Assembly: GCF_003634965.1 (NCBI RefSeq)
Contig: NZ_RBXP01000015.1
Coordinates: 1-64,000, forward strand
From: Azonexus fungiphilus
GTDB lineage: Bacteria > Pseudomonadota > Gammaproteobacteria > Burkholderiales > Rhodocyclaceae
DNA length: 64,000 nt
Reading direction: 5' to 3'
Both the position numbers and the translations under genes were made by a program. Under the pieces are notes generated by a model. It ran no database searches, had not been told where the DNA came from, and was given only the letters and a program-made list of their open reading frames with translations. Positions 1 through 64,000 of the stretch are shown one piece after another. Position 1 is the first letter of the stretch. The number at the start of each line of letters is the position of its first letter.

Positions 1-58
1 ACAATTCACCAGCAGCATCTCCATTAGTAATGAATAGCCCGAGTTACATGACTTCCTC

Positions 59-130
59 GCCCAACACTACAATCCACCGGACCTTCGGCAAGCTGCGCTT
101 GCCTTCGTCCGGTGATTTTCAACGTTGAAC
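59..130 (+). other. candidate integron attC recombination site
   Basis: The segment has the layout of an attC site. It opens with GCCCAAC (59-65), which fits the R'' consensus RYYYAAC, and closes with GTTGAAC (124-130), which fits GTTRRRY. Between them, 71-82 pairs with 107-117, leaving one unpaired C at 74 where attC sites carry an extrahelical base. An inner stem pairs 87-93 with 97-103 around a TGC loop. Bases 66-70 and 118-123 form the expected unpaired spacer. The first 58 bases would then be the tail of a gene cassette read on the plus strand, and the integrase would lie left of the window. The R boxes pair at only 5 of 7 positions, so a chance hairpin or terminator is not excluded. Confidence 0.55.
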
Positions 131-229
131 TTCCGCTTTCACAAACAACCAGCTTCCGCTTCGGGTCGATAGCTGTTGTCTAGAAATCAGCGGCTGAAAC
201 GCCCCTTTGACCGAATTACAACCGGAGTC
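131..229. other. intergenic stretch after the attC-like site
   Basis: These 99 bases separate the attC-like site from the 3' end of creC. They are less GC-rich than the coding sequence around them. No open frame, terminator or second R box could be recognised. They may be the end of a cassette array or the chromosomal edge next to it. Confidence 0.4.
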
Positions 230-1657
230 CTAGGTACGCCGCAGCGTCAACCGCGCTTCCCCGCCACCCTCCGGATGATTCGCAAACCCCGCCTCGCCAC
301 CGTGCAGTCGCGCCACCTCCCGCACCAACGCCAACCCCAACCCCGTGCTCTTCTTCCCCGTCGCCGGCCGGGGCAGGGAATAGAAGCGGTTGAAAAGCTG
401 CGCCAGCGCGTAGTCCGGGGCGCCGGCGCCGTGGTCGCGGATGCGGATTTCGGCGGTTTCGACGGTCGACCGCAGAATTAGCGAGATTTCGCCGCCGTCG
501 GGCGAGAACTCGATGGCGTTGTCGAGCAGGTTGAGGACGGCCTGGCGCAGCAGGAAGGCGTCGCCGTTGAGGGTGATACCCGGTTCGGCGTCGATGACGC
601 AATGCAGGTTGCGGGCGGCGAGCGCCAGCTGGCGGTCGGCGACGGCGGTTTTCAGCAGTTCGGCGAGGTCGACCGTCAGATTGGCGCCGGGCGCCTGCAG
701 TTGTTCGACGCGGGCGAGTTGCAGCATGCGTTCGATGATGTCGCTCAGCCGGCCGGCCTGTTCGCCGATGCTGGCGGCGAAGCGGCGGCGGTCTTCGGCC
801 GGGAGTTCGTCTTCGAGGATTTCGGCGGCGCCGATCACGGCGGTCAGCGGGCTTTTCATCTCGTGCGCCAGGTTCTGCACGTAGCGTTCGACGTACTGCT
901 TGCCTTCGAGCTTTTCGCGCATCGTCGCCAGCGCCTGCGCCAGTTCGGAGAGTTGGCGGCCGCCGCCGCTCGGCGGTTCGGCCTTCCGCCCTTCGCTGAC
1001 GGCGCGGGCGTAGTCGCGCAGGCGGTGGATCGACCAGCTGAGCCAGGCGGTGAACACCAGGCCGATCAGCGCCGTCGCCAGCAGCAGCGTCAGGCCGGAA
1101 GCGCGCACGCGGTCGGTGGCGCGCTCGACGAAGGGGGCGATCGAGGTCATCGGCTTGGCCAGCGAGACGACGCCGATCAACTGGCCGTCGCGGCGCACCG
1201 GCGCGGCGACGTGCATGACCGAGGTGCTCGGGTCGTTGGCGTCGTAGCGGCTCTGGCGGGCGCCGTATTCGCCGCGCAGGACGCGGGCGACGTCGTTCCA
1301 TTGGGAAAAATCCTCGCCCCTGGCTTGCCCGGCCGAGTCGTAGACGACGACGCCGCGCGCGTCGGTGAGGTAGATGCGCAGGTCGACGCTGTCTTTCCTG
1401 ATGCCGTAGATCTCGGCATTCGGATGGCGCTGCAGTGCGGCGGCGACGGCTTTGGCGAAGGCGCCGTCCTCGATGCGCCCGGCGGCGAGTTCGCCGGCGG
1501 CCAGTTCGGCGAGCAGGTTGGCGCTGTCGACCAGGCTTTCCTCGGTGGCCTGGCGGATGCTCGGCTCGCTCTCCTTGACGAAGGTGTAGAGCACGAACCA
1601 GGCGGCCAGGCCGACCACCAGGAAATAGCCGAAAAACAGGCGGACCGAGATGTTCAC
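230..1657 (-). CDS. creC: CreC-type sensor histidine kinase
   Basis: Membrane sensor kinase that would phosphorylate the CreB-like regulator encoded just upstream. The 475 residues match the length of E. coli CreC (about 474). A first membrane segment lies at about residues 7-26, then a periplasmic domain to about 185, a second membrane segment at about 188-210 and a HAMP-like linker. The H-box NLAHEMKSPLTAV has the phospho-acceptor His at residue 265. An N-box (LLDNAIEFSPDGG) and G-boxes (DHGAGAP, STGLGLALV) follow, so the kinase looks intact. It starts 3 bases after the creB stop. The natural signal is not evident; naming as CreC rests on length, architecture and pairing. Confidence 0.85.
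   Translation of the reverse strand: MNISVRLFFGYFLVVGLAAWFVLYTFVKESEPSIRQATEESLVDSANLLAELAAGELAAGRIEDGAFAKAVAAALQRHPNAEIYGIRKDSVDLRIYLTDARGVVVYDSAGQARGEDFSQWNDVARVLRGEYGARQSRYDANDPSTSVMHVAAPVRRDGQLIGVVSLAKPMTSIAPFVERATDRVRASGLTLLLATALIGLVFTAWLSWSIHRLRDYARAVSEGRKAEPPSGGGRQLSELAQALATMREKLEGKQYVERYVQNLAHEMKSPLTAVIGAAEILEDELPAEDRRRFAASIGEQAGRLSDIIERMLQLARVEQLQAPGANLTVDLAELLKTAVADRQLALAARNLHCVIDAEPGITLNGDAFLLRQAVLNLLDNAIEFSPDGGEISLILRSTVETAEIRIRDHGAGAPDYALAQLFNRFYSLPRPATGKKSTGLGLALVREVARLHGGEAGFANHPEGGGEARLTLRRT
463..472. repeat. CGGTCGACCG palindrome, exact copy
   Basis: Exact copy of the dispersed palindrome, inside creC near its ATPase domain. Here the repeat is read in the frame that gives Arg-Ser-Thr-Val. 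Confidence 0.6.
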
Positions 1658-1660
1658 GGT

Positions 1661-2335
1661 TCAGGTCGCCAGGCTGTAGCCGAGGCCGCGATGGGTGAGG
1701 ATGACCTCGTCGTCGCGCACCGCGCGCAGCTTGCCGCGCAGCGTCTTGATGTGGGTGTCGACGGTGCGCTCCAGGCTTTCGCCGTCGTCCTGCCAGACCG
1801 CCGCCATGATCTGCGGGCGGCTCAGGATGCGTCCCGGGCGTTCGAGCAGCAGTGCCAGCAGCAGGTATTCGTAGCGGGTCAGCGCCAGCCAGTGGCCGTG
1901 GTAGGCGATGCGCAGGCCGTCACGGTCGACGGCGAATTTCGCCGGTTTTTCAGGTTGACCGCGAGATTCGCCGTTGGCGTGCAGGCGGCGCAGGATGGCG
2001 CGCACCCGCGAGGCGACCTCGCGCGGGCTGAACGGCTTGGTGACGTAGTCGTCGCCGCCCAGTTCGAGGCCGACGATGCGGTCGACCTCGTCGGAACGGG
2101 CGGTCAGGAACAGCACCGGCAGGTCGGAGTCGCGGCGCAGCGCCCGACAGACGTCGAAGCCGGTGATGTCGGGCAGGCCGACGTCGAGCACGACGAAATC
2201 GATGCCGCCTCGTTGCAGCCGCGCCAGCGCCTCGCCGCCCAGCGTGCAGCACTCGGTGGCGAAGCCCTCGGCGCGCAGCGCGTAGCTCAGCGTATCGGCG
2301 ATGGCCGGTTCGTCGTCGACGATCAGGATCTTCAT
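1661..2335 (-). CDS. creB: CreB-type OmpR-family response regulator
   Basis: Two-component response regulator of 224 residues, first gene of a creB-creC operon. The receiver domain has the acidic pair near residue 7, the phospho-acceptor Asp51 (VVLDVGLPD) and Lys100 (YVTKPFSP). A C-terminal winged-helix domain of the OmpR/PhoB type follows and ends TLRGKLRAVRDDEVILTHRG. The start is the ATG giving MKILIVDDEP; a longer frame exists upstream but does not resemble the family. The linker between the domains (KFAVDRDG) carries a copy of the dispersed GGTCGAC palindrome. Confidence 0.85.
   Translation of the reverse strand: MKILIVDDEPAIADTLSYALRAEGFATECCTLGGEALARLQRGGIDFVVLDVGLPDITGFDVCRALRRDSDLPVLFLTARSDEVDRIVGLELGGDDYVTKPFSPREVASRVRAILRRLHANGESRGQPEKPAKFAVDRDGLRIAYHGHWLALTRYEYLLLALLLERPGRILSRPQIMAAVWQDDGESLERTVDTHIKTLRGKLRAVRDDEVILTHRGLGYSLAT
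1923..1932. repeat. CGGTCGACGG, one-mismatch palindrome copy
   Basis: One-base variant of the dispersed palindrome in the interdomain linker of creB, followed by the A/T tract GAATTTCGCCGG. The surrounding CCGTCACGGTCGACGGCGA is nearly the same as the copy at 13602 in mutL. Confidence 0.45.
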
Positions 2336-2432
2336 GATGGCGGCAATGATAAGGCAAGGCCGGCGAAAATCGGCCGCGGCGGCCGGTTGACCGTGACAAT
2401 CCGCCGGCCGGCGGCAAACCCGCAGCAAACCC

Positions 2433-2461
2433 TTAGGATGGCGACGGGTTTCGGGTAAAAT
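2433..2461 (+). promoter_or_regulatory. candidate sigma-70 promoter for purM
   Basis: TTAGGA (2433-2438) and TAAAAT (2456-2461) are separated by 17 bases, in the gap between the divergent creB and purM genes. The predicted start of transcription is about 25 bases before the purM start codon. Confidence 0.4.
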
Positions 2462-2493
2462 CCGCGTTTTTCAGCAGCTTGGCCTTGTCCATC

Positions 2494-3534
2494 ATGACCC
2501 AGAATACCTCCCTCTCCTACCGTGATGCCGGTGTCGACATCGATGCCGGCGATGCCCTCGTCGAGCGCATCAAGCCCCTGGCCAAGAAGACGCTGCGCGA
2601 CGGCGTGCTCGGCGGCATCGGCGGCTTCGGCGCCCTGTTCGAGGTGCCCAAGCGGTACAAGGAGCCGGTGCTGGTGTCCGGGACCGACGGCGTCGGCACC
2701 AAGCTCAAGCTGGCGTTCGACCTGAATCGTCATGACACCGTCGGCCAGGATCTGGTCGCGATGAGCGTCAATGACATCCTGGTGCTCGGCGCCGAATCGC
2801 TGTTCTTCCTCGATTACTTTGCCTGCGGCAAGCTCGATGTCGATACCGCCGCGGCGGTTGTCGGCGGCATCGCCAAGGGTTGCGAACTGGCCGGCTGCGC
2901 GCTGATCGGCGGCGAAACCGCCGAAATGCCGGGCATGTATCCGGCCGGCGAATACGACCTGGCCGGTTTCGCGGTCGGCGTCGTCGAGAAATCCAAGGCC
3001 ATCGACGGCAAGTCGATCGCCCCGGGCGACGTGGTGCTCGGCTTGGCCTCTTCCGGCGCCCACTCCAACGGCTACTCGCTGGTGCGCAAGATCATCGACC
3101 GCTCCAAGCCGGACATGAACGCGCCGTTCGACGGCGACCGTTCGCTGGCCGACGTGGTCATGGCGCCGACCCGCATCTACGTCAAGCAGGTGCTGGCGAC
3201 CATGGAAAAGGTCGCAATCAAGGGCATGGCCCACATCACCGGTGGCGGCCTGCTCGAGAACGTGCCGCGCGTGCTCCCGGAAAACACCGTCGCCGAGCTG
3301 GAAAAGGCCGCCTGGCCGCGGCCCAAGCTGTTCGACTGGATGCAGGCCGAAGGCAATGTCGCCGAGAGCGAAATGCACCGCACCTTCAACTGCGGCATCG
3401 GCCTGGTTGTCGTCGTCGCTGCGGCCGACGCCGATGCGGCGATGGCCGAGCTGAAGGCGCAGGGTGAAGCGGTTTACCGCATCGGCAAGATCCGGGCGCG
3501 GCAGGGTGACGAGGCGCAGACCGTCGTTATCTGA
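2494..3534 (+). CDS. purM: phosphoribosylformylglycinamidine cyclo-ligase (AIR synthetase)
   Basis: Fifth step of de novo purine synthesis: ATP-dependent ring closure of FGAM to AIR in the cytosol. The 346 residues match the usual length (E. coli 345). Family features include [16 protein letters not shown] at the N terminus, [30 protein letters not shown] and the [12 protein letters not shown] motif. ATG at 2494 gives the standard N terminus [13 protein letters not shown]; a possible start 15 bases upstream adds an atypical extension. The downstream RlpA-like frame starts inside the purM 3' end, so the two are probably co-transcribed. purN lies 13 kb away. Confidence 0.96.
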
Positions 3535-4078
3535 TCTCGTCAGGCGGGTCGCGGCGCTCTGCTGCGGCCTCGGCCTGGCCGGCGCCGTGGCGGCCAGCGA
3601 GCTGTCGGCGCCGGCGACTGTCGTAGACGGCCTGGCCAGCTTCTACGGCGGCAAGTTTCACGGTCGACCGACGGCCAGCGGCGAAAAGCACGACAAGGCC
3701 GTATTCACCGCCGCCAGCAACCATTTTCCACTCGGCAGCATGCTTGCCGTGATGCGCCCGGCCAACGGCCTGTGCGTCATCGTCCGGGTCAATGACCGGA
3801 TGCATCGCCGGCAGCGCGCGCGCATCGTCGACATCTCGCGTGGCGCCGCCGATTACCTCGAAATGCTCAAGGCCGGCGTTGTCCGCGTCCGCGTCGCGCC
3901 GTTGCGCGACGACTGGCGCCAGCGCGGCGTCGCCGCCTGCGGCGATGCCTTCGCACCTTGCCCGGGATGTGCGGCAGTGGCCGAAAGCGCCGCAGCGGCG
4001 GGCGAGGCGGGGAATCTTGGGTACAATCCCGAGACTATAACCATTCTCAAGCCGGACACCGGCCTTTCCCACCAATGA
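3506..4078 (+). CDS. RlpA-like double-psi beta-barrel protein, exported
   Basis: Exported protein of about 190 residues with one RlpA-type double-psi beta-barrel (about residues 50-140): [19 protein letters not shown], then [21 protein letters not shown]. RlpA proteins are septal-ring lytic transglycosylases or peptidoglycan binders. The usual TAAH motif reads TAASNH, so the conserved His is displaced and activity is doubtful. No SPOR domain is present. The start is uncertain: GTG at 3506 gives a good signal peptide (basic start, hydrophobic core, cut near AVAAS), while a GTG at 3464 would add 14 residues. Both lie inside purM. Its stop overlaps the next ATG (ATGA). Confidence 0.7.
3661..3670. 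repeat. CGGTCGACCG palindrome, exact copy
   Basis: Exact copy inside the RlpA-like gene. Here the frame gives Gly-Arg-Pro and falls within the conserved [10 protein letters not shown] motif, so this copy could be coincidental. Confidence 0.4.
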
Positions 4079-5154
4079 ACCAGATGACTCGTCGCGGCGT
4101 CGTCGCGCTTTCGCTTGTCGGCCTCTGCGGGCTGGCCTATCTTGCCTGGTCGGCCAACCGCGGCGCGGCGCCGGCCGCCGCCCAGGTGGCCGCTGCACCG
4201 GGGCCGGTGGTGGTCGAGGCAGCCAGCGTCGCCGCCTTCGATTTCGCCGACGAGACCAGCGCCGTCGGCACGCTCAAGGCGGGCGAATCGGTGGTGCTGC
4301 GCCCCGAGGTCAGCGGCCGCGTCGTCGGCATCGGCTTCAAGGATGGCGCCGTCGTCGGCAAGGGCGACCTGCTGGTCGCCTTCGACGCGACGATCCAGGA
4401 TGCCGAGGTGGCGCAGGCGCGGGCCAACGTCGAACTGGCACGGTCGACCTACCGGCGCAACCAGGAACTGCTCGAGAAGAAATTCATCAGCCCGCAGGCG
4501 CTCGACGCCTCCGGCGCCACCTTGAAGGTTCAGGAAGCGGCGCTCCAGCTGGCCGTGGCCAAGGCCGAGAAGATGCGCATCCGGGCGCCGTTCCGCGGCG
4601 TCGTCGGCCTGCGCTCGGTGAGCGTCGGCAGCTACGTCAAGGAAGGCGAGGAACTGATCAACCTTGAGGAAATCGGCAGCCTGCGCGTCGATTTCCGCCT
4701 CGCCGAAATCTATTTCGGCCGCCTGCAGAAGGGCCAGGCGCTGGAAATGACCAGCGATGCGCAGCCGGGCAAGCGCTTCGCCGCCATCGTCGAGGCGATC
4801 GACCCGCAGATCGACCCGAACGGCCGCTCGATTGCCGTCCGCGCCCGTTTCGACAACGCCGCCGGCGAGTTGCGGCCGGGCATGTTCGTGCGCGTCCGCC
4901 TGGCTTTCGGCGAGCGCAAGGGGGTCCTGATGGTGCCCGAGGAAGCGGTCATTCCGGGCGGCCAGCCGGCCGTCTTCCAGGTCGTCGACGGCAAGGCGGT
5001 ACGCACGCCGGTGCGCCTGGGCATGCGCCGCGACGCCCGCGTCGAGATCACCGAGGGGCTCAAGCTCGGCGACGTCGTGGTCAGCGCCGGCCAGCTCAAG
5101 CTCAAGCCGGGTGCGCCGGTGCGGGTGCAGCAGGCGACGCAGGCCAAGCCATGA
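4075..5154 (+). CDS. RND efflux periplasmic adaptor (membrane fusion protein)
   Basis: Adaptor of a tripartite RND efflux pump, linking the inner-membrane pump to an outer-membrane channel. It has 359 residues. An N-terminal membrane anchor (about 8-24) is followed by a barrel-sandwich half-motif (VVLRPEVSGRVVGIGFKDG), a short alpha-hairpin, the second lipoyl half (RIRAPFRGVVGLRSVSVG) and beta-barrel and membrane-proximal domains. ATG at 4075 overlaps the stop of the RlpA-like gene, and the adaptor stop overlaps the pump start, so the three are translationally coupled. No outer-membrane factor gene is in the window; the pump probably uses one encoded elsewhere. Substrate unknown. Confidence 0.9.
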   Translation: MNQMTRRGVVALSLVGLCGLAYLAWSANRGAAPAAAQVAAAPGPVVVEAASVAAFDFADETSAVGTLKAGESVVLRPEVSGRVVGIGFKDGAVVGKGDLLVAFDATIQDAEVAQARANVELARSTYRRNQELLEKKFISPQALDASGATLKVQEAALQLAVAKAEKMRIRAPFRGVVGLRSVSVGSYVKEGEELINLEEIGSLRVDFRLAEIYFGRLQKGQALEMTSDAQPGKRFAAIVEAIDPQIDPNGRSIAVRARFDNAAGELRPGMFVRVRLAFGERKGVLMVPEEAVIPGGQPAVFQVVDGKAVRTPVRLGMRRDARVEITEGLKLGDVVVSAGQLKLKPGAPVRVQQATQAKP

Positions 5155-8100
5155 AGATTTCCGAGATCTGCATCGAGCGCCCGGTCTTCGCGACCGTGCT
5201 CTCGCTGGTCGTCATGCTGATCGGCATCGTCTCCTACGACCGCCTGTCGGTGCGCGAGTATCCGAAGATCGACGAGCCGGTGGTCACGGTATCGACCGAT
5301 TACCGCGGTGCTTCCGCCGACATCATCGAGTCGCAGGTGACCAAGCCGCTCGAGGACTCGCTTGCCGGGATCGAAGGGGTCGAGGTGATCACCTCGATCT
5401 CGCGCGCCGAGCGCAGCCAGATCTCGGTCCGCTTCAAGCTCGAGCGGGCGCCGGATTCGGCCGCCGCCGACGTGCGCGACCGCGTCTCACGGGTGCGCAG
5501 CCGCCTGCCCGACGAGGTCGACGAACCGGTCATCGCCAAGGTCGAGGCCGACGCCAATCCGATCATCTGGCTGGCCTTCTCGTCCGACGTGCATACGCCG
5601 CTCGAAGTCACCGACGTCGCCAACCGCATCGTCAAGCCGCGCCTGCAGACGCTGCCAGGTGCCGCCGACGTGCGCATCTTCGGCGAGCGCAAGTTCTCGA
5701 TGCGGATCTGGCTCGACAAGCAGCGCCTGGCCGCCTACCAGCTGACCCCGGCCGACATCGAGGAGGCGTTGCGCCGGCAGAACGTCGAGGTGCCGGCCGG
5801 GCGCATCGAGAGCCGCGAGCGCGAGTTCTCGGTGGTGGCGACGACCGACCTGCGCACGCCCGAGGAATTCGCCGCCGTCGTCGTCCGCAGCGTCGATGGC
5901 TATCCGGTACGCATCGGCGATGTCGCCCGGGTCGAGATCGGGGCCGCCGCCGAACGCAGTTCGGTGCGCTTCCGCGGCCGTTCGGCGGTGTCGCTGGGGC
6001 TGATCAAGCAGGCCACCGCCAACCCGCTCGAACTGTCGCACGCGCTGCGCGCCGAGTTGCCGCGGATTGCCGCCGAACTGCCGGCGGGGATGACCGTGGA
6101 CATCTCCAACGACACCTCGATCTTCATCGACCGCTCGATCAAGTCGGTGTTCTCGACCATCGCCGAGGCCATCGTGCTGGTCCTGGCGATCATTTTCTTC
6201 TTCCTGCGCAACCTGCGCGCGACGCTGATCCCGCTGGTGACGATCCCGGTCTCGCTGGTCGGCGCCTTCGCGATCATGTTCGTGCTCGGCTTCTCGATCA
6301 ACACGCTGACCCTGCTGGCGCTGGTGCTGGCGATCGGCCTCGTGGTCGACGACGCGATCGTCGTCCTCGAGAACATCTTCCGCCACATTGAGGAAGGCAT
6401 GCCGCGGCGCGAGGCGGCGTTCAAGGGGGCGAAGGAAATCGGCTTCGCCGTCGTCGCGATGACGCTGACCTTGGCCGCCGTCTATGCCCCGGTGGCTTTC
6501 ATGACCGGGCGCACCGGCAAGCTGTTCATCGAGTTCGCGCTGACCCTGGCCGGCGCCGTGCTGGTCTCCGGCTTCGTCGCGCTGACGCTGTCGCCGATGA
6601 TGTGCTCGGTGCTGCTGCGCCATGAAGAGAAGCATTCGCGCGGCTTCATCCTCGTCGAAAACTTCCTCAACGCCTTGAATTCCGGCTATCGCAGGCTGTT
6701 GACCGTCGCCTTGCAGCGACGCTGGATCGTCCTCGTCGGCTTCGTCGTCGTCGCTGCCGCCTGTGCCGTGCTGCTCAAGGCGCTGAAGTCGGAACTGGCG
6801 CCGATCGAGGATCGCGGCATCATCGTCGGCGTGATCAACGGGCCGGATGGCGCCACCCTCGACTACACCGAGAAATACGCCCGTCAGCTTGAAGGCATCT
6901 ACGACAGGACCGCCGACATCGACCGCTATTTCGTCGTCGCCGGCAGCCCGACGGTCAATGATGGCATTTCCTTCGTCGGCCTCACCGACTGGAGCGAGCG
7001 CACCCGCCACTCCAAGGAAATCGCCCGCGAGCTGCAGCCGCAGTTCGCCGCCATCCCCGGCGTCCGCGCCTACCCGGTGACGCCGCCGTCGCTCGGCCAG
7101 AGTCCGCGCGACCGCCCGATCAACTTCGTCATCGCCACTTCGGCGCCCTACGCCGAACTGCTCGAGGTGACCCAGGTCTTCATCGCCGAGCTGGCCAAGA
7201 ACCCCGGGCTGACCAACGTCGATACCGATCTCAAGCTGAACAAGCCCGAGCTGTCGGTCGTCGTCCGCCGCGACAAGGCGGCCGACATCGGCGTCCCGGT
7301 CGAGACCGTCGGGCGGACGCTGGAGACCTTCCTCGGCGGCCGCCAGGTGACCCGCTTCAAGCGCGACGGCGAGCAGTACGACGTGATCATCCAGGTCGCC
7401 AATGCCGATCGCCGCAACCCCGAGGACATCCGCGACATCTACGTGCGCGGCGCCGACGGCAGCATGGTCTCGCTCGACAACCTGCTCGACATCGGCGAAA
7501 CGGTGGCACCGCGCGAGCTCAATCACTTCGGCCAGCGCCGGGCGGTGACGATCACCGCCAACCTGGCCCCCGGCTACACCATGGGCGAAGCCCTGGCGGC
7601 CATGGACGCGATTGCCGCGGCGACGCTGAAACCCGGCTACGCGGTCGATTACAATGGCCAGTCGCGCGAGTTCCGGCAATCGTCGTCGTCGCTGGCGCTG
7701 ACCTTCGGCCTCGCCCTGGCCTTCATCTACCTGGTCCTGGCGGCGCAGTTCGAGAGCTTCCGCGATCCCCTGATCATCATGCTCACCGTGCCGCTGTCGA
7801 TGGCCGGTGCGCTGTTCGCGCTGTGGGCGACCGACGGCACGCTCAACGTCTATAGCCAGATCGGCCTGGTCACGCTGGTCGGCCTGATCACCAAGCACGG
7901 CATCCTCATCGTCGAGTTCGCCAACCAGTTGCAGGAAAAGGGCATGGCCCTGCGCGACGCCGTGATCGAGGCCGCCGAGCTGCGCCTGCGGCCGATCCTG
8001 ATGACCACCGGCGCGATGGTCCTCGGCGCCGTGCCGCTGGCCCTGGCCAGCGGTGCCGGCGCCGAATCGCGGCAGCAGATCGGCTGGGTGATCGTCGGCG

Positions 8101-8189
8101 GCCTGCTGCTCGGCACGGTGCTGACGCTGTTCGTGGTGCCGGCGGTCTACACCTTGCTGGCGGCAAAAAAGAGCAGCGGAGAAAACTGA
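5151..8189 (+). CDS. RND multidrug efflux pump, HAE1-type permease
   Basis: Inner-membrane proton-driven pump of 1012 residues, typical of the hydrophobe/amphiphile efflux (AcrB/MexB-like) family. The N terminus MKISEICIERPVFATVLSL is the usual first membrane segment. The proton-relay acidic pair is present in GLVVDDAIVVLENI, and the TM10-11 region contains GLITKHGILIVEFANQ, where the Lys is the relay partner. Two large periplasmic loops follow TM1 and TM7. The gene starts in an ATGA overlap with the adaptor. Drug range cannot be read from the sequence. Confidence 0.95.
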   Translation: MKISEICIERPVFATVLSLVVMLIGIVSYDRLSVREYPKIDEPVVTVSTDYRGASADIIESQVTKPLEDSLAGIEGVEVITSISRAERSQISVRFKLERAPDSAAADVRDRVSRVRSRLPDEVDEPVIAKVEADANPIIWLAFSSDVHTPLEVTDVANRIVKPRLQTLPGAADVRIFGERKFSMRIWLDKQRLAAYQLTPADIEEALRRQNVEVPAGRIESREREFSVVATTDLRTPEEFAAVVVRSVDGYPVRIGDVARVEIGAAAERSSVRFRGRSAVSLGLIKQATANPLELSHALRAELPRIAAELPAGMTVDISNDTSIFIDRSIKSVFSTIAEAIVLVLAIIFFFLRNLRATLIPLVTIPVSLVGAFAIMFVLGFSINTLTLLALVLAIGLVVDDAIVVLENIFRHIEEGMPRREAAFKGAKEIGFAVVAMTLTLAAVYAPVAFMTGRTGKLFIEFALTLAGAVLVSGFVALTLSPMMCSVLLRHEEKHSRGFILVENFLNALNSGYRRLLTVALQRRWIVLVGFVVVAAACAVLLKALKSELAPIEDRGIIVGVINGPDGATLDYTEKYARQLEGIYDRTADIDRYFVVAGSPTVNDGISFVGLTDWSERTRHSKEIARELQPQFAAIPGVRAYPVTPPSLGQSPRDRPINFVIATSAPYAELLEVTQVFIAELAKNPGLTNVDTDLKLNKPELSVVVRRDKAADIGVPVETVGRTLETFLGGRQVTRFKRDGEQYDVIIQVANADRRNPEDIRDIYVRGADGSMVSLDNLLDIGETVAPRELNHFGQRRAVTITANLAPGYTMGEALAAMDAIAAATLKPGYAVDYNGQSREFRQSSSSLALTFGLALAFIYLVLAAQFESFRDPLIIMLTVPLSMAGALFALWATDGTLNVYSQIGLVTLVGLITKHGILIVEFANQLQEKGMALRDAVIEAAELRLRPILMTTGAMVLGAVPLALASGAGAESRQQIGWVIVGGLLLGTVLTLFVVPAVYTLLAAKKSSGEN

Positions 8190-8190
8190 T

Positions 8191-9318
8191 ATGGAGAAAC
8201 TACTACGAGTCTTTGTCGTCGACGACGATCCGATCCTGCTTGACGTCCTTGGCGCCGCGCTCGAGGACGATTTCGAGCGCGAATTCTTTACCTCGGGCGA
8301 GGCCTGCCTGGCGCGCATCGCCGAGTGCCGACCGGACATCATCATCCTCGACCTGACGCTGCCCGGGATCAGCGGCTTCGAAATCTGCCAGCGGCTCAAG
8401 GACGACTGGGAGACGCAGGACATCCCGATCCTGTTCGTCTCCGCCAGCGACGACATCGACACCCGCCTGCTCTGCTACGAGGCCGGCGGCGAGGACTTCA
8501 TCACCAAGCCCTTCGACCCGGCCGAACTGCTGCGCAAGGTCAAGGTTGCCGCCCGCATCCTCGGGCAGAAGCACGCGCTGCACGAGCAGGCCGGCTACGC
8601 CCAGCGCACGGCGATGTCGGCAATGGTCAGCATGGGCGAGCTCGGCGTCGTCCTCCAGTTCCTGAGCAAGTCCTTCGCCTGCGGCACGCGCGAGGAACTC
8701 GGCGCCGCGCTGCTCGAGGCGGTGCGCCAGTACGAGCTGAATTCGGCGGTGCAGTTGCGCATGGACGACCAGGCGCTGTCGATGAGCGAGAACGGCATCG
8801 ACCTGCCGCTCGAGGTCTCGGTGCTCAACCACGTTCGCCATTCCGGGCGGATCTTCCAGTTCAAGACGCGCTGCGTGTTCAACTACGGGCACGTGACGCT
8901 GCTGGTCAATAACATGCCGCTCGACGATCCCGACCGCTGCGGCCGCATCCGCGACAACGTCGCGCTGCTCGCCGAGGGCGCCGACGCCCGCATGCGGGCG
9001 ATCGAGGCGGCCGAGCTGGCGCGCCATCGCCGGGCCAGCATCGAGGCCGCGCTGCCACGCGTGCAGACGACGCTGGAGGCGGTGCAGGCGAATTACCGGC
9101 GCAACTCGCTGGAACTGACGCAGGTGATGATCGAGTTCCAGGAGGCGCTGTCGAAGTCCTTCTTCACGCTCGGCCTGACCGAGTCGCAGGAAGAATCGAT
9201 GACGGCGCTGGCCAGCACCTACATGCAGCGGATGGTGGCCAGCCAGGACGCCAGCCTGCAGACCATCGGCCAGCTCCAGGAACTGGCCTTCAGCCTGGAG
9301 CAGGTGCTCAGGCGCTGA
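8191..9318 (+). CDS. response regulator with unclassified C-terminal output region
   Basis: Protein of 375 residues. The receiver domain (1-125) is complete, with acidic residues DDD at 11-13, phospho-acceptor Asp54 (IILDLTLPG), SAS at 84-86 and Lys106 (FITKPFDP). The remaining 250 residues show no DNA-binding, GGDEF, EAL or kinase motif. They look like a GAF-type fold (about 150-265) followed by a helical, coiled-coil-prone tail. The gene starts 1 base after the RND pump stop and so is in its operon; no partner kinase is adjacent. Its 3' end overlaps that of miaA by 11 bases on the opposite strand. Confidence 0.75.
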
Positions 9319-10249
9319 GGAAGCCGGCGACGCGGGCGGCGACCCGGTCGACCAGCGCGCTGTCGAGGCAGTCGAAATGCTCGGCAGCGAAGGAGTTGCC
9401 GAGCCAGGTGATCTGGCGCTTGGCCAGTTGCCGGGTGGCGAAGACGCCGCGGTCGCGCATCTCGTGGCGCGGCATCAGGCCGTCCTGGGCTTCCCAGACC
9501 TGGCGGTAGCCGACGCAGCGCATCGACGGCAGGCCGAGGTCGAGCCGGTATTTTTGCCGCAGCCGGGCGACTTCGTCTTCCAGTCCGGCCGCCAGCATGG
9601 CGTCGAAACGCTGCCCGATGCGCTCGTGCAGCGCGCTGCGCTGGCTCGGCAGGAGCGCGATCTGCAGGAAATCGTAAGGTGCCGTCTGGCGTTCGCCGGT
9701 GGCCAGCAGTTCCGACATCGGCCGGCCGCTGCTCAGGCAGACCTCAAGCGCGCGCTGGATGCGCTGGCTGTCGTTGGGCGGCAGGCGGGCGGCGGTCGCC
9801 GGGTCGAGTCGGGCAAGGCGGGCGTGCATCGCCGGCCAGCCGTCGCGGGCGGCCTCGGCGTCGAGGCTGGCGCGCAGTTCGGCGTCGGCTTGCGGCAGTT
9901 CGGCGAGGCCGTCGAGCAGGGCGCGAAAGTAGAGCATGGTGCCGCCGACCAGCACCGGCACGCGGCCGGCAGCGGTGATCTCGGCCATCGCGGCGAGGGC
10001 GTCGGTGCGGAAGCGGGCAGCCGAATAACGCTCCTCGGGCGTGATCAGGTCGATCAGGCGATGCGGGTAGCGCGCCAGCGTCGCCGCGTCCGGCTTGGCC
10101 GTGCCGATGTCCATGTCGATGAACACCTGGGCCGAGTCGACGCTGATCAGTTCGACCGGCAGGCGGTCACAAAGCGCCATCGCGGCGGCAGTCTTGCCCG
10201 ATGCGGTCGGGCCCATCAGGAGGATGGCGGGGGGAAGGCGGGACGTCAT
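9308..10249 (-). CDS. miaA: tRNA dimethylallyltransferase
   Basis: Transfers a dimethylallyl group to A37 of tRNAs reading UNN codons. It has 313 residues, the usual length. The P-loop GPTASGKT is near the N terminus, followed by [35 protein letters not shown] and [13 protein letters not shown], all family blocks. ATG at 10249 is preferred ([13 protein letters not shown]); a frame 18 bases longer adds MLAFAA. It lies downstream of the GGDEF/EAL gene and mutL on the same strand. In many proteobacteria miaA sits beside mutL, so the GGDEF/EAL gene may be an insertion into that pair. Confidence 0.95.
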
Positions 10250-10276
10250 GGCGGCGAATGCTAGCACGAGCCGCCG

Positions 10277-12982
10277 TCAGTCCGGGATGCGGCCCCCGTC
10301 GCCGAGACGGCGCAGCAGCACCTCGGCCTGGACGCCGTCAGCCGGGCGCCCGAAATGGTAGCCCTGCATCAGCCGGCAGCCCTGCGCCAGCAGGAAGTCG
10401 ATCTGCTGCGGCTGCTCGACGCCTTCGGCGATGACTTCCTTCTGCAGGCTGCCGGCGATGCCGATGATGGCGCGGACGATGGCGATGTCGTCGCCGTTGT
10501 CCGGCAGGTCGCGGACGAAGGACTGGTCGATCTTGATCCGGTCGAAAGGCAGCCGTTTCAGGTAGCCGAGGCTGGAATAACCGGTGCCGAAGTCGTCGAC
10601 CGATAACTTGATGCCCAGCCCGCGCAGTTCCTGCAGCACCTCGACGATGCGCTCGGTATCGCGGACGAAGGCGCTTTCGGTGATTTCGAGTTCGAGCCAG
10701 CGCGCGTCGAGACCGGTGTCGGCGAGAACGGCGGCGATGTGGCCGGCCAGTTCGGGCTGACGCAACTGGACCGCCGACAGGTTGACCGCGATCACCACCG
10801 GCGGCAGGCCCATGTCCTGCCAGGCGCGGTTCTGGCGGCAGGCCTCGTGCAGCACGCGACTGCCGATCTGGTTGATCAGGTTGCTTTCCTCGGCGATCGG
10901 AATGAAGCGGGTCGGCGGTATTTCGCCCTGTACCGGGTGATGCCAGCGGACCAGCGCCTCGAAGCCGATCAGGCGACCTTCGGCCATGTCGACCTGGGGC
11001 TGGTAGTGCACGTGAATCTGGTTGTCGTGCAAGGCCTGGCGCAGGCTGTTCTCGAGCGTCACCCGTTCGGAGATGCGGGCGTTCATGTCCGGCGTGAAGA
11101 AGCGGTAAGTGCCGCCGCCGGCCGCCTTGGCCTGGTACATGGCGGTATCGGCGTTCTTGAGCAGGGCGCCGATGTCCTGGCCGTCCTGCGGGTAGCTGCT
11201 GATGCCGATGCTGGCGCCGACGCGCAGTTCGTGGCCGGCGACGACGAAGGGTTGGGCGAGGGCGTCGTTGAGGCGCTGGGCGATCACCGCCAGGCGCGCC
11301 GGCGAGCCGTAACCGCGGATCAGGATGGCGAATTCGTCGCCGCCCTGGCGGCTGATCGTGTCGCGTTCGTCGAGGTTCTCGGCGAGGCGGCGTGCCGCCT
11401 GCAGCAGCAACTGGTCGCCAACCTCGTGGCCGAGCGTGTCATTGACGTTCTTGAAGTGGTCGAGGTCGATGAACAGCAGCGCGATCTGCGCCTGGGCGCC
11501 GAGCGTCTCGGCCAGCGCGCTGGCCATGTGGTCGGCGAGAAGGACGCGGTTGGGCAGGTCGGTGAGCAGGTCGTGCTCGGCGAGGTGGCGGATGCGCTCC
11601 TGGTCGGCGTGCAGCTGGGTGATGTCGCGGGCGACGCCGGCAATGCCGGCCAGCTCGCCGGCATCGTCGAAGACCGGGGTGGCGATGTATTCGAAATGGC
11701 GCAGCTTGCCGCCGATGAAGGCCTGGCTGTCGACACATTTTTGTTGACACTGTTGCGCCAGCACCGCGGCATCGAGTTCGGCCAGCGGTTGTGCTGCCTC
11801 GGCTGGCCAGACCTGGTCGATGGTGTGGCCGAGCAGGCTTTCCGCCGGCTTGCCGGCGAGCCCGGCGAAGGCGTCGTTGACCGCGATCAGGCGGTGCCGG
11901 CGGTCGCTCAGCCAGGCCGGGTCGGGCAGGCTGTCGAGCAGCGCGCGGCTGCGCCGGAAGGTGGTTTCGTAAGCCCGGGTCATGCCCTGGGCGATTTCGC
12001 GGGCGCGGTCGTAGGTGCGCAGCCAGACGATGATCCAGCCGCTGAGCACGGCGCCGAGCACGGCAATGCTGAGCAGGCCCCAGAACAGCTGGCGGTGCCA
12101 GTTGGCGAGGTAGTCCGCTTCGGCGTGGCCGACCAGCACGTAGAGCGGGTAGTCGGCGACGCGGCGGACGACGTAGAGGCGTTCGACGCCGTCGACCGCC
12201 GAGCGCGTGGTGTAGCTGGTCTGCTGTTCGCCGCTGGCGATCATCGCGCTGAGCCGCTCGCTGGCCAGCGGCTGGCCGAGCATCTGGGGCGCCGCCGGGT
12301 AGCGGGCGATCAGCCGGCGCTCGCTGTCGATCAGCGTGACGCTCTGGCCGGCGCCGAGGCGCAGGCTGGCGAAGAAGGCCTGGAAGTAGTCGGCGCGCAC
12401 GGCCGCCTGGACCAGGCCGGAGAACTCGCCGGCCGGGGTTTCCAGGCGGCGGCTGAGGGTGATCACCCAGTTGTGGGTGATGCGCGCGAACAGCGGTTCG
12501 GAGATGACCAGGCTGCCACCCGGTTCGTCGCGGTTCTGGTGAAAGTAGTCGCGGTCGTCGATGCGTGCGGAGAACAGCTTGCCGCTGGCGTCGTGGATGA
12601 AACGGCCGCTGGCGTCGGCGACGCGCAGGCTTTGCGATTCGGCGGCGATCAGCGACAGGTAGCGGGCCAGCGTCGGGTTGATCGCGCGCCGGTCGGGGGC
12701 GCGGCCGGCGATGTCGGCGTTGAGCTGCAGCTGGGTGGCGAGCAGGATGGTGTCGACCTTCTCGACCGTGCTGCGGGCGTGGCCTTCGAGGACCCGGCCG
12801 AGGTTTTCCAGCGCCTGGCGGGCAAAGCCGGTTTGGCTGCCGTGCGCCAGGTAGAGACCGCCGCCGACCAGCGCCGTGTAGCTGAGCAACGCCACCAGGC
12901 CGAGCGCCAGCAGGATCTTTCGCCGCCAGGGGTCGTGGCTTGAACGGGGCAGCGTCGACGACCGGGCGGTGAAAAAAGTCAT
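10277..12982 (-). CDS. membrane GGDEF-EAL cyclic-di-GMP protein with Cache and PAS domains
   Basis: Protein of 901 residues for making and/or degrading c-di-GMP. One membrane segment at about 25-47, a periplasmic double-Cache region to about 290, a second membrane segment at about 292-312, a PAS domain (about 345-460), GGDEF (about 470-630) and EAL (about 640-895). The cyclase motif is intact (RQGGDEFAIL), and the phosphodiesterase signature is present (GFEALVRW and DDFGTGYSSLGYL). Both domains therefore look active, although one often dominates in such hybrids. It lies between mutL and miaA on the same strand, 27 bases before miaA. The periplasmic ligand is unknown. Confidence 0.92.
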   Translation of the reverse strand: MTFFTARSSTLPRSSHDPWRRKILLALGLVALLSYTALVGGGLYLAHGSQTGFARQALENLGRVLEGHARSTVEKVDTILLATQLQLNADIAGRAPDRRAINPTLARYLSLIAAESQSLRVADASGRFIHDASGKLFSARIDDRDYFHQNRDEPGGSLVISEPLFARITHNWVITLSRRLETPAGEFSGLVQAAVRADYFQAFFASLRLGAGQSVTLIDSERRLIARYPAAPQMLGQPLASERLSAMIASGEQQTSYTTRSAVDGVERLYVVRRVADYPLYVLVGHAEADYLANWHRQLFWGLLSIAVLGAVLSGWIIVWLRTYDRAREIAQGMTRAYETTFRRSRALLDSLPDPAWLSDRRHRLIAVNDAFAGLAGKPAESLLGHTIDQVWPAEAAQPLAELDAAVLAQQCQQKCVDSQAFIGGKLRHFEYIATPVFDDAGELAGIAGVARDITQLHADQERIRHLAEHDLLTDLPNRVLLADHMASALAETLGAQAQIALLFIDLDHFKNVNDTLGHEVGDQLLLQAARRLAENLDERDTISRQGGDEFAILIRGYGSPARLAVIAQRLNDALAQPFVVAGHELRVGASIGISSYPQDGQDIGALLKNADTAMYQAKAAGGGTYRFFTPDMNARISERVTLENSLRQALHDNQIHVHYQPQVDMAEGRLIGFEALVRWHHPVQGEIPPTRFIPIAEESNLINQIGSRVLHEACRQNRAWQDMGLPPVVIAVNLSAVQLRQPELAGHIAAVLADTGLDARWLELEITESAFVRDTERIVEVLQELRGLGIKLSVDDFGTGYSSLGYLKRLPFDRIKIDQSFVRDLPDNGDDIAIVRAIIGIAGSLQKEVIAEGVEQPQQIDFLLAQGCRLMQGYHFGRPADGVQAEVLLRRLGDGGRIPD

Positions 12983-13012
12983 TGCATGGGCTATGGCCTT
13001 GGTAATACCCGA

Positions 13013-14812
13013 TTATTGTCCGCGCAGAAACAGTTTGTCGAGTTCGTTGAGCGACAGTTCGCTCCAGGTCGGCCGTCCGTGGTTGCACTGGCCGGCGCGC
13101 TCGGTCTCTTCCATCTGGCGCAGCAGCGCGTTCATCTCGGGCAGCGCCAGTTGCCGGCGGGCGCGCACCGCGCCGTGGCAGGCCATGGTCGCCAGCAGTT
13201 CGTTGCGCCGCGCGGTGGCCAGCTGGCTGATGCCGTGTTCGCGCAGGTCGGCGATCAGCGAGCGCGCCAGCGCCACCGGGTCGCCCGACTGGAGCAGCGC
13301 CGGCACGGCGCGTACGCCGAGTTGCCCGGGGCCGAGCGGGGCGATCTGGAAGCCGAGTTCGGCGAGCGCTTCCGCGTGTTCCTCGACCGCCGCGACGTCG
13401 AGCGGATCGGCCGAGAAGACGGCCGGGATGAGCAGGTTCTGGGTCGCCACCTGGCGGCTGTCGAAGGCGTTCTTCAGCTTTTCGTAGAGGATGCGCTCGT
13501 GCGCCGCGTGCATGTCGACGACGATCAGGCCGCGTGCGTTCTGCGCCAGGATGTAGATGCCGTGCAGTTGCGCCAGCGCGTAGCCGAGCGGCGGACCGTC
13601 ACGGTCGACGGCGATTTCCGGGCGGAATTGCGGCGCTTCGGCGGCGCTGCCGGCGTGGGCGGCCCGGGCGAAGGCCAGGTAGCTGGCGACTGCCGGCTCC
13701 TCGACGCCGAGGCTGGCCTGGCGCGGCGCTGCGGAGAAGGCGGCGGCGGGCGGGCGCGGCGGCGGGCTGGAAATTGGCGCAATCTGACGGTCGACCGTCA
13801 GATCCGGCATTTTTTCCGGGGCCGGGGCCTGGATCGGCGTCGCCAGCGTGCGCTGGATGGCGTGGTAAACAAACTGGTGTACGGCGCGCGAATCGCGGAA
13901 GCGGACTTCGGTCTTGGCCGGATGGACGTTGACGTCGACCAGCCCGGGGTCGATCTCGAGGAACAGGCAGACGGCCGGCTGGCGGGCGCCGTGGAGGACG
14001 TCGCGGTAGGCCTCGCGCAGCGCGTGGCCGATGATCTTGTCGCGCACGAAGCGGCCATTGACGAAGACGTTCTGGCCGTCCTTGGCCTCGCCGGCGCGGG
14101 TCGGATCGATGGCGAAGCCGTGCAGCGAAATCGGCCCGGCGGCGGCGTCGACCGTGCGCGATGCGGCGACGAAGTCGTCACCGACCACCTCGCCGATGCG
14201 CCGGGCGCGGTCGGCCGGGGCCAGCTGGAACAGGCTGCGCCCGTTGTGCGTCAGGCTGATGGCGACGTCCGGCCGGGTCAGCGCCAGGCGGCGGACGGCG
14301 TCGGCGCAGTGGGCGAACTCGGTGCTCTCCGACTTGAGGAACTTGCGCCGCGCCGGGGTGTTGTAATAGAGGTCGCGCATCTCGACCACGGTGCCGGCCA
14401 TCAGCGCCGCCGGTTCGGGTGCGGCACCATTTTCGCCGCGCAGCTTCCAGGCATGCGCGGCGCCGCGTTCGCGGCTGGTGATGGCGAGCCGGGCGACGGC
14501 GGCGACCGAGGCCAGCGCTTCGCCGCGAAAGCCGAAGCTGGCGACGCGTTCGAGGTCGTCGAGGCTGGCGATCTTCGAGGTGGCGTGCCGGGTCAGCGCC
14601 AGCGCCAGTTCGTCGCGGGCGATGCCGCAGCCGTCGTCGGTGATGCGGATCAGCTTGACGCCGCCTTCCTCGAGATGCACCTGGATCGCCGTGCTGCCGG
14701 CGTCGAGGCTGTTTTCGAGAAGCTCCTTCAACACGGAGGCGGGTCTTTCGACGACCTCGCCGGCGGCAATCTGGCTGATCAGGAGGTCGGGGAGGCGGGC
14801 GATGGTCGGCAT
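13013..14812 (-). CDS. mutL: DNA mismatch repair protein MutL
   Basis: Mismatch repair ATPase of 599 residues. The N-terminal GHKL ATPase has ELLENSLDAGS, DDGCGI and GFRGEALASV. The C-terminal dimerization domain contains DMHAAHERILYE, which fits the DMHA(X)2E(X)4E metal-binding motif described for the nicking-endonuclease MutL of Neisseria; E. coli MutL lacks it. The proline-rich linker (about 335-410) contains two copies of the dispersed palindrome, encoding LTVDRQ and IAVDRDG. ATG at 14812 gives the canonical start MPTIARLPDLLISQIAAGEV. Confidence 0.96.
   Translation of the reverse strand: MPTIARLPDLLISQIAAGEVVERPASVLKELLENSLDAGSTAIQVHLEEGGVKLIRITDDGCGIARDELALALTRHATSKIASLDDLERVASFGFRGEALASVAAVARLAITSRERGAAHAWKLRGENGAAPEPAALMAGTVVEMRDLYYNTPARRKFLKSESTEFAHCADAVRRLALTRPDVAISLTHNGRSLFQLAPADRARRIGEVVGDDFVAASRTVDAAAGPISLHGFAIDPTRAGEAKDGQNVFVNGRFVRDKIIGHALREAYRDVLHGARQPAVCLFLEIDPGLVDVNVHPAKTEVRFRDSRAVHQFVYHAIQRTLATPIQAPAPEKMPDLTVDRQIAPISSPPPRPPAAAFSAAPRQASLGVEEPAVASYLAFARAAHAGSAAEAPQFRPEIAVDRDGPPLGYALAQLHGIYILAQNARGLIVVDMHAAHERILYEKLKNAFDSRQVATQNLLIPAVFSADPLDVAAVEEHAEALAELGFQIAPLGPGQLGVRAVPALLQSGDPVALARSLIADLREHGISQLATARRNELLATMACHGAVRARRQLALPEMNALLRQMEETERAGQCNHGRPTWSELSLNELDKLFLRGQ
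13602..13611. repeat. CGGTCGACGG, one-mismatch palindrome copy
   Basis: Variant copy in the mutL linker, within CCGTCACGGTCGACGGCGAT, which is nearly the same as the creB copy at 1923. Confidence 0.45.
13782..13803. repeat. 22-base perfect palindrome around CGGTCGACCG
   Basis: The longest copy: 22 bases that read the same on both strands, from ATCTGACGG to the mirrored end, centred on GTCGAC at 13790-13795. It lies in the MutL linker and encodes Leu-Thr-Val-Asp-Arg-Gln. The left half AATCTGACGGTCGACCGT recurs at 20376. Confidence 0.7.
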
Positions 14813-14855
14813 GCCCGGATTATAATGCGGCCTCGATCAAAGCCCGGTCCTGCGC

Positions 14856-15500
14856 ATGGAACTGCTCACCCAATTCATCGACATCATCCTCCACCTCGAC
14901 CAGTACCTCGCCGTCCTCGTCCAGGACTACGGGTTGTGGATCTACGCCATCCTCTTCTTCATCGTCTTCGCCGAGACCGGATTCGTCATCTTCCCCTTCC
15001 TGCCCGGCGATTCGCTGCTCTTCGTCGCCGGCGCGCTGGCCGCGCTCGGCCAGGGCGGCATGGACATCACCACGCTGTGCGCCGTCCTCCTCGTCGCTGC
15101 CGTGCTCGGCAACACGGTCAATTACCAGATCGGCCGCTTCCTCGGGCCGAAGGTCTTCCACTGGGAGAACTCGCGCATCTTCAACAAGGCGGCGCTGCAG
15201 AAGACGCACGCCTTCTACGAGCTGCACGGCGGCAAGACCCTGATCATCTCGCGCTTCCTGCCGCTGTTCCGCACCTTTGCGCCGTTCGTCGCCGGCATCG
15301 GCGCGATGTCCTGGGCCAGATTCACCTTCTACAACCTGGTCGGCGCCGCCGCCTGGGTGCTTTCGCTGTGCCTGGCCGGCTACTGGCTGGGCAACCTGCC
15401 CTGGGTCAAGCAGAACCTGTCGCTGCTGATCGTCGCCATCATTGCCGTCTCGCTGGTGCCGGCGGCGATCGGCTACCTGCAGCACCGGCGGACCGCCTGA
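14856..15500 (+). CDS. DedA/VTT-family membrane protein
   Basis: Integral membrane protein of 214 residues in the DedA family, implicated in lipid scrambling or proton-dependent membrane homeostasis. Family signatures include ETGFVIFPFLPGDSLLFVAG near residue 40-60, the GxxxNYQIGRFLG segment, and the RFLPLFRTFAPFVAG motif with its conserved arginines. At least four hydrophobic segments are visible. It starts 43 bases from the divergent mutL start. Its stop overlaps the start of the following lipoprotein gene by one base. Confidence 0.9.
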   Translation: MELLTQFIDIILHLDQYLAVLVQDYGLWIYAILFFIVFAETGFVIFPFLPGDSLLFVAGALAALGQGGMDITTLCAVLLVAAVLGNTVNYQIGRFLGPKVFHWENSRIFNKAALQKTHAFYELHGGKTLIISRFLPLFRTFAPFVAGIGAMSWARFTFYNLVGAAAWVLSLCLAGYWLGNLPWVKQNLSLLIVAIIAVSLVPAAIGYLQHRRTA

Positions 15501-16201
15501 TGCGCTGGCTGCTGCTCGCCTGCCTCGCCGTCGCCCTGGTCGGCTGCTCGACCCGGCTCGGCCGCGACGGGCGCAGCGATACCACGGTCAACGCCCGTTA
15601 CCTGCTGAAAACCGAGGTCGACCGCATCGCCGACACCACACGCCGCGAGATCGGCGACGGCCTGCTGCTGATCGCCGACAAGCTGTACAAGCGCAATCCG
15701 CGCGAGTGGAAGCGCGCCGGCCTGGCCAGCCGCGAGGCTGCCGTCGACCGCCTGCGCCAGCGTGTCCGCCACGACTGGCCCGAGCTGGGCGGCCAGCGCG
15801 AGCGGCTGGCCGCCCAGCAGGCGTTCACCGAGACTTACGCCGGCGACCGCGTCGCGGCGCTGATCTTCGGGCTGCTGACGATGGTCGACGCCGCCTTCGA
15901 GCACAAGGACGATTTCTACGTCCTCGACAGCCTGAACGAGATCAAGCTCTACAACGCCGCGCGCAACATGGAGATCGCCATCTGGAAGCTCGGCCACGAC
16001 CGGCGCACCGGCGGCGAGCTCTTCCTGCTCTCGAACGAACTCGATCCGGCCAACCGCAACCTGTCCTTCGAGCGCGAGTTCGGCCGCGTCATCGGCCTGC
16101 TCGACCTGATGGCGCAGGTCGTCGCCGACCGCAACGGACGCACGCTGTCGCGGGTCACGCAATCGGTGGCGACGGCCATCTTCCTTCCCGTAGGTTTCTG
16201 A
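15500..16201 (+). CDS. hypothetical lipoprotein
   Basis: Protein of 233 residues with a lipoprotein signal: a hydrophobic run followed by the lipobox LVGC at residues 13-16. The mature part is hydrophilic and mostly helical (for example YLLKTEVDRIADTTRREIGDG and DSLNEIKLYNAARNMEIAIW) and shows no enzyme motif. I do not recognise a named family. It sits between a DedA gene (TGATG overlap) and purN (2-base gap), in one probable operon. The function is unknown; an envelope location is the only safe statement. Confidence 0.75.
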   Translation: MRWLLLACLAVALVGCSTRLGRDGRSDTTVNARYLLKTEVDRIADTTRREIGDGLLLIADKLYKRNPREWKRAGLASREAAVDRLRQRVRHDWPELGGQRERLAAQQAFTETYAGDRVAALIFGLLTMVDAAFEHKDDFYVLDSLNEIKLYNAARNMEIAIWKLGHDRRTGGELFLLSNELDPANRNLSFEREFGRVIGLLDLMAQVVADRNGRTLSRVTQSVATAIFLPVGF

Positions 16202-16203
16202 AC

Positions 16204-16851
16204 ATGAAAAACATCGTCATCCTGATTTCCGGTCGCGGCAGCAACATGGAGGCGCTGATCGGCGCCCGCGACCGCGGCGATCTCCCGGTCAACATCGCCG
16301 CCGTGATCAGCAACCGGCCCGACGCCAAGGGGCTGGAAATCGCCGCCGCCGCGGGCATTGCCACCCGCTGTCTCGATCACAAGGCCTACGCCGGGCGCGA
16401 CGCGTTCGACGCCGCGCTGGCCGCCTGCATCGACGAATTCGCCCCCGACCTGGTCGTCCTCGCCGGCTTCATGCGCATCCTGACGCCGGACTTCGTGCGC
16501 CATTACGAGGGCCGCCTGCTCAACATCCATCCCTCGCTGCTGCCGTCCTTTCCCGGCCTGCACACGCACCAGCGCGCGCTCGACGAGGGCGTGCGCATCC
16601 ACGGCTGCACCGTGCATTTCGTCACCGCCGAACTCGACCACGGCCCGGTCGTCATCCAGGCCGCGGTGCCGGTGCTCGACGGCGACGACGAGGCGAGCCT
16701 GGCGGCGCGCGTGCTGGGCCAGGAACACCAGGTCTACCCGCAGGCCGTGCGCTGGTTCGCCGAAGGCCGGCTGAGCCTCGCCGACGGACGCGTCCGCGTC
16801 GCCGGCGAGGCTGCCGCGGCGACCGCGCTGGTCGCCCCGGGTTTGCGTTGA
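16204..16851 (+). CDS. purN: phosphoribosylglycinamide formyltransferase
   Basis: Third step of purine synthesis: transfers a formyl group from 10-formyl-THF to GAR. It has 215 residues, the usual length. Family blocks are MKNIVILISGRGSNMEALI at the start, the formyltransferase motif MRILTPDFV..GRLLNIHPSLLPSFPG with catalytic Asn-His, and HGCTVHFVTAELDHGPVV with the catalytic Asp. ATG at 16204 gives the canonical N terminus; the open frame extends further upstream only as an overlap with the lipoprotein gene. The DUF3108 gene follows 7 bases later. Confidence 0.96.
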   Translation: MKNIVILISGRGSNMEALIGARDRGDLPVNIAAVISNRPDAKGLEIAAAAGIATRCLDHKAYAGRDAFDAALAACIDEFAPDLVVLAGFMRILTPDFVRHYEGRLLNIHPSLLPSFPGLHTHQRALDEGVRIHGCTVHFVTAELDHGPVVIQAAVPVLDGDDEASLAARVLGQEHQVYPQAVRWFAEGRLSLADGRVRVAGEAAAATALVAPGLR

Positions 16852-16858
16852 AGGTGCG

Positions 16859-17848
16859 ATGCGGCGCCTGCTGATCGCCGCCCTCGTCGTCTCCTTGCTG
16901 GTGCACGCCTGGGCGCTGTTCGGCATCGATTTCGGGATGTTCGGCGAAAGCGAGCCCGAGCTGCCGCCGCTGCAGGCCGAACTGCGCCCGCTGCCGCCGC
17001 CAGCGCCAGCCGTGCCGGCCCCGCTGCCAGCGCCGGTGGTCGAAGCGGCGCGCGCCGAGCCGCCGGCCGCGGCGCCGGAAATTGCCGAAAACCGACCGTC
17101 GACCGTGGACGCCGTGGCGCCGCCCGAGCCCGTCGACAGCGAAAGCGCCGCCGTACCGCCGCCGGCGCCTGAACCGATGGCCGCGGCGCTCGCTGGCGGC
17201 GGCCGGCTGGCCTTCGTCGTGGTCAAGGAATCGCTCGGCATGCAGATCGGCCGCGCCGTCCATCGCTGGGAATTCGCCGCCGACGGCAGCTACCGCCTGC
17301 ACGCGATGATCGAGACCAGCGGCCTGGCGGCGCTGATCAAGCCGCTGCGCCAGGAGCACGAAAGCCGCGGCCGGCTCGGCCCCTACGGCCTGCAGCCGGA
17401 ACAGTTCCGGGTCTTCCGCAACGGCCGGCCGCGCGGCGAAAATGCCGATTTCGACTGGTCGACCGCGGAAGTCCGCCTCGAACGCGACGGCAGCGTCCAT
17501 CGCGTCGCCCCGGGGACGCAGGACCTGCTCTCGCTGAACTACCAGCTGGCCTACCTGAAGGCGCCCGAGAACGGCGCCACGATCGGCGTCGTCACCGGCC
17601 GCAAGTACGAGCGCTACGCCCTCGATTCCTTCGGCGAGGAAGAGATCGAGACGCCGGCCGGGCGTTTCCGGACGCTGCACCTGCGCGCCGCCGGCGAAAC
17701 CCTGAGCGAAATCTGGATTGCGCTCGACCACTACCGCTTGCCGGTTAAAATCCGCTTTACCGATCGCAAGGGCGACAGCTACACGCAGCTCGTCACCGAA
17801 CTCGACGGCGCCGAACCGGCGCCGCCGCAAGACTTAGGAAAACCATGA
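16859..17848 (+). CDS. DUF3108 protein with N-terminal anchor and Pro-rich linker
   Basis: Envelope protein of 329 residues. A TonB-like beginning (membrane anchor at about 3-21) is followed by an Ala/Pro-rich stretch (about 30-115) that could span periplasm. A DUF3108 domain follows (about 116-315), recognised from FVVVKESLGMQIGRAVHRWEF, GLQPEQFRVFRNGRPRGE and ETPAGRFRTLHLR. The domain is common in beta-proteobacteria and has no proven function. The linker segment ENRPSTVDAV contains a copy of the dispersed palindrome. The gene overlaps the methyltransferase start by 4 bases (ATGA). Confidence 0.85.
   Translation: MRRLLIAALVVSLLVHAWALFGIDFGMFGESEPELPPLQAELRPLPPPAPAVPAPLPAPVVEAARAEPPAAAPEIAENRPSTVDAVAPPEPVDSESAAVPPPAPEPMAAALAGGGRLAFVVVKESLGMQIGRAVHRWEFAADGSYRLHAMIETSGLAALIKPLRQEHESRGRLGPYGLQPEQFRVFRNGRPRGENADFDWSTAEVRLERDGSVHRVAPGTQDLLSLNYQLAYLKAPENGATIGVVTGRKYERYALDSFGEEEIETPAGRFRTLHLRAAGETLSEIWIALDHYRLPVKIRFTDRKGDSYTQLVTELDGAEPAPPQDLGKP
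17096..17105. repeat. CCGTCGACCG, one-mismatch palindrome copy
   Basis: Variant copy in the Pro-rich linker of the DUF3108 gene, preceded by the A/T tract GAAATTGCCGAAAACCGA. The tract AAATTGCCG also flanks the copy at 44229. Confidence 0.5.
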
Positions 17849-19107
17849 AAGCCCGCTTCACCCCAGCCCTCTTTGCCCACGCCGAAGCCGTCCTCGGCGA
17901 GGTGCTGCGCTTCGCGCATCCGGCCGATGCCGTCGTCTCCCGCTACTTCCGCGAGCATCGTCAGCTCGGTCACGCCGACCGCGGCTTCGTCGCCGAGACG
18001 GTGTTCGCCGTGCTCCGCCGCGGGCGCAGCATCGAGGCGCGCTGCGCCGGCCGCCTGTCCGACCGCCAGCGCCTGCTGGTGACGCTGGCGCTGACGCGCG
18101 GCTGGGGGCTGCGCGAACTGGCGCCGGTGCTCAACGCCAACGAGCAGGCCTGGCTCGAAGCCGCCCGGGCGCTGCCCGAGGCCGGGCTGCCGCCGGCGGT
18201 GCGCTGCGACCTGCCGGACTGGCTGCACGCCCGCCTGCTCGGCCAGTATCCGGAAGCCGAGGTCGAACAGCTGGCCGCCGCGCTCAACCGTCCGGCGCCA
18301 CTCGACCTGCGCGTCAATACCTTGAAGACGAATCGCGAGCAGCTGCTCGGCGAACTCGCCGCGGCCGGCATCGAGGCCGTCGCCGGCCAGTGGTCGTCGC
18401 TGGCCGTGCGCCTTGCCGACAAGCCGGCGCTGGCCAAGCACCCGCTCTTCCTCGGCGGTGCCTTCGAGGTCCAGGACGAGGGCAGCCAGCTGCTCGGCCT
18501 GCTGGTCGAGGCCCGGCGCGGCGAGATGGTCGTCGACTTCTGCGCCGGCGCCGGCGGCAAGACGCTGCTGCTCGGCGCCCAGATGCGCAACACCGGCCGC
18601 CTCTACGCCTTCGACGTCTCGGAAAAGCGCCTCGCCAACCTGAAGCCGCGGCTGGCCCGTTCCGGGCTGTCGAACGTCCATCCGGTGCGCATCGAGCACG
18701 AGCGCGACCTGAAGATCAAGCGCCTGGCCGGCAAGGCCGACCGCGTGCTGGTCGATGCGCCGTGTTCCGGCCTCGGCACGCTGCGCCGCAATCCCGACCT
18801 GAAATGGCGCCAGGACGCGGCGGCAATCGCCGAACTCGGCGCCAAGCAGACCGCCATCCTCGATTCGGCAGCGCGCCTGGTGCGCCCCGGCGGTCGCCTG
18901 GTCTATGCCACCTGCAGCCTGCTCGCCGAGGAAAACGAGGCGGTCGTCACCGACTTCCTCGCCCGGCATCCGGATTTCGTGCTGATGCCGGCGTCGACCG
19001 TGCTCGAACGCCAGGGCATCGCCCTGCCCGGCGACATGCTGCGCTTGCTGCCGCATCGCCACGATACCGACGGCTTCTTCGCCGCCGTGCTGGAGAAGCG
19101 GGCATGA
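17845..19107 (+). CDS. RsmB/NOP-family RNA cytosine-5 methyltransferase
   Basis: SAM-dependent methyltransferase of 420 residues acting on cytosine in RNA, probably 16S rRNA. The N-terminal third is a helical NusB-like region. The catalytic domain shows the SAM-binding CAGAGGKTLLLGA, the motif IV cysteine in VDAPCSGLGTLRRNPD and the motif VI cysteine in VYATCSLLAEENE, both needed for catalysis. RsmB itself is often next to fmt, which is not the case here, so a paralogue is possible. It is coupled by ATGA overlaps to the genes before and after it. Confidence 0.88.
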   Translation: MKARFTPALFAHAEAVLGEVLRFAHPADAVVSRYFREHRQLGHADRGFVAETVFAVLRRGRSIEARCAGRLSDRQRLLVTLALTRGWGLRELAPVLNANEQAWLEAARALPEAGLPPAVRCDLPDWLHARLLGQYPEAEVEQLAAALNRPAPLDLRVNTLKTNREQLLGELAAAGIEAVAGQWSSLAVRLADKPALAKHPLFLGGAFEVQDEGSQLLGLLVEARRGEMVVDFCAGAGGKTLLLGAQMRNTGRLYAFDVSEKRLANLKPRLARSGLSNVHPVRIEHERDLKIKRLAGKADRVLVDAPCSGLGTLRRNPDLKWRQDAAAIAELGAKQTAILDSAARLVRPGGRLVYATCSLLAEENEAVVTDFLARHPDFVLMPASTVLERQGIALPGDMLRLLPHRHDTDGFFAAVLEKRA

Positions 19108-20369
19108 CCGAGCACCAGGCGCTGCGCCTGCTGAGCAACCTGCTCGACGATTTCAGCGACCCCGCCTTCATCTGGCAGCTGGTCGCGCTGTTCGCCAGCC
19201 TGTTCGGCGCCTGGCTGGTCGCCCGTTACTGGCAGACGCGACCGGCCCAGGGCGAACGCGGCCGTCTCGGCCAGATCGGTGCACGCCTGGCCTTCCCGCT
19301 GACCGGGATGCTGCTGACCGGCGTCGCGCAACTGGCGCTCAAACCTTTCTTCGCGGTCACCCTGCTCAAGCTGGCGATGCCGCTGCTCGGCTCGATGGCG
19401 CTGGTGCGCGGCGTCATCTTCGTGCTCCGCCAGGCCTTTCCCGGCGCCGGCTGGCTGACCGCCTGGGAAAAACTGATCGCGACGCTGGTCTGGGGCTGGC
19501 TGGCGCTGTACATCACCGACCTGGCGCCGTTCGTGATCGAGGGGCTGGAGCAGGTCGATTTCCGCATCGGCAAGCAGCACCTCAACCTCTGGCTGATCGC
19601 CAGCGGCGCGGTGACGATCTTCCTCACCGTGGTCTTCGCGCTGTGGATCGCCGGCGTCATCGAGGCCCGCCTGATGGGCATGCGCAGCCTCGACGCCAAC
19701 CTGCGCATCGTCGGCGTGCGCGTTGCCAAGGCGGTGCTCACCGTTGTCGCGATCATTTCCAGCCTGGCCCTGGTCGGCATCGACATGACCGCGCTCTCGG
19801 TATTCACCGGCGCCCTCGGCGTCGGCCTCGGATTCGGCCTGCAGAAGATCGCCAGCAACTACGTGTCCGGCTTCATCATCCTGCTCGAGCGCTCGATCCG
19901 CATCGGCAACATCGTCCAGATCGGCAGCGACGCCGGCGAAGTCACCCAGATCACGACGCGCTACACGGTGCTCAAGCACCCCGGCGGCACCGAGTTCATC
20001 GTGCCCAACGAGACGCTGATCGGCAGCACGGTGCAGAACCAGACCTACTCGGACCGCCGCCTGCGCCTGGCGACGACGCTCGGTGTCGCCTACGACAGCG
20101 ATCTCGAACTGGCGATGCAGCTGATGGTCGATTGCGCCCAGGCGCAGGCGCGCGTGCTCGCCGATCCGGCACCGAAGGTGGTGCTGACCCAGTTTGCCGA
20201 CAGCAGCATCAACCTCGAACTCGGCTTCTGGGTCGACGACCCGGAGAATGGCCGCATGAACGTCGTCTCCGAGATCAACCTGGCGATCTGGCGCGCCTTC
20301 CGCGAGCACGGCATCAGCATTCCCTTCCCGCAGCGCGAAGTGCGCATCCTCAAGGGCGCCGGCGAGTAG
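19104..20369 (+). CDS. MscS-type mechanosensitive channel
   Basis: Inner-membrane channel protein of 421 residues, with several N-terminal hydrophobic helices (about residues 20-230) before the MscS core. The pore helix and cap region read LSVFTGALGVGLGFGLQKIASNYVSG, the defining MscS signature, followed by the beta domain (LERSIRIGNIVQI..EVTQITTRYTVLK). Such channels release solutes during hypo-osmotic shock. ATG at 19104 overlaps the methyltransferase stop. The operon seems to end here; a palindrome lies just downstream. Confidence 0.9.
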   Translation: MTEHQALRLLSNLLDDFSDPAFIWQLVALFASLFGAWLVARYWQTRPAQGERGRLGQIGARLAFPLTGMLLTGVAQLALKPFFAVTLLKLAMPLLGSMALVRGVIFVLRQAFPGAGWLTAWEKLIATLVWGWLALYITDLAPFVIEGLEQVDFRIGKQHLNLWLIASGAVTIFLTVVFALWIAGVIEARLMGMRSLDANLRIVGVRVAKAVLTVVAIISSLALVGIDMTALSVFTGALGVGLGFGLQKIASNYVSGFIILLERSIRIGNIVQIGSDAGEVTQITTRYTVLKHPGGTEFIVPNETLIGSTVQNQTYSDRRLRLATTLGVAYDSDLELAMQLMVDCAQAQARVLADPAPKVVLTQFADSSINLELGFWVDDPENGRMNVVSEINLAIWRAFREHGISIPFPQREVRILKGAGE

Positions 20370-20375
20370 ATCGGG

Positions 20376-20393
20376 AATCTGACGGTCGACCGT
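20376..20393. repeat. CGGTCGACCG palindrome, exact intergenic copy
   Basis: Exact ACGGTCGACCGT at 20382-20393, preceded by AATCTG as in the mutL copy. It starts 6 bases after the MscS stop, in non-coding DNA, so no protein constraint explains it. Confidence 0.65.
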
Positions 20394-20416
20394 GCCCGCC
20401 GGCCATTTATCGGTGG

Positions 20417-20446
20417 CAATGTCATTGGTTTATGTTGTTGACATTG
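20417..20446. promoter_or_regulatory. inverted repeat CAATGTCA/TGACATTG upstream of the DUF2914-like gene
   Basis: CAATGTCA (20417-20424) and TGACATTG (20439-20446) form an 8-base inverted repeat with a 14-base centre, about 50 bases before the next gene. It could be an operator or a weak hairpin; there is no T run. Confidence 0.3.
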
Positions 20447-20494
20447 TCGTTGCCGGCGCCTAACTTGGCCTGATCGGGATGCGAGGGGGCGGCG

Positions 20495-21019
20495 ATGCGG
20501 GCGAGGGCGGTCGGGATGGCGGGCTTGTGCCTGTGGCTGGCAGGGCCGGCGGCGGCACAGGATGAACTGGTCGAGATCGCCGAGGTGCGCTGGACGCGTG
20601 CCGTCGATCCGCTGACCCGGCAGCCGGGGGCGGCGCTGGTGACGGCGCCGGCGCGGACGCCGCTGACCCTGTGGATGCGTCTGCGCGCCGGCGAGGCCGG
20701 GCTGGCCAGGCTCGCCGCCGACGGCCGCCTGCCGTTGCGCCACCGCTGGTTCCGCGAGAGCTTCGCTGGCGTCAGTGCCGAGGGCGTCAGCGAAATGACC
20801 GATTCGATCGTCCTCGAGGCCGGCAAGCGCGAACTGCTCGGCCGTCTGCGCCGCGAGGCCGAGGCGCGCGGCAGTTTCGACTGGCGTACCTGGAGCGGCA
20901 AGGCCAGGCCCGGGCCGGGCCGCTGGAGTGTCGCCGTCGTCTATGCCGACAACACGCCGGTGCTGTGCCGCGGCGACGGCGCGCCGCAGCCCTGCCGTTA
21001 TGCGATCACGGTGAAATGA
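20495..21019 (+). CDS. exported protein with DUF2914-like C terminus
   Basis: Protein of 174 residues with a Sec signal peptide (MRARAVGMAGLCLWLAGPAAAQ, cut near AAAQD). The C-terminal part (RTWSGKARPGPGRWSVAVVY) resembles DUF2914, a small beta domain found in periplasmic proteins. This assignment is from pattern only. The start codon follows GAGGGGGCGGCG, a good ribosome site. Its stop overlaps the start of the following membrane protein (ATGATGA), so the two probably act together. Confidence 0.6.
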   Translation: MRARAVGMAGLCLWLAGPAAAQDELVEIAEVRWTRAVDPLTRQPGAALVTAPARTPLTLWMRLRAGEAGLARLAADGRLPLRHRWFRESFAGVSAEGVSEMTDSIVLEAGKRELLGRLRREAEARGSFDWRTWSGKARPGPGRWSVAVVYADNTPVLCRGDGAPQPCRYAITVK

Positions 21020-22056
21020 TGACGAGCCATCGCGACCCCGTGCTCGCCGGCGCCATCGGCGAAGCCCGCCTGCTCCTGGCCTATGCCGCCGAGAACGGCA
21101 TCGCGCTCGATCCCGCGCTGGTCGCCACCATCGTCGGCGCCCAACTGTCCGGCGATCCGGCCAGCGCGGACGATGTCGATGCCCAGGCGCGCTTCTGGCT
21201 CGCCTTTGCCGCCGTCGCCCGGGCCGTGCATCCGGTTTCGGCCGACAGCATCGCGGCGACGATGACTCGCCACGAGCGCCGCGGCTTCGCCGCCGGCCTG
21301 CTCGATCGCCTGCTCGGCAACAAGCCCACCAGCCATGCCGAACGCAGCATCTACCGGTTTTCGCTGCTCTCCTTTGTCGTTCTCGTCTGCCTGCTGGCGA
21401 CGCAGATGTACTGGGTCATCGGCGCCCGCCTCGAGGCCCAGTCGGGCCAGCTGATCGGCCAGGCCGAGGCGCTTTCGGGGCAGATGCTCAACCTGCGCAA
21501 GGCCCGCCTCGCCGACGATGCGCCGGAAGTCCTCCAGCTCGAGGCGGCCGGTGAACAGCTAGACCTCGAGCTGGCGATCCGGGTCGATGCGCTCGATCGC
21601 TGGAACGACGTCTGGCAGGCCTTGCTTCCCGGCATCCGTCGCGACCACGATGACGCTGCCGCGGCCAGTCCATTCACCACGCTGCGCAAGGCCAGACTGG
21701 AAGCTGGCCTGGCCAAGGAATGCATCGAACTCTACCTGCTGCCGCTGCTCTACGGACTGCTCGGCAGCTGCCTGCATGTGCTGCGCTCGCTGTCGGCCGG
21801 CATCGAGCGGCGCACCCACGTGCCCAGTCGGCTCTATCAGGTGCGCATCTACACCGGTGGGCTGGCCGGCCTGGTCGTCGGCTGGTTCGGCCTGGGCGGA
21901 GAAGCGGCCGGGTCGCTGGCCTCGCTGACGCCGTTCGCGCTGGCCTTCCTCGCCGGCTACAGTGTCGAAGTCCTGTTTGCCTTCATGGACCGCCTGGTCG
22001 CCGTCTTTGCCGGGCGGCGCGACGCCGCCGGCAGCGAGGCCGGTCCGCGCCGCTGA
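21016..22056 (+). CDS. hypothetical membrane protein
   Basis: Protein of 346 residues not assigned to a named family. The first 110 residues are soluble and Ala-rich; membrane segments lie at about 116-136, and three near 240-260, 280-300 and 310-330. Between them is a helical, charged region (residues 140-220) likely to form a coiled coil in the periplasm. It is coupled to the exported DUF2914-like protein by an ATGA-type overlap. No catalytic motif is visible. Confidence 0.65.
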   Translation: MMTSHRDPVLAGAIGEARLLLAYAAENGIALDPALVATIVGAQLSGDPASADDVDAQARFWLAFAAVARAVHPVSADSIAATMTRHERRGFAAGLLDRLLGNKPTSHAERSIYRFSLLSFVVLVCLLATQMYWVIGARLEAQSGQLIGQAEALSGQMLNLRKARLADDAPEVLQLEAAGEQLDLELAIRVDALDRWNDVWQALLPGIRRDHDDAAAASPFTTLRKARLEAGLAKECIELYLLPLLYGLLGSCLHVLRSLSAGIERRTHVPSRLYQVRIYTGGLAGLVVGWFGLGGEAAGSLASLTPFALAFLAGYSVEVLFAFMDRLVAVFAGRRDAAGSEAGPRR

Positions 22057-22099
22057 GGCGGATTTGCCGAGGCTGCCCGGTGATTTGCATGCGAATCGA

Positions 22100-22128
22100 T
22101 TGTAATTCTCGAAACGACTGCATATACT
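22100..22128 (+). promoter_or_regulatory. strong sigma-70 promoter candidate
   Basis: TTGTAA (22100-22105), a 17-base spacer and TATACT (22123-22128) stand in an A/T-rich patch. Transcription would begin near 22135, about 27 bases before the small gene at 22162. This is the best sigma-70 match in the window. Confidence 0.6.
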
Positions 22129-22161
22129 CGGCGTACAGCTTTGATCTAGCGGGGGTTTTCT

Positions 22162-22395
22162 ATGCTGGCTGGAACAATCAGCAAGTATCTGTTCCGGATC
22201 CGGACACGCAATGGCGTGATCGTCGAACACCTTTCGTTCTACGGTCGCGACGAAACGGAGGCGCGGCGCAAGGTCGCGCAGATCTACAACCACTGCGAGG
22301 TCCTGGAATGCGTGCCGCACCAGGTGACGATGAACGGCCGCCTGGGCACGGTCAACTACGAGGACGTGGTCGACCTGATCAGCGCGTCGTCCTGA
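22162..22395 (+). CDS. small hypothetical protein, 77 residues
   Basis: Short gene with its own promoter and a GGGGG ribosome site 7 bases before ATG. The product is mixed alpha/beta, starting MLAGTISKYLFRIRTRNGVI with several basic residues in the first 40, and has Cys47 and Cys52 (residues approximate). No family is recognised. Its last 17 bases overlap the 3' end of the convergent ParA-like gene. The promoter and ribosome site make it a likely real gene despite its size. Confidence 0.65.
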   Translation: MLAGTISKYLFRIRTRNGVIVEHLSFYGRDETEARRKVAQIYNHCEVLECVPHQVTMNGRLGTVNYEDVVDLISASS

Positions 22396-23158
22396 TCGGC
22401 AGGCTGCCGCGTTCGACCAGTTCGTCGAACAGCGCCCGGTAGTCGTGGGCGCCGGTGCTGCTCGCGTTGTGCCGGAAGACATCCTGGTTCATCGACGGGC
22501 TCTCGGCGACGGTGACGTTCTCCGAGATCGCGGTGTCGAGGACTTCGTCGCCGTAGCGTTCGCGCAGCTTGTTGCGCACGTCGTCGCTCATCCGCCGCCG
22601 GCGGTCGAAGCGGGTCAGCAGGTAGTAGCGGGGGATGCGCCGCTTCATCACCGGTTCGAGCACCTGCAGCGTCCGCGTGATCTGGTCGGCGGCCTGCAGC
22701 GACAGGTAGTCGGTGGACACCGGAATGACCAGGCAGTCGCTGGCGAAGATCGCATTCAACGCGAGCACGCCGATATACGGACAGCAGTCGATCAGGCAGT
22801 GGCGCTCCGGGTGTTTTTCCTCGAGCACGTCTAGACCGTGGCGCAGCTTGTTGAGGATCGCCGGTCCCTTGCCGAAGATCGAATCGACCTTGATCAGTTG
22901 CTGGTGGGCCGGGATCAGGCGGCCGATGTTCTCCCAGTCGACTTCGAGTTCCTCGAGCGCGCGCAGGTCCTGGAAGAAGGCAAACAGGCTGTGTCCGGAT
23001 TCCAGCGGCGTCTTGCCGTGGATGCTGGATAGATGGCCCTGCGGATCCAGGTCGATCAGCAGCGGCGGGTTGCCGGAGCGCTGCAGCGCGGCACCGAGAT
23101 TGAGCGCGGTAGTCGTCTTTCCGACCCCGCCTTTCTGGTTGAAGATGGCGATTCGCAT
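22379..23158 (-). CDS. ParA/Soj-family ATPase
   Basis: Walker-type ATPase of 259 residues. The deviant Walker A motif KGGVGKTTTALNLG (first Lys at residue 9) defines ParA/MinD proteins; LLIDLDPQGHLS and HCLIDCCPYIG follow. Such proteins position chromosomes, plasmids or protein arrays on the nucleoid. There is no parB or parS-like cluster beside it and no replication gene, so it is an orphan, possibly positioning another cargo. It is divergent from argD, with a 139-base gap. Confidence 0.85.
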   Translation of the reverse strand: MRIAIFNQKGGVGKTTTALNLGAALQRSGNPPLLIDLDPQGHLSSIHGKTPLESGHSLFAFFQDLRALEELEVDWENIGRLIPAHQQLIKVDSIFGKGPAILNKLRHGLDVLEEKHPERHCLIDCCPYIGVLALNAIFASDCLVIPVSTDYLSLQAADQITRTLQVLEPVMKRRIPRYYLLTRFDRRRRMSDDVRNKLRERYGDEVLDTAISENVTVAESPSMNQDVFRHNASSTGAHDYRALFDELVERGSLPIRTTR

Positions 23159-23297
23159 GGTTTGGCCGTTCTATACAAGGCGCTATTTTTCACTTAACAT
23201 TCAGCTTTCTGCAACTCTTTCCGGATATTTTTGCCGGTCCGCGTTGCAATCGTTCCGGCGGCGATGGCCGCCGTTTTCGTTTTATGGGGTTTGCCTC

Positions 23298-24470
23298 ATG
23301 TCGCATGTCATGAACACCTACGCCCGCCTGCCGGTGGCTTTCAGCCATGGCAAGGGCAGCCGGGTCACCGATACCGAGGGCCGCGAGTACCTGGATGCGC
23401 TCTCCGGGATCGCCGTCAATACCCTCGGCCATGCCCATCCCAGGCTCGTTGCCGCGATTGCCGAGCAGGCCGGACGCCTGATCCACACTTCCAATCTTTA
23501 CGGTGCCGTCGGCCAGGAGCGTCTTGCCGACCGCCTGTGCGCGCTCTCCGGGATGCAGGAAGTCTTCTTCGGCAATTCCGGCGCGGAAGCCAACGAGGCC
23601 GCGATCAAGCTGGCACGTTTCTACGGCCACAAGAAGGGCATCGAACTGCCGACCGTGATCGTCATGGAAAAGTCGTTTCACGGACGGACCATGGCCACCC
23701 TGTCGGCGACCGGAAACTACAAGGTCCAGGTCGGTTTCGAGCCGCTGGTCGCCGGTTTCGTCCGGGTGCCTTACGGCGATCTCGATGCCATTCGCGCCGT
23801 CGCCGAACAGAACCCCAACATCGTCGCGGTGATGCTCGAGGTCATTCAGGGCGAAGGCGGCATCCACCTGCGCGAGCCGGCCTACTATCAGGGGGTTCGC
23901 CAACTTTGCGATGCCCATGACTGGCTGATGATCTGCGACGAAGTCCAGTGCGGCATGGGCCGGACCGGCAAGTGGTTCGGCTACCAGCAGGTCGGCGTCC
24001 AGCCGGACATCGCGACCCTGGCCAAGGGACTCGGTTCCGGCGTGCCGATCGGTGCCTGCATGGCCGGCGGCCGTGCCGCCGGACTGTTCGGTCCGGGCAA
24101 TCACGGTTCGACCTTCGGCGGCAATCCGCTGGTCTGCGCAGCGGCCCTGACGACGCTCGACTGCATCGAGGAAGAGGGCTTGCTCGCCAACGCCGAAAAC
24201 ATCGGCAAGCTGATCCGCCAGCGTCTGGCGGCCGGACTGGCCGATGCCCAGGGCGTCGTCGATATCCGCGGCCACGGTCTGATGATCGGCATCGAACTGG
24301 ATCGCCCGTGCGGGGTGCTGGTCACCCAGGGGCTGGCGGCCGGTCTGCTGATCAACGTTACCGGCGATACCGTGGTGCGCCTGCTGCCGCCGCTCAACTT
24401 CAGCGAGCGTGACGCCAGCGAACTGGTTGACCGCATGATTCCGCTGATCAAGGCCTTCCTGGCGGGGTAA
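23298..24470 (+). CDS. argD: acetylornithine aminotransferase
   Basis: PLP enzyme of arginine synthesis, 390 residues. The class III aminotransferase blocks are present: FFGNSGAEANEAAIKLAR, HGRTMATLSATGN, EVIQGEGGIH, ICDEVQCGMGRTG and the PLP lysine in LAKGLGSGVPIGA. ATG at 23298 gives MSHVMNTYARLPVAFSHG, the usual start; a second ATG lies 12 bases on. argF follows after 3 bases and argG after a further 32, so this is an argDFG operon. The enzyme may also serve as succinyldiaminopimelate aminotransferase. Confidence 0.94.
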   Translation: MSHVMNTYARLPVAFSHGKGSRVTDTEGREYLDALSGIAVNTLGHAHPRLVAAIAEQAGRLIHTSNLYGAVGQERLADRLCALSGMQEVFFGNSGAEANEAAIKLARFYGHKKGIELPTVIVMEKSFHGRTMATLSATGNYKVQVGFEPLVAGFVRVPYGDLDAIRAVAEQNPNIVAVMLEVIQGEGGIHLREPAYYQGVRQLCDAHDWLMICDEVQCGMGRTGKWFGYQQVGVQPDIATLAKGLGSGVPIGACMAGGRAAGLFGPGNHGSTFGGNPLVCAAALTTLDCIEEEGLLANAENIGKLIRQRLAAGLADAQGVVDIRGHGLMIGIELDRPCGVLVTQGLAAGLLINVTGDTVVRLLPPLNFSERDASELVDRMIPLIKAFLAG

Positions 24471-24473
24471 GAC

Positions 24474-25394
24474 ATGGCGATCAAGCACTTCCTGCAGTTC
24501 AAGGATTTTTCCCGCGACGAACACCAGTACGTTTTCGAGCGTACGCGCTGGATCAAGGACCAGTTCAAGTCCTACCAGAAGTACTGGCCGCTGACCGACC
24601 GCACGCTGGTGATGATCTTCGAGAAGGCGAGCACGCGCACCCGCCTGTCGTTCGAGGCCGGCGTCCAGCAGCTCGGTGGCTCGGCGATCTACCTGAACAC
24701 CCGCGACTCGCAACTGGGCCGCGGCGAGCCGGTCGAGGACGCGGCCCAGGTGATCTCGCGGATGAGCGACATCGTGATGATCCGCACCTTCGAGCAGGAA
24801 ATCATCGAGCGCTTCGCCGCCAATTCGCGGGTGCCGGTGATCAACGGCCTGACCAACGAATACCATCCCTGCCAGATCCTCGCCGACATCTTCACCTACA
24901 TCGAACATCGCGGCTGCATCCAGGGCAAGACGGTGGCCTGGGTCGGCGACGCCAACAACATGTGCAACACCTGGCTGCAGGCGGCGGAAGTCCTCGATTT
25001 CAAGGTGCATGTGTCGACGCCGCCGGGCTACGAATTGAACCCGGCCCTGATCGCCGGGGTCGACGCTTCGCGCTACGCGGTTTTCGGCGATCCGATGGAC
25101 GCCTGCCGCGGTGCCGACCTGGTGACCACCGATGTGTGGACGTCGATGGGCTACGAAGCCGAGAACGAGGAAAGAATGAAGGCCTTCGCCGACTGGTGCG
25201 TCGACGCCGAGATGATGGCGGTCGCCGACCCGAAGGCGGTGTTCATGCACTGCCTGCCGGCGCATCGCGGCGAGGAGGTCACCGCCGAGGTCATCGACGG
25301 TCCGCAGTCGGTGGTCTGGGACGAGGCCGAGAACCGGCTGCATGTCCAGAAGGCATTGATGGAATACCTGCTGCTCGGCCGGCTGAAGGTCTGA
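24474..25394 (+). CDS. argF: ornithine carbamoyltransferase
   Basis: Makes citrulline from ornithine and carbamoyl phosphate. The 306 residues are typical. The carbamoyl-phosphate motif FEKASTRTRLSFEAG, the NGLTNEYHPCQILAD block and the ornithine-binding MHCLPAHRGEEV are all intact. It stands between argD and argG in a plus-strand operon. Confidence 0.97.
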   Translation: MAIKHFLQFKDFSRDEHQYVFERTRWIKDQFKSYQKYWPLTDRTLVMIFEKASTRTRLSFEAGVQQLGGSAIYLNTRDSQLGRGEPVEDAAQVISRMSDIVMIRTFEQEIIERFAANSRVPVINGLTNEYHPCQILADIFTYIEHRGCIQGKTVAWVGDANNMCNTWLQAAEVLDFKVHVSTPPGYELNPALIAGVDASRYAVFGDPMDACRGADLVTTDVWTSMGYEAENEERMKAFADWCVDAEMMAVADPKAVFMHCLPAHRGEEVTAEVIDGPQSVVWDEAENRLHVQKALMEYLLLGRLKV

Positions 25395-25426
25395 GCGGCA
25401 TTGTCAAAACGTAACGGGAAAAGCAA

Positions 25427-26659
25427 ATGAGCGACGTCAAGAAAGTGGTTCTCGCCTATTCGGGCGGTCTGGATACCTCGGTCATCCTCAAGTGGCTGCA
25501 GGATACCTATCAATGCGAGGTGGTGACCTTCACCGCCGACCTCGGCCAGGGCGAGGAGCTCGAGCCGGCACGCGCCAAGGCGCTGAAGTTCGGGATCAAG
25601 CCGGAAAACATCTTCATCGACGACGTGCGCGAGGAATTCGTGCGCGATTTCGTCTTCCCGATGTTCCGTGCCAACACTGTCTACGAAGGCGAATACCTGC
25701 TCGGTACCTCGATCGCCCGGCCGCTGATCGCCAAGCGCCTGATCGAGATCGCCAATGCCACCGGCGCCGACGCGATCTCGCACGGTGCGACCGGCAAGGG
25801 CAACGACCAGGTCCGCTTCGAGCTCGGCGCCTATGCGCTCAAGCCGGGCGTCAAGGTGATCGCGCCGTGGCGCGAGTGGGACCTGCTGTCGCGCGAGAAG
25901 CTGCTTGCCTACGCCGAGAGCAACGGCATCCCGATCGAGATGAAGCACCGCAACGGCGGCTCGCCCTACTCGATGGACGCCAACCTGCTGCACATCTCCT
26001 TCGAAGGCCGTCACCTCGAAGACCCGGCGGCCGAAGCCGAGGAAAGCATGTGGCGCTGGACGGTGTCGCCGGAAGCCGCGCCGGATGCCGCGCAGTACCT
26101 CGATCTCGAGTTCGAGAAGGGCGACCTGGTCGCCATCGACGGCGTGCGCATGAAGGCGCACGAACTGCTGGCCAAGCTCAACGAACTCGGCGGCAAGCAC
26201 GGCATCGGCCGTCTCGATCTGGTCGAGAACCGCTACGTCGGCATGAAGTCGCGTGGCTGCTACGAAACCCCGGGCGGGACGATCCTGCTGCGCGCCCACC
26301 GTGCCATCGAGTCGATCACCCTCGACCGCGAAGTCGCCCACCTCAAGGACGACCTGATGCCGCGCTACGCCAGCCTGATCTACAACGGCTACTGGTGGAG
26401 CCCGGAGCGGCGTGCGCTGCAGGCCCTGATCGATCACACCCAGTCCACGGTCAACGGTTCGGTACGTCTGAAACTGTACAAGGGCAACGTCATCGTCGTC
26501 GGTCGCGACTCGAAGAGCGATTCGCTGTTCGACCCGACCATCGCCACCTTCGAGGACGATGCCGGCGCCTACGACCAGAAGGACGCGGGCGGCTTCATCA
26601 AGCTCAACGCCCTGCGCATGCGCATCGCCGCCAACCTGCAGGCGAAGAAGGGCAAGTAA
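25427..26659 (+). CDS. argG: argininosuccinate synthase
   Basis: ATP-dependent joining of citrulline and aspartate, 410 residues. The N-terminal PP-loop [11 protein letters not shown] is intact and followed by the [15 protein letters not shown] motif of the family. It ends the arginine genes of the operon; three small genes follow with gaps of 0 to 6 bases, so the transcript probably continues to the terminator at 27723. The argininosuccinate lyase gene is not in the window. Confidence 0.97.
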
Positions 26660-26662
26660 GCG

Positions 26663-26884
26663 ATGGAAGGCACCGTATTCGGCCTGAACGAGGAACAGAT
26701 CGCCGATTTCTTCTCGACCTGGGGCGTCGGTGCCTTCATCCTGTTCATGCTGTTCATCATCGGCGAGATCGCCTGGAAGTCGAAAGCCGGCAAGACGGGC
26801 ACCTTCGTGCTGTTCTTCGTGCTCGCTTTCGGCATGGTCGGTTTCATCGCCAAGTCCGTCATCCAGAAAATGTGGGGAATTTGA
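26663..26884 (+). CDS. DUF2788 small membrane protein
   Basis: Protein of 73 residues with two hydrophobic helices (about 20-39 and 48-66) joined by a short basic loop (WKSKAGKTG). It matches the pattern of DUF2788, a small family known mainly from beta-proteobacteria and without a known function. It lies 3 bases after argG and directly abuts ppnP. Confidence 0.75.
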   Translation: MEGTVFGLNEEQIADFFSTWGVGAFILFMLFIIGEIAWKSKAGKTGTFVLFFVLAFGMVGFIAKSVIQKMWGI

Positions 26885-27196
26885 ATGTCGCAATACGACA
26901 ACGTTTCGGTGGTCAAGCAGGCCAATGTTTATTTCGACGGCAAGTGCGTCAGCCATACCGTCATCCTTGCCGATGGCACGAAGAAGACGGTCGGCGTGAT
27001 CCTGCCGTCCAGCCTGACCTTCAATACCGGCGCGCCGGAAATCATGGAAGGCGTCGGCGGTTCCTGCCGCGTCAAGCTCAAGGGCGAGAGCGAGTGGAAG
27101 ACCTACGCAGCCGGCCAGTCCTTCGACGTGCCCGGCAACTCGAGCTTCGAGATCGCCTGCGACGAGCCCTATCACTACGTCTGCCACTTCGGGTAA
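26885..27196 (+). CDS. ppnP: pyrimidine/purine nucleoside phosphorylase (DUF1255)
   Basis: Small cupin-fold phosphorylase of 103 residues that splits several nucleosides into base and ribose-1-phosphate. The family pattern runs [17 protein letters not shown], then [20 protein letters not shown], then [14 protein letters not shown]. Length and motif order agree with the E. coli protein. It is tightly packed between DUF2788 and yajQ. Confidence 0.92.
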
Positions 27197-27202
27197 GCGA
27201 CC

Positions 27203-27697
27203 ATGCCGAGCTTTGACTTCACCTCCGAAGCGGACATGGTGGCGTTGAAGAACGCCGTCGACATCACCGCCCGCCAGATCGACAATCGCTACGACTTCAA
27301 GGGAACCTCGGCCAAGGTCGAGCTGAACGAGAAGGACAAGGTCATCACCCTGCACGGCGACTCCGATTTCCAGCTCGACCAGATCAAGGACATCCTCTTC
27401 CCGGCGATGGAGAAGAAGGAGGCCGAGAGCACCAAGCGTCTCGATCACCAACCGGTGCAGAAGGTCTCGGGCAACAAGGTCAAGCAGGAACTGAAGATCA
27501 AGAACGGCATCGAGACCGAGATGGCGAAGAAGATCGTGAAGATGATCAAGGATGCCAAGCTCAAGGTCCAGGCTTCGATCCAGGGCGACGAAGTGCGCGT
27601 CCAGGGGGCCAAGCGCGACGATCTGCAGGAGTGCATCGCGCTGGTCAAGAAGACGATCACCGACTTCCCGATCCGCTACGGCAATTTCCGCGATTGA
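27203..27697 (+). CDS. yajQ: YajQ-family nucleotide-binding protein
   Basis: Cytosolic protein of 164 residues with the two ferredoxin-like domains of the YajQ family; members in Xanthomonas and Pseudomonas bind c-di-GMP. MPSFDFTSEADMVALKNAVD, RYDFKGTSAKVEL and VRVQGAKRDDLQ are typical. It closes the arg-to-yajQ transcript. A palindrome copy begins 3 bases after the stop, then a terminator. Confidence 0.93.
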   Translation: MPSFDFTSEADMVALKNAVDITARQIDNRYDFKGTSAKVELNEKDKVITLHGDSDFQLDQIKDILFPAMEKKEAESTKRLDHQPVQKVSGNKVKQELKIKNGIETEMAKKIVKMIKDAKLKVQASIQGDEVRVQGAKRDDLQECIALVKKTITDFPIRYGNFRD

Positions 27698-27699
27698 TC

Positions 27700-27711
27700 A
27701 CGGTCGACCGT
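27700..27711. repeat. ACGGTCGACCGT palindrome, exact intergenic copy
   Basis: Exact 12-base copy in the short gap between the yajQ stop and the terminator. It is outside any gene. Confidence 0.65.
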
Positions 27712-27722
27712 CGAAAAGGCAC

Positions 27723-27750
27723 AAAAAAGGCAGCCGCGGCTGCCTTTTTT
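27723..27750. terminator. bidirectional rho-independent terminator
   Basis: GGCAGCCGCGGCTGCC is a self-complementary stem flanked by A6 on the left and T6 on the right, so it can end both the arg-yajQ transcript and the convergent amidotransferase gene. Confidence 0.85.
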
Positions 27751-27753
27751 CGT

Positions 27754-28467
27754 TTACCGGCGCAGTCCCTCGATCCACACCGAATAAAGCCGCTCCGACA
27801 ACCGCCGCATCGCCGGCAGCCCGGCCGCGATTCCCGCCTGCATTTCGGCCGGCGTCTGGGCGCTGGGCAGGTCGGCGACAGCCAGTGCCTCGTCGGCCCA
27901 TTGCTCGCACCAGGTGGCGATCATCTCCGGCGTCATCTCGACATGGCACTGCATGCCCAGGTGCGGACCGAGCGCGTACATCTGGTTGGCGCAGTAGGCG
28001 CTGGCGAACAGGCGGCTGGCACCGGGCGGGATGCTGAAGGTCTCGCCGTGCCACTGGAACACCGTCGCCGGCTGCGCGGCCAGTTCGCCCAGCCAGTGGC
28101 GGGCGATGTCGTCATCGGTGGCCAGTGCCTCGCCCCAGCCGATTTCCTTGACCGGGTTGCCGCTGACGCTGCCGCCGAGCGCCTTGCTGATCAGCTGGCC
28201 GCCCAGGCAATGCCCGATCACCGGGATGTCGCGGGCGACGGCGTCGCGGATCAGGGCACAGACCGGCTCGATCCAGGGCAGCGGATCGTTGACGCTCATC
28301 GGCCCTCCCATGAAGCAGAGACCGGCGTAATCGGCGGCCGATGACGGCACCGCCACGCCTTCGTCGATGGCCACCAGCGTCCATGGAATCCCGTGCTGCT
28401 CAAGGAATATGGCAAAATAGCCCGGACCTTCTGTGGGGGAGTGGCGAAAAATGGCAACAGGTTTCAT
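27754..28467 (-). CDS. class I glutamine amidotransferase-like protein
   Basis: Protein of 237 residues resembling the stand-alone GMP-synthase-type amidotransferases. The nucleophile elbow GHCLGGQLIS has the catalytic Cys, and HVEMTPEM carries the His-x-Glu part of the triad. The oxyanion region FMGGPMSVND is also typical. Substrate is unknown; relatives include YLR126C/PuuD-like hydrolases of gamma-glutamyl compounds. ATG at 28467 is preferred. This start lies inside the 5' end of the divergent protease gene, so the two promoters and ribosome sites must overlap. Confidence 0.85.
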   Translation of the reverse strand: MKPVAIFRHSPTEGPGYFAIFLEQHGIPWTLVAIDEGVAVPSSAADYAGLCFMGGPMSVNDPLPWIEPVCALIRDAVARDIPVIGHCLGGQLISKALGGSVSGNPVKEIGWGEALATDDDIARHWLGELAAQPATVFQWHGETFSIPPGASRLFASAYCANQMYALGPHLGMQCHVEMTPEMIATWCEQWADEALAVADLPSAQTPAEMQAGIAAGLPAMRRLSERLYSVWIEGLRR

Positions 28468-29122
28468 GGCAGCTTGGCTGAGGATGTTCCGGTTGCGGCA
28501 TTTTACGCTTGCCGGCCTGGCCTGTCTGGCCGCTGCGGCGTCGGCGCAGGAGGTCGGCCTGGCCGGGATCATGGGCAGCAAGGCGCTGCTGATGATCAAC
28601 GGCGCACCGCCGCGGGCAGTGCCGGTGGGGACGACGGTCGACGGGATCAAGGTGCTGTCGATCCAGGGTGACCAGGTGGTGGTCGAGATCGGCGGGCGCA
28701 AGCGGCCGTTGCGCGTCGGCCAGCATGCCGTCGGCACGATTGCCGACGACGCCGGCGACAAGGTCGTGCTGACTGCCGACGGGCAGGGGCATTTCGTCAC
28801 CACGGGAACGGTCAACGGCGTTTCGGTGCGTTTTCTGGTCGATACCGGGGCCAGCATGATTTCGCTCGGTGCCAGCGACGCGCGGCGGATGGGGCTGGAC
28901 TTCAACCGCGGCGAGAAGGGTATCTCGCAGACCGCCAACGGTCAGACGATGATCAGCATCGTCAAGCTCGACAAGGTTCGCGTCGGCGGCATCACGCTGC
29001 ACCAGGTCGACGCGGCGATTCACCAGAACGACCTGCCGGTCGCGCTGCTCGGCATGAGTTTCCTCAACCGGATGGAAATGCTGCGCGACGGCAACACGAT
29101 GACGCTGAAAAAGCGCTTTTAG
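28451..29122 (+). CDS. retropepsin-like aspartic protease, exported (TIGR02281-like)
   Basis: Protein of about 223 residues with a signal peptide (core about 16-31, cut after SAQ). A C-terminal retropepsin-like domain has the single catalytic motif LVDTGAS (Asp131) and the late hydrophobic-Gly LLGMSFLNRMEML, so it should act as a dimer. Such clan AA proteases are common in proteobacteria and their targets are unknown. ATG at 28451 follows GGGGGA by 10 bases; ATG at 28466 is an alternative, and GTG at 28433 is possible. The segment VGTTVDGIK includes a palindrome variant. Confidence 0.8.
   Translation: MATGFMAAWLRMFRLRHFTLAGLACLAAAASAQEVGLAGIMGSKALLMINGAPPRAVPVGTTVDGIKVLSIQGDQVVVEIGGRKRPLRVGQHAVGTIADDAGDKVVLTADGQGHFVTTGTVNGVSVRFLVDTGASMISLGASDARRMGLDFNRGEKGISQTANGQTMISIVKLDKVRVGGITLHQVDAAIHQNDLPVALLGMSFLNRMEMLRDGNTMTLKKRF
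28635..28644. repeat. CGGTCGACGG, one-mismatch palindrome copy
   Basis: Variant copy inside the retropepsin-like gene, encoding Thr-Val-Asp-Gly, in the region before the protease domain. Confidence 0.35.
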
Positions 29123-29131
29123 GAGAGAACG

Positions 29132-29389
29132 ATGCCGCAAAGGGATCAGGAAGTTGCGCTGCTGCGCGAAGAATTGGAAATGCTGATGCGCGAGCGCCAG
29201 GGGTTGCTGCGCGTCGTCGGCGCCAGCGCCGCACTGATCGCCTCGCTCGACAGCAAGCGCCTGCCGGTCGGTGCCGTCGAGGCGGCCGACGTTGTTGCCA
29301 CGACGATCAACGGACTCGCCGAGGAAACCCTGCAGGATGCGCTGGCCGCGGTGCACGCCGAAATCGAGGAGGGACCGGCGGCGGCATGA
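29132..29389 (+). CDS. small hypothetical protein, 85 residues
   Basis: Acidic, Ala-rich helical protein. It begins MPQRDQEVALLREELEMLMR, a heptad-like pattern that suggests a coiled coil. A GGAGAG ribosome site stands before the ATG, and the stop overlaps the NUDIX start (ATGA). No family is recognised. The arrangement supports a real gene in the operon. Confidence 0.6.
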   Translation: MPQRDQEVALLREELEMLMRERQGLLRVVGASAALIASLDSKRLPVGAVEAADVVATTINGLAEETLQDALAAVHAEIEEGPAAA

Positions 29390-29973
29390 GCATCGACCTG
29401 GCACGCCTGCGGCAAAGCCTGCTGGCGCAACCGCCCGATGGCGAGGCAGTGATCGAGGATGGCGCGACGCAGGCGGTGCTGACACCGGCTGCCGTGCTCT
29501 TCCCGATCGTCCGGCGCGCCGGCGGCGATACCGTGCTGCTCACCCAGCGCACCGCGCATCTGCGCGACCATGCCGGACAGGTCAGCTTTCCCGGCGGCCG
29601 TGTCGAGGCCGACGATGCGTCGCCGCTGGCGACCGCGTTACGCGAAACCGAAGAGGAAATCGGCCTCGCCCGCAGCCATGTCGAGCTTCTCGGCTACCTG
29701 CCCGAGTACCGTACCGGCACCGGTTTTCGCGTCGTTCCGGTGGTCGGGCTGGTGACCCCGCCCTTCGAGCTGAAGCCCGATCCGTTCGAAGTTGCCGAGG
29801 TTTTCGAGGTGCCGCTTGCCTTCCTTCTCGACGAAAGCAACCACCAGCGCCATTCGGTCCATCTGCGCGGCGCCCTGCGTCATTACTACGCCATGCCTTA
29901 CGGCGACTACTTCATCTGGGGGGCAACCGCCGGCATGATCCGTTCGCTGACCGAAAGGCTTGTGGTATCTTGA
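29386..29973 (+). CDS. NUDIX hydrolase, CoA pyrophosphatase type
   Basis: Protein of 195 residues. The segment LLTQRTAHLRDHAGQVSFPGG is the signature that marks the coenzyme A diphosphatase (NudL) subfamily, followed by a complete Nudix box (about residues 70-94) with the catalytic RETEEEIG. It probably hydrolyses CoA or related nucleoside diphosphate derivatives. It is coupled by ATGA overlap to the small helical gene before it. Confidence 0.9.
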   Translation: MSIDLARLRQSLLAQPPDGEAVIEDGATQAVLTPAAVLFPIVRRAGGDTVLLTQRTAHLRDHAGQVSFPGGRVEADDASPLATALRETEEEIGLARSHVELLGYLPEYRTGTGFRVVPVVGLVTPPFELKPDPFEVAEVFEVPLAFLLDESNHQRHSVHLRGALRHYYAMPYGDYFIWGATAGMIRSLTERLVVS

Positions 29974-30012
29974 TGTTCTAGTCCAACCCGCCGCCCACGG
30001 TCCTCTGTTTCC

Positions 30013-30936
30013 ATGAGCCTCTTCTCGCTGATCGCCGTCTTCCTGATCGAGCAATTCAAGCCGCTGGACTATCGCCGGATCGTCGCCGAACCCTTGTCGG
30101 CCTGGGCCGCTTTCGTCGAGTCGCGCTTCAACGCCGGCGGTCGTCACCACGGTCTGGCTGCCTGGATGATCGCCGTCGCCGTGCCGGTCGTTCTGCTGGC
30201 CATCGTCTATCTGGCGCTGCATGCGCTGAACCCGCTGCTCGGTTGGGTACTCAACGTCGGCGTCCTCTACCTGACGATGGGTTTTCGCCAGTTCAGCCAT
30301 CACTACACGGAAATCCAGCTGGCGCTGCGTCTCGGCGACCTCGAGCGCGCCCGGCTGCTGCTCGGCGAATGGCAGGATCGTCCGACCCAGGGCCTGAGTG
30401 CCGGCGACGTCGCCCGCCTGGCCATCGAGGGCGCGCTCGGCGCCTCGCATCGCCACGTTTTCGCCGTGCTGCTCTGGTTCGTCTTGCTGCCCGGACCTTG
30501 CGGCGCCTTGCTCTACCGTCTGGCCTTGATCGTGCGCGACCGTTGGACAGCGGCCGAGGCGGCGGAGCATAATGAATTTGCAAGCTTCGCCAGGCAAGCT
30601 TTCGCCGTCATCGACTGGCTGCCGCAGCGGACCACCGCCGCCGCCTTCGCCGTCGTCGGCGATTTCGAGGATGCGGTGCACTGCTGGCGGACCCAGCCGG
30701 CATTCTGGCCGGAGCGCGAACTCGGTATCGTCCTGGCCAGCGGTGCCGGTGCACTCGGTGTTCGGCTGGGCGGTTCGGTGATCGACGAAGGCGAGGTTGC
30801 CGACCGTGCCGAGCTTGGCCTGGGCGATCCGGCCGATGTGGATTTCATGCAAAGTGCCGTCGGCCTGGTCTGGCGTGCCACGGTGCTGTGGATGTTGTTG
30901 CTCTTTTTGTTGGGGCTTGCCAGTCTGGCAGGCTGA
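30013..30936 (+). CDS. CobD/CbiB-family membrane protein
   Basis: Polytopic membrane protein of 307 residues. The N terminus (LIAVFLIEQFKPLD) and the GDLERARLLLGEW block resemble the CobD/CbiB/AmpE group. CobD attaches aminopropanol to cobyric acid, but no other cobalamin gene is here and the key conserved regions are diverged, so a different role such as envelope maintenance is as likely. It lies between the NUDIX hydrolase and the thiolase genes on the same strand. Confidence 0.75.
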   Translation: MSLFSLIAVFLIEQFKPLDYRRIVAEPLSAWAAFVESRFNAGGRHHGLAAWMIAVAVPVVLLAIVYLALHALNPLLGWVLNVGVLYLTMGFRQFSHHYTEIQLALRLGDLERARLLLGEWQDRPTQGLSAGDVARLAIEGALGASHRHVFAVLLWFVLLPGPCGALLYRLALIVRDRWTAAEAAEHNEFASFARQAFAVIDWLPQRTTAAAFAVVGDFEDAVHCWRTQPAFWPERELGIVLASGAGALGVRLGGSVIDEGEVADRAELGLGDPADVDFMQSAVGLVWRATVLWMLLLFLLGLASLAG

Positions 30937-30960
30937 AGAAATTTTTACGAGGAGTTCTAC

Positions 30961-32142
30961 ATGAGCAGAGAAGTTGTCGTTCTGAGCGCAGTCCGTTCCC
31001 CGATCGGTTCCTTTGGCGGTTCCCTGGCCGATTTCGAGACCAGCGAACTGGCCGGTATCGTGATGAAGGAAGCGATCGCCCGCTCCGGTGTCGATCCCCA
31101 GCAGATCAACTACATCACCGTCGGCACCACGATGCCGACCGATTCGCGCTACGCCTATGCCTCGCGCGTCGCCTCGATCCAGGCCGGCCTGCCGATGGAG
31201 TCGGTGGCCATGCAGGTTTCCCGCCTGTGCGCCTCCGGCCTGCAGGGCATCGTGACCACGGCCCAGAACATCATGCTGAACGATGCCGACTACGGTATCG
31301 GTGGCGGTGTCGAAGTCATGTCCAAGGCCGCCTACCTGATGCCGGCGCTGCGCTCCGGCGCCCGCATGGGCGACACCAAGGCGATCGACTCGATGGTCGC
31401 CGTCCTGACCGACCCGTTCGGCGTCGGCCACATGGGTATCACCGCCGAAAACCTGGCGGCCAAGCACGGCATCAGCCGTGAAGCGCAGGATGAGTTCGCC
31501 GTCGAATCGCAGCGCCGTGCCGCGGCTGCCATCGACGCCGGCCACTTCAAGTCGCAGATCGTGCCGATCGTCAAGCAGACCAAGAAGGGCGAGGTCGTTT
31601 TCGATACCGACGAATACGTCAAGCGTGGCACGACCCTCGAAGCCCTGGCCAAGATGAAGCCGGCCTTCAAGAAGGACGGTACCGTCACCGCTGGTAACGC
31701 TTCCGGCATCAACGACGGCGCTGCCTTCTTCGTGCTCGCGGCGGCCGATGTCGCCGCCAAGGCTGGTTACAAGGCGCGTGCCCGCATCGCCAGCTACGCC
31801 GTTGCCGGCGTGCCCAACGATGTCATGGGCGAAGGCCCGATCCCGGCGACCAAGCTGGCCCTGAAGAAGGCCGGCCTGACGCTGGACCAGATGGATGTCA
31901 TCGAATCCAACGAAGCCTTCGCCGCGCAGGCCCTGTCGGTGTCCAAGGTGCTCGGCCTGGATCCGGCCAAGACCAACCCGAACGGCGGTGCCATCGCCCT
32001 CGGCCACCCGGTCGGCTGCTCCGGTGCCTTCATCGCCACCAAGGCCCTCTACGAACTGGAACGCGTTGCCGGCAAGTACGCGCTGGTCACCATGTGTATC
32101 GGCGGCGGCCAGGGCATTGCAGTGATTCTCGAGCGCGCCTGA
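30961..32142 (+). CDS. acetyl-CoA C-acyltransferase (thiolase)
   Basis: Thiolase of 393 residues. The acyl-binding Cys90 is in SRLCASGLQ, and the C-terminal active-site pieces are intact: ALGHPVGCSGAF and the general-base Cys in MCIGGGQG. Such enzymes condense acetyl-CoA with acyl-CoA for polyhydroxyalkanoate synthesis, or cleave 3-ketoacyl-CoA. It resembles BktB-type enzymes, but specificity is not readable. A ribosome site GAGGAG precedes the ATG, and a strong terminator follows. Confidence 0.92.
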   Translation: MSREVVVLSAVRSPIGSFGGSLADFETSELAGIVMKEAIARSGVDPQQINYITVGTTMPTDSRYAYASRVASIQAGLPMESVAMQVSRLCASGLQGIVTTAQNIMLNDADYGIGGGVEVMSKAAYLMPALRSGARMGDTKAIDSMVAVLTDPFGVGHMGITAENLAAKHGISREAQDEFAVESQRRAAAAIDAGHFKSQIVPIVKQTKKGEVVFDTDEYVKRGTTLEALAKMKPAFKKDGTVTAGNASGINDGAAFFVLAAADVAAKAGYKARARIASYAVAGVPNDVMGEGPIPATKLALKKAGLTLDQMDVIESNEAFAAQALSVSKVLGLDPAKTNPNGGAIALGHPVGCSGAFIATKALYELERVAGKYALVTMCIGGGQGIAVILERA

Positions 32143-32164
32143 TTCGCGTCCAGCGATCGCGCAC

Positions 32165-32197
32165 AACCCGCCGGAGCGATCCGGCGGGTTTTTTTAT
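32165..32197 (+). terminator. rho-independent terminator after the thiolase gene
   Basis: CCCGCCGGA and TCCGGCGGG pair around GCGA and are followed by seven T residues, 23 bases after the thiolase stop. Confidence 0.88.
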
Positions 32198-32198
32198 T

Positions 32199-32254
32199 TG
32201 CACCAAACTGTTTCGCTGCACCACGCTGTCAAAAAATTGCACCAGCATGGGGCG
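32199..32254 (+). promoter_or_regulatory. three TGCACCA elements, candidate NtrC enhancer
   Basis: TGCACCA begins at 32199, 32217 and 32238. NtrC sites follow TGCACCA-N3-TGGTGCA; the third copy is followed after GCA by TGGGGCG (5 of 7 matches), and the first two by weaker half-sites. The elements are 50 to 110 bases upstream of the sigma-54 type promoter at 32307, a usual enhancer distance. Confidence 0.5.
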
Positions 32255-32306
32255 TTCGGTTTCATCGGGATTTCCTAATCCGCTGTTTCAATGTGCTTTT
32301 CCGTTA

Positions 32307-32322
32307 TGGCACGGATTCTGCT
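32307..32322 (+). promoter_or_regulatory. candidate sigma-54 promoter
   Basis: TGGCACGGATTCTGCT matches TGGCACG-N4-TTGCT at all but one position, with the invariant GG and GC at the required 12-base distance. Transcription would start near 32334 and the coding region at 32360. Confidence 0.6.
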
Positions 32323-32359
32323 GATTTCGTGTCGCAAGCCTTCTCACAAAGAGTCCGAC

Positions 32360-33772
<1,413 letters not shown>

Positions 33773-33774
33773 TC

Positions 33775-34725
33775 ATGCTGAGCCGTACTGCCGATCACCT
33801 GTTCTGGATGTCGCGCTACATCGAGCGCGCCGAGAACCTCGCCCGCCTGCTCGACGTCACCTGGCAGATGTCGCTGGTCCCGCAATCCGAAGAGGCCGCC
33901 AACCAGAGCTGGGCCGGGATCATCGCCCTGAACAGCCTGGAGGAGGCCTACGCCGCCAAGTATTCGACGGTCAACGGCGAAAATGTGCTGCGTTTCATGG
34001 TCAGCGATCACGACAACTTCTCGTCGATCCACAGCTGCCTGCGGCTGGCCCGCGAAAACGCGCATGCCGTGCGCGGCACGCTGACCACCGAGATGTGGGA
34101 GACGATGAACTCGACCTGGCTGGAGGCGCGGGAAAGAAGCTTCGAGCAGATCGCCAACGCCGGTATCGGCGACTATTGCGAATGGGTCAAGATGCGTTCC
34201 TCGCTGTCGCGCGGGACGACGCTGGGCACGCTGCTGCAGGACGAGGCCTTCCATTTCATCCGCCTGGGTACCTTGCTCGAGCGTGCCGACAACACCGCCC
34301 GCATCCTCGATGTGAAGTACCACGTGTTGCGTCCGCACGGCGAGGAAGAGGAGGCCACCGATTTCTACCAGTGGGGGGCGCTGCTCCGCTCGGTGTCCGG
34401 TTTTGAGGTCTATCGCAAGGTTTACCGTGACGTGATCACCCCGGAGCGGGTCGCCGAGCTGCTCATCCTCAACAGCGACATGCCGCGCTCGCTGCGCTTC
34501 TGCCTCAGCGGCGTGGTCAAGAACATCGAACTAGTGGCCAACAGCCATTCCGGCGAGACCTTGCGCCAGGCCGGACAGCTGTACTCGCAATTGCGCTACG
34601 GGCGGATCGAGGACATCCTCAAGGACGGTCTGCACGAGTGGCTGACCGACTTCATGGATCGCATCTACCTGCTCGGCGACGGCATCAGCAAGGATTTCCT
34701 GGTACCGATGAGCGAGGCCGCCTGA
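33775..34725 (+). CDS. alpha-E domain-containing protein
   Basis: All-helical protein of 316 residues in the alpha-E (DUF403) family. The start MLSRTADHLFWMSRYIERAENLAR and the block AFHFIRLGTLLERADNTARILD are diagnostic. The family nearly always occurs beside a circularly permuted ATP-grasp protein, as here, and often also with a transglutaminase-like protease, which is missing at this locus. It is probably the partner subunit of an uncharacterised ligase. Confidence 0.92.
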   Translation: MLSRTADHLFWMSRYIERAENLARLLDVTWQMSLVPQSEEAANQSWAGIIALNSLEEAYAAKYSTVNGENVLRFMVSDHDNFSSIHSCLRLARENAHAVRGTLTTEMWETMNSTWLEARERSFEQIANAGIGDYCEWVKMRSSLSRGTTLGTLLQDEAFHFIRLGTLLERADNTARILDVKYHVLRPHGEEEEATDFYQWGALLRSVSGFEVYRKVYRDVITPERVAELLILNSDMPRSLRFCLSGVVKNIELVANSHSGETLRQAGQLYSQLRYGRIEDILKDGLHEWLTDFMDRIYLLGDGISKDFLVPMSEAA

Positions 34726-34857
34726 CGCAGGTTCGCCGAGTCAGGCGTTCTCCAGCACCACCGGCGCGCTGCCGGTATCGGCCGGGGGGCGGCAAGCATC
34801 GGCTGCCATCGGGCGGTGCTAGAATGCGCCGCCTGATGCCCAGCGAAGCGATTTTCC

Positions 34858-36072
34858 ATGCAATTTGACGTGATCGTCATCGGTGCCGGCGCCGCCGGCA
34901 TGATGTGCGCCGCCCAGGCCGGCGCCCGCGGCCGGCGCGTGTTGCTGGTCGACCACGCCGACAAGCTGGGCGAGCGCATCCGCATTTCCGGTGGCGGGCG
35001 CTGTAACTTCACCAACCGCAGCGTCAGCGCCGACAACTACCTGTCGCAGAACCCGCATTTCTGCCGCTCGGCGCTGGCCCGTTTCACCCAGCACGATTTC
35101 ATCGCGATGCTCGACAAGCGGCGCATCGCCTACCACGAGCGCGAGCACGGCCAGCTGTTCTGCAACGATTCGGCCGAAGAGATCATTGCCATGCTGCGCG
35201 ACGCCTGCGTCGAGGCCGGCGTGCGCTGGGCGATGCCGTGCGCCGTCGCCGGCGTCGAGCGCCTGGAAAATGACACGCTGCTGCCGTGGCGGGTGCTGAC
35301 CGATCAGGGGACGTTCCGCAGCCAGTCGCTGGTCGTCGCCACCGGCGGCCTGGCGATTCCGAAGATCGGTGCTTCGCCCTTCGGCTATCGCCTGGCCGAG
35401 CAGTTCGCCATTCCAGTGGTCCCGCCACGGCCGGCGCTGGTACCGCTGGCGCTGGCCCCGGAGCTGCTCGAGCCGCTCAAGCCGATGGCTGGCGCGACGC
35501 TGGACGCCAGCGCCCGCTTTGATCAAGCCGCCTTCCGCGAAAACGTGCTGATCACCCATCGCGGCCTGTCCGGGCCGGCCATCCTGCAGATATCCAGTTA
35601 CTGGCAGATGCAGGAATACCGTAGCGGCAAAAAGCGTCCGGTCGACATCGACCTGCTCCCGGGGATCGACGCTGGCGATTGGCTGGAAAGCCAGCGCCAG
35701 GGCCGCGTGCATCTGCCCAACCTGCTTGCCGAGCGCCTGCCGCGGCGTTTCGCCCATGAATGGTGCATGCTGCAGGGCGGCGACAAGGCGGTGAACCGGC
35801 CGATCGGCGAACTCGGGCGCCGCGACCTCGAGCGCATCGCCGGCCTGCTCAACGCCTGGCCGCTGATGCCGGCGGGCACGCTCGGCTTCGCCAAGGCGGA
35901 AATTACCCTCGGCGGCGTGTCGACCGTCGCATTGTCGTCAAAGACCATGGCTGCGCGCGACGTGCCCGGCCTCTACTTCATTGGCGAAGTGGTCGACGTC
36001 ACCGGCTGGCTGGGTGGTTACAACTTCCAGTGGGCCTGGTCGTCGGGCTGGGTCGCCGGCCAGTTCGCCTGA
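34858..36072 (+). CDS. HI0933/YhiN-family flavoprotein
   Basis: FAD-binding protein of 404 residues. The N-terminal dinucleotide-binding motif VIGAGAAGMMCAAQAG and the family signature RISGGGRCNFTN are clear; the C terminus LGGYNFQWAWSSGWVAGQ closes the FAD site. The electron acceptor and substrate are unknown in this family. TAGAAT in the gap ahead may be a -10 element. The gene converges with the flavoprotein at 36073, with no spacer between the stops. Confidence 0.9.
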   Translation: MQFDVIVIGAGAAGMMCAAQAGARGRRVLLVDHADKLGERIRISGGGRCNFTNRSVSADNYLSQNPHFCRSALARFTQHDFIAMLDKRRIAYHEREHGQLFCNDSAEEIIAMLRDACVEAGVRWAMPCAVAGVERLENDTLLPWRVLTDQGTFRSQSLVVATGGLAIPKIGASPFGYRLAEQFAIPVVPPRPALVPLALAPELLEPLKPMAGATLDASARFDQAAFRENVLITHRGLSGPAILQISSYWQMQEYRSGKKRPVDIDLLPGIDAGDWLESQRQGRVHLPNLLAERLPRRFAHEWCMLQGGDKAVNRPIGELGRRDLERIAGLLNAWPLMPAGTLGFAKAEITLGGVSTVALSSKTMAARDVPGLYFIGEVVDVTGWLGGYNFQWAWSSGWVAGQFA

Positions 36073-37686
36073 TCAGGCCTGCATCATCGCCCGGGCCACT
36101 GCCTCGGCGACCTTGATCCCGTCGACGCCGGCCGAGAGGATGCCGCCGGCGTAACCGGCGCCTTCGCCGGCCGGATAGAGGCCGCGCGTGTTGATGCTCT
36201 GGTAGTCGTCGCCGCGCTTGATGCGGATCGGCGACGAGGTGCGCGTCTCGACGCCGGTGAGCACCGCGTCGGCCATCGCGAAACCGTGGATCTGCCGGTC
36301 GAAGGCGGGGATGGCTTCGCGCAGCGCGTCGATGACGAAGGCCGGCGCGCAACTGCTCAGGTCAGTCATGTGCACGCCCGGCTGGTAGGACGGATCGACC
36401 TGACCGAGGACGGTCGACGGCCGTCCGGCGAGAAAATCGCCGACGCGCTGGGCCGGTGCGTCGTAGTTGCTGCCGCCGGCGAGGAATGCCTGGCTTTCCC
36501 AATGACGCTGGAAATCGACGCCGGCCAGCGGGTTCTGGCGGTAGTCGCCGGGAAAGTCTTCCGGCTCGACATTGACCACCAGCGCCGAATTGGCGTTGCG
36601 CTCGGCGCGGGAGTACTGGCTCATGCCGTTGGTGACGACGCGGCCGGGTTCCGAGGTAGCGGCGACCACCTGGCCGCCCGGACACATGCAGAAACTGTAG
36701 GCGGCGCGGCCGTTGGCGCAGTGATGGACGAGCTTGTAGTCGGCGGCGCCGAGCAACTCGTTGCCGGCATTGGGGCCGAAGCGGGCCTTGTCGATCAGTG
36801 TCTGCGGGTGCTCGATGCGGAAGCCGATGGCGAAGGGCTTGGCTTCGACATAGACGCCGCTGTCGTGGATCATCTGGAAGGTATCGCGAGCGCTGTGGCC
36901 GATCGCCAGCACCACATGGCGGCTGGCGATACGCTCGCCGCCGGCGAGTTCGACGCCTTCGACCTGGCCGTTGGCGATCTGCAGGCGCTCGACGCGGGCG
37001 CCGAAGCGAATTTCGCCGCCCAGTTCGCGGATCGTCGCGCGCATGTTCTCGACCATCTTGACCAGCCGGAAGGTGCCGATGTGCGGCTTGCTCACGTACA
37101 TGATCTCTTCAGGCGCGCCGGCCTTGACGAATTCGGCCATGACCTTGCGCCCGAGGAAGTTCGGGTCCTTGATCTGGCTGTACAGCTTGCCGTCGGAGAA
37201 GGTGCCGGCGCCGCCTTCGCCGAACTGGACGTTCGACTCCGGGTCGAGCACGTGCTTGCGCCACAGGCCCCAGGTGTCCTTGGTCCGCTCGCGCACGGCC
37301 TTGCCGCGTTCGAGGATGATCGGCCGGAAACCCATCTGCGCCAACAGCAGCCCGGCCATCAGGCCACAGGGGCCCATGCCGATGACCACCGGGCGCTCGT
37401 TCAGGCCTTCGGGGGCGCGGGCGACGAAGTGGTAGTCCATGTCCGGCGTCGGCACGACGTGGCGGTCGTCCTTCAGGCGGGCGGCGACGCGGGCTTCGTC
37501 GCGCAGTTCGACGTCGATCTGGTAGAGCAGGACGATGGCCGATTTCTTGCGCGCATCGTGGCTGCGCTTGAACACCGTGTAGCCGATCAGTTCGTCGTCG
37601 GCGATACCGAGCCGGGCACACAGCGCCGGGCGCAAGGCTTCCGGCGGGTGATCGAGCGGCAGCTTGAGTTCGGTCAGGCGCAGCAT
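36073..37686 (-). CDS. FAD-dependent dehydrogenase (COG2509-like)
   Basis: Flavoprotein of 537 residues. An N-terminal region of about 95 residues (RLTELKLPLDHPPEALRPAL) precedes the FAD motif VIGMGPCGLMAGLLLAQMG. The QFGEGGAGTFSDGKL and SFCMCPGGQVVAATSEPG blocks are typical of this uncharacterised dehydrogenase family. The end AGEGAGYAGGILSAGVDGI holds the second flavin contact. It lies 1 base downstream of the c'-type cytochrome gene on the same strand, which may be its redox partner. Confidence 0.9.
   Translation of the reverse strand: MLRLTELKLPLDHPPEALRPALCARLGIADDELIGYTVFKRSHDARKKSAIVLLYQIDVELRDEARVAARLKDDRHVVPTPDMDYHFVARAPEGLNERPVVIGMGPCGLMAGLLLAQMGFRPIILERGKAVRERTKDTWGLWRKHVLDPESNVQFGEGGAGTFSDGKLYSQIKDPNFLGRKVMAEFVKAGAPEEIMYVSKPHIGTFRLVKMVENMRATIRELGGEIRFGARVERLQIANGQVEGVELAGGERIASRHVVLAIGHSARDTFQMIHDSGVYVEAKPFAIGFRIEHPQTLIDKARFGPNAGNELLGAADYKLVHHCANGRAAYSFCMCPGGQVVAATSEPGRVVTNGMSQYSRAERNANSALVVNVEPEDFPGDYRQNPLAGVDFQRHWESQAFLAGGSNYDAPAQRVGDFLAGRPSTVLGQVDPSYQPGVHMTDLSSCAPAFVIDALREAIPAFDRQIHGFAMADAVLTGVETRTSSPIRIKRGDDYQSINTRGLYPAGEGAGYAGGILSAGVDGIKVAEAVARAMMQA
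36411..36420. repeat. CGGTCGACGG, one-mismatch palindrome copy
   Basis: Variant copy inside the flavoprotein gene, encoding part of GRPSTVLGQ. Like several other copies it gives Pro-Ser-Thr-Val. Confidence 0.4.
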
Positions 37687-37687
37687 C

Positions 37688-38143
37688 TCAGCGCGCCTTG
37701 AACGGTTTGTGGCAGCTCTGGCAACTGTCGTACACCGCCTGGTAGGTTTTTTCGACGGCCGTCTTGTCCTTGCTGCGGGCGGCGGCGAGGAGGGCGTCGG
37801 TGGCGGCAAGGAATTTCTCCTTCTCCGCGATGAAGCGTTCCGGCTCCTGCCAGACCCGCTCGGTGGCCTTGGTCGGCGGATAGTTGGTGTCCGGACCGAA
37901 ATGCGCCCAGGGCGCATCCCGGCGCTCGACCAGCCGCGTTGCCAGGTTCAGGAAGCGGTCTTCCTCGTAGCGCTTTTCGCGCAGCATCACGCCCATCGGC
38001 TCGAAGCTGCGGATGATCTCCTTGAATGCCTCCTGACGCGTCTTCACCGGCTGGCCGGGGCGGGTATCTTCGACCTCGCCGCAGGCGGCAACGAAAATCA
38101 GGGAAACGAGGGCAAGGGCTTGATAAATCCGGTTTTTCATCAT
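37688..38143 (-). CDS. class II (c'-type) cytochrome c, lipoprotein
   Basis: Protein of about 151 residues with a signal sequence ending in a lipobox (VAAC), so it is probably membrane-anchored in the periplasm. The single haem motif CQSCH is at the extreme C terminus, as in cytochromes c', which are four-helix bundles. Roles in the class include NO binding and electron transfer. ATG at 38143 or 38140 is more likely than the GTG 9 bases upstream. The next gene on the strand is the flavin dehydrogenase. Confidence 0.85.
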   Translation of the reverse strand: MMKNRIYQALALVSLIFVAACGEVEDTRPGQPVKTRQEAFKEIIRSFEPMGVMLREKRYEEDRFLNLATRLVERRDAPWAHFGPDTNYPPTKATERVWQEPERFIAEKEKFLAATDALLAAARSKDKTAVEKTYQAVYDSCQSCHKPFKAR

Positions 38144-38210
38144 CTGCTGCACGAGATTCTGGCGGAGGGCGGATTATACCTGCCGCTCCCGCCTTCGCTG
38201 AGCAGCAAAG

Positions 38211-38234
38211 AAAAAGGCGCCCGCAGGCGCCTTT
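38211..38234 (-). terminator. rho-independent terminator of the TbpB-like gene
   Basis: GGCGCC-TGCG-GGCGCC followed by a T run on the minus strand (AAAAAGGCGCC on the plus strand), 18 bases after the stop of the secreted TbpB-like gene. Confidence 0.85.
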
Positions 38235-38251
38235 TCCGGAGCAAGCTGGTC

Positions 38252-39706
38252 TTACTTGTTGCCGGTTTGCGATGGCGTCACGACCGGCGCAACCTTGTTG
38301 ACCAGGAAGAGGGCGTTCTGGGTTTGCACCACCTGCTCGCTGACCACCTTCTGCACGCTGGAGACACCACCGATCGAGGCGGCGTCGCTGCCATAAATCC
38401 GGCCATTGACCGAACCCTGGTAGCTGGTTCCGCTTTGATTGAACTGGCTGGCAGAAATGTTGTTCGAACTGATCTTCGAGCCACTGATGGTGCCCGAGGC
38501 ATTGAAGTTCATCGCCTGGGCGTCATGCCCGCCATACCAGCTGCCGTTCCAGGTGGCGTCACCGAATTTCACCTGCATCGCGACGTAGCCCTGACGATTC
38601 CCGTCATAGCTGCCGCCCAGATAGGAGGCGGTGATGTTGTTTGCCCGCAGGGCGCTCAGTTGCTCTTGCGAGGTTTCCAGGCCGGCGACGTAGTAGCCTT
38701 CAATTCCGTTCATCATCGGGCGACGTTCCATCTCCGACTCGCCGCCGCCGCCGTAGGTGTAGGCAGCAATCCGGCCAACTGCGACATTTTCGTCGGAATA
38801 GCGGATGGCATCGGTAAAGGGGGAAACTTTCTTGACGATCGGGTACCAGTCCCAGCCGTGGCGGGTCGGCACCGGAATGTAGCCTACGACCATCGAGGTG
38901 TCCGGAATATACGAGCTTGCTTCATCGGCCTTGCGATTATGGGAAAATCCGGAGGCGAAGGCGTAGCCGTTTTCGCCGCTTCCCCAGGCGTCAAAATGGT
39001 GCAGGCCGTCATCCCGGTTGTCGTAGCGCTGGCCTTCGCCAACGATCTGATAAGGAACCCAGCGGAAACCGCGGCCGGGAATCCAGACCAGACGCTGCCC
39101 GTATTCGGCAAGATTGTAGGAGCCGCCGCCAAAATAGGCGTTGAGCGGGCCTGAAGATGCGACCTCGGTGGTCCCGTCGAGCGTGCGCAACTTCCACGAT
39201 GCCGTACCGGGGTAGTCCGGGGCGTAACCCTCGCCGCCTTCGTCGAACATGAACTTGGCGAAAGCAGGGAGTTCTTCTCGCGGCGTCGGCGTCAGGGTCA
39301 TCGCAAACTCGCCGGCAGCGTAGTTGCTCGACGGGCCTTCCTCGCTGACAAGGGCTCTCTTTGGCGAGTCGCTGTTGCTTGAGTAGATGGCATAGCCGCA
39401 CCAGTTGCCGGTGCCACAGAAGTTGTCATTGGAGAGCGTCGGGCTTTGGACTTCCGGCAGGGTTCGGTAGGGGGCCGAATTGCCGCCTCCGATGAATGCC
39501 AAAGGATTTATGGTCGGACCGCCGGCGGCAGGCTCGACAAAGGCTGACCACGGCCCCCATTGATCAACGGAATCATCGGCAACCGTAACGTTTGCATACG
39601 AGCGGGTGCGCTTCCAGTCGTCCTCATTGAAGGTGGCAGCCTGCGCCAGCGAGGCGCTGAGGATTGCCGAAATGGCTGCAGCGATGAGTGTCTTGGTGTT
39701 TTTCAT
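38252..39706 (-). CDS. secreted protein with TbpB-like C-terminal barrel, probable Slam cargo
   Basis: Protein of 484 residues with a cleavable Sec signal (AAAISAILSASLAQA, cut near residue 23) and no lipobox, so it should be released rather than lipid-anchored. Residues about 350-450 carry a transferrin-binding-protein-B type barrel pattern: ASYLGGSYDGNRQGYVAMQV, FGDATWNGSWYGG and the closing GSVNGRIYGSDAASIGGV. The N-terminal 340 residues are not recognised; Cys97 and Cys103 could form a disulfide. The gene is next to a Slam gene, like the hemophore cargo of type XI systems. The ligand is unknown. Ribosome site GAGGAG. Confidence 0.72.
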   Translation of the reverse strand: MKNTKTLIAAAISAILSASLAQAATFNEDDWKRTRSYANVTVADDSVDQWGPWSAFVEPAAGGPTINPLAFIGGGNSAPYRTLPEVQSPTLSNDNFCGTGNWCGYAIYSSNSDSPKRALVSEEGPSSNYAAGEFAMTLTPTPREELPAFAKFMFDEGGEGYAPDYPGTASWKLRTLDGTTEVASSGPLNAYFGGGSYNLAEYGQRLVWIPGRGFRWVPYQIVGEGQRYDNRDDGLHHFDAWGSGENGYAFASGFSHNRKADEASSYIPDTSMVVGYIPVPTRHGWDWYPIVKKVSPFTDAIRYSDENVAVGRIAAYTYGGGGESEMERRPMMNGIEGYYVAGLETSQEQLSALRANNITASYLGGSYDGNRQGYVAMQVKFGDATWNGSWYGGHDAQAMNFNASGTISGSKISSNNISASQFNQSGTSYQGSVNGRIYGSDAASIGGVSSVQKVVSEQVVQTQNALFLVNKVAPVVTPSQTGNK

Positions 39707-39763
39707 GATGGCTCCTCAGGTGGGTGTCTGGCGGGCAAGGGCAAACGCATAAATTATGAGATC

Positions 39764-39792
39764 ATCTTACGGAGGCGAGGAGAGGCGGGCAA
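39764..39792 (-). promoter_or_regulatory. possible sigma-70 promoter for the TbpB-like gene
   Basis: On the minus strand TTGCCC, 17 bases, then TAAGAT, about 58 bases before the start codon. The match is modest. Together with the terminator at 39869 it suggests the cargo gene is transcribed separately from slam. Confidence 0.3.
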
Positions 39793-39868
39793 TTGTACTT
39801 AAGTGCAGTTGTCTGCATCTTTCCGGGGGGTTCGCTTCCAGTTTAGTTCGGTTGGCTGTATCCGCAAT

Positions 39869-39897
39869 AAAAAACGGCCCCTCCTGGGGCCGTTTTT
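39869..39897. terminator. bidirectional rho-independent terminator after slam
   Basis: CGGCCCC-TCCT-GGGGCCG with A6 and T5 flanks, 16 bases after the stop of the slam-like gene. Confidence 0.88.
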
Positions 39898-39913
39898 GGT
39901 AAGTGTCTCAGCT

Positions 39914-41212
39914 TCAGAACATGCGGGAAAGACTGAAGCCGGTGACTTCGCGAGCGTAGGTGTAGATATCGACATTCGAGTCGGTGTCGGTACGCTGCCA
40001 GTTACCGGAGAATTTCCAGTCTTTCAGTAGTCCTTCACTGAATGTATGGGTCAGCCCGATTTCCAGTCGCTGTTCCGATTCCTTGCGGGCGATACCGAAT
40101 ACTGGTTCCTCCCCCTTGAATTTGGCCTTGCGGTAGGTATAACGGGCGTAGACGCCGCCTTTTTCCCAGGCTGAAGCATTGGCGCCGGCAAAAGCTTCCC
40201 AGCCCTTGTTGTCGAAGCGCAGCGTTTCTGCATTTTCGCTGAATCCCTTGGCGCCGATCTGGGCGGCAAGCTTGCCTTGCAGGAAGATGTGTCCATAAGA
40301 TGCGCCGGCCGAGAAGAAGTCGGCATCACGACCTTGGTCTACCGTGCGCACGAAGTTTTTGTGCATGGCGAGAGCTTCGATGTTGATTTCGCCGTTTTTG
40401 TGCAGGAATGTCATGGTTGGCGAAACCGAGTAGAAAGTGCCGAGGCGGTTGTCACCCAAGGCCAGCTCGTCAACCTGGAAATTGACCTTGCCGCGCCACT
40501 GATTCGGTGCAATCCAGCCGGGGCCGGTGGCCAGGGTCACTGCGGTCAGGTTGAAATCGTCTTCCCTGAAATAGCCTTTGTGATATAGCGAGGCGCTGCT
40601 CTGCCAGATGAAGCGGGTCGGGCTTTCGCCGATGCGGACGACGAAGGGGGAGTTATAGGTGTGGATGGCGCTGATCTGCGTCATGCCAGCCCAATCACTA
40701 CGGGGTTTCGAGCCAGGGTTCAGGACCAGTCCACCGGGCAGTGTCGTGGAACTCGGGCCGACATTGACGTTGGTATCGTATTGCAATCCTGCATCGAAAC
40801 TGAAATTCCAGTTGTGCGGTTTGGCCGACAACGCAACCTCGTCGCGTTTGATCTGGGCCATGAAGGCAAGTACTGCGAGGCGGACGTTGTCTGGGGTTTT
40901 GGGATCGTCCAGTACGCGTTGGGCTTCGGCCGTTGCACGCGCATAGTCAAGTGCGCGGAAATAAGCGACAGCCAGTTCCAGGCGGGCACGTTGCAGGGTA
41001 GGGTTGTTGCTGAGAACGGTTTCCAGCGCTTCGATCGAACTGTAAATCTTTGCTTGCTCGCGCAGGAAGATGCCTTGCTTGAACAAACGTTCGGTATCGG
41101 CTGTCGTGGCGCTTTCCTCGCCCTGGGCCAGCGGAGGCAGCAATGCCAACGCCAGCGATGCGAGCACGAGTTTGCCGTGGCCGCCGCCGTTTCCGGTTTT
41201 TGCTTTGATCAT
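39914..41212 (-). CDS. Slam-like surface lipoprotein assembly modifier (DUF560), type XI secretion
   Basis: Outer-membrane protein of 432 residues. After a signal peptide (cut near LAQGE), residues about 38-130 are TPR-like helices (LFKQGIFLREQAKIYSSIEALETVL, quoted in part by position 43-67). The rest is a beta-barrel with alternating strands, ending in Phe (SLSRMF), the outer-membrane signature. TPR plus a C-terminal DUF560 barrel is the Slam architecture. Slam proteins move TbpB-like cargo across the outer membrane. The probable cargo is the next gene downstream. No TonB-dependent receptor or haem gene is nearby. Confidence 0.75.
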   Translation of the reverse strand: MIKAKTGNGGGHGKLVLASLALALLPPLAQGEESATTADTERLFKQGIFLREQAKIYSSIEALETVLSNNPTLQRARLELAVAYFRALDYARATAEAQRVLDDPKTPDNVRLAVLAFMAQIKRDEVALSAKPHNWNFSFDAGLQYDTNVNVGPSSTTLPGGLVLNPGSKPRSDWAGMTQISAIHTYNSPFVVRIGESPTRFIWQSSASLYHKGYFREDDFNLTAVTLATGPGWIAPNQWRGKVNFQVDELALGDNRLGTFYSVSPTMTFLHKNGEINIEALAMHKNFVRTVDQGRDADFFSAGASYGHIFLQGKLAAQIGAKGFSENAETLRFDNKGWEAFAGANASAWEKGGVYARYTYRKAKFKGEEPVFGIARKESEQRLEIGLTHTFSEGLLKDWKFSGNWQRTDTDSNVDIYTYAREVTGFSLSRMF

Positions 41213-41278
41213 GTATCGTTTCCCCCGAAGCGCGGAATCGTTTCCGCATGTTCCATTGAATTAAAAGAAATTTATTAT

Positions 41279-41998
41279 ATGACGATGTGGGCGGCGGAAG
41301 TGAATTCTGTCTGCCGCTTTTTCTTGCGGCGGCCGCCTTGTGTTTTTTCTGCCTCGTGCCGCCTTGCTGTGTGGGCGGGACGTGGATTTCTCGGCCTTTT
41401 CTTCCTGTGTTTTTCGCTTGCCACTCTGGCGGTTGATCAGTCAGACGTTGCAGGTCTGTTCGGCTACAAGGAACGGCGAAACGAAGGTTTCGGGATGTTC
41501 CCGCAATGGGTTTCGGTGATGCAGCGCCATGCGGTGGATATGGCGGCGCCGCAGAATTGTCCGGTCAACCTGTGCCGGGTGCCGGAATGGCAGAGCCTGA
41601 TCGCATCGCTGCAGGGACGTGGCCTGCGCGAGCAGGTACTGGCGGTCAACGAGTTCGCCAATCGCTTTCGCTACGTGCTCGATCAGGACAACTATGGCCG
41701 GTCCGACTACTGGGCGATACCGCGCGAGTTCCTGACGCTGGGCGGCGATTGCGAGGACTACGCGATCATCAAGTATTTCTCGTTGCGACAACTCGGGGTG
41801 CCGGCCGAGGTGCTGCGCGTCGTCGTCGTGCAGGATACCAACCTGCGCATTCCGCATGCTGTGCTCGCTTTGCGCGTGCAGGACGATATCATCGTGCTCG
41901 ACAACCAGATTCGGGATGTCGTCTCGCACCGCAAGGTCGCCCACTACCTGCCCGTCTTTTCGGTCAACGAACAATACTGGTGGATGCACCTGCCATGA
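41279..41998 (+). CDS. LapG-like transglutaminase-type cysteine protease
   Basis: Periplasmic protease of 239 residues in the bacterial transglutaminase-like cysteine proteinase family. The triad is complete: Cys158 in GGDCEDYAI, His193 in RIPHAVLAL, Asp208 in VLDNQ. LapG cuts the N terminus of large adhesins and is held by the c-di-GMP receptor LapD when c-di-GMP is high. The N terminus is long and Cys-rich; a hydrophobic segment at about 35-50 serves as signal or anchor, and a later start is possible. The next gene is a membrane HD-GYP-like protein, perhaps its controller. No lapD or lapA is nearby. Confidence 0.85.
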   Translation: MTMWAAEVNSVCRFFLRRPPCVFSASCRLAVWAGRGFLGLFFLCFSLATLAVDQSDVAGLFGYKERRNEGFGMFPQWVSVMQRHAVDMAAPQNCPVNLCRVPEWQSLIASLQGRGLREQVLAVNEFANRFRYVLDQDNYGRSDYWAIPREFLTLGGDCEDYAIIKYFSLRQLGVPAEVLRVVVVQDTNLRIPHAVLALRVQDDIIVLDNQIRDVVSHRKVAHYLPVFSVNEQYWWMHLP

Positions 41999-42071
41999 AG
42001 CCGGTTTCCGCCATCCGTTTTTGCAGCCCTGTCCCAACCCTTGACGATTCCGTGCATCCGAAGGAACAACC

Positions 42072-44150
42072 ATGAGCCAAACCCTGCCAAGAAAACAGCT
42101 GATTCCCGCATTGCTGGGGTTCATCCTGATCTTTGCGATCGGCGCCCTGTCGATTTCGTCCTTCGTCGACCGGGCCCGGCAGCGTGACCTGCGTGCCTGG
42201 GAAAGCATGCTCGGTGTTCTCGCCGACAGCCGGCAGCAGGATGTCGAGCGCTGGCTCGAGGTCCAGGCCGCGGTGATGCAGGAGCTGGCGGACAATGCCT
42301 CGCTGCGCTTCTACGTCTCCCAGCTTGATGCTGCGCAGGCCGCCGGGGCCGGTGACGGCGAGGGCAACGCAGCGCAGGCGGCCTACCTGCGCAACCTGGT
42401 CGAGGCGACGGCTGAGCGCGCGCTGTTTTCCGGTGGCACTCAGGGCAAGGTCCAGGCCAACATCGACCGGGCTCTCGATTCCGGCATCGTCGTCGTCGAT
42501 TCAGCCGGCCGGCCGCTGGTCGAGACCTCCGGCTTCCGGCTCGACGACACGCTGCGCACTTCGATGCTGGCGGCGATCAAGGACGGCAAGCCGCAGTTGC
42601 GCGATGTCTACGAGAATGGCCGGGGCGAACTGGTGATCGGCTTCGTTGCGCCGGTCTTCCCGGTCCAGATGACCGGCGGTGCCCGGCCGCTGGGGGCGGT
42701 GGCCGGGGTCAAGCGGGTGCGCGACGAGCTGTTCCCTTTGCTCAAGCGGCGCGGCGGTCTGGCGGCGCACGAGGAAACCGTGCTGCTGCGCAAGGACGGG
42801 GCCGAGCTGGTTTTCGTCTCGCCGACGGCCGACGGCGCCCAGCCCTTGCGCCGGCGTCTGCCGGCGACCGCCGGCGGTCTCGTCGAAAGCGCCGCGATCG
42901 AAGCCGTCGGCGGCTTCTTCAGCGGCAGCGATCATGCCGGGCGCGAGGTCCTGGCGGTCAGCCGGGCGCTGCGCGCGGCACCATGGGTGCTGCTCAGCGC
43001 GGTCGATGCCGGCGAGGCGCTGCGCGAGTCGCAGGACCATCGCCGCTTCCTGCTGACGGCCTTCTCGCTCGCTTCGTTGCTGCTCGGCTGCGCGCTGGTG
43101 GCTGCCTGGTGGCACGGTTCGTCGGTACGGGCGCGGGCATCGGCGGCGGCGCTCGAGGCAAAGACGCGGCAGCTGTCGCACCAGTCGGCGCTGATGCAGA
43201 GCGTCATCGACGGCAGTCCCGATCTGATCTTCACCCTTGACGACGGTCGTCTCGGTTTCAGCAACCAGGCCTTTGCGCTTGCCGTCGGCGGTCATGCCGA
43301 GACGCTTGCCGGCAAGACCCTGTCGAGCATCATCGGTCCGGCCGCGGCGACCAGCCTGGCGGCCCTGCTGGCCGACAGCGCGGCCAGCGGGCAGCCGGTG
43401 TCGCGGATGCTCGAGATCGAACTTCAGGGCGTCGCCCGGACGATGTACTGCACGGTGCTGCCGATCGTCGGGGCGACGGCGTCGGCGTCGGTGCTGTGCA
43501 TCGTTCGCGACATGACCGAGGCGCAGCGCGAGCAGTCCCGCCGGCAGCGGCTGATGCAGCAACTGGTGGCGGCGCTGACTTCGATCGTTGATCGCCACGA
43601 CCCCTACTGCGCCGAGCATTCGATGCGCACCGCGCTGGTCGCGACCGCGGTCGGGCGCGAGCTCGAGCTGCCGGCGGCGGCGCTCGAGCGCCTCGACATG
43701 GCGGCGCGCCTGGCCAACCTGGGCAAGATCTTCCTGCCGCGCGAACTGCTGACCAAGGCGGAGACGCTGTCGGCCGACGAGCAGAAGCAGGTGCAGTCGC
43801 ACGTCCAGCTGACGCTCGACGTGCTCAGTGACATCGATTTCGACGGGCCGGTCCTCGACATCGTCGCGCAGAAGAACGAGTACCTCGATGGCAGCGGCTA
43901 TCCGGCCGGGCTGGCGGGCGACGCGCTGTGTCTCGAGGGGCGCATCCTGGCCGTGGCCAATGCCTTCGTCGCGATGGTCAGCGCGCGCTCCTACCGCGCC
44001 GGGGTCTCGCTCGAGGAAACGCTCGGCCTGCTGCTGCGCGATGCCGGCGTGCGCTATGACCGCCACGTCGTCGCGGCCCTGTTCCATGTCGCCGAGAACC
44101 GGCCGGAGTGGATCGACTGGTCGGCGCCGGCGCCGCGCGATCCGGCCTGA
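42072..44150 (+). CDS. membrane sensor with Cache, PAS and degenerate HD-GYP domain
   Basis: Protein of 692 residues. Membrane segments at about 10-30 and 323-345 frame a periplasmic Cache-like domain; a PAS domain (about 370-480) and an HD-GYP fold (about 490-680) follow. The HD-GYP catalytic residues are largely lost: the usual HDIGKI reads ANLGKI, HHHERWDGSGYP reads AQKNEYLDGSGYP, and AVADVFDAL reads AVANAFVAM. DGSGYP itself remains. It is therefore more likely a c-di-GMP or other ligand receptor than a phosphodiesterase. It lies 73 bases after the LapG-like gene, and the two are probably co-transcribed. Confidence 0.85.
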   Translation: MSQTLPRKQLIPALLGFILIFAIGALSISSFVDRARQRDLRAWESMLGVLADSRQQDVERWLEVQAAVMQELADNASLRFYVSQLDAAQAAGAGDGEGNAAQAAYLRNLVEATAERALFSGGTQGKVQANIDRALDSGIVVVDSAGRPLVETSGFRLDDTLRTSMLAAIKDGKPQLRDVYENGRGELVIGFVAPVFPVQMTGGARPLGAVAGVKRVRDELFPLLKRRGGLAAHEETVLLRKDGAELVFVSPTADGAQPLRRRLPATAGGLVESAAIEAVGGFFSGSDHAGREVLAVSRALRAAPWVLLSAVDAGEALRESQDHRRFLLTAFSLASLLLGCALVAAWWHGSSVRARASAAALEAKTRQLSHQSALMQSVIDGSPDLIFTLDDGRLGFSNQAFALAVGGHAETLAGKTLSSIIGPAAATSLAALLADSAASGQPVSRMLEIELQGVARTMYCTVLPIVGATASASVLCIVRDMTEAQREQSRRQRLMQQLVAALTSIVDRHDPYCAEHSMRTALVATAVGRELELPAAALERLDMAARLANLGKIFLPRELLTKAETLSADEQKQVQSHVQLTLDVLSDIDFDGPVLDIVAQKNEYLDGSGYPAGLAGDALCLEGRILAVANAFVAMVSARSYRAGVSLEETLGLLLRDAGVRYDRHVVAALFHVAENRPEWIDWSAPAPRDPA

Positions 44151-44165
44151 GCGTCTGCACGCGCC

Positions 44166-44462
44166 TTACCAGGCGCGGGCGCCCATCAGGTAATTGCGGG
44201 TTTCCTGCGGTTTTTGCCGTTCTTCACCGGTCGACGGTGAAATTGCCGCCGGCTGGCCGACCGGCAGCAAGTGGTCGCGCAGGCGCAGGACCATGACCAG
44301 CAGATCCTCGTCGGCGGCAGCTTCCTCGATTTCGTTGAGGCGCTGGCGGGCGTAGGCCGGGTCGCGGGTCAGGCGCTCGAGATCGACCGTCTCGCCGAGC
44401 GCGCGCTTGACCTGCAGTTTGAAGCGGGCGAGCAGCTGGGCCATTTCCATCTTGTTGTCCAT
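44166..44462 (-). CDS. small hypothetical protein, 98 residues
   Basis: Charged, mostly helical protein starting MDNKMEMAQLLARFKLQVKR. No family is recognised. A GAGGAG ribosome site precedes the ATG; an open frame continues 90 bases upstream without a better start. It is 210 bases downstream of ureG on the same strand, but that gap is A/T-rich and may hold its own promoter. The C-terminal tail (AISPSTGEERQ) is encoded by a palindrome copy, so the tail may be a recent addition. Confidence 0.6.
   Translation of the reverse strand: MDNKMEMAQLLARFKLQVKRALGETVDLERLTRDPAYARQRLNEIEEAAADEDLLVMVLRLRDHLLPVGQPAAISPSTGEERQKPQETRNYLMGARAW
44229..44238. repeat. CGGTCGACGG, one-mismatch palindrome copy
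   Basis: Variant copy in the 3' part of the small gene, flanked by TTTTTGCCG on one side and AAATTGCCG on the other, the same A/T tracts seen beside other copies. Confidence 0.5.
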
Positions 44463-44672
44463 GCGGCGTTTTCTCCTCGTCGTTGCAGCGTCCCGTTGGG
44501 GTCGGGGCTGAACTGCAAGGTAGCGAGAATCGTGCCGGATGTTGCGCTGCAAAAAATGCCTTGAAAATCAGTTTTTTGCAGTTTGCTCGCGAAATGGCGG
44601 TGCGTTTCGACGCCAGCGACTGGTGCGGCAGGCGCGCCTTTCGGGCGAAATTGGTGCGCTGCCGCAGCCGGA

Positions 44673-45278
<606 letters not shown>

Positions 45279-45285
45279 GTTTTTC

Positions 45286-45972
45286 CTAGGATCTGAAGAG
45301 ACGGGAATACTGGGTTTCGTGGCGGGCGCAGGCGATGGCGAAGGCCGGGGTGAAGTTCGACCAGGCGCTTTCCGGCAGTGTCAGCGCAGCGGCAGCCACC
45401 GCCGGGATGCGCCCGCCGAGTTCGGCGAGCAGGCGCTGGCCGCTGGCCTGGCCGAGCGGCACCGCCTTCAGCGCGGCCATCACCTGGTTTTCGGCCCAGG
45501 CCCAGAGGTAGGCGGTCAGGGCCGCTTCCGGGTCTATCCGCCAGCTCGCGGCGAGGCCGGCCCAGCCGGTCGGGAAGGCGATCTCGTCGAGTCCGGCCAG
45601 CGTCGCTTCGACATCGGCGAGCGCCGGGTCGCGCAGGTCGCGCACCAGCCGGTGCAGCGAAAAGCCCATCTGGGCGGTTTCCGCGCGCAGCTCGGCGGAT
45701 TCGCGGCTGGCCAGGAATTCGCCGTTGAGGCGGGCGATTTCGTCGCGGTCGTTGACGGTCCACGCCGCGATCAGGGCAAAAACCAGCGGCGCCTCGTAGC
45801 GGCCGATGCCATGCGCGAGCAGGTCGGCGATCCAGCGGCCGGCGCTTGCCTCGTCGCGGATGACGCCGGATTCGACCGCCCATTCCAGGCCTTGCGAATA
45901 GGTGTAGGCGCCGACCGGCAGCGCCGGACTGGCCAGCTGCAGCAGGCGGGCGAGTTGCAGGGAAGCGGTCAA
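45286..45972 (-). CDS. ureF: urease accessory protein UreF
   Basis: All-helical protein of 228 residues that links UreG to the UreD-apourease complex. Family blocks are [24 protein letters not shown] (quoted in part), the [21 protein letters not shown] region and the end [18 protein letters not shown]. No ATG is at the expected place. TTG at 45972, overlapping the ureE stop as TTGA, gives the right N terminus for the family; upstream frame is only the antisense of ureE. A TTG start would keep the UreF level low and coupled to UreE. Confidence 0.92.
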
Positions 45973-46508
45973 CGCGGCTTGAACTCGTGGATTTTCGGTA
46001 CCGAGCGGTGTGGACCGTGACCGGGGTTGTGCAGGTCGGCGTGTTCGGGCTCGTCGCCGTGGTGATGGTGCCCGCCATGTGCCCCATACGCGCCGGATTC
46101 CGGCTGGAACGGGGCTTCCGTTTCGCTGATCGCGCAACCAAGGCCGCGCGCCATGTCGGCCAGCACGTGGTCGGTCTGGAAGCGCAGCTTGCCGCCGTTT
46201 TCGGTCGGCAGGATCTGCACCGGGACGTGCCGGTTACCGAGATGGTAAGCAGCGCGGGCGAACAGCAGCGGGCTGTCGGCGACGGCCTCGATCAACCTTT
46301 CCGGCGCGGCGAGGATTTCGACGACGGCCGAACCGTCTTCCGCCGCCAGCTTGTCGCCGCCGTGCAGGTGGTCGCCGCGCTCAAGAAAAATGCCGGCTTC
46401 GGTGCCGGAAGCGAGCTTGACCTTGAGGCGGCTGCGCTTGCGTTCGTCGTAGGCGAGCGCCACCGAGTCGGTGGCGGCTTGTTGCGTGCGTTGGTTGAGG
46501 ATGAGCAT
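45969..46508 (-). CDS. ureE: urease nickel chaperone UreE
   Basis: Nickel-binding dimer of 179 residues that gives Ni to UreG. The N-terminal peptide-binding domain has RGDHLHGGDKL, and the metal-binding domain YHLGNRHVPVQI. The C terminus is His-rich (HGGHHHHGDEPEHADLHNPGH), which raises nickel capacity. It starts 1 base after the ureC stop. Confidence 0.95.
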   Translation of the reverse strand: MLILNQRTQQAATDSVALAYDERKRSRLKVKLASGTEAGIFLERGDHLHGGDKLAAEDGSAVVEILAAPERLIEAVADSPLLFARAAYHLGNRHVPVQILPTENGGKLRFQTDHVLADMARGLGCAISETEAPFQPESGAYGAHGGHHHHGDEPEHADLHNPGHGPHRSVPKIHEFKPR

Positions 46509-46509
46509 G

Positions 46510-48216
46510 TCAGAACAGGAAGTAACGTTGCGCCAGCGGCAGTTCGGTGGCCGGCTCGCAGACGAGGTGCACGCCGTCCGCCTTGACCACGTAGGTTTCG
46601 GGATCGACGGTGATTTCCGGCGTGGCGCCGTTGTGCACCATGTCGGTCTTGGTCAGCGTGCGCGTGCCGGAGACGGCGACCAGCGGTTTGGCGAGGCCAA
46701 GCGCCTTGATGGCCGGATTTTGCAGCGCTGCTTGCGACACGAAGGTCACCGAGGTTTTCAGCGCCTTGCCGAAGCTGCCGAACATCGGCCGGTAATGCAC
46801 CGGCTGCGGCGTCGGGATCGAGGCGTTGGGGTCGCCCATGGCGGCGGCGGCGATCATGCCGCCCTTCAAAATCAGCGACGGTTTGACGCCGAAGAAGGCC
46901 GGTTTCCACAGCACCAGATCAGCCAGCTTGCCGACTTCGATCGAGCCGACGGTGTGCGCGATACCGTGGGTCAGCGCCGGGTTGATGGTGTACTTGGCGA
47001 TGTAGCGTTTCACCCGGAAATTGTCGTGGCGGGCGCTGTCTTCCGGCAAGGCGCCGCGCTGCAGCTTCATCTTGTGCGCCGCCTGCCAGGTGCGGATGAT
47101 GACTTCGCCGACGCGGCCCATGGCTTGCGAATCGGAAGACATCATCGAGAAGACACCGAGGTCGTGCAGGATGTCCTCGGCGGCAATCGTCTCGCGGCGG
47201 ATGCGCGATTCGGCGAAGGCCACGTCCTCGGCAATCGCCGGGTCGAGGTGGTGGCAAACCATCAGCATGTCGAGATGCTCGTCGATGGTATTCACCGTGT
47301 ACGGCATGGTCGGGTTGGTCGAGCTGGGCAGGACGTTGGGCAGGCCAGCCGCCTTGATGATGTCCGGCGCGTGGCCGCCGCCGGCGCCTTCGGTGTGGAA
47401 GGTGTGGATGGTGCGGCCCTTGAAGGCGCCAATCGTCGCCTCGACGAAGCCCGATTCGTTGAGCGTGTCGGTGTGGATGGCGACCTGCACGTCCATCTCG
47501 TCGGCGACCGACAGGCAGCAGTCGATGGCGGCGGGCGTCGTGCCCCAGTCCTCGTGCAGCTTGAGGCCGATGACGCCGGCCTCGACCTGCTCGCGCAAGG
47601 CTTCCGGCAGGCTGGCGTTGCCCTTGCCGAGGAAACCGAGGTTCATCGGGAAGGCGTCGGCGGCTTCGAGCATGCGGTGGATGTGCCAGGGGCCGGGTGT
47701 GCACGTCGTTGCATACGTGCCGGTCGCCGGGCCGGTGCCGCCGCCGATCATCGTGGTGACGCCGGAGTAGAGCGCTTCGTCGATCTGCTGCGGGCAGATG
47801 AAGTGGATGTGGCTGTCGATGCCGCCGGCCGTGACGATCATGCCTTCGCCGGCGATGACTTCGGTGCCGGGGCCGACGACGATGGTCACGCCGGGCTGGA
47901 TGTCCGGGTTGCCGGCCTTGCCGATGGCGGCGATGCGGCCGTCCTTCAAGCCGATGTCGGCCTTGACGATACCGGTGACGGCATCGACGATCAGCGCGTT
48001 GGTGATCACGGTATCGACCGTTTCAGCGGAAACCCGCTGGCTCTGGCCCATGCCGTCGCGGATGACCTTGCCGCCGCCGAATTTCACTTCCTCGCCGTAG
48101 ATCGTGTAGTCCTTCTCGACCTCGATGATCAGTTCGGTGTCAGCCAGGCGCAGGCGGTCGCCGGTGGTCGGGCCGAACATTTCGGCATAGGCCTGACGGG
48201 TGATTTTATTAGCCAT
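46510..48216 (-). CDS. ureC: urease subunit alpha
   Basis: Catalytic subunit that hydrolyses urea to ammonia and CO2; 568 residues, full length. Nickel ligands are visible: the HIHFICPQQ histidines, the lysine to be carbamylated in GLKLHEDWG, and the [11 protein letters not shown] aspartate. The mobile flap ([18 protein letters not shown]) is intact. ATG at 48216 overlaps the ureB stop by one base. Confidence 0.98.
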
Positions 48217-48521
48217 TACAAAGCTCCCTGAACGAGGCCGCGGAAACCGTAGACCTTGCGTTCGCCAGCCAGCGCGACCAGTTGCACGGTGCGGCTCTGG
48301 CCCGGCTCGAAACGCACGGCGGTACCGGCGGCGATGTCGAGGCGGTAGCCGCGCGCGGCGTCGCGGTCGAAGCTCAGGCCGGCGTTGGTCTCAAAGAAGT
48401 GGTAGTGCGAGCCAACCTGGATCGGCCGGTCGCCGGTGTTGGCGACGACCAGCGTGATCGTCGGGCGGCCGGCGTTGAGTTCGAGTTCGCCGGCTTCGGC
48501 GAGGAGTTCTCCGGGGATCAT
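48216..48521 (-). CDS. ureB: urease subunit beta
   Basis: Structural subunit of 101 residues. The family pattern MIPGEL, the [11 protein letters not shown] motif and the [14 protein letters not shown] end are complete. ATG at 48521 has GGAG 6 bases upstream and gives the canonical start; a TTG 21 bases upstream is possible but less likely. It follows the ureA stop by 13 bases. Confidence 0.96.
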
Positions 48522-48534
48522 CGCGTGCTCCAGA

Positions 48535-48837
48535 TCAGACAATCGGATGGTGAACGGTCACCAGTTTGGTGCCATCGGGGAAGGTCGCTTCGACCTGGAT
48601 CTCCGGGATCAGCTCGGCGATGCCGTCCATCACGTCGGCGCGGCTGAGCACCTTGGTCCCGGCGTGCATCAGTTCGGCCACGGTCTTGCCGTCGCGGGCG
48701 CCTTCCATGATCGCGCAGGTGATCAGCGCCACCGCTTCCGGGTAATTGAGCTTCAGGCCCCGGGCCAGGCGCCGTTCGGCGAGCAGGCCGGCGGTGAAGA
48801 TCAGCAGCTTGTCTTTTTCTCTTGGCGTCAATTCCAT
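48535..48837 (-). CDS. ureA: urease subunit gamma
   Basis: Structural subunit of 100 residues beginning [20 protein letters not shown], the invariant start, and ending [12 protein letters not shown]. The beta and gamma subunits are separate genes, as in most proteobacteria. It follows ureD by 10 bases. Confidence 0.97.
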
Positions 48838-48847
48838 GACGACTCCT

Positions 48848-49702
48848 TCAGGTATTCCAGATTCTGGGCAAAACGGCCGGTCGGCCGCAGCAGGCCGGAC
48901 GCAGGATTTTCCATAATTCGATGCACCACAGCCGGGCGGCCTCGCTGTTGTCGCCGAGATAGCGAGCAAGCAGCATGCCCGGCAGTACGGTGATGCCGTG
49001 GCCTGCGCCATCGCCGGGGGCGACGGCGCGCAAGGCCTCGAGCAGGCCGGCGGCCTGCTGCGGCAGTTCCGGGAAGCTGCACTGCAGCGTCGCGCAGACG
49101 GTCGCGCCGGACCAGCCGGCCGGGCTGGCGAGCATGGCGTCGCCGCCATCGACGCGGCCGCGTTCGATCCACAGCGGGCGCTGTTCACGGTCGACCCGCG
49201 AAAACAGCGAAAAATGCCCGCGCGTGAAACGTTCGCCGGCGGCGGCGCGCCCCAGGCAGAGGATGTCCCAGCCCAGGTAGCGGGCGTCTGCGGCGAGGCT
49301 GACGCGGGTCTCCATGCGGGCGAGCGCGCCGTCGAAAACGATCGCCTCCTGCGGCAGCCATTCCAGCGTCGCGCCGGGGCCGACCTCGAGCCGCACCGTC
49401 TGCGATGCCTCGGCGCCGCCCGAGCGATACCACTTGCCGGCGCCCGGGGTGGTGATTTGTGCGTGCGTCTGACGGTCGACCGTGATGCCGATCGATAAAT
49501 GGTCGCCGCCGGCGATCCCCGACGGCGGGTGCAGCAGCAGCGCCTGGCAGACGCCGTCGCCTTCCGGGTAGAGCGCCTTCTGCACGCGCAGCGGGCCGCG
49601 GTGGCGATTCTCGCCGAGCACGCTGCGTTCGCCCTGGCGGTGGAAGGCAAGGTGGAGCTCGGCTTGCCAGGTCGGCGCGGCATCGGGAAGGCGTGAATTC
49701 AT
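48848..49702 (-). CDS. ureD: urease accessory protein UreD
   Basis: First gene of the urease operon; scaffold of 284 residues for nickel delivery. Typical blocks are [20 protein letters not shown] near residue 92 and [14 protein letters not shown]. Two palindrome copies lie in the gene: an exact one encoding ITVDRQ near residue 75, and a one-sided one encoding SRVDRE near 172. No typical sigma-54 site was found upstream. No urea or nickel transporter gene is in the operon. Confidence 0.95.
49472..49483. repeat. ACGGTCGACCGT palindrome, exact copy in ureD
   Basis: Exact 12-base copy preceded by TCTG, as in the mutL and 20376 copies. It encodes Thr-Val-Asp-Arg in UreD; the same tetrapeptide is encoded in mutL. 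Confidence 0.6.
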
Positions 49703-49872
49703 GCGCGGGATTATGGGCCAGCCGGGCCATCCCGGGAATACGCAACAATACGCAGGCGACTACCGGCAAGGGCTTGCCCTAGGTGCATGCCGGGTGGATC
49801 GGGCGTAGCATCCGCGATGGTTTTTTTGCCGGCGCCGGTGCGCCGGCCGGACTGCTGACCAAGGAGGGGGCG

Positions 49873-50289
49873 ATGGCGTGCGAACTGCTGTGGGAACCGG
49901 AAGGCGTGCTCGCGCGATTTTCCGGCGTCATTGGCGGTCCCGAGTTTCTCGCCGCGGTTGCCCGCATCCAGAGCGATCCCCGCTTCGACGATGTCCATTA
50001 CGTCATCCACGACCTGAGCGCGGCAACCCCGGCCGGGCTTGGCGAGAACACGCTGATCGAACTGGCGGCGCTGCATCTCGGGGCCTGCGCCTCGACGCCG
50101 AACTGCCGCATCGTCTTCGTCGGCTGCGCGCCGACGCTGGCCGCGAACATCCTGAAAATCCTGATGGCGCCGCTGGCGATGTCCTACGAGGTGGCGGTGC
50201 ACGCCGACGTCGAAGCGGCCCGCGACTGGCTGGCAGCGCAGCCGCAGCTGTTGCGGATGAGCGACGTGATGGGCTACTGGCGCGCCTGA
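49873..50289 (+). CDS. STAS/SEC14-like domain protein
   Basis: Protein of 138 residues with the alternating strand-helix pattern of STAS-like (SpoIIAA-like) proteins: [20 protein letters not shown] at the start and [13 protein letters not shown] in the core. Such small proteins may act in regulation or ligand binding; no specific role is known. ATG at 49873 has a perfect AAGGAGG ribosome site; the frame extends 90 bases upstream without one. It converges with the hybrid kinase gene with a 16-base overlap. Confidence 0.65.
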
Positions 50290-52571
50290 GCGCGGCGGGT
50301 CAGCGTTTCCAGCAGCAACCGGTAGAAACGCTCGGGGTCGATCGGCTTGGTCAGGAAATCGTCCATGCCGGCGGCCAGGCAGCGGGCGCGGTCCTCGGCG
50401 AAGGCGTTGGCGGTCATCGCCACGATCGGCAGCAGCGCGCCGCCGGGTAGCCGGCGGATCTGCCGGGTCGCCTCGAGGCCATCCATGCGCGGCATCTGCA
50501 TGTCCATCAGGACCAGGTCGTAAGCCCCGGCGGCCACCTTGTCCACCGCCACCTGGCCGTCCTCGGCAGCCTCGGCGACCAGGCCGGCCTCGTCGAGCAG
50601 CATCAACGCGATCTCGCGGTTGACCGGTTCGTCCTCGACCAGCAGCACGCGGCGGCCGGCATGGCGGCGGCGCAGCTGCAGCTCGATGTCCTCGCTCGCC
50701 GGCGTCGCCGCCGTCGCGTCGGCGGCCGGTTTCTTCAGCCGGGCGGTCAGCCAGAAGGTGCTGCCCTCGCCGGGCACGCTGCTGACGCCGACTTCGCCGC
50801 CCATCGCCTCGGCGATGCGGGCGGTGATCGCCAGGCCCAGGCCGGTGCCGCCGTACTTGCGCGTGGTCGACGCGTCGGCCTGCTCGAAGGCCTTGAACAG
50901 CCGCGCCTGCGTCGCCGGCTCGACGCCGATGCCGGTGTCGCTGACTTCCAGGCGGATCAGTGCTTCGTTCCCGCTATCCTCGAGCAACAGGCCGCGCAGG
51001 CGGATTTCGCCGCGCTCGGTGAACTTGATCGCGTTGCCGGCGTAGTTGAGCAGCGCCTGCTGCAGGCGGGTCGGGTCGCCGAGCAGGCGTTCCGGCAACT
51101 CGGTGAAATCGGTGTGCAGCGCCAGCGACTTGGCGCGCGCCCGCTCCTGGATCATCGAGGCGACGTTCTCGAAGAGGCTGCCCGGGCGGAACGGTGTTTC
51201 CTCGAGTTCGAGCTTGCCGGCCTCGATCTTCGACAGGTCGAGGACCATGTTGATGACTTCGAGCAGGTGCTGGCCGGCCGCTTCCAGCTTGTCGAGACGC
51301 ACCGACTGCTCGGGCGGCAGGCCGCCGCGGCGGATCAGGTGGGCCATGCCGCTGATCGCGTTGAGCGGTGTCCGGATTTCGTGGCTCATGTTCGCCAGGA
51401 AGGTGCTCTTGGCCAGACTGGCGGCCTCCGCCGCTTCCTTGGCCTGCGACAGCGCGGTGGTCCGTTCGACAACGCGGGCCTCGAGGCCGCTGTTGAGTTC
51501 GCGCAGTTTCTGCTCGCGCTCGAGGATGGTGTCGGCCATCCGGCCGATGTTGGCCGAGAGCCGGTTGAATTCGACGATGCGTCCGCGTGGCCAGTCGCTG
51601 ACCGCCTCGCCGCGGGCGACCCGGTCGGCGCGCCGGATGATGCCGGTGAGCGGGCGCAGCAGGCGCGAGGCGCCGTAGAGCGCGAGCAGCGAGCCGATCA
51701 GCAGCGAGGCCAGGAAACCGCCGCAGACGATGAGCACGGTCATCCGGATTTCCGGATGCTCGAGGCCGGCCGGCAGGCGGGCGATGAAGATCCAGCCGAG
51801 CTGCGCCGAGCGGGCGCCGCCGACGTAGTGGTTGTGGCCGTCGATGGCGAACTGGCGCGGCAGCGGCTGGTTGGCGAGGATGGCGGCGAGCAGCGGCGAC
51901 GAATAGAGATTGACGCCCATCCGCGTCTCCGACTCGGTGTCGGCGAGCACCTCGCCGCGCTGGTCGATGACCCAGATCGCGCGCTGCTGGTCGACGGCGC
52001 CGTGGCGGCCGATGTCGAGCAGGTAGGACAGCGGCAGTTCGGCAATCAGCGTGCGCCGGTCAGCGAGCGGCACGGCCAGGCCGACGGTGACCAGGCCGGT
52101 GAGCGGCGACAGGTACTTGTCGCTCCACACCGCCGTCCGCTTCTGCTGGACCTCGCGCAGCAGCGGCGCCGCCGACAGGTCGCTATCGACCACCTCGGCC
52201 TGCAGGTGGGCGTAGCTCGGTGCCAGGCCGGCGGCGCTGACCCGGCCCTGCGGCGAGATCAGGTAGAGGGCGCGGAAACTGCGGCCGTTCTCCGCAGCGT
52301 GGTCGAGCAGGCGGTCGGCGACGCCGCCGTTCTCGACGGCATTGGCGAGCAGCGCCAGTTGCTCCTGCAGCGCGCCGAGCTGCAGTTCGATGCGCAGCCC
52401 GAGTTCGCGGGCATCGCCCTCGGCGCGGGTGCGGATCTCGTCCTCGAGTTGCGGGATCCGGTTGAGCAGGAAGATCGAGCCGACGATGGCGAAGCTGAGC
52501 ACCGAAGTCAGTGCCAGCAGGGCGCCGAGGTAGAGGTGGAGTCGCCATTCGCGGCGCCGGCGCTCGCTCAT
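50274..52571 (-). CDS. hybrid sensor histidine kinase with C-terminal receiver
   Basis: Membrane sensor of 765 residues. Two membrane segments (about 13-35 and 272-292) enclose a periplasmic Cache-like domain, followed by HAMP, a HisKA domain with [16 protein letters not shown], an ATPase domain ([27 protein letters not shown]) and a receiver with [12 protein letters not shown] and a conserved Lys in LTKPIDPE. No Hpt domain or output regulator is adjacent. The start overlaps the stop of the upstream binding-protein gene (ATGA), so the two proteins are made together and probably form one sensory unit. Confidence 0.93.
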
Positions 52572-53680
52572 CGGACCTGGGTCAGCCGGCCGCTGCGGAT
52601 TTCGGTGAAGAACACCTGCCGCGTGGTGTCGCCGTTGGCGTCGAAAACGATGCTCTGCTGGGCGCCCTGGTAGGGGCCGTAGCTGAGCAAGGCGTGCTTG
52701 ATGTCCTCGCCCGGCCGGCGCTTCTGCAGGGCGGCGATGACCACATTGGCGGTGTCGAAGGCGAGCAGCGAGAACGAGCCGAACTCGCGCTGGAAGCGCT
52801 GGCGGTAGCCGTCGCGGAACGCCTGGAAGGCGGCACCGGGATCGTCGCGGTCGTAGGCGTGGGCGATCAGCAGGCCGTCGACGGCTTCGCCGCCCATCTC
52901 GCTGAGCAGTTCGCCCGAGGCCGCCCATTCGGTCGAGGTCAGGCGCAGCCCGGGGGCCTGCCGGCGCGCCTGCTGGCAGAGGCGGGCGGTGTCGAGCGAG
53001 CTGGCGACGAAGAGCAGGGTGTCCGGTCGTGCCGGCAACAGGCGGGCGATGACCTCGGCGAAGCTCGGCGTCGCCGCCGATTCGAACAGGCTGGTTTGCG
53101 GCACGCTGCCGCCGAGATGCTCGAACTGGGCGCGGAAGGCTTTTACCCAGGTGTCGGAGTAGGGCAGGTTGGAGGCGTCGAAGGCGATCCCGACGCGGCG
53201 GGCGCCGCGCTCGTAGAGCACCGTTGCGTGGTGGCGGGCGGCTTCGCCGGTGGTGCGGTTGACGCGGAAGAAGTTGTCGTCCTTGCCGTGGAAGTCGGTC
53301 GAGGCGACGGTCGGGCTGATCATCACCTGGCCGGCGCGGTTCATCAGCGGAACGACGATACTGGCCATCGAGCTGGTCACCGGGCCGATGATGATCTCGG
53401 GTTTGAGGGCGATCAGTTCCTCGGCGGCGCGGATCGCCTGTTCGCGTTCCTGGCCGTCGTCGCGGACGATCAGCTCGATCGGCCGGCCGTTGATGCCGCC
53501 GGCGCGGTTCTGCCGCTCGACGGCGAGGATGACGCCGTTGCGCACGCTTTCGCCGAAATCCGAGCCGCGGTCGGAGAGGCCGGCGAGCAGGCCGATGCGT
53601 ACCGGCTCGTCGCTGCCGCAGCCGGCCAGCAAGGCGAGCAGGCCAGCAATCAGCAGCGGCGCACGCAAAGGACCCTTCAC
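52568..53680 (-). CDS. Leu/Ile/Val-type periplasmic binding lipoprotein
   Basis: Type I periplasmic binding protein of 370 residues with a lipobox (LLAGC near residue 21), like substrate-binding proteins of branched-chain amino-acid ABC importers. Blocks include [34 protein letters not shown] and [20 protein letters not shown]. No permease or ATPase gene is next to it; instead it is coupled to a hybrid kinase. It therefore probably acts as a ligand-binding co-receptor. The ligand is unknown. Confidence 0.85.
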
Positions 53681-53764
53681 TCGTCTCTCCCCCCTGGATA
53701 ACGAGCCAACAGTCTAGCGCGTTCCGGCGCCGCCGGCACCAGTCTGGTGCAGGGTCGGCGGCGT

Positions 53765-54613
53765 TTACTGGCGGATTTCGCGGGTGTTGCCGGGCAGCGC
53801 GAACTCGCCGCTGCTGCGGAAGGGGTTGATGTCGAGGCCGCCGCGCCGGGTGTAGCGGGCGTAAACCGAGAGCGCCTCGGGGGCGCAGCGGCGGCTCAGG
53901 TCGCAGAAGATGCGCTCGACGCACTGCTCGTGGAACTCGTTGTGGTTGCGGAACGAGACCAGGTAGCGGAGCAGGCCGGCGTGGTCGATCGGCCGGCCGC
54001 GGTAGCGGATGATCACCATCGCCCAGTCGGGCTGGCCGGTGACCAGGCAGTTCGACTTGAGCAGGTGCGAATACAGGGTTTCCTCGGTTTTTGCCGTTTC
54101 CGGGGCGTCGACCGTGGACAACAGTTCCGGCATCGGCTGGTAGTCGGTGCAGTCGATGTCGAGCTCGTCGAGGGCGATGCCCTGCGGGTATTCGATGACA
54201 TTTTGCGGTCGACCGCGCAAATCCTCGATTTTTGCCGTCACCGGCGCCCCGGCCGCGGCCGAGAGGTCGCGCTGCAGTGTCGTGACGACCGCGGCGAGGT
54301 CGGCGAAGACGGTCTGGTTGAAGGAGTTCAGGTAGAGCTTGAACGACTTCGATTCGATCAGGTTCGGGCTGTCGGCCGGAATCCGGAAGCTGCCGACGGC
54401 GACCACCGGTTTGCCGCGCGGGTTGAGCCAGGACAGCTCGTAGGCGTTCCAGATGTCGGCGCCGACGAAGGGCTGCGTGCCGGCCGCGATGCCCAGCTCG
54501 GCGCGCTTGAGCTGGCGCGGGATCGGGTAGAGCAGTTCCGGCGCGTAGTCGCTGCGGTACTCGGTCGGCTTGCCGAGCGGGGAAAGGGTGCTGGGGTCGA
54601 GGGTCGGATTCAT
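53765..54613 (-). CDS. queF: NADPH-dependent 7-cyano-7-deazaguanine reductase
   Basis: Reduces preQ0 to preQ1 in queuosine synthesis; 282 residues, the long two-domain form. Catalytic Cys189 is in [12 protein letters not shown], with Asp196, as in the E. coli enzyme (190 and 197). [10 protein letters not shown] is also conserved. Two palindrome copies lie in the gene, encoding RGRPQN and STVDAP. TAAAAT just ahead of the start may be a -10 element for its own transcript; otherwise it is the tail of the ABC operon, 30 bases after the ATPase stop. Confidence 0.95.
54206..54215. repeat. CGGTCGACCG palindrome, exact copy in queF
   Basis: Exact copy within the 12-base palindrome GCGGTCGACCGC, next to ATTTTTGCCGTCACCGG. 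It encodes Gly-Arg-Pro in QueF. A second, one-sided copy lies at 54105-54119. Confidence 0.6.
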
Positions 54614-54643
54614 CGCCGCGATTTTACCGGAGCACCCCGCCGT

Positions 54644-55372
54644 TCAGTTGATCGAGCCGATGAAGCTGGCCAGCTCCGGCGTGCGCGGGTTGGCGAACAG
54701 CTCCTGCGGGTCGCCGGCCTCGTGGATGCGGCCCTGGTACATGAACACCAGCTTGTCGCCGACTTCGCGGGCGAAGCGCATCTCGTGCGTCACCATGATC
54801 AGCGTCATGCCCTCGGCGGCGAGGGTCTTGACCACGGCGAGCACCTCGTTGACCAGCTCCGGGTCGAGCGCCGAGGTGATTTCGTCGCAGAGCAGCACGC
54901 GCGGCTGCATCGCCAGCGCCCGGGCGATCGCGACGCGCTGCTGCTGGCCGCCGGAGAGCTGGTCGGGAAAGGCGTCGAACTTCTCGCGCAGGCCGACCTT
55001 GTCGAGCATCGCCAGCGCCAGCTCGCGGGCCTCGGCGTCGCCCAGCTTGCGGACGATGCGGGTGGCAAGCATGACGTTCTGGCCGACCGTCAGGTGCGGG
55101 AACAGGTTGAACTGCTGGAAGACCATGCCGACCTTCTGGCGCAGTGCGCGCAGGTCGGTTTCGTGCGGGTGGATGCGTTCGCCGTCGACCTCGATGCAGC
55201 CTTCGTCGAAGCTCTCCAGGCCGTTGATGGTGCGCAGCAGCGTGCTCTTGCCCGAACCGCTGCGGCCGATCAGGGCGATCACCTGGCCTTCCTCGATGTC
55301 GAGGTCGATGCCGCGCAGCACGTGGTTGCTGCCGAAATGCTTGTGCAGGGCGTCAATGCGCACGAGAGCCAT
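54644..55372 (-). CDS. polar amino-acid ABC transporter ATPase
   Basis: ABC ATPase of 242 residues, GlnQ/HisP type. Walker [12 protein letters not shown], the signature [15 protein letters not shown] and Walker [15 protein letters not shown] are complete. It couples with the two permeases and the binding protein upstream on the strand, overlapping the permease gene by 20 bases. Confidence 0.95.
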
Positions 55373-56009
55373 GGATTTTCCTTTCGAGGATGCGGGAGTA
55401 GGCAGAAAGCGGGTAGCACAGGGCGAAGTAGCCGAGGGCGACGAAGCCGAAGACGAGGAAGGGCTGGTAGGTGGCGTTGGCGAGCATGGAGCCGGTCTTG
55501 GTCAGCTCGACGAAGCCGATGATCGAGGTCACGGCGGTGCCCTTGACCACCTGCACCGAGAAGCCGACGGTCGGCGCGATGGCGATGCGCAGCGCCTGCG
55601 GCAGGATCACGTAGCGCATCTGCTCGACGTGGGTCAGCGCCAGGCTGGCCGAGGCTTCCCACTGGCCTTTCGGGATCGACTCGACGCAGCCGCGCCAGAT
55701 TTCGCCGAGGTAGGCGCTGGTGAACAGCGTCAGGCCGATGGCGGCGGCCAGCCATGGCGAGATTTCGAGGCCGATCAGGCTGCCGCCGAAGAAGATGATG
55801 AACAGCTGCATCAGCAGCGGCGTGCCCTGGAAGACCTCGATGTAGCCCTGCGCCAGCCGGCGTGCCAGCGGGTTCCTGGCGATCCGGGCGAAGAGCAGGA
55901 GCAGGCCGGCGATGCCGCCGAGGACAAAGGCGGTCAGCGACAGGCCGATGGTCCACAAGGCGCCGTCGAGCAGGTTGCGGGCGATGTCCCAGGTCGAGAT
56001 GTCGTTCAT
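55353..56009 (-). CDS. polar amino-acid ABC transporter permease
   Basis: Inner-membrane permease of 218 residues, HisM/GlnP type. [20 protein letters not shown] is the N-terminal family motif, and the EAA loop reads [23 protein letters not shown] (quoted by feature, about residues 118-140). The start overlaps the stop of the other permease by 4 bases. Confidence 0.93.
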
Positions 56010-56674
56010 TTCGTTCTCCGGGCGATCAGTCGCTGGCCGGCCTGGATCAGCACCTGGCGGACGGCGATGGCGAGCAGGAAGTAGATCGCGGTGACGACGA
56101 AGTAGGTTTCGAAGGCGCGGAAGTTGCGCGACTGGATGAAGTTGGCGGCGAAGGTCAGCTCCTCGGCGGCGATCTGCGAGCAGACCGAGGTGCCGAGCAT
56201 GACGATCACCACCTGGCTGCAGATCGCCGGCCAGACCTTGAGCAGCGCCGGCGGCAGGACGACGTGGCGGAAGATCTGCGCCCGGCCCATGGCCAGCGAC
56301 TGCGCCGCCTCGATCTGGCCCTTGGGCGTCGCCTCGATGCCGGCGCGGATGATCTCGGTGGTGTAGGCGCCGAGATTGACGACGACGGCGAGGATCGCCG
56401 CCTGCCATTCGTTGATCTGCACGCCGAGCGAGGGCAGGCCGAAGAAGATGAAGAACAGCTGGACGAGGAAGGGGGTGTTGCGGATCGCCTCGACATAAAC
56501 CGCGAACAGCCGGTCGAAGGGTGCCAGTTTCCAGGCCCGCGACACCGCGCCGAGGATGCCGACGGCGAGTCCGAGGACGGTGCCGATGGCGGTCAGCGCC
56601 AGCGTCTTCAGGGTGCCGTCGACGAGTACCTCGCGGTATTCGAGCACGGAAGCGAAATCGAATGCGTAAGCCAT
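56006..56674 (-). CDS. polar amino-acid ABC transporter permease
   Basis: Partner permease of 222 residues. [20 protein letters not shown] is the family motif; the EAA loop contains [22 protein letters not shown] heterodimer with the other permease is expected. It follows the binding-protein gene on the strand with a 44-base gap. Confidence 0.93.
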
Positions 56675-56718
56675 CGGCTATCCTCCGGCGCCGCCCGCGG
56701 GCGGCGCCATGCGTGTGA

Positions 56719-57510
56719 TCAGAGGCCGGCCGGCAGCGGGGCCTGCAGCCAGCGTTGCGAGACCTGGTTGAGTTCGCCGTTGGCCTTGAGCTTGCCGATG
56801 ACCTCGTTGACCTTGGCCAGCAGCGCCGCTTCGCCCTTGTTCACACCGACGTAGCAGGGCGAGTTCTTGATCAGGAACTTGGTGTCCAGGCGGCGGATCT
56901 TGGTGCGTTCGTTGACTGCGGCGGCGACGACGTTGCCGGTGGCGATCAGTTGCACCTGGCCGGACAGGTAGGCCGAAATGGTCGCGTTGTTGTCCTCGAA
57001 ACGCTTGATGTTCACGGTCGACGGGGCGATTTTGCTGAATTCCAGGTCCTCGACCGAGCCGCGGGTGACGCCCAGCGTCTTGCCGGCGGTGTCGGCGGCG
57101 CTCTTGACGACGGCGTCGGCCGGGCCGAAGACGCCGTTGAAGAACGGGGCGTAGGCGACCGAGAAATCGATCACCTTCTCGCGGTCCGGGTTCTTGCCCA
57201 GGCTGGAGATGACCAGGTCGGCCTTGCCGGTGGTCAGGTAGGGAATGCGGTTGGTGCTGGTGACCGGGATGATCTCGACCTTGAGCTTGAGTTCGCGGCC
57301 GATCAGGTTGGCGACGTCGATGTCGTAGCCGCGCGGCTTGAGGTCGGGGCCGACGGTGCCGAAGGGCGGGAAGTCCTGTGGCACGGCGACGCGCAGCACA
57401 CCGTTCTTCATGGCGTCGGCGAGCACGTCGGCGTGGGCGCCGGCGGACAGCGCGGCGCTGCCGATCAGCGCGGTGGCGAGGAGGCTGCGGAGGAATTGGC
57501 GTTTCTGCAT
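56719..57510 (-). CDS. polar amino-acid ABC transporter substrate-binding protein
   Basis: Type II periplasmic binding protein of 263 residues with a signal peptide (cut near AGAHADV). GVLRVAVPQDFPPFGTVG, RGYDIDVANLIGREL and the DLVISSLGKNPDRE segment are typical of the polar amino-acid family. The exact ligand is unknown. The gntR gene ends 25 bases upstream, so the gene is in a regulator-led operon. EFSKIAPSTVNIKRF contains a palindrome variant. Confidence 0.92.
   Translation of the reverse strand: MQKRQFLRSLLATALIGSAALSAGAHADVLADAMKNGVLRVAVPQDFPPFGTVGPDLKPRGYDIDVANLIGRELKLKVEIIPVTSTNRIPYLTTGKADLVISSLGKNPDREKVIDFSVAYAPFFNGVFGPADAVVKSAADTAGKTLGVTRGSVEDLEFSKIAPSTVNIKRFEDNNATISAYLSGQVQLIATGNVVAAAVNERTKIRRLDTKFLIKNSPCYVGVNKGEAALLAKVNEVIGKLKANGELNQVSQRWLQAPLPAGL
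57015..57024. repeat. CGGTCGACGG, one-mismatch palindrome copy
   Basis: Variant copy inside the binding-protein gene, followed by GGCGATTTTGC. It encodes Pro-Ser-Thr-Val. Confidence 0.4.
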
Positions 57511-57535
57511 GGTCGATCTCCTGGAGGGCAAAGGG

Positions 57536-58213
57536 TCAAGGGTGGGAAAAACGGATGCCGACCCGGCCGGCGGCCGAGTCGAGGTGTCTGGCCATCGCCA
57601 CGCGGGCGGCGGCGGCGTCGCCGGCGCTGACGGCAGCAAGGATGGCGGCGTGTTCGTCGGCCGGCTGCCAGAGATGGCTGCGGTCGGCAAAAGGCAGACG
57701 CAGGCTGTAGGCGAGCTGGGGCTGGAACTGGCGGGTGATCGCGGCGAGCGCCGGATTGCCGGAAAAATCGGCGAGCGCCAGGTGGAAGCGCAGGTCGCTG
57801 TCGGCGGCGCCGACCAGGTCGCCGCTGTCGAGCGCCCGCGTCATTTCGGCCTGGCAGTTCTGCAGGGCGGCCAGTTCGTCGGCGCTGCGCCGGCCGGCGG
57901 TCAGGGCCGCGCTGGCCGGCTCGATGACGTAGCGCATCTGGAAGATCGCGTCCGGCGGCATCGCGTTCGGCCCGGCCGGCAGATCGGCCGCGGCGACCTG
58001 GCCACCGCTGGTGACGAAGACGCCCTTGCCCGGCTGTGCGCGCAGCAGGCCGAGGGCTTCGAGCATCGAGATCGCTTCGCGCAGCGAGGCGCGGCTGATA
58101 CCCAGGCTCTCCGACAATTCGCGCTGGCCGGGCAGTGTCGCGCCGGCGGCATAGTGGCCGTCGAGGATGCGGCGTTGCAGGGTTTGGGCGGCGATGTGGG
58201 AAACGGAAGGCAT
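57536..58213 (-). CDS. GntR-family (FadR/FCD) transcriptional regulator
   Basis: Regulator of 225 residues. The N-terminal winged helix has LPGQRELSESLGISRASLREAI, the GntR helix-turn-helix, and the C-terminal helical FCD domain has the DLRFHLALADFSGNPAL metal/ligand region. It is first in an operon with the amino-acid ABC genes and probably controls them. A TGGTCTGACCG element just upstream of its start is a FadR-type operator candidate, suggesting autoregulation. Confidence 0.9.
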   Translation of the reverse strand: MPSVSHIAAQTLQRRILDGHYAAGATLPGQRELSESLGISRASLREAISMLEALGLLRAQPGKGVFVTSGGQVAAADLPAGPNAMPPDAIFQMRYVIEPASAALTAGRRSADELAALQNCQAEMTRALDSGDLVGAADSDLRFHLALADFSGNPALAAITRQFQPQLAYSLRLPFADRSHLWQPADEHAAILAAVSAGDAAAARVAMARHLDSAAGRVGIRFSHP

Positions 58214-58231
58214 GTGCTTGACAGTTCAGAC

Positions 58232-58242
58232 CGGTCAGACCA
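58232..58242 (-). promoter_or_regulatory. candidate GntR/FadR-type operator
   Basis: On the minus strand TGGTCTGACCG fits TGGTCNGACCA, the FadR-subfamily operator pattern, 10 of 11. The direct repeat CAGACC lies at 58228 and 58237 on the plus strand. It is 19 bases before the gntR start codon. Confidence 0.5.
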
Positions 58243-58335
58243 GATGCGGTCTTCTAAGCGTCTTTCGTGCCAGCTGTTGTCAATGCCGGTTTCTTGTGGC
58301 TATCCCAATGATTGTTAAGTGGTTTTTCCGGATGC

Positions 58336-58373
58336 AAAAAACGGGACGCCGCCTGCCGGCGGTGCCCCGTTTT
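58336..58373 (-). terminator. rho-independent terminator of the Tsx-like gene
   Basis: A stem of CGGGGCACCGCC with GGCGGCGTCCCG around GGCA, ending in a T6 run on the minus strand, about 60 bases after the porin stop. Confidence 0.8.
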
Positions 58374-58431
58374 CGTGAATCCTGTCGTCAATGCGCCGGT
58401 TTCTGGTGCATTGACGACCCGCTGGCGACGC

Positions 58432-59301
58432 TCAGAAGTGGTATTCGGCGCGCAGCATCGGCGTCTTGGCGAAAGCGCCGTCGCCGGCGGCGGCGCTATG
58501 GTCGTTGCCGAACTTGTTCTTCCAGTACTGGTAGCCGACGCCAGCCTTGAAGGTGTTTTTCTGGGCGCCGACCAGGCCACTGAAGTCGTAGAGCAGCGCC
58601 ATGTCGATGTTGGTTTCGGCCTTGGTCTTGGTCTTGGCAACGTTTTCGTTATCGCCCTTGGCAGCGATGAAATTGGCGTAACCGCTGAACGAGAAGCCGC
58701 TGTTGCCGAGCGGGATGCCCCAGGCCAGATTGAGCATCGGATGCGGGTCGTAGTGATAACGGCCCGGTTTGCGGAAGACGGCGCGTGCCGGTTCGTTGCT
58801 TTCCCACAGTTGCAGCAGGCTGATGTTGAGGAAACCCGGGACATCCATCATCACCGTCGGGCCGGCGACCAGCATGCGCTTCTTCGACTGGTAGCCGTCG
58901 CCGCTCTTGTTGTTGAAGTCGAAACCGGCGGTGAAACCGAAGCCGCGGAAGGGGCCGACGGCCAGGCTCTTGCCGGTGATCTTGCCGAAGTCCAGGGTGT
59001 GGCGATAGACGACATAGACTTCGTGCGCCTGGCTTTGCTTGTTGGGGATGCCGTTGGTCGTCGGCGAATCGTTATTGTCGGACATCAGCATGTCGACGTT
59101 GAAATAGTTGCTGCCGTACTTGTAGCCGCTGGCATGCGTGAGGTTGAAGATGTTCTTCTTGATGTCCTTGTCGTTGAACGGCTCGGCGAAAGAGGTGCCG
59201 TAGCGGTAGCCGATCGAGGTGTCGCTCCAGTCGGCCGCCTGGGCGCCGAGGCCGGCGGCGAGCAGGGCCAGGCCGATGATCGAGGATTTGCGGGAAAACA
59301 T
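58432..59301 (-). CDS. Tsx/OmpK-family outer-membrane channel
   Basis: Outer-membrane beta-barrel of 289 residues with a signal peptide (cut after AQA). The N-terminal WSDTSIGYRYGTSFAEP and the central FNNKSGDGYQSKKRMLVAGP resemble the nucleoside-specific channel Tsx/OmpK group. It ends in Phe (RAEYHF). Substrate cannot be stated with confidence; nucleosides are known for the family. ATG at 59301 has a perfect AGGAGG site. It has its own terminator, and a TGATACCCGGTATCA palindrome lies upstream. Confidence 0.8.
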   Translation of the reverse strand: MFSRKSSIIGLALLAAGLGAQAADWSDTSIGYRYGTSFAEPFNDKDIKKNIFNLTHASGYKYGSNYFNVDMLMSDNNDSPTTNGIPNKQSQAHEVYVVYRHTLDFGKITGKSLAVGPFRGFGFTAGFDFNNKSGDGYQSKKRMLVAGPTVMMDVPGFLNISLLQLWESNEPARAVFRKPGRYHYDPHPMLNLAWGIPLGNSGFSFSGYANFIAAKGDNENVAKTKTKAETNIDMALLYDFSGLVGAQKNTFKAGVGYQYWKNKFGNDHSAAAGDGAFAKTPMLRAEYHF

Positions 59302-59409
59302 GATTGAACCTCCTGTTATGAATGAATCGAGATGCCCGGCGCCAGCGATGTTGCATGGCAGCAATGAGGCGACGGGGCAAAATTTAACAGGCAGGCGGCT
59401 TTCGGCGAG

Positions 59410-59424
59410 TGATACCCGGTATCA
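59410..59424. promoter_or_regulatory. palindrome TGATACCCGGTATCA, candidate operator
   Basis: A 15-base perfect inverted repeat with a single central base, 109 bases upstream of the porin start. The form resembles GntR- or LacI-type operators. The regulator is unknown. Confidence 0.45.
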
Positions 59425-59499
59425 GCAAAAACGTATAAGGCATCCCATATATCTCATTGAATATAATGGAGTAATCTGACAAGCAATATGCAAATAAAA

Positions 59500-59547
59500 T
59501 GCACCGGAAGAGGGCGTCGCGGCGGTTTTTGCACCGAATTAATGCGC
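59500..59547 (+). promoter_or_regulatory. two TGCACCG elements, possible NtrC enhancer
   Basis: TGCACCG at 59500-59506 and 59530-59536; the second continues AATTAATGCGC, a partial match to TGCACCA-N3-TGGTGCA. The pair is 104-151 bases upstream of the sigma-54 type promoter, a normal enhancer distance. Confidence 0.4.
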
Positions 59548-59650
59548 TGTTTTCGGCGGCTCGATGCGTTTTCGCCGGAGGGTGCCTCGTAAAATCCAAT
59601 TGGCATTCATGTAGTTAAAATAAGTTGTTTGTAAACAATGGTTTATTTTG

Positions 59651-59666
59651 TGGCATGGCGATTGCT
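59651..59666 (+). promoter_or_regulatory. candidate sigma-54 promoter
   Basis: TGGCATGGCGATTGCT matches TGGCACG-N4-TTGCT with one mismatch, and the GG and GC are 12 bases apart. Transcription would start near 59678, 24 bases before the start codon of the binding protein. Confidence 0.55.
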
Positions 59667-59701
59667 ATGGATGGCTCACTTCAACTAACAGGAGCTGCAC
59701 C

Positions 59702-60727
59702 ATGTCCATCCCGTTCAATGCCTGTCGTCGTCTCGTCATCGCTGCCGGCCTCGCCTGCCTGACCGTGCCGGCGTTCGCCCAGGCGCCGCAGAAGATCAAG
59801 TTCACGCTCGACTGGCGCTTCGAAGGCCCGTCGGCGCCCTTCCTGCTGGCCAAGGCCAAGGGTTACTTCGCGGCCGAAGGCCTCGATGTCGAGATCGATT
59901 CGGGCTCGGGCTCCGCCGGCGCCGTGACGCGCGTCGCCACCGGTGCCTACGACATGGGCTTTGCCGATTTCAACGCGCTCGCCGAATACGAGGCGAAAAC
60001 GCCGGGCTCGAAGATCCAGGCGGTGTACATGATGTACAACGCGACGCCGGCGGCGGTGCTGGTGCTCAAGAAGTCGGGCATCAGCAAGCCGGCCGACCTG
60101 GTCGGCAAGACCCTGGCGGCACCGGTTTTCGACGGCGGGCGCAAGGCCTGGCCGGCATTCGCCAAGTCGAACAAGCTGGCGGTCGATGCCGTCAAGTGGC
60201 AGACGGTCGAGCCGGCGTTGCGCGAAACCCTGCTCGCGCGCGGCGATGTCGACGGGATCACCGGTTTCTACTTCACCAGCCTGCTCAACCTTGAAGCACG
60301 CGGCGTCAAGACCGAGGATATCGTGACCCTGAAATACCCGGATTTCGGCGTCGATTTCTACGGCAACGCGATCATCGCCAGCCCGAAGATGATCGCCGAC
60401 AAGCCCAAGGCCGTCGCCGGCCTGCTGCGCGCCTTCAACAAGGCGCTCAAGGAAGTCATCGCCAACCCGGATGCGGCGATCGCCTACGTCAAGGAACGCG
60501 ATCCGCTGATCAACGTCGCCCTTGAGACCCGGCGCCTCAAGCTGGCGCTCGAGTCGAGCGTGGTCACCCCGGAAGTCAGGGCCAACGGCCTCGGCGGCGT
60601 CACCCCGGAGCGCCTCAAGCGCTCGCTCGCCGAAACCGCCGAAGCCTACGGCCTGGCCACGGTGCCGCCGAGCGAGTTGTTCACCGACGCCTTCCTGCCG
60701 GCCAAGGCCGAACGGCTGCTGAAGTAA
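59702..60727 (+). CDS. NMT1/THI5-like ABC transporter substrate-binding protein
   Basis: Periplasmic binding protein of 341 residues with a signal peptide (cut near AFAQA). KIKFTLDWRFEGPSAPFLLA, AKGYFAAEGLDVEI and the GMGFADFNALAEYE region are typical of the NMT1/SsuA-like family that binds pyrimidines, nitrate, sulfonates or similar small compounds. The ligand is unknown; the nitrogen-type promoter favours a nitrogen compound. GGAGCTGCACC before ATG contains the ribosome site. It leads an operon with the ATPase and the permease. Confidence 0.9.
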   Translation: MSIPFNACRRLVIAAGLACLTVPAFAQAPQKIKFTLDWRFEGPSAPFLLAKAKGYFAAEGLDVEIDSGSGSAGAVTRVATGAYDMGFADFNALAEYEAKTPGSKIQAVYMMYNATPAAVLVLKKSGISKPADLVGKTLAAPVFDGGRKAWPAFAKSNKLAVDAVKWQTVEPALRETLLARGDVDGITGFYFTSLLNLEARGVKTEDIVTLKYPDFGVDFYGNAIIASPKMIADKPKAVAGLLRAFNKALKEVIANPDAAIAYVKERDPLINVALETRRLKLALESSVVTPEVRANGLGGVTPERLKRSLAETAEAYGLATVPPSELFTDAFLPAKAERLLK

Positions 60728-60781
60728 GCCGCAGGCCCCGTGTTCGCACGGGGCCCCGATGTTCCCGCAGAGGAAACCGAG

Positions 60782-61561
60782 ATGTCTTTTGTCACCTTTG
60801 AAAACGTCAGCCTGGCCTATGCGCCGGGCGGCGCCAACGCCATCGAGGATGTCAGCCTGAACATCCGCGAGGGTGAATTCGTCGCCGTCGTCGGCCCCTC
60901 CGGCTGCGGCAAGTCGACGCTGATGAAGCTGGTCTCCGGCCTCAAGCCGCCGAGCAACGGCTATGTCTTCGTCGACGGCCGCGAAGTCGGCGGGCCGCTG
61001 AAGATCGTCGGCATGGCCTTCCAGGCGGCCAACCTGCTGCCCTGGCGGAGCACGCTAGACAACGTGATGCTGCCGCTGGAGATCGTCGAACCCTTCCGCA
61101 GCAACCTGAAGAAGGAGAAGGCCAGGTACACCGCCGATGCCGAGGCGCTGCTCGCCCGCGTCGGGCTGGCCGGCTACGGCGACAAGTTCCCCTGGGAGCT
61201 GTCCGGCGGCATGCAGCAGCGGGCGTCGATCTGCCGCGCGCTGATCCACCAGCCGCGCCTCCTGATGCTCGACGAGCCCTTCGGCGCGCTCGACGCCTTC
61301 ACCCGCGAGGAGCTCTGGTGCATGCTGCGCGATCTCTGGCAGGAGAAGCCGTTCACCGTCATCCTGGTGACCCACGATCTGCGCGAGGCAGTCTTCCTCG
61401 CCGATACCGTCTACGTGATGAGCAAGCGCCCGGGGCGCATCCTGGTGCGCAAGGAAATCGACCTGCCGCGCCCGCGTCCGCTCGACGTCACCTACACCGA
61501 CACCTTTGCCGCCTATGTGCACGAATTGCGTGAGCACATCGGCCGCATCCGCGAATCCTGA
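60782..61561 (+). CDS. ABC transporter ATPase, nitrate/sulfonate type
   Basis: ATPase of 259 residues. Walker A GPSGCGKSTLMK, the signature LSGGMQQRASICRAL and Walker B LLMLDEPFGALDAFTRE are complete; the D-loop and TREE motif are as in SsuB/TauB. The start has a GAGGAAACCGAG ribosome site. The permease follows 11 bases later. Confidence 0.95.
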   Translation: MSFVTFENVSLAYAPGGANAIEDVSLNIREGEFVAVVGPSGCGKSTLMKLVSGLKPPSNGYVFVDGREVGGPLKIVGMAFQAANLLPWRSTLDNVMLPLEIVEPFRSNLKKEKARYTADAEALLARVGLAGYGDKFPWELSGGMQQRASICRALIHQPRLLMLDEPFGALDAFTREELWCMLRDLWQEKPFTVILVTHDLREAVFLADTVYVMSKRPGRILVRKEIDLPRPRPLDVTYTDTFAAYVHELREHIGRIRES

Positions 61562-61572
61562 GGAGCGCCCGC

Positions 61573-62349
61573 ATGGCCGTCAAACAATCCACCGTCGTCA
61601 AGGTCGCGCCGTGGGCGCTGACCGTGGCGCTCTTCCTGGTCTGGGAGGCCGTCTGCACCGGCCTGAAAATCCCCGATTACCTGATGCCGGCACCGAGCGC
61701 GATCTGGGTCGCCGGCCTCGAATACGCCGGGCCGATCATGATGCACGCGCTGCAGACGCTGTGGACGACGCTGGCCGGCTTCGCCATCGCCGTCGTCGTC
61801 GGCATGCTGCTCGGTCTTGCGGTCGGTGCCTCGCCGCTCGTCTACCAGGCCTGCTACCCGCTGCTGGTCGGTTTCAACAGCATTCCCAAGGTCGCCTTCG
61901 TGCCGGTGCTGGTGGTCTGGTTCGGGATCGGCACGATCCCGGCCATCCTCACCGCCTTCCTGATCTCCTTCTTCCCGGTGGTGGTCAATGTCGCCACCGG
62001 CCTGGCGACGCTCGAGCCGGAACTGGAGGACGTGCTTCGTTCGCTCGGCGCCCGCCGCTGGCAGATCCTCTACAAGGTCGGCATCCCGCGCTCGCTGCCC
62101 TTCTTCTTCGCCTCTCTCAAGGTGGCGATCACGCTCGCCTTCGTCGGCTCGGTGATCTCGGAGACGGTGGCCTCCAACCTCGGCATCGGCTACCTGATGA
62201 TGTCGGCCAGTTCGTCGATGAACATGCCGCTGGTCTTTGCCGGGCTGATCGTCATCGGCGTCATGGGCGTGGTCATGTACGAACTCTTCGCGCTGGCCGA
62301 GAAACGCCTCACCGGCTGGGCCCACCGCAACCCCAACGCACCGGGCTGA
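61573..62349 (+). CDS. ABC transporter permease, nitrate/sulfonate type
   Basis: Permease of 258 residues with six predicted membrane helices. The SsuC/TauC-like motif is seen in GFNSIPKVAFVPVLVVWFGIG and the EAA loop ATLEPELEDVLRSLGARRWQ. It completes the importer; a terminator follows 21 bases after the stop. Confidence 0.94.
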   Translation: MAVKQSTVVKVAPWALTVALFLVWEAVCTGLKIPDYLMPAPSAIWVAGLEYAGPIMMHALQTLWTTLAGFAIAVVVGMLLGLAVGASPLVYQACYPLLVGFNSIPKVAFVPVLVVWFGIGTIPAILTAFLISFFPVVVNVATGLATLEPELEDVLRSLGARRWQILYKVGIPRSLPFFFASLKVAITLAFVGSVISETVASNLGIGYLMMSASSSMNMPLVFAGLIVIGVMGVVMYELFALAEKRLTGWAHRNPNAPG

Positions 62350-62370
62350 GAGGCCCCCGCGAGAAGTGAC

Positions 62371-62395
62371 GACGGCGCCCGCGGGCGCCGTTTTT
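62371..62395 (+). terminator. rho-independent terminator of the ABC operon
   Basis: CGGCGCC-CGC-GGGCGCCG type stem followed by T5 on the plus strand. The T run touches the stop codon of the convergent LysR gene. Confidence 0.82.
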
Positions 62396-63354
62396 CATGC
62401 GCCGGCGGTGACGTCGCCGAAAATCGCCGGGGCGTTGGCGCGGACGATCTCGACGAAGCGGCGCAGGCGCGCCGGGTAGAAGCGGGCGTAGGGATAGACC
62501 AGGCTGATCGGCAGCGGTTGCGCCTGCCACTCGGGGGCGAGATGGACCAGGTCGCCGCGGGCGATGTCGTCGGCGAGCATCCAGGCCGAGGCGATGCCGG
62601 CGCCGATGCCGCGCAGCATCGCGCTGCGCAGCGCATAGAGGTTGTCGGTGCTGAAGCGCGGGGTGATCGGAAAACGTCGCCGCTTGCCGCTGCCGATGTG
62701 GCTGAGCGAGACCTCGGTGCGGTAGTAGGTGCGCAGCGCCAGCCAGGGCAGATTTGCCAGTTCGCCGGCGTCGACCGGCAATGGCCGGCCGGCCAGCACC
62801 GAGGGCGCGGCGACGGCGATGCGATGGACTTCGCCGAGGCGGATCGCCACCAGCCCGGGATCGGCGATCTCGCCGACCTGGATGGCGCAGTCGATGCCGG
62901 CGGCGATGTAATCCTGGATGCTGCTGTCGTCGTGCAGCATCCATTCGACGGTGATCCGCGGCCAGCGCTCGAGGTACTCGGCGAGTGGCTCGATCAGCCG
63001 GGCCTGGCCGAAGGCGTGCGGGACGATCACGCGCAGCGTGCCTTCCGGTGCATCGCCGGCGCCGCGCAATTCGGCCTCGAAGGAGGCCCAGCTGGCGAGC
63101 AGTTCGCGGGCGCGTTCGTAGCAGCGTTCGCCGTCCTGGGTCAGGCCCATGTGGTGCGTCGTCCGCTGCAGCAGGCGCAGGCCGAGCGAGCGTTCGAGCG
63201 CCTGCAGGCGGCGGCTGACCGTCGGTTGCGTCGTTCCCAGCTGTTCGGCGGCGGCCGACAGGCTGCCGGCCTCGACGATGCGGACGAAGGTCTGCATCAG
63301 TTCGATGCGGTCGCCGCTGCTTGCGGCCGGTTCGTGGCTGGTCGGCTTTGTCAT
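62395..63354 (-). CDS. LysR-family transcriptional regulator
   Basis: Regulator of 319 residues. The helix-turn-helix AGSLSAAAEQLGTTQPTVSRRLQ is near the N terminus, followed by a periplasmic-binding-like effector domain (VIVPHAFGQARLIEPLAEYL). ATG at 63354 gives MTKPTSHEPAASSGDRIEL; a longer frame lacks support. It is divergent from the MFS gene, with a 95-base gap, and by the usual logic of such pairs may control it. Confidence 0.9.
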   Translation of the reverse strand: MTKPTSHEPAASSGDRIELMQTFVRIVEAGSLSAAAEQLGTTQPTVSRRLQALERSLGLRLLQRTTHHMGLTQDGERCYERARELLASWASFEAELRGAGDAPEGTLRVIVPHAFGQARLIEPLAEYLERWPRITVEWMLHDDSSIQDYIAAGIDCAIQVGEIADPGLVAIRLGEVHRIAVAAPSVLAGRPLPVDAGELANLPWLALRTYYRTEVSLSHIGSGKRRRFPITPRFSTDNLYALRSAMLRGIGAGIASAWMLADDIARGDLVHLAPEWQAQPLPISLVYPYARFYPARLRRFVEIVRANAPAIFGDVTAGA

Positions 63355-63449
63355 GCGTGAAATGTATGGCAAATCTGCGTTTTTGCCTACTACACAGTTG
63401 GCTTTTGAATGATCAAGATGGCGCCTGTCCAATTTCCCCGGGGTTCCCG

Positions 63450-64000
63450 ATGTCCGCGCCATCTTCCGCCGAGAGCGGCCTGTCGCCGCTGTTGATCCTG
63501 CTGCTGGCGCTCAGCGCCGGCCTCTCGGTCGCCTCGCTCTATTACGCCCAGCCGATGCTCGGCATCCTCGGCGCCGATCTCGGTGCCGGCGAGGGCGAAC
63601 TCGGCCTGGTGCCGACGCTGACCCAGCTCGGCTACGCCCTCGGCATCCTGCTGCTGGCACCGCTCGGCGACCGCCACGACCGGCGGCGCATCATCCTGCT
63701 CAAGAGCGGCGCGCTGATCGCGGCGCTGCTGCTCGCCGCGGCGGCGCCCTCGGTCGGCTTCCTGATCGCCGTCAGCCTGGCCGTCGGCCTGGCCGCGACG
63801 CTGACCCAGGACATCCTGCCGGCCGCGGCGACGCTGGCCAACGCCCAGCAGCGCGGCCGCGTCGTCGGCACGGTGATGACCGGCCTGCTGCTCGGCATCC
63901 TGCTTTCGCGCGTGGTCAGCGGGCTGGTCGCCGAGTGGTTCGGCTGGCGCGCCACCTTCGTCTTCGCCGGCGCCAGCATCGTGCTCGTCGCCTATGTCGC
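63450..64000 (+). CDS. MFS transporter, 3' end outside the window
   Basis: Open frame of at least 183 residues from ATG at 63450, cut by the window end. The first membrane segment contains SLYYAQPMLG and is followed by the loop GDRHDRRRII, the MFS motif A between helices 2 and 3. Five to six hydrophobic helices are visible. It belongs to the major facilitator superfamily, probably a drug or sugar exporter of the YnfM/AraJ type; the substrate is unknown. It diverges from the LysR gene. Confidence 0.85.
   Translation, partial: MSAPSSAESGLSPLLILLLALSAGLSVASLYYAQPMLGILGADLGAGEGELGLVPTLTQLGYALGILLLAPLGDRHDRRRIILLKSGALIAALLLAAAAPSVGFLIAVSLAVGLAATLTQDILPAAATLANAQQRGRVVGTVMTGLLLGILLSRVVSGLVAEWFGWRATFVFAGASIVLVAYV

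What the first reader, a model, noticed from the sequence alone, without database searches (positions are those of the whole stretch)
463..57024. Dispersed palindrome CGGTCGACCG in genes and gaps, in all reading frames
The exact 10-mer CGGTCGACCG occurs at least 7 times: 463, 3661, 13788, 20383, 27701, 49473 and 54206. Seven near-copies differ at one base: 1923, 13602, 17096, 28635, 36411, 44229 and 57015. With independent bases at about 66 percent GC the exact count expected in 64 kb is about 0.3. ACGGTCGACCGT occurs 4 times exactly (expected about 0.01). Copies are read as TVDR, RSTV/PSTV or GRP depending on frame, and some are non-coding, so the signal is at the DNA level. Many lie in linkers or tails of proteins. 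Several have an A/T tract beside GCCG (TTTTTGCCG or AAATTGCCG). It could be a dispersed element like HIP1 of cyanobacteria, a binding site for a chromosome-organising protein, or a methylase target.
Basis: partly seen in the sequence, partly recalled or inferred. Interest (0 to 1): 0.78.

Follow-up and report, generated by a model that had tools for sequence, protein, structure and literature searches.

The report
Probable DNA-uptake tag in Azonexus
The scattered palindrome is part of a 30-letter tag, present more than a thousand times in this bacterium's genome, that looks like the self-recognition tags some bacteria use to take up DNA of their own kind.

Summary
The palindrome is real: 8 exact copies in the window (0.33 expected) and 344 in the 3.55-Mb genome. 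It is not the unit. The unit is asymmetric, about 30 bp: 5'-RCGGTCRAC, 15 bases, WWWWYS, with a strong A/T tract two helical turns downstream and a weaker one at one turn. G000 has 1,179 strict copies against 0 for the reversed pattern. Palindromes are two overlapping opposed units.

Of 76 genomes of the genus (Azonexus, inferred), 40 carry 74-343 copies/Mb and 36 carry 0-29. Sampled genomes of other genera are near the control level. Copies are maintained in place between carrier species and erode in non-carriers. Three large low-GC inserts in comEC hold 1 copy in 125.6 kb, their flanks 34 in 154.4 kb. Most one-mismatch cores lack the tract.

Core plus two downstream phased A/T tracts is the layout of the Pasteurellaceae uptake signal sequence. 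Best explanation: an uptake signal for natural transformation in a betaproteobacterial genus where my searches found none reported. Uptake was not tested, the receptor is unknown, and comEC integrity does not track the motif.

The parts
462..491 (+). strict unit in histidine-kinase gene 230-1657(-); holds palindrome 463-472; a weaker opposed unit starts at 473(-)
647..676 (-). strict unit in gene 230-1657(-)
1933..1962 (-). strict unit opposed to the previous one
2365..2394 (-). strict unit, intergenic by my gene calls
3661..3670 (+). palindrome; unit on + strand with AAAA tract, misses the strict pattern at the base after the tract
13769..13798 (-). strict unit in mutL, one half of palindrome 13788-13797
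13787..13816 (+). strict unit in mutL, other half of palindrome 13788-13797
14126..14155 (-). strict unit in mutL; aligned across relatives
15584..15613 (+). strict unit in gene 15500-16201(+), aligned across relatives
17437..17466 (-). strict unit in DUF3108 gene; CGGTCGAC present in 9 of 10 aligned carriers and 0 of 11 aligned non-carriers
18972..19001 (-). strict unit in RsmB/F-like methyltransferase gene 17845-19107(+)
20382..20411 (+). strict unit, intergenic; palindrome 20383-20392
27682..27711 (-). strict unit downstream of YajQ gene 27203-27697(+), intergenic; palindrome 27701-27710
35898..35927 (-). strict unit in HI0933-like gene 34870-36072(+)
49187..49216 (+). strict unit in predicted gene 48848-49621(-)
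49472..49501 (+). strict unit; palindrome 49473-49482
54086..54115 (-). strict unit in queF gene 53765-54613(-)
54187..54216 (-). strict unit in queF, one half of palindrome 54206-54215
54205..54234 (+). strict unit in queF, other half of palindrome 54206-54215

Best explanation
The repeat is a DNA uptake signal sequence of a naturally transformable lineage of Azonexus (Rhodocyclales by NCBI usage, recalled). Unit: T(C/G)[A/G]CGGTC[G/A]AC, then an A/T tract centred about one helical turn beyond the core (weak) and another two turns beyond it (strong), followed by Y and S. Shown: architecture, copy number, both-strand balance, surplus of perfect copies, presence in about half of the sampled species of one genus, maintenance in carriers and loss in non-carriers by changes in place, depletion in large inserts. 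Inferred: a surface receptor, probably a type IV minor pilin, grips the core and reads the phased A/T tracts through the minor groove or their bend; tagged fragments are taken up preferentially through type IV pilus, ComEA and ComEC; recombination of tagged alleles back into the chromosome enriches tags genome-wide as molecular drive, with a small cost to the genes that hold them. When a lineage loses the bias, the tags erode.
For: Matrix sites at score 14 or more: 293 in 464 kb against 3 for the reversed matrix; the matrix was trained on the same sample. 195 of 296 cores have WWWW at +24, background 1.7%. In 218 non-palindromic cores 139 have it at +24 and 40 at +14, with at most 9 at any offset from -18 to -4, so the unit is asymmetric. 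ACGGTCGAC has the tract in 112 of 142 copies; the two tolerated variants (G at position 0, A at 6) in 34 of 78 and 31 of 41; the other 25 one-mismatch variants together in 12 of 210 (summed by me). 1,179 strict copies, control 0; 40 of 76 genomes at 74 or more per Mb, 36 at 29 or less. Carrier pair G000-G008 (83.5% identity): 46 of 68 sites intact against a rough 0.16 expected; G000 against non-carrier G050 (85.7%): 4 of 47. Inserts in comEC: 1 site in 125,555 bp, flanks 34 in 154,445 bp. The largest site-free gap in C1:1-420,000 (378,718-399,291) contains a GC-0.53 island with a phage integrase. G000 has comEC, ComEA and a pilY1-fimT-pilV-pilW-pilX-pilE locus whose last pilin matches ComP_DUS, E 1.1e-15.
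Against: No uptake or transformation experiment; my searches found no report of transformation in this genus. comEC in one piece does not track the motif (25 of 31 carriers, 14 of 20 non-carriers of high quality, Fisher 0.50). ComEA matches occur in 75 of 76 genomes (67 over the curated cut-off) and ComP_DUS-family pilins in 70 of 76, carriers and non-carriers alike, so no receptor gene is singled out. The cores differ from both known uptake-signal families. Depletion in recent inserts is expected of any host-specific motif. The comparisons of G000 with G050, G043 and G076 rest on 10-47 sites.
Confidence: 0.74

Rival explanations
1. Binding site of a lineage-specific nucleoid or chromosome-organising protein that reads the core and phased A/T tracts and bends or bridges DNA.
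For: Helically phased A/T tracts fit a DNA-bending protein; balanced on both strands; lineage-specific presence; depleted in recent inserts.
Against: About 1,200 strict, highly specific, coding-tolerant sites with few singly mismatched ones is unusual for a protein-binding site that arises by mutation (contrast drawn in PMC1626085, passages seen); no strand skew in C1:1-400 kb and spacing close to random there (CV 0.99); the layout matches a known uptake signal.
Confidence: 0.14
2. Recognition word of a DNA methyltransferase or restriction system, or a HIP1-like iterated palindrome tied to one.
For: The core contains GTCGAC or GTCAAC; HIP1-like words are dispersed palindromes (recalled).
Against: 139 of 218 non-palindromic cores carry the distal tract at exactly +24; a methylase word would not specify a tract 15 bases beyond the core. 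The basic unit is not palindromic. Methyltransferase genes were not searched.
Confidence: 0.03
3. Mobile or copied repeat (REP/REPIN-like) that spread by insertion.
For: High copy number; palindromic copies sit in intergenic DNA more often (18 of 39) than single cores (24 of 218).
Against: Orthologues differ at several sites by substitutions in place; 11 of 68 (G000 to G008) and 5 of 61 (reverse) aligned sites have a gap, random windows 9%; the 15-base spacer is not conserved as a sequence; most copies are in coding DNA.
Confidence: 0.02
4. Transcription terminators or other RNA-level signals.
For: Opposed pairs make hairpins; convergent gaps hold 14 sites in 7.2 kb. Uptake signals in Pasteurellaceae and Neisseria also occur in terminators (PMC1852404, passages).
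Against: 227 of 293 sites are in coding DNA and both orientations relative to the gene are common, 122 and 105. At most a secondary use.
Confidence: 0.03
5. Accident of codon or amino-acid usage.
For: In genes the frame read as [T/A]V[D/N] is preferred (94 of 122 same-strand sites).
Against: Other frames, the other strand and non-coding DNA are used too, and orthologous genes of non-carriers mostly lack the motif.
Confidence: 0.01

Closest known systems
Pasteurellaceae uptake signal sequence (USS), Hin-type AAGTGCGGT and Apl-type ACAAGCGGT(C)
   Same: Asymmetric unit; short core followed on the 3' side by two A/T-rich segments about one helical turn apart; near a thousand or more copies; coding and non-coding; perfect copies outnumber singly mismatched ones; sites arise by mutation in place (PMC1626085 passages). 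When R is G the core shares GCGGTC with the Apl-type ACAAGCGGTC.
   Different: Core is RCGGTCRAC; the tract nearer the core is the weaker one and lies farther from the core; tracts are about 10 bp apart against 12 in the Hin type; the strong tract may be A-rich, T-rich or mixed; host is a 66% GC betaproteobacterium; carried by about half of the sampled species of one genus.
Neisseriaceae DNA uptake sequence (DUS, GCCGTCTGAA and dialects; receptor ComP)
   Same: Dispersed self-recognition word in a betaproteobacterial family; overlapping dyad-symmetric pairs are known in Simonsiella (PMC3630211 passage); atypical DUS distribution marks mobile elements (PMC7371117 abstract); G000 has a pilin matching ComP_DUS.
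   Different: Unrelated core; DUS has no flanking motifs (PMC1626085 passage).
HIP1 and other highly iterated palindromes (recalled)
   Same: Dispersed palindromic word in coding and non-coding DNA.
   Different: Here the palindrome is secondary and a distal A/T tract is part of the unit.

Membership tests
DNA uptake signal sequences in general | Strongly over-represented short motif, both strands, coding and non-coding, of the order of one copy per kb | tested here: met
   1,179 strict copies in 3.55 Mb (one per 3 kb), 588/591 by strand, control 0; 293 matrix sites in 464 kb (one per 1.6 kb), 227 coding
DNA uptake signal sequences in general | Perfect copies outnumber singly mismatched copies | tested here: met
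   With tract: 112 perfect, 65 with a tolerated R change, 12 for the other 25 one-mismatch variants together
DNA uptake signal sequences in general | Arises and is maintained in place, not by insertion | tested here: met
DNA uptake signal sequences in general | Rare in recently acquired DNA | tested here: met
   1 in 125,555 bp of three inserts against 34 in 154,445 bp of flanks
DNA uptake signal sequences in general | Preferential uptake of DNA that carries the motif | not testable with these tools
   Needs cells
DNA uptake signal sequences in general | Genome encodes an uptake machine | tested here: met
   comEC, ComEA, minor pilin locus with FimT and ComP_DUS-family pilin; DprA, ComM and PilQ not searched
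DNA uptake signal sequences in general | Motif presence tracks integrity of competence genes | tested here: not met
   comEC in one piece: 25 of 31 carriers, 14 of 20 non-carriers, Fisher 0.50; only comEC integrity was tested
Pasteurellaceae USS | Two A/T-rich segments 3' of the core, about one helical turn apart | tested here: met
   WWWW peaks starting at +14 and +24 in non-palindromic cores
Pasteurellaceae USS | Core AAGTGCGGT or ACAAGCGGT | tested here: not met
   Core is RCGGTCRAC; so it works like a USS but is not filed as a member of that family
Neisseriaceae DUS | Core GCCGTCTGAA or a dialect, no flanking tract | tested here: not met
Neisseriaceae DUS | Receptor of the ComP family | tested here: inconclusive
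   A ComP_DUS-family pilin is present, but in 70 of 76 genomes regardless of the motif
HIP1-like iterated palindrome | The palindrome itself is the unit | tested here: not met
REP/REPIN | Mainly extragenic and spread by transposition | tested here: not met

The most novel reading that the evidence does not exclude
A further DNA-uptake signal system, outside Pasteurellaceae and Neisseriaceae, that reached the Pasteurellaceae layout (GCGGTC-like core plus two helically phased downstream A/T tracts) in a GC-rich betaproteobacterial genus. It is on in 40 and off in 36 of 76 species genomes, and after loss of the uptake bias the tags are removed faster than flanking DNA changes. That would be direct evidence that uptake tags are costly passengers held up by molecular drive.
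Probability: 0.55. Interest if true: 0.86.

Novelty: new variant of a known kind. Interest (0 to 1): 0.77.

Why it matters
Uptake specificity of this kind is described from two families (PMC1939737 and PMC7811141, abstracts), and whether the tags are selected or merely accumulate by biased uptake is an open question (recalled). A genus with dozens of carrier and non-carrier species side by side makes that testable by comparison: rates of gain, loss and cost, and which receptor changes go with them. Convergence on core plus phased A/T tracts would also constrain how a receptor reads DNA before it is pulled through the outer membrane. In practice, a tag could help make environmental Azonexus and Dechloromonas strains genetically tractable.

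Tried and rejected
Palindrome as the unit: rejected, since non-palindromic cores carry the downstream tracts alone. Matrix refinement drifted to codon periodicity when left unconstrained; replaced by one with an information cut-off and a reversed-matrix control.

Alternative dialects in non-carriers: 100-kb samples of 8 non-carriers (G047, G041, G059, G079, G016, G055, G062, G051) show no 7-mer coupled to an A/T tract as strongly as in G000 (best z 19.4 in 100 kb of G000, 7.6 or less in the others). Weak dialects could be missed in 100 kb.

comEC integrity as predictor: no association. 'Not in one piece' was read by hand and mixes large inserts with frameshift-like breaks (G059, G057) and pieces on different contigs (G008, G019, G006). 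GspH/FimT absence is 1 of 40 carriers against 6 of 36 non-carriers, P 0.048, post hoc and confounded by assembly quality. Minor pilins of G000 against G043, G076, G044, G041 and G059 are all divergent and single out no receptor.

Recombination import as the reason for shared G000-G008 sites: the flanks show no raised identity (0.829 against 0.835 overall), so not favoured.

Rows dropped: the mutL tree used 20 of the 23 genomes (G013, G044 and G045 have no fetched locus over that segment) plus three named loci and G000. One search shows only rows with at least 30 aligned bases. The Fisher test used 51 of 76 genomes (at least 90% complete, at most 5% contaminated).

Papers: PMC7811141, PMC1626085, PMC1852404, PMC2346458, PMC3630211, PMC9045156 and PMC7593972 seen as passages found by term; PMC12616744 and PMC7371117 as abstract and outline; all else as search listing. 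'Not reported' rests in an open-access library only. PMC9045156 holds 'natural competence' only in its reference list, and the uptake-sequence passages of PMC7593972 concern Neisseria constructs. The 34 papers with the bare 10-mer (10 listed) were not opened.


Full report
Observation. CGGTCGACCG occurs 8 times in the window, at the seven stated places and at 45016; 100 dinucleotide shuffles give 0.33 on average and 3 at most. The genome (G000, 3,546,071 bases, 20 contigs) holds 344, against 116 for the word read backwards. In a 464-kb sample (contig C1:1-400,000 and the window) there are 44, expected 7.7 under a 4th-order Markov model; ACGGTCGACCGT occurs 18 times, expected 0.2.

Organism. 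The best named match of a window protein is Azonexus sp. isolate GS18 (L001, 77% identity), and L001 is identical over the mutL segment to G010, which the genome tool puts in the window's own genus. I infer Azonexus in the GTDB sense.

The true unit. The strongest words in the sample are mostly not palindromes but CACGGTCGAC, ACGGTCGACC, TCACGGTCGA and GACCGTGAA. Aligned on ACGGTCGAC, the flanks show A/T tracts at fixed distance. A constrained matrix gives T(C/G)[A/G]CGGTC[G/A]AC - N15 - WWWW - Y - S; at score 14 it finds 293 sites, the reversed matrix 3 (trained on the same sample). Of 296 RCGGTCRAC cores, 195 have WWWW at +24 (background 1.7%), with a second peak at +13 to +15. Among 218 cores that are not palindromic, the right-hand tracts stay (139 at +24, 40 at +14) and the left-hand ones all but vanish (at most 9 at any offset from -18 to -4). 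So the palindromes are two opposed units sharing a core.

Strong consensus. ACGGTCGAC has the tract in 112 of 142 copies, GCGGTCGAC in 34 of 78, ACGGTCAAC in 31 of 41. The other 25 single-mismatch words have it in 12 of 210, summed. PMC1626085 (passages seen) names a surplus of perfect over singly mismatched copies as a puzzling attribute shared by USS and DUS.

Where copies lie. With gene calls from my own codon-based script, 227 of 293 sites are coding (coding fraction 0.854); orientation to the gene is 122 same, 105 opposite; convergent gaps hold 14 sites in 7.2 kb. Palindromic pairs are intergenic in 18 of 39 cases, single cores in 24 of 218. There is no strand skew: 82/73 in C1:1-400 kb, 10/12 in the window, 588/591 in the genome. 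In the window there are 22 strict units, three of them in mutL.

Distribution. The strict pattern RCGGTCRAC-N15-WWWWYS: G000 1,179, control 0. In 76 genomes of the genus densities fall into two groups: 36 genomes at 0-29 per Mb and 40 at 74-343, nothing between. Outside the genus, 285 genomes of the same family have at most 13 copies and 198 of the order at most 10; the reversed control gives single figures in nearly all of these genomes (up to 16). On a mutL tree of 24 genomes the label needs 3 changes; shuffled labels average 8.3, and 0 of 500 are as low. Non-carriers G043 and G050 group with carrier G000 (100/100) inside a set of ten that is otherwise all carriers; that larger set is weakly supported (87/82). 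In 100-kb samples of 8 non-carriers no comparable core-plus-tract motif was seen.

Evolution in place. Six window sites were aligned across relatives. At 14155, 15585 and 17466 the differences are mostly substitutions; at 13602 and 13788 the linker of mutL aligns poorly and gaps are common; at 17106 only two relatives aligned. At the site ending at 17466, CGGTCGAC is present in 9 of 10 aligned carriers (three of these with C at the first, R position; G076 lacks it) and in 0 of 11 aligned non-carriers. Over larger regions, G000 against carrier G008 (83.5% identity) keeps 46 of 68 strict sites, core identity 0.910 against flanks 0.829, rough neutral expectation 0.16; in the other direction 46 of 61. 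G000 against carrier G076: 7 of 10. G000 against non-carrier G050 (85.7%) keeps 4 of 47, core 0.726 against flanks 0.838, with gaps in 15 of 47 sites against 8% of random windows. Of 46 sites shared by G000 and G008, G043 keeps 4 of 37 aligned and G050 3 of 18, core identity 0.695 and 0.698 against flanks 0.858 and 0.854. If the tree is right these sites were ancestral, and non-carriers lost them faster than their flanks changed. Opposed units are counted once each here, and the neutral expectation is a product of flank identities, not a codon model.

Foreign DNA. In carriers G073, G049 and G002 comEC is split by 34-49 kb. The inserts (GC 0.52-0.56, flanks 0.61-0.64) hold 1 strict site in 125,555 bp; the flanks hold 34 in 154,445 bp; binomial P 2.7e-8, treating sites as independent. 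I did not annotate their genes. The largest site-free gap in G000's C1:1-420,000 contains a GC-0.53 island with a phage integrase and an AAA_25 ATPase.

Machinery. G000 has comEC in one piece, ComEA and a minor pilin locus: PilY1, FimT/GspH, a PilV-like pilin, PilW, PilX, and a pilin matching ComP_DUS, 'DNA uptake sequence receptor', E 1.1e-15. None separates carriers from non-carriers: ComEA matches in 75 of 76 (67 over the cut-off), ComP_DUS in 70 of 76, comEC in one piece in 25 of 31 against 14 of 20 good genomes, Fisher 0.50. The receptor is unknown; the pilin is a lead only.

Comparison. Pasteurellaceae USS: core AAGTGCGGT or ACAAGCGGT with two AT-rich segments on the 3' side, the second centred 12 positions beyond the first in the Hin type (PMC1626085); the tracts have narrow minor grooves and their predicted shape differs between well and poorly taken-up sites (PMC7811141). 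The Azonexus unit has the same plan with tracts about 10 bp apart and, when R is G, shares GCGGTC with the Apl type. It fails the core test, so I call it USS-like, not a Pasteurellaceae USS. The Neisseria DUS has no flanking motif. Ten searches of an open-access library (listed under tried and rejected) showed no uptake sequence described in Rhodocyclales, Azonexus or Dechloromonas.

Verdict. Best explanation: an uptake signal sequence of a transformable Azonexus lineage, 0.74. Architecture, distribution, maintenance and depletion are shown; preferential uptake, receptor and drive are inferred. The main rival is a lineage-specific nucleoid protein, 0.14.

Noticed in passing
G091, G005, G049, G079, G002, G018, G041, G073: comEC is split by inserts of about 20-64 kb at recurring places in the gene: near profile positions 143-166 in the first six, near 590 in the last two (G018 has a second break; G090 and G075 have shorter breaks near 145). 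It happens in carriers and non-carriers. comEC looks like a repeated target for large inserts, which would block transformation.
   Followed up: partly
G050 and G043 against G000 and G008: In non-carriers the lost units show core identity below that of flanking DNA, and G050 has gaps in 15 of 47 aligned sites against 8% of random windows: removal faster than flank divergence.
   Followed up: partly
G302:C38:39389-51383: Seven of the 13 units of a genome from another genus lie within 12 kb on one contig, as if a stretch of carrier DNA had been imported.
   Followed up: no
G043:C14:84043-90979: In a genome with only 83 units, 7 lie within 7 kb; could be imported tracts from a carrier.
   Followed up: no
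G000:C1:378,730-395,070: GC-0.53 genomic island with a tyrosine integrase and an AAA_25 ATPase, inside the largest site-free gap.
   Followed up: partly
window 13013-14812: mutL carries three strict units and a further high-scoring one, two of them forming a palindrome in the span between its conserved domains; PMC2346458 (passage) cites a bias of uptake signals to genome-maintenance genes.
   Followed up: no
G059 sample L141-L145: ACAAGGATGC (10 copies, expected 0.4) and GCTCAATGCC (10, expected 1.0) are over-represented in 100 kb of this non-carrier; could be a local gene repeat or another dispersed word.
   Followed up: no
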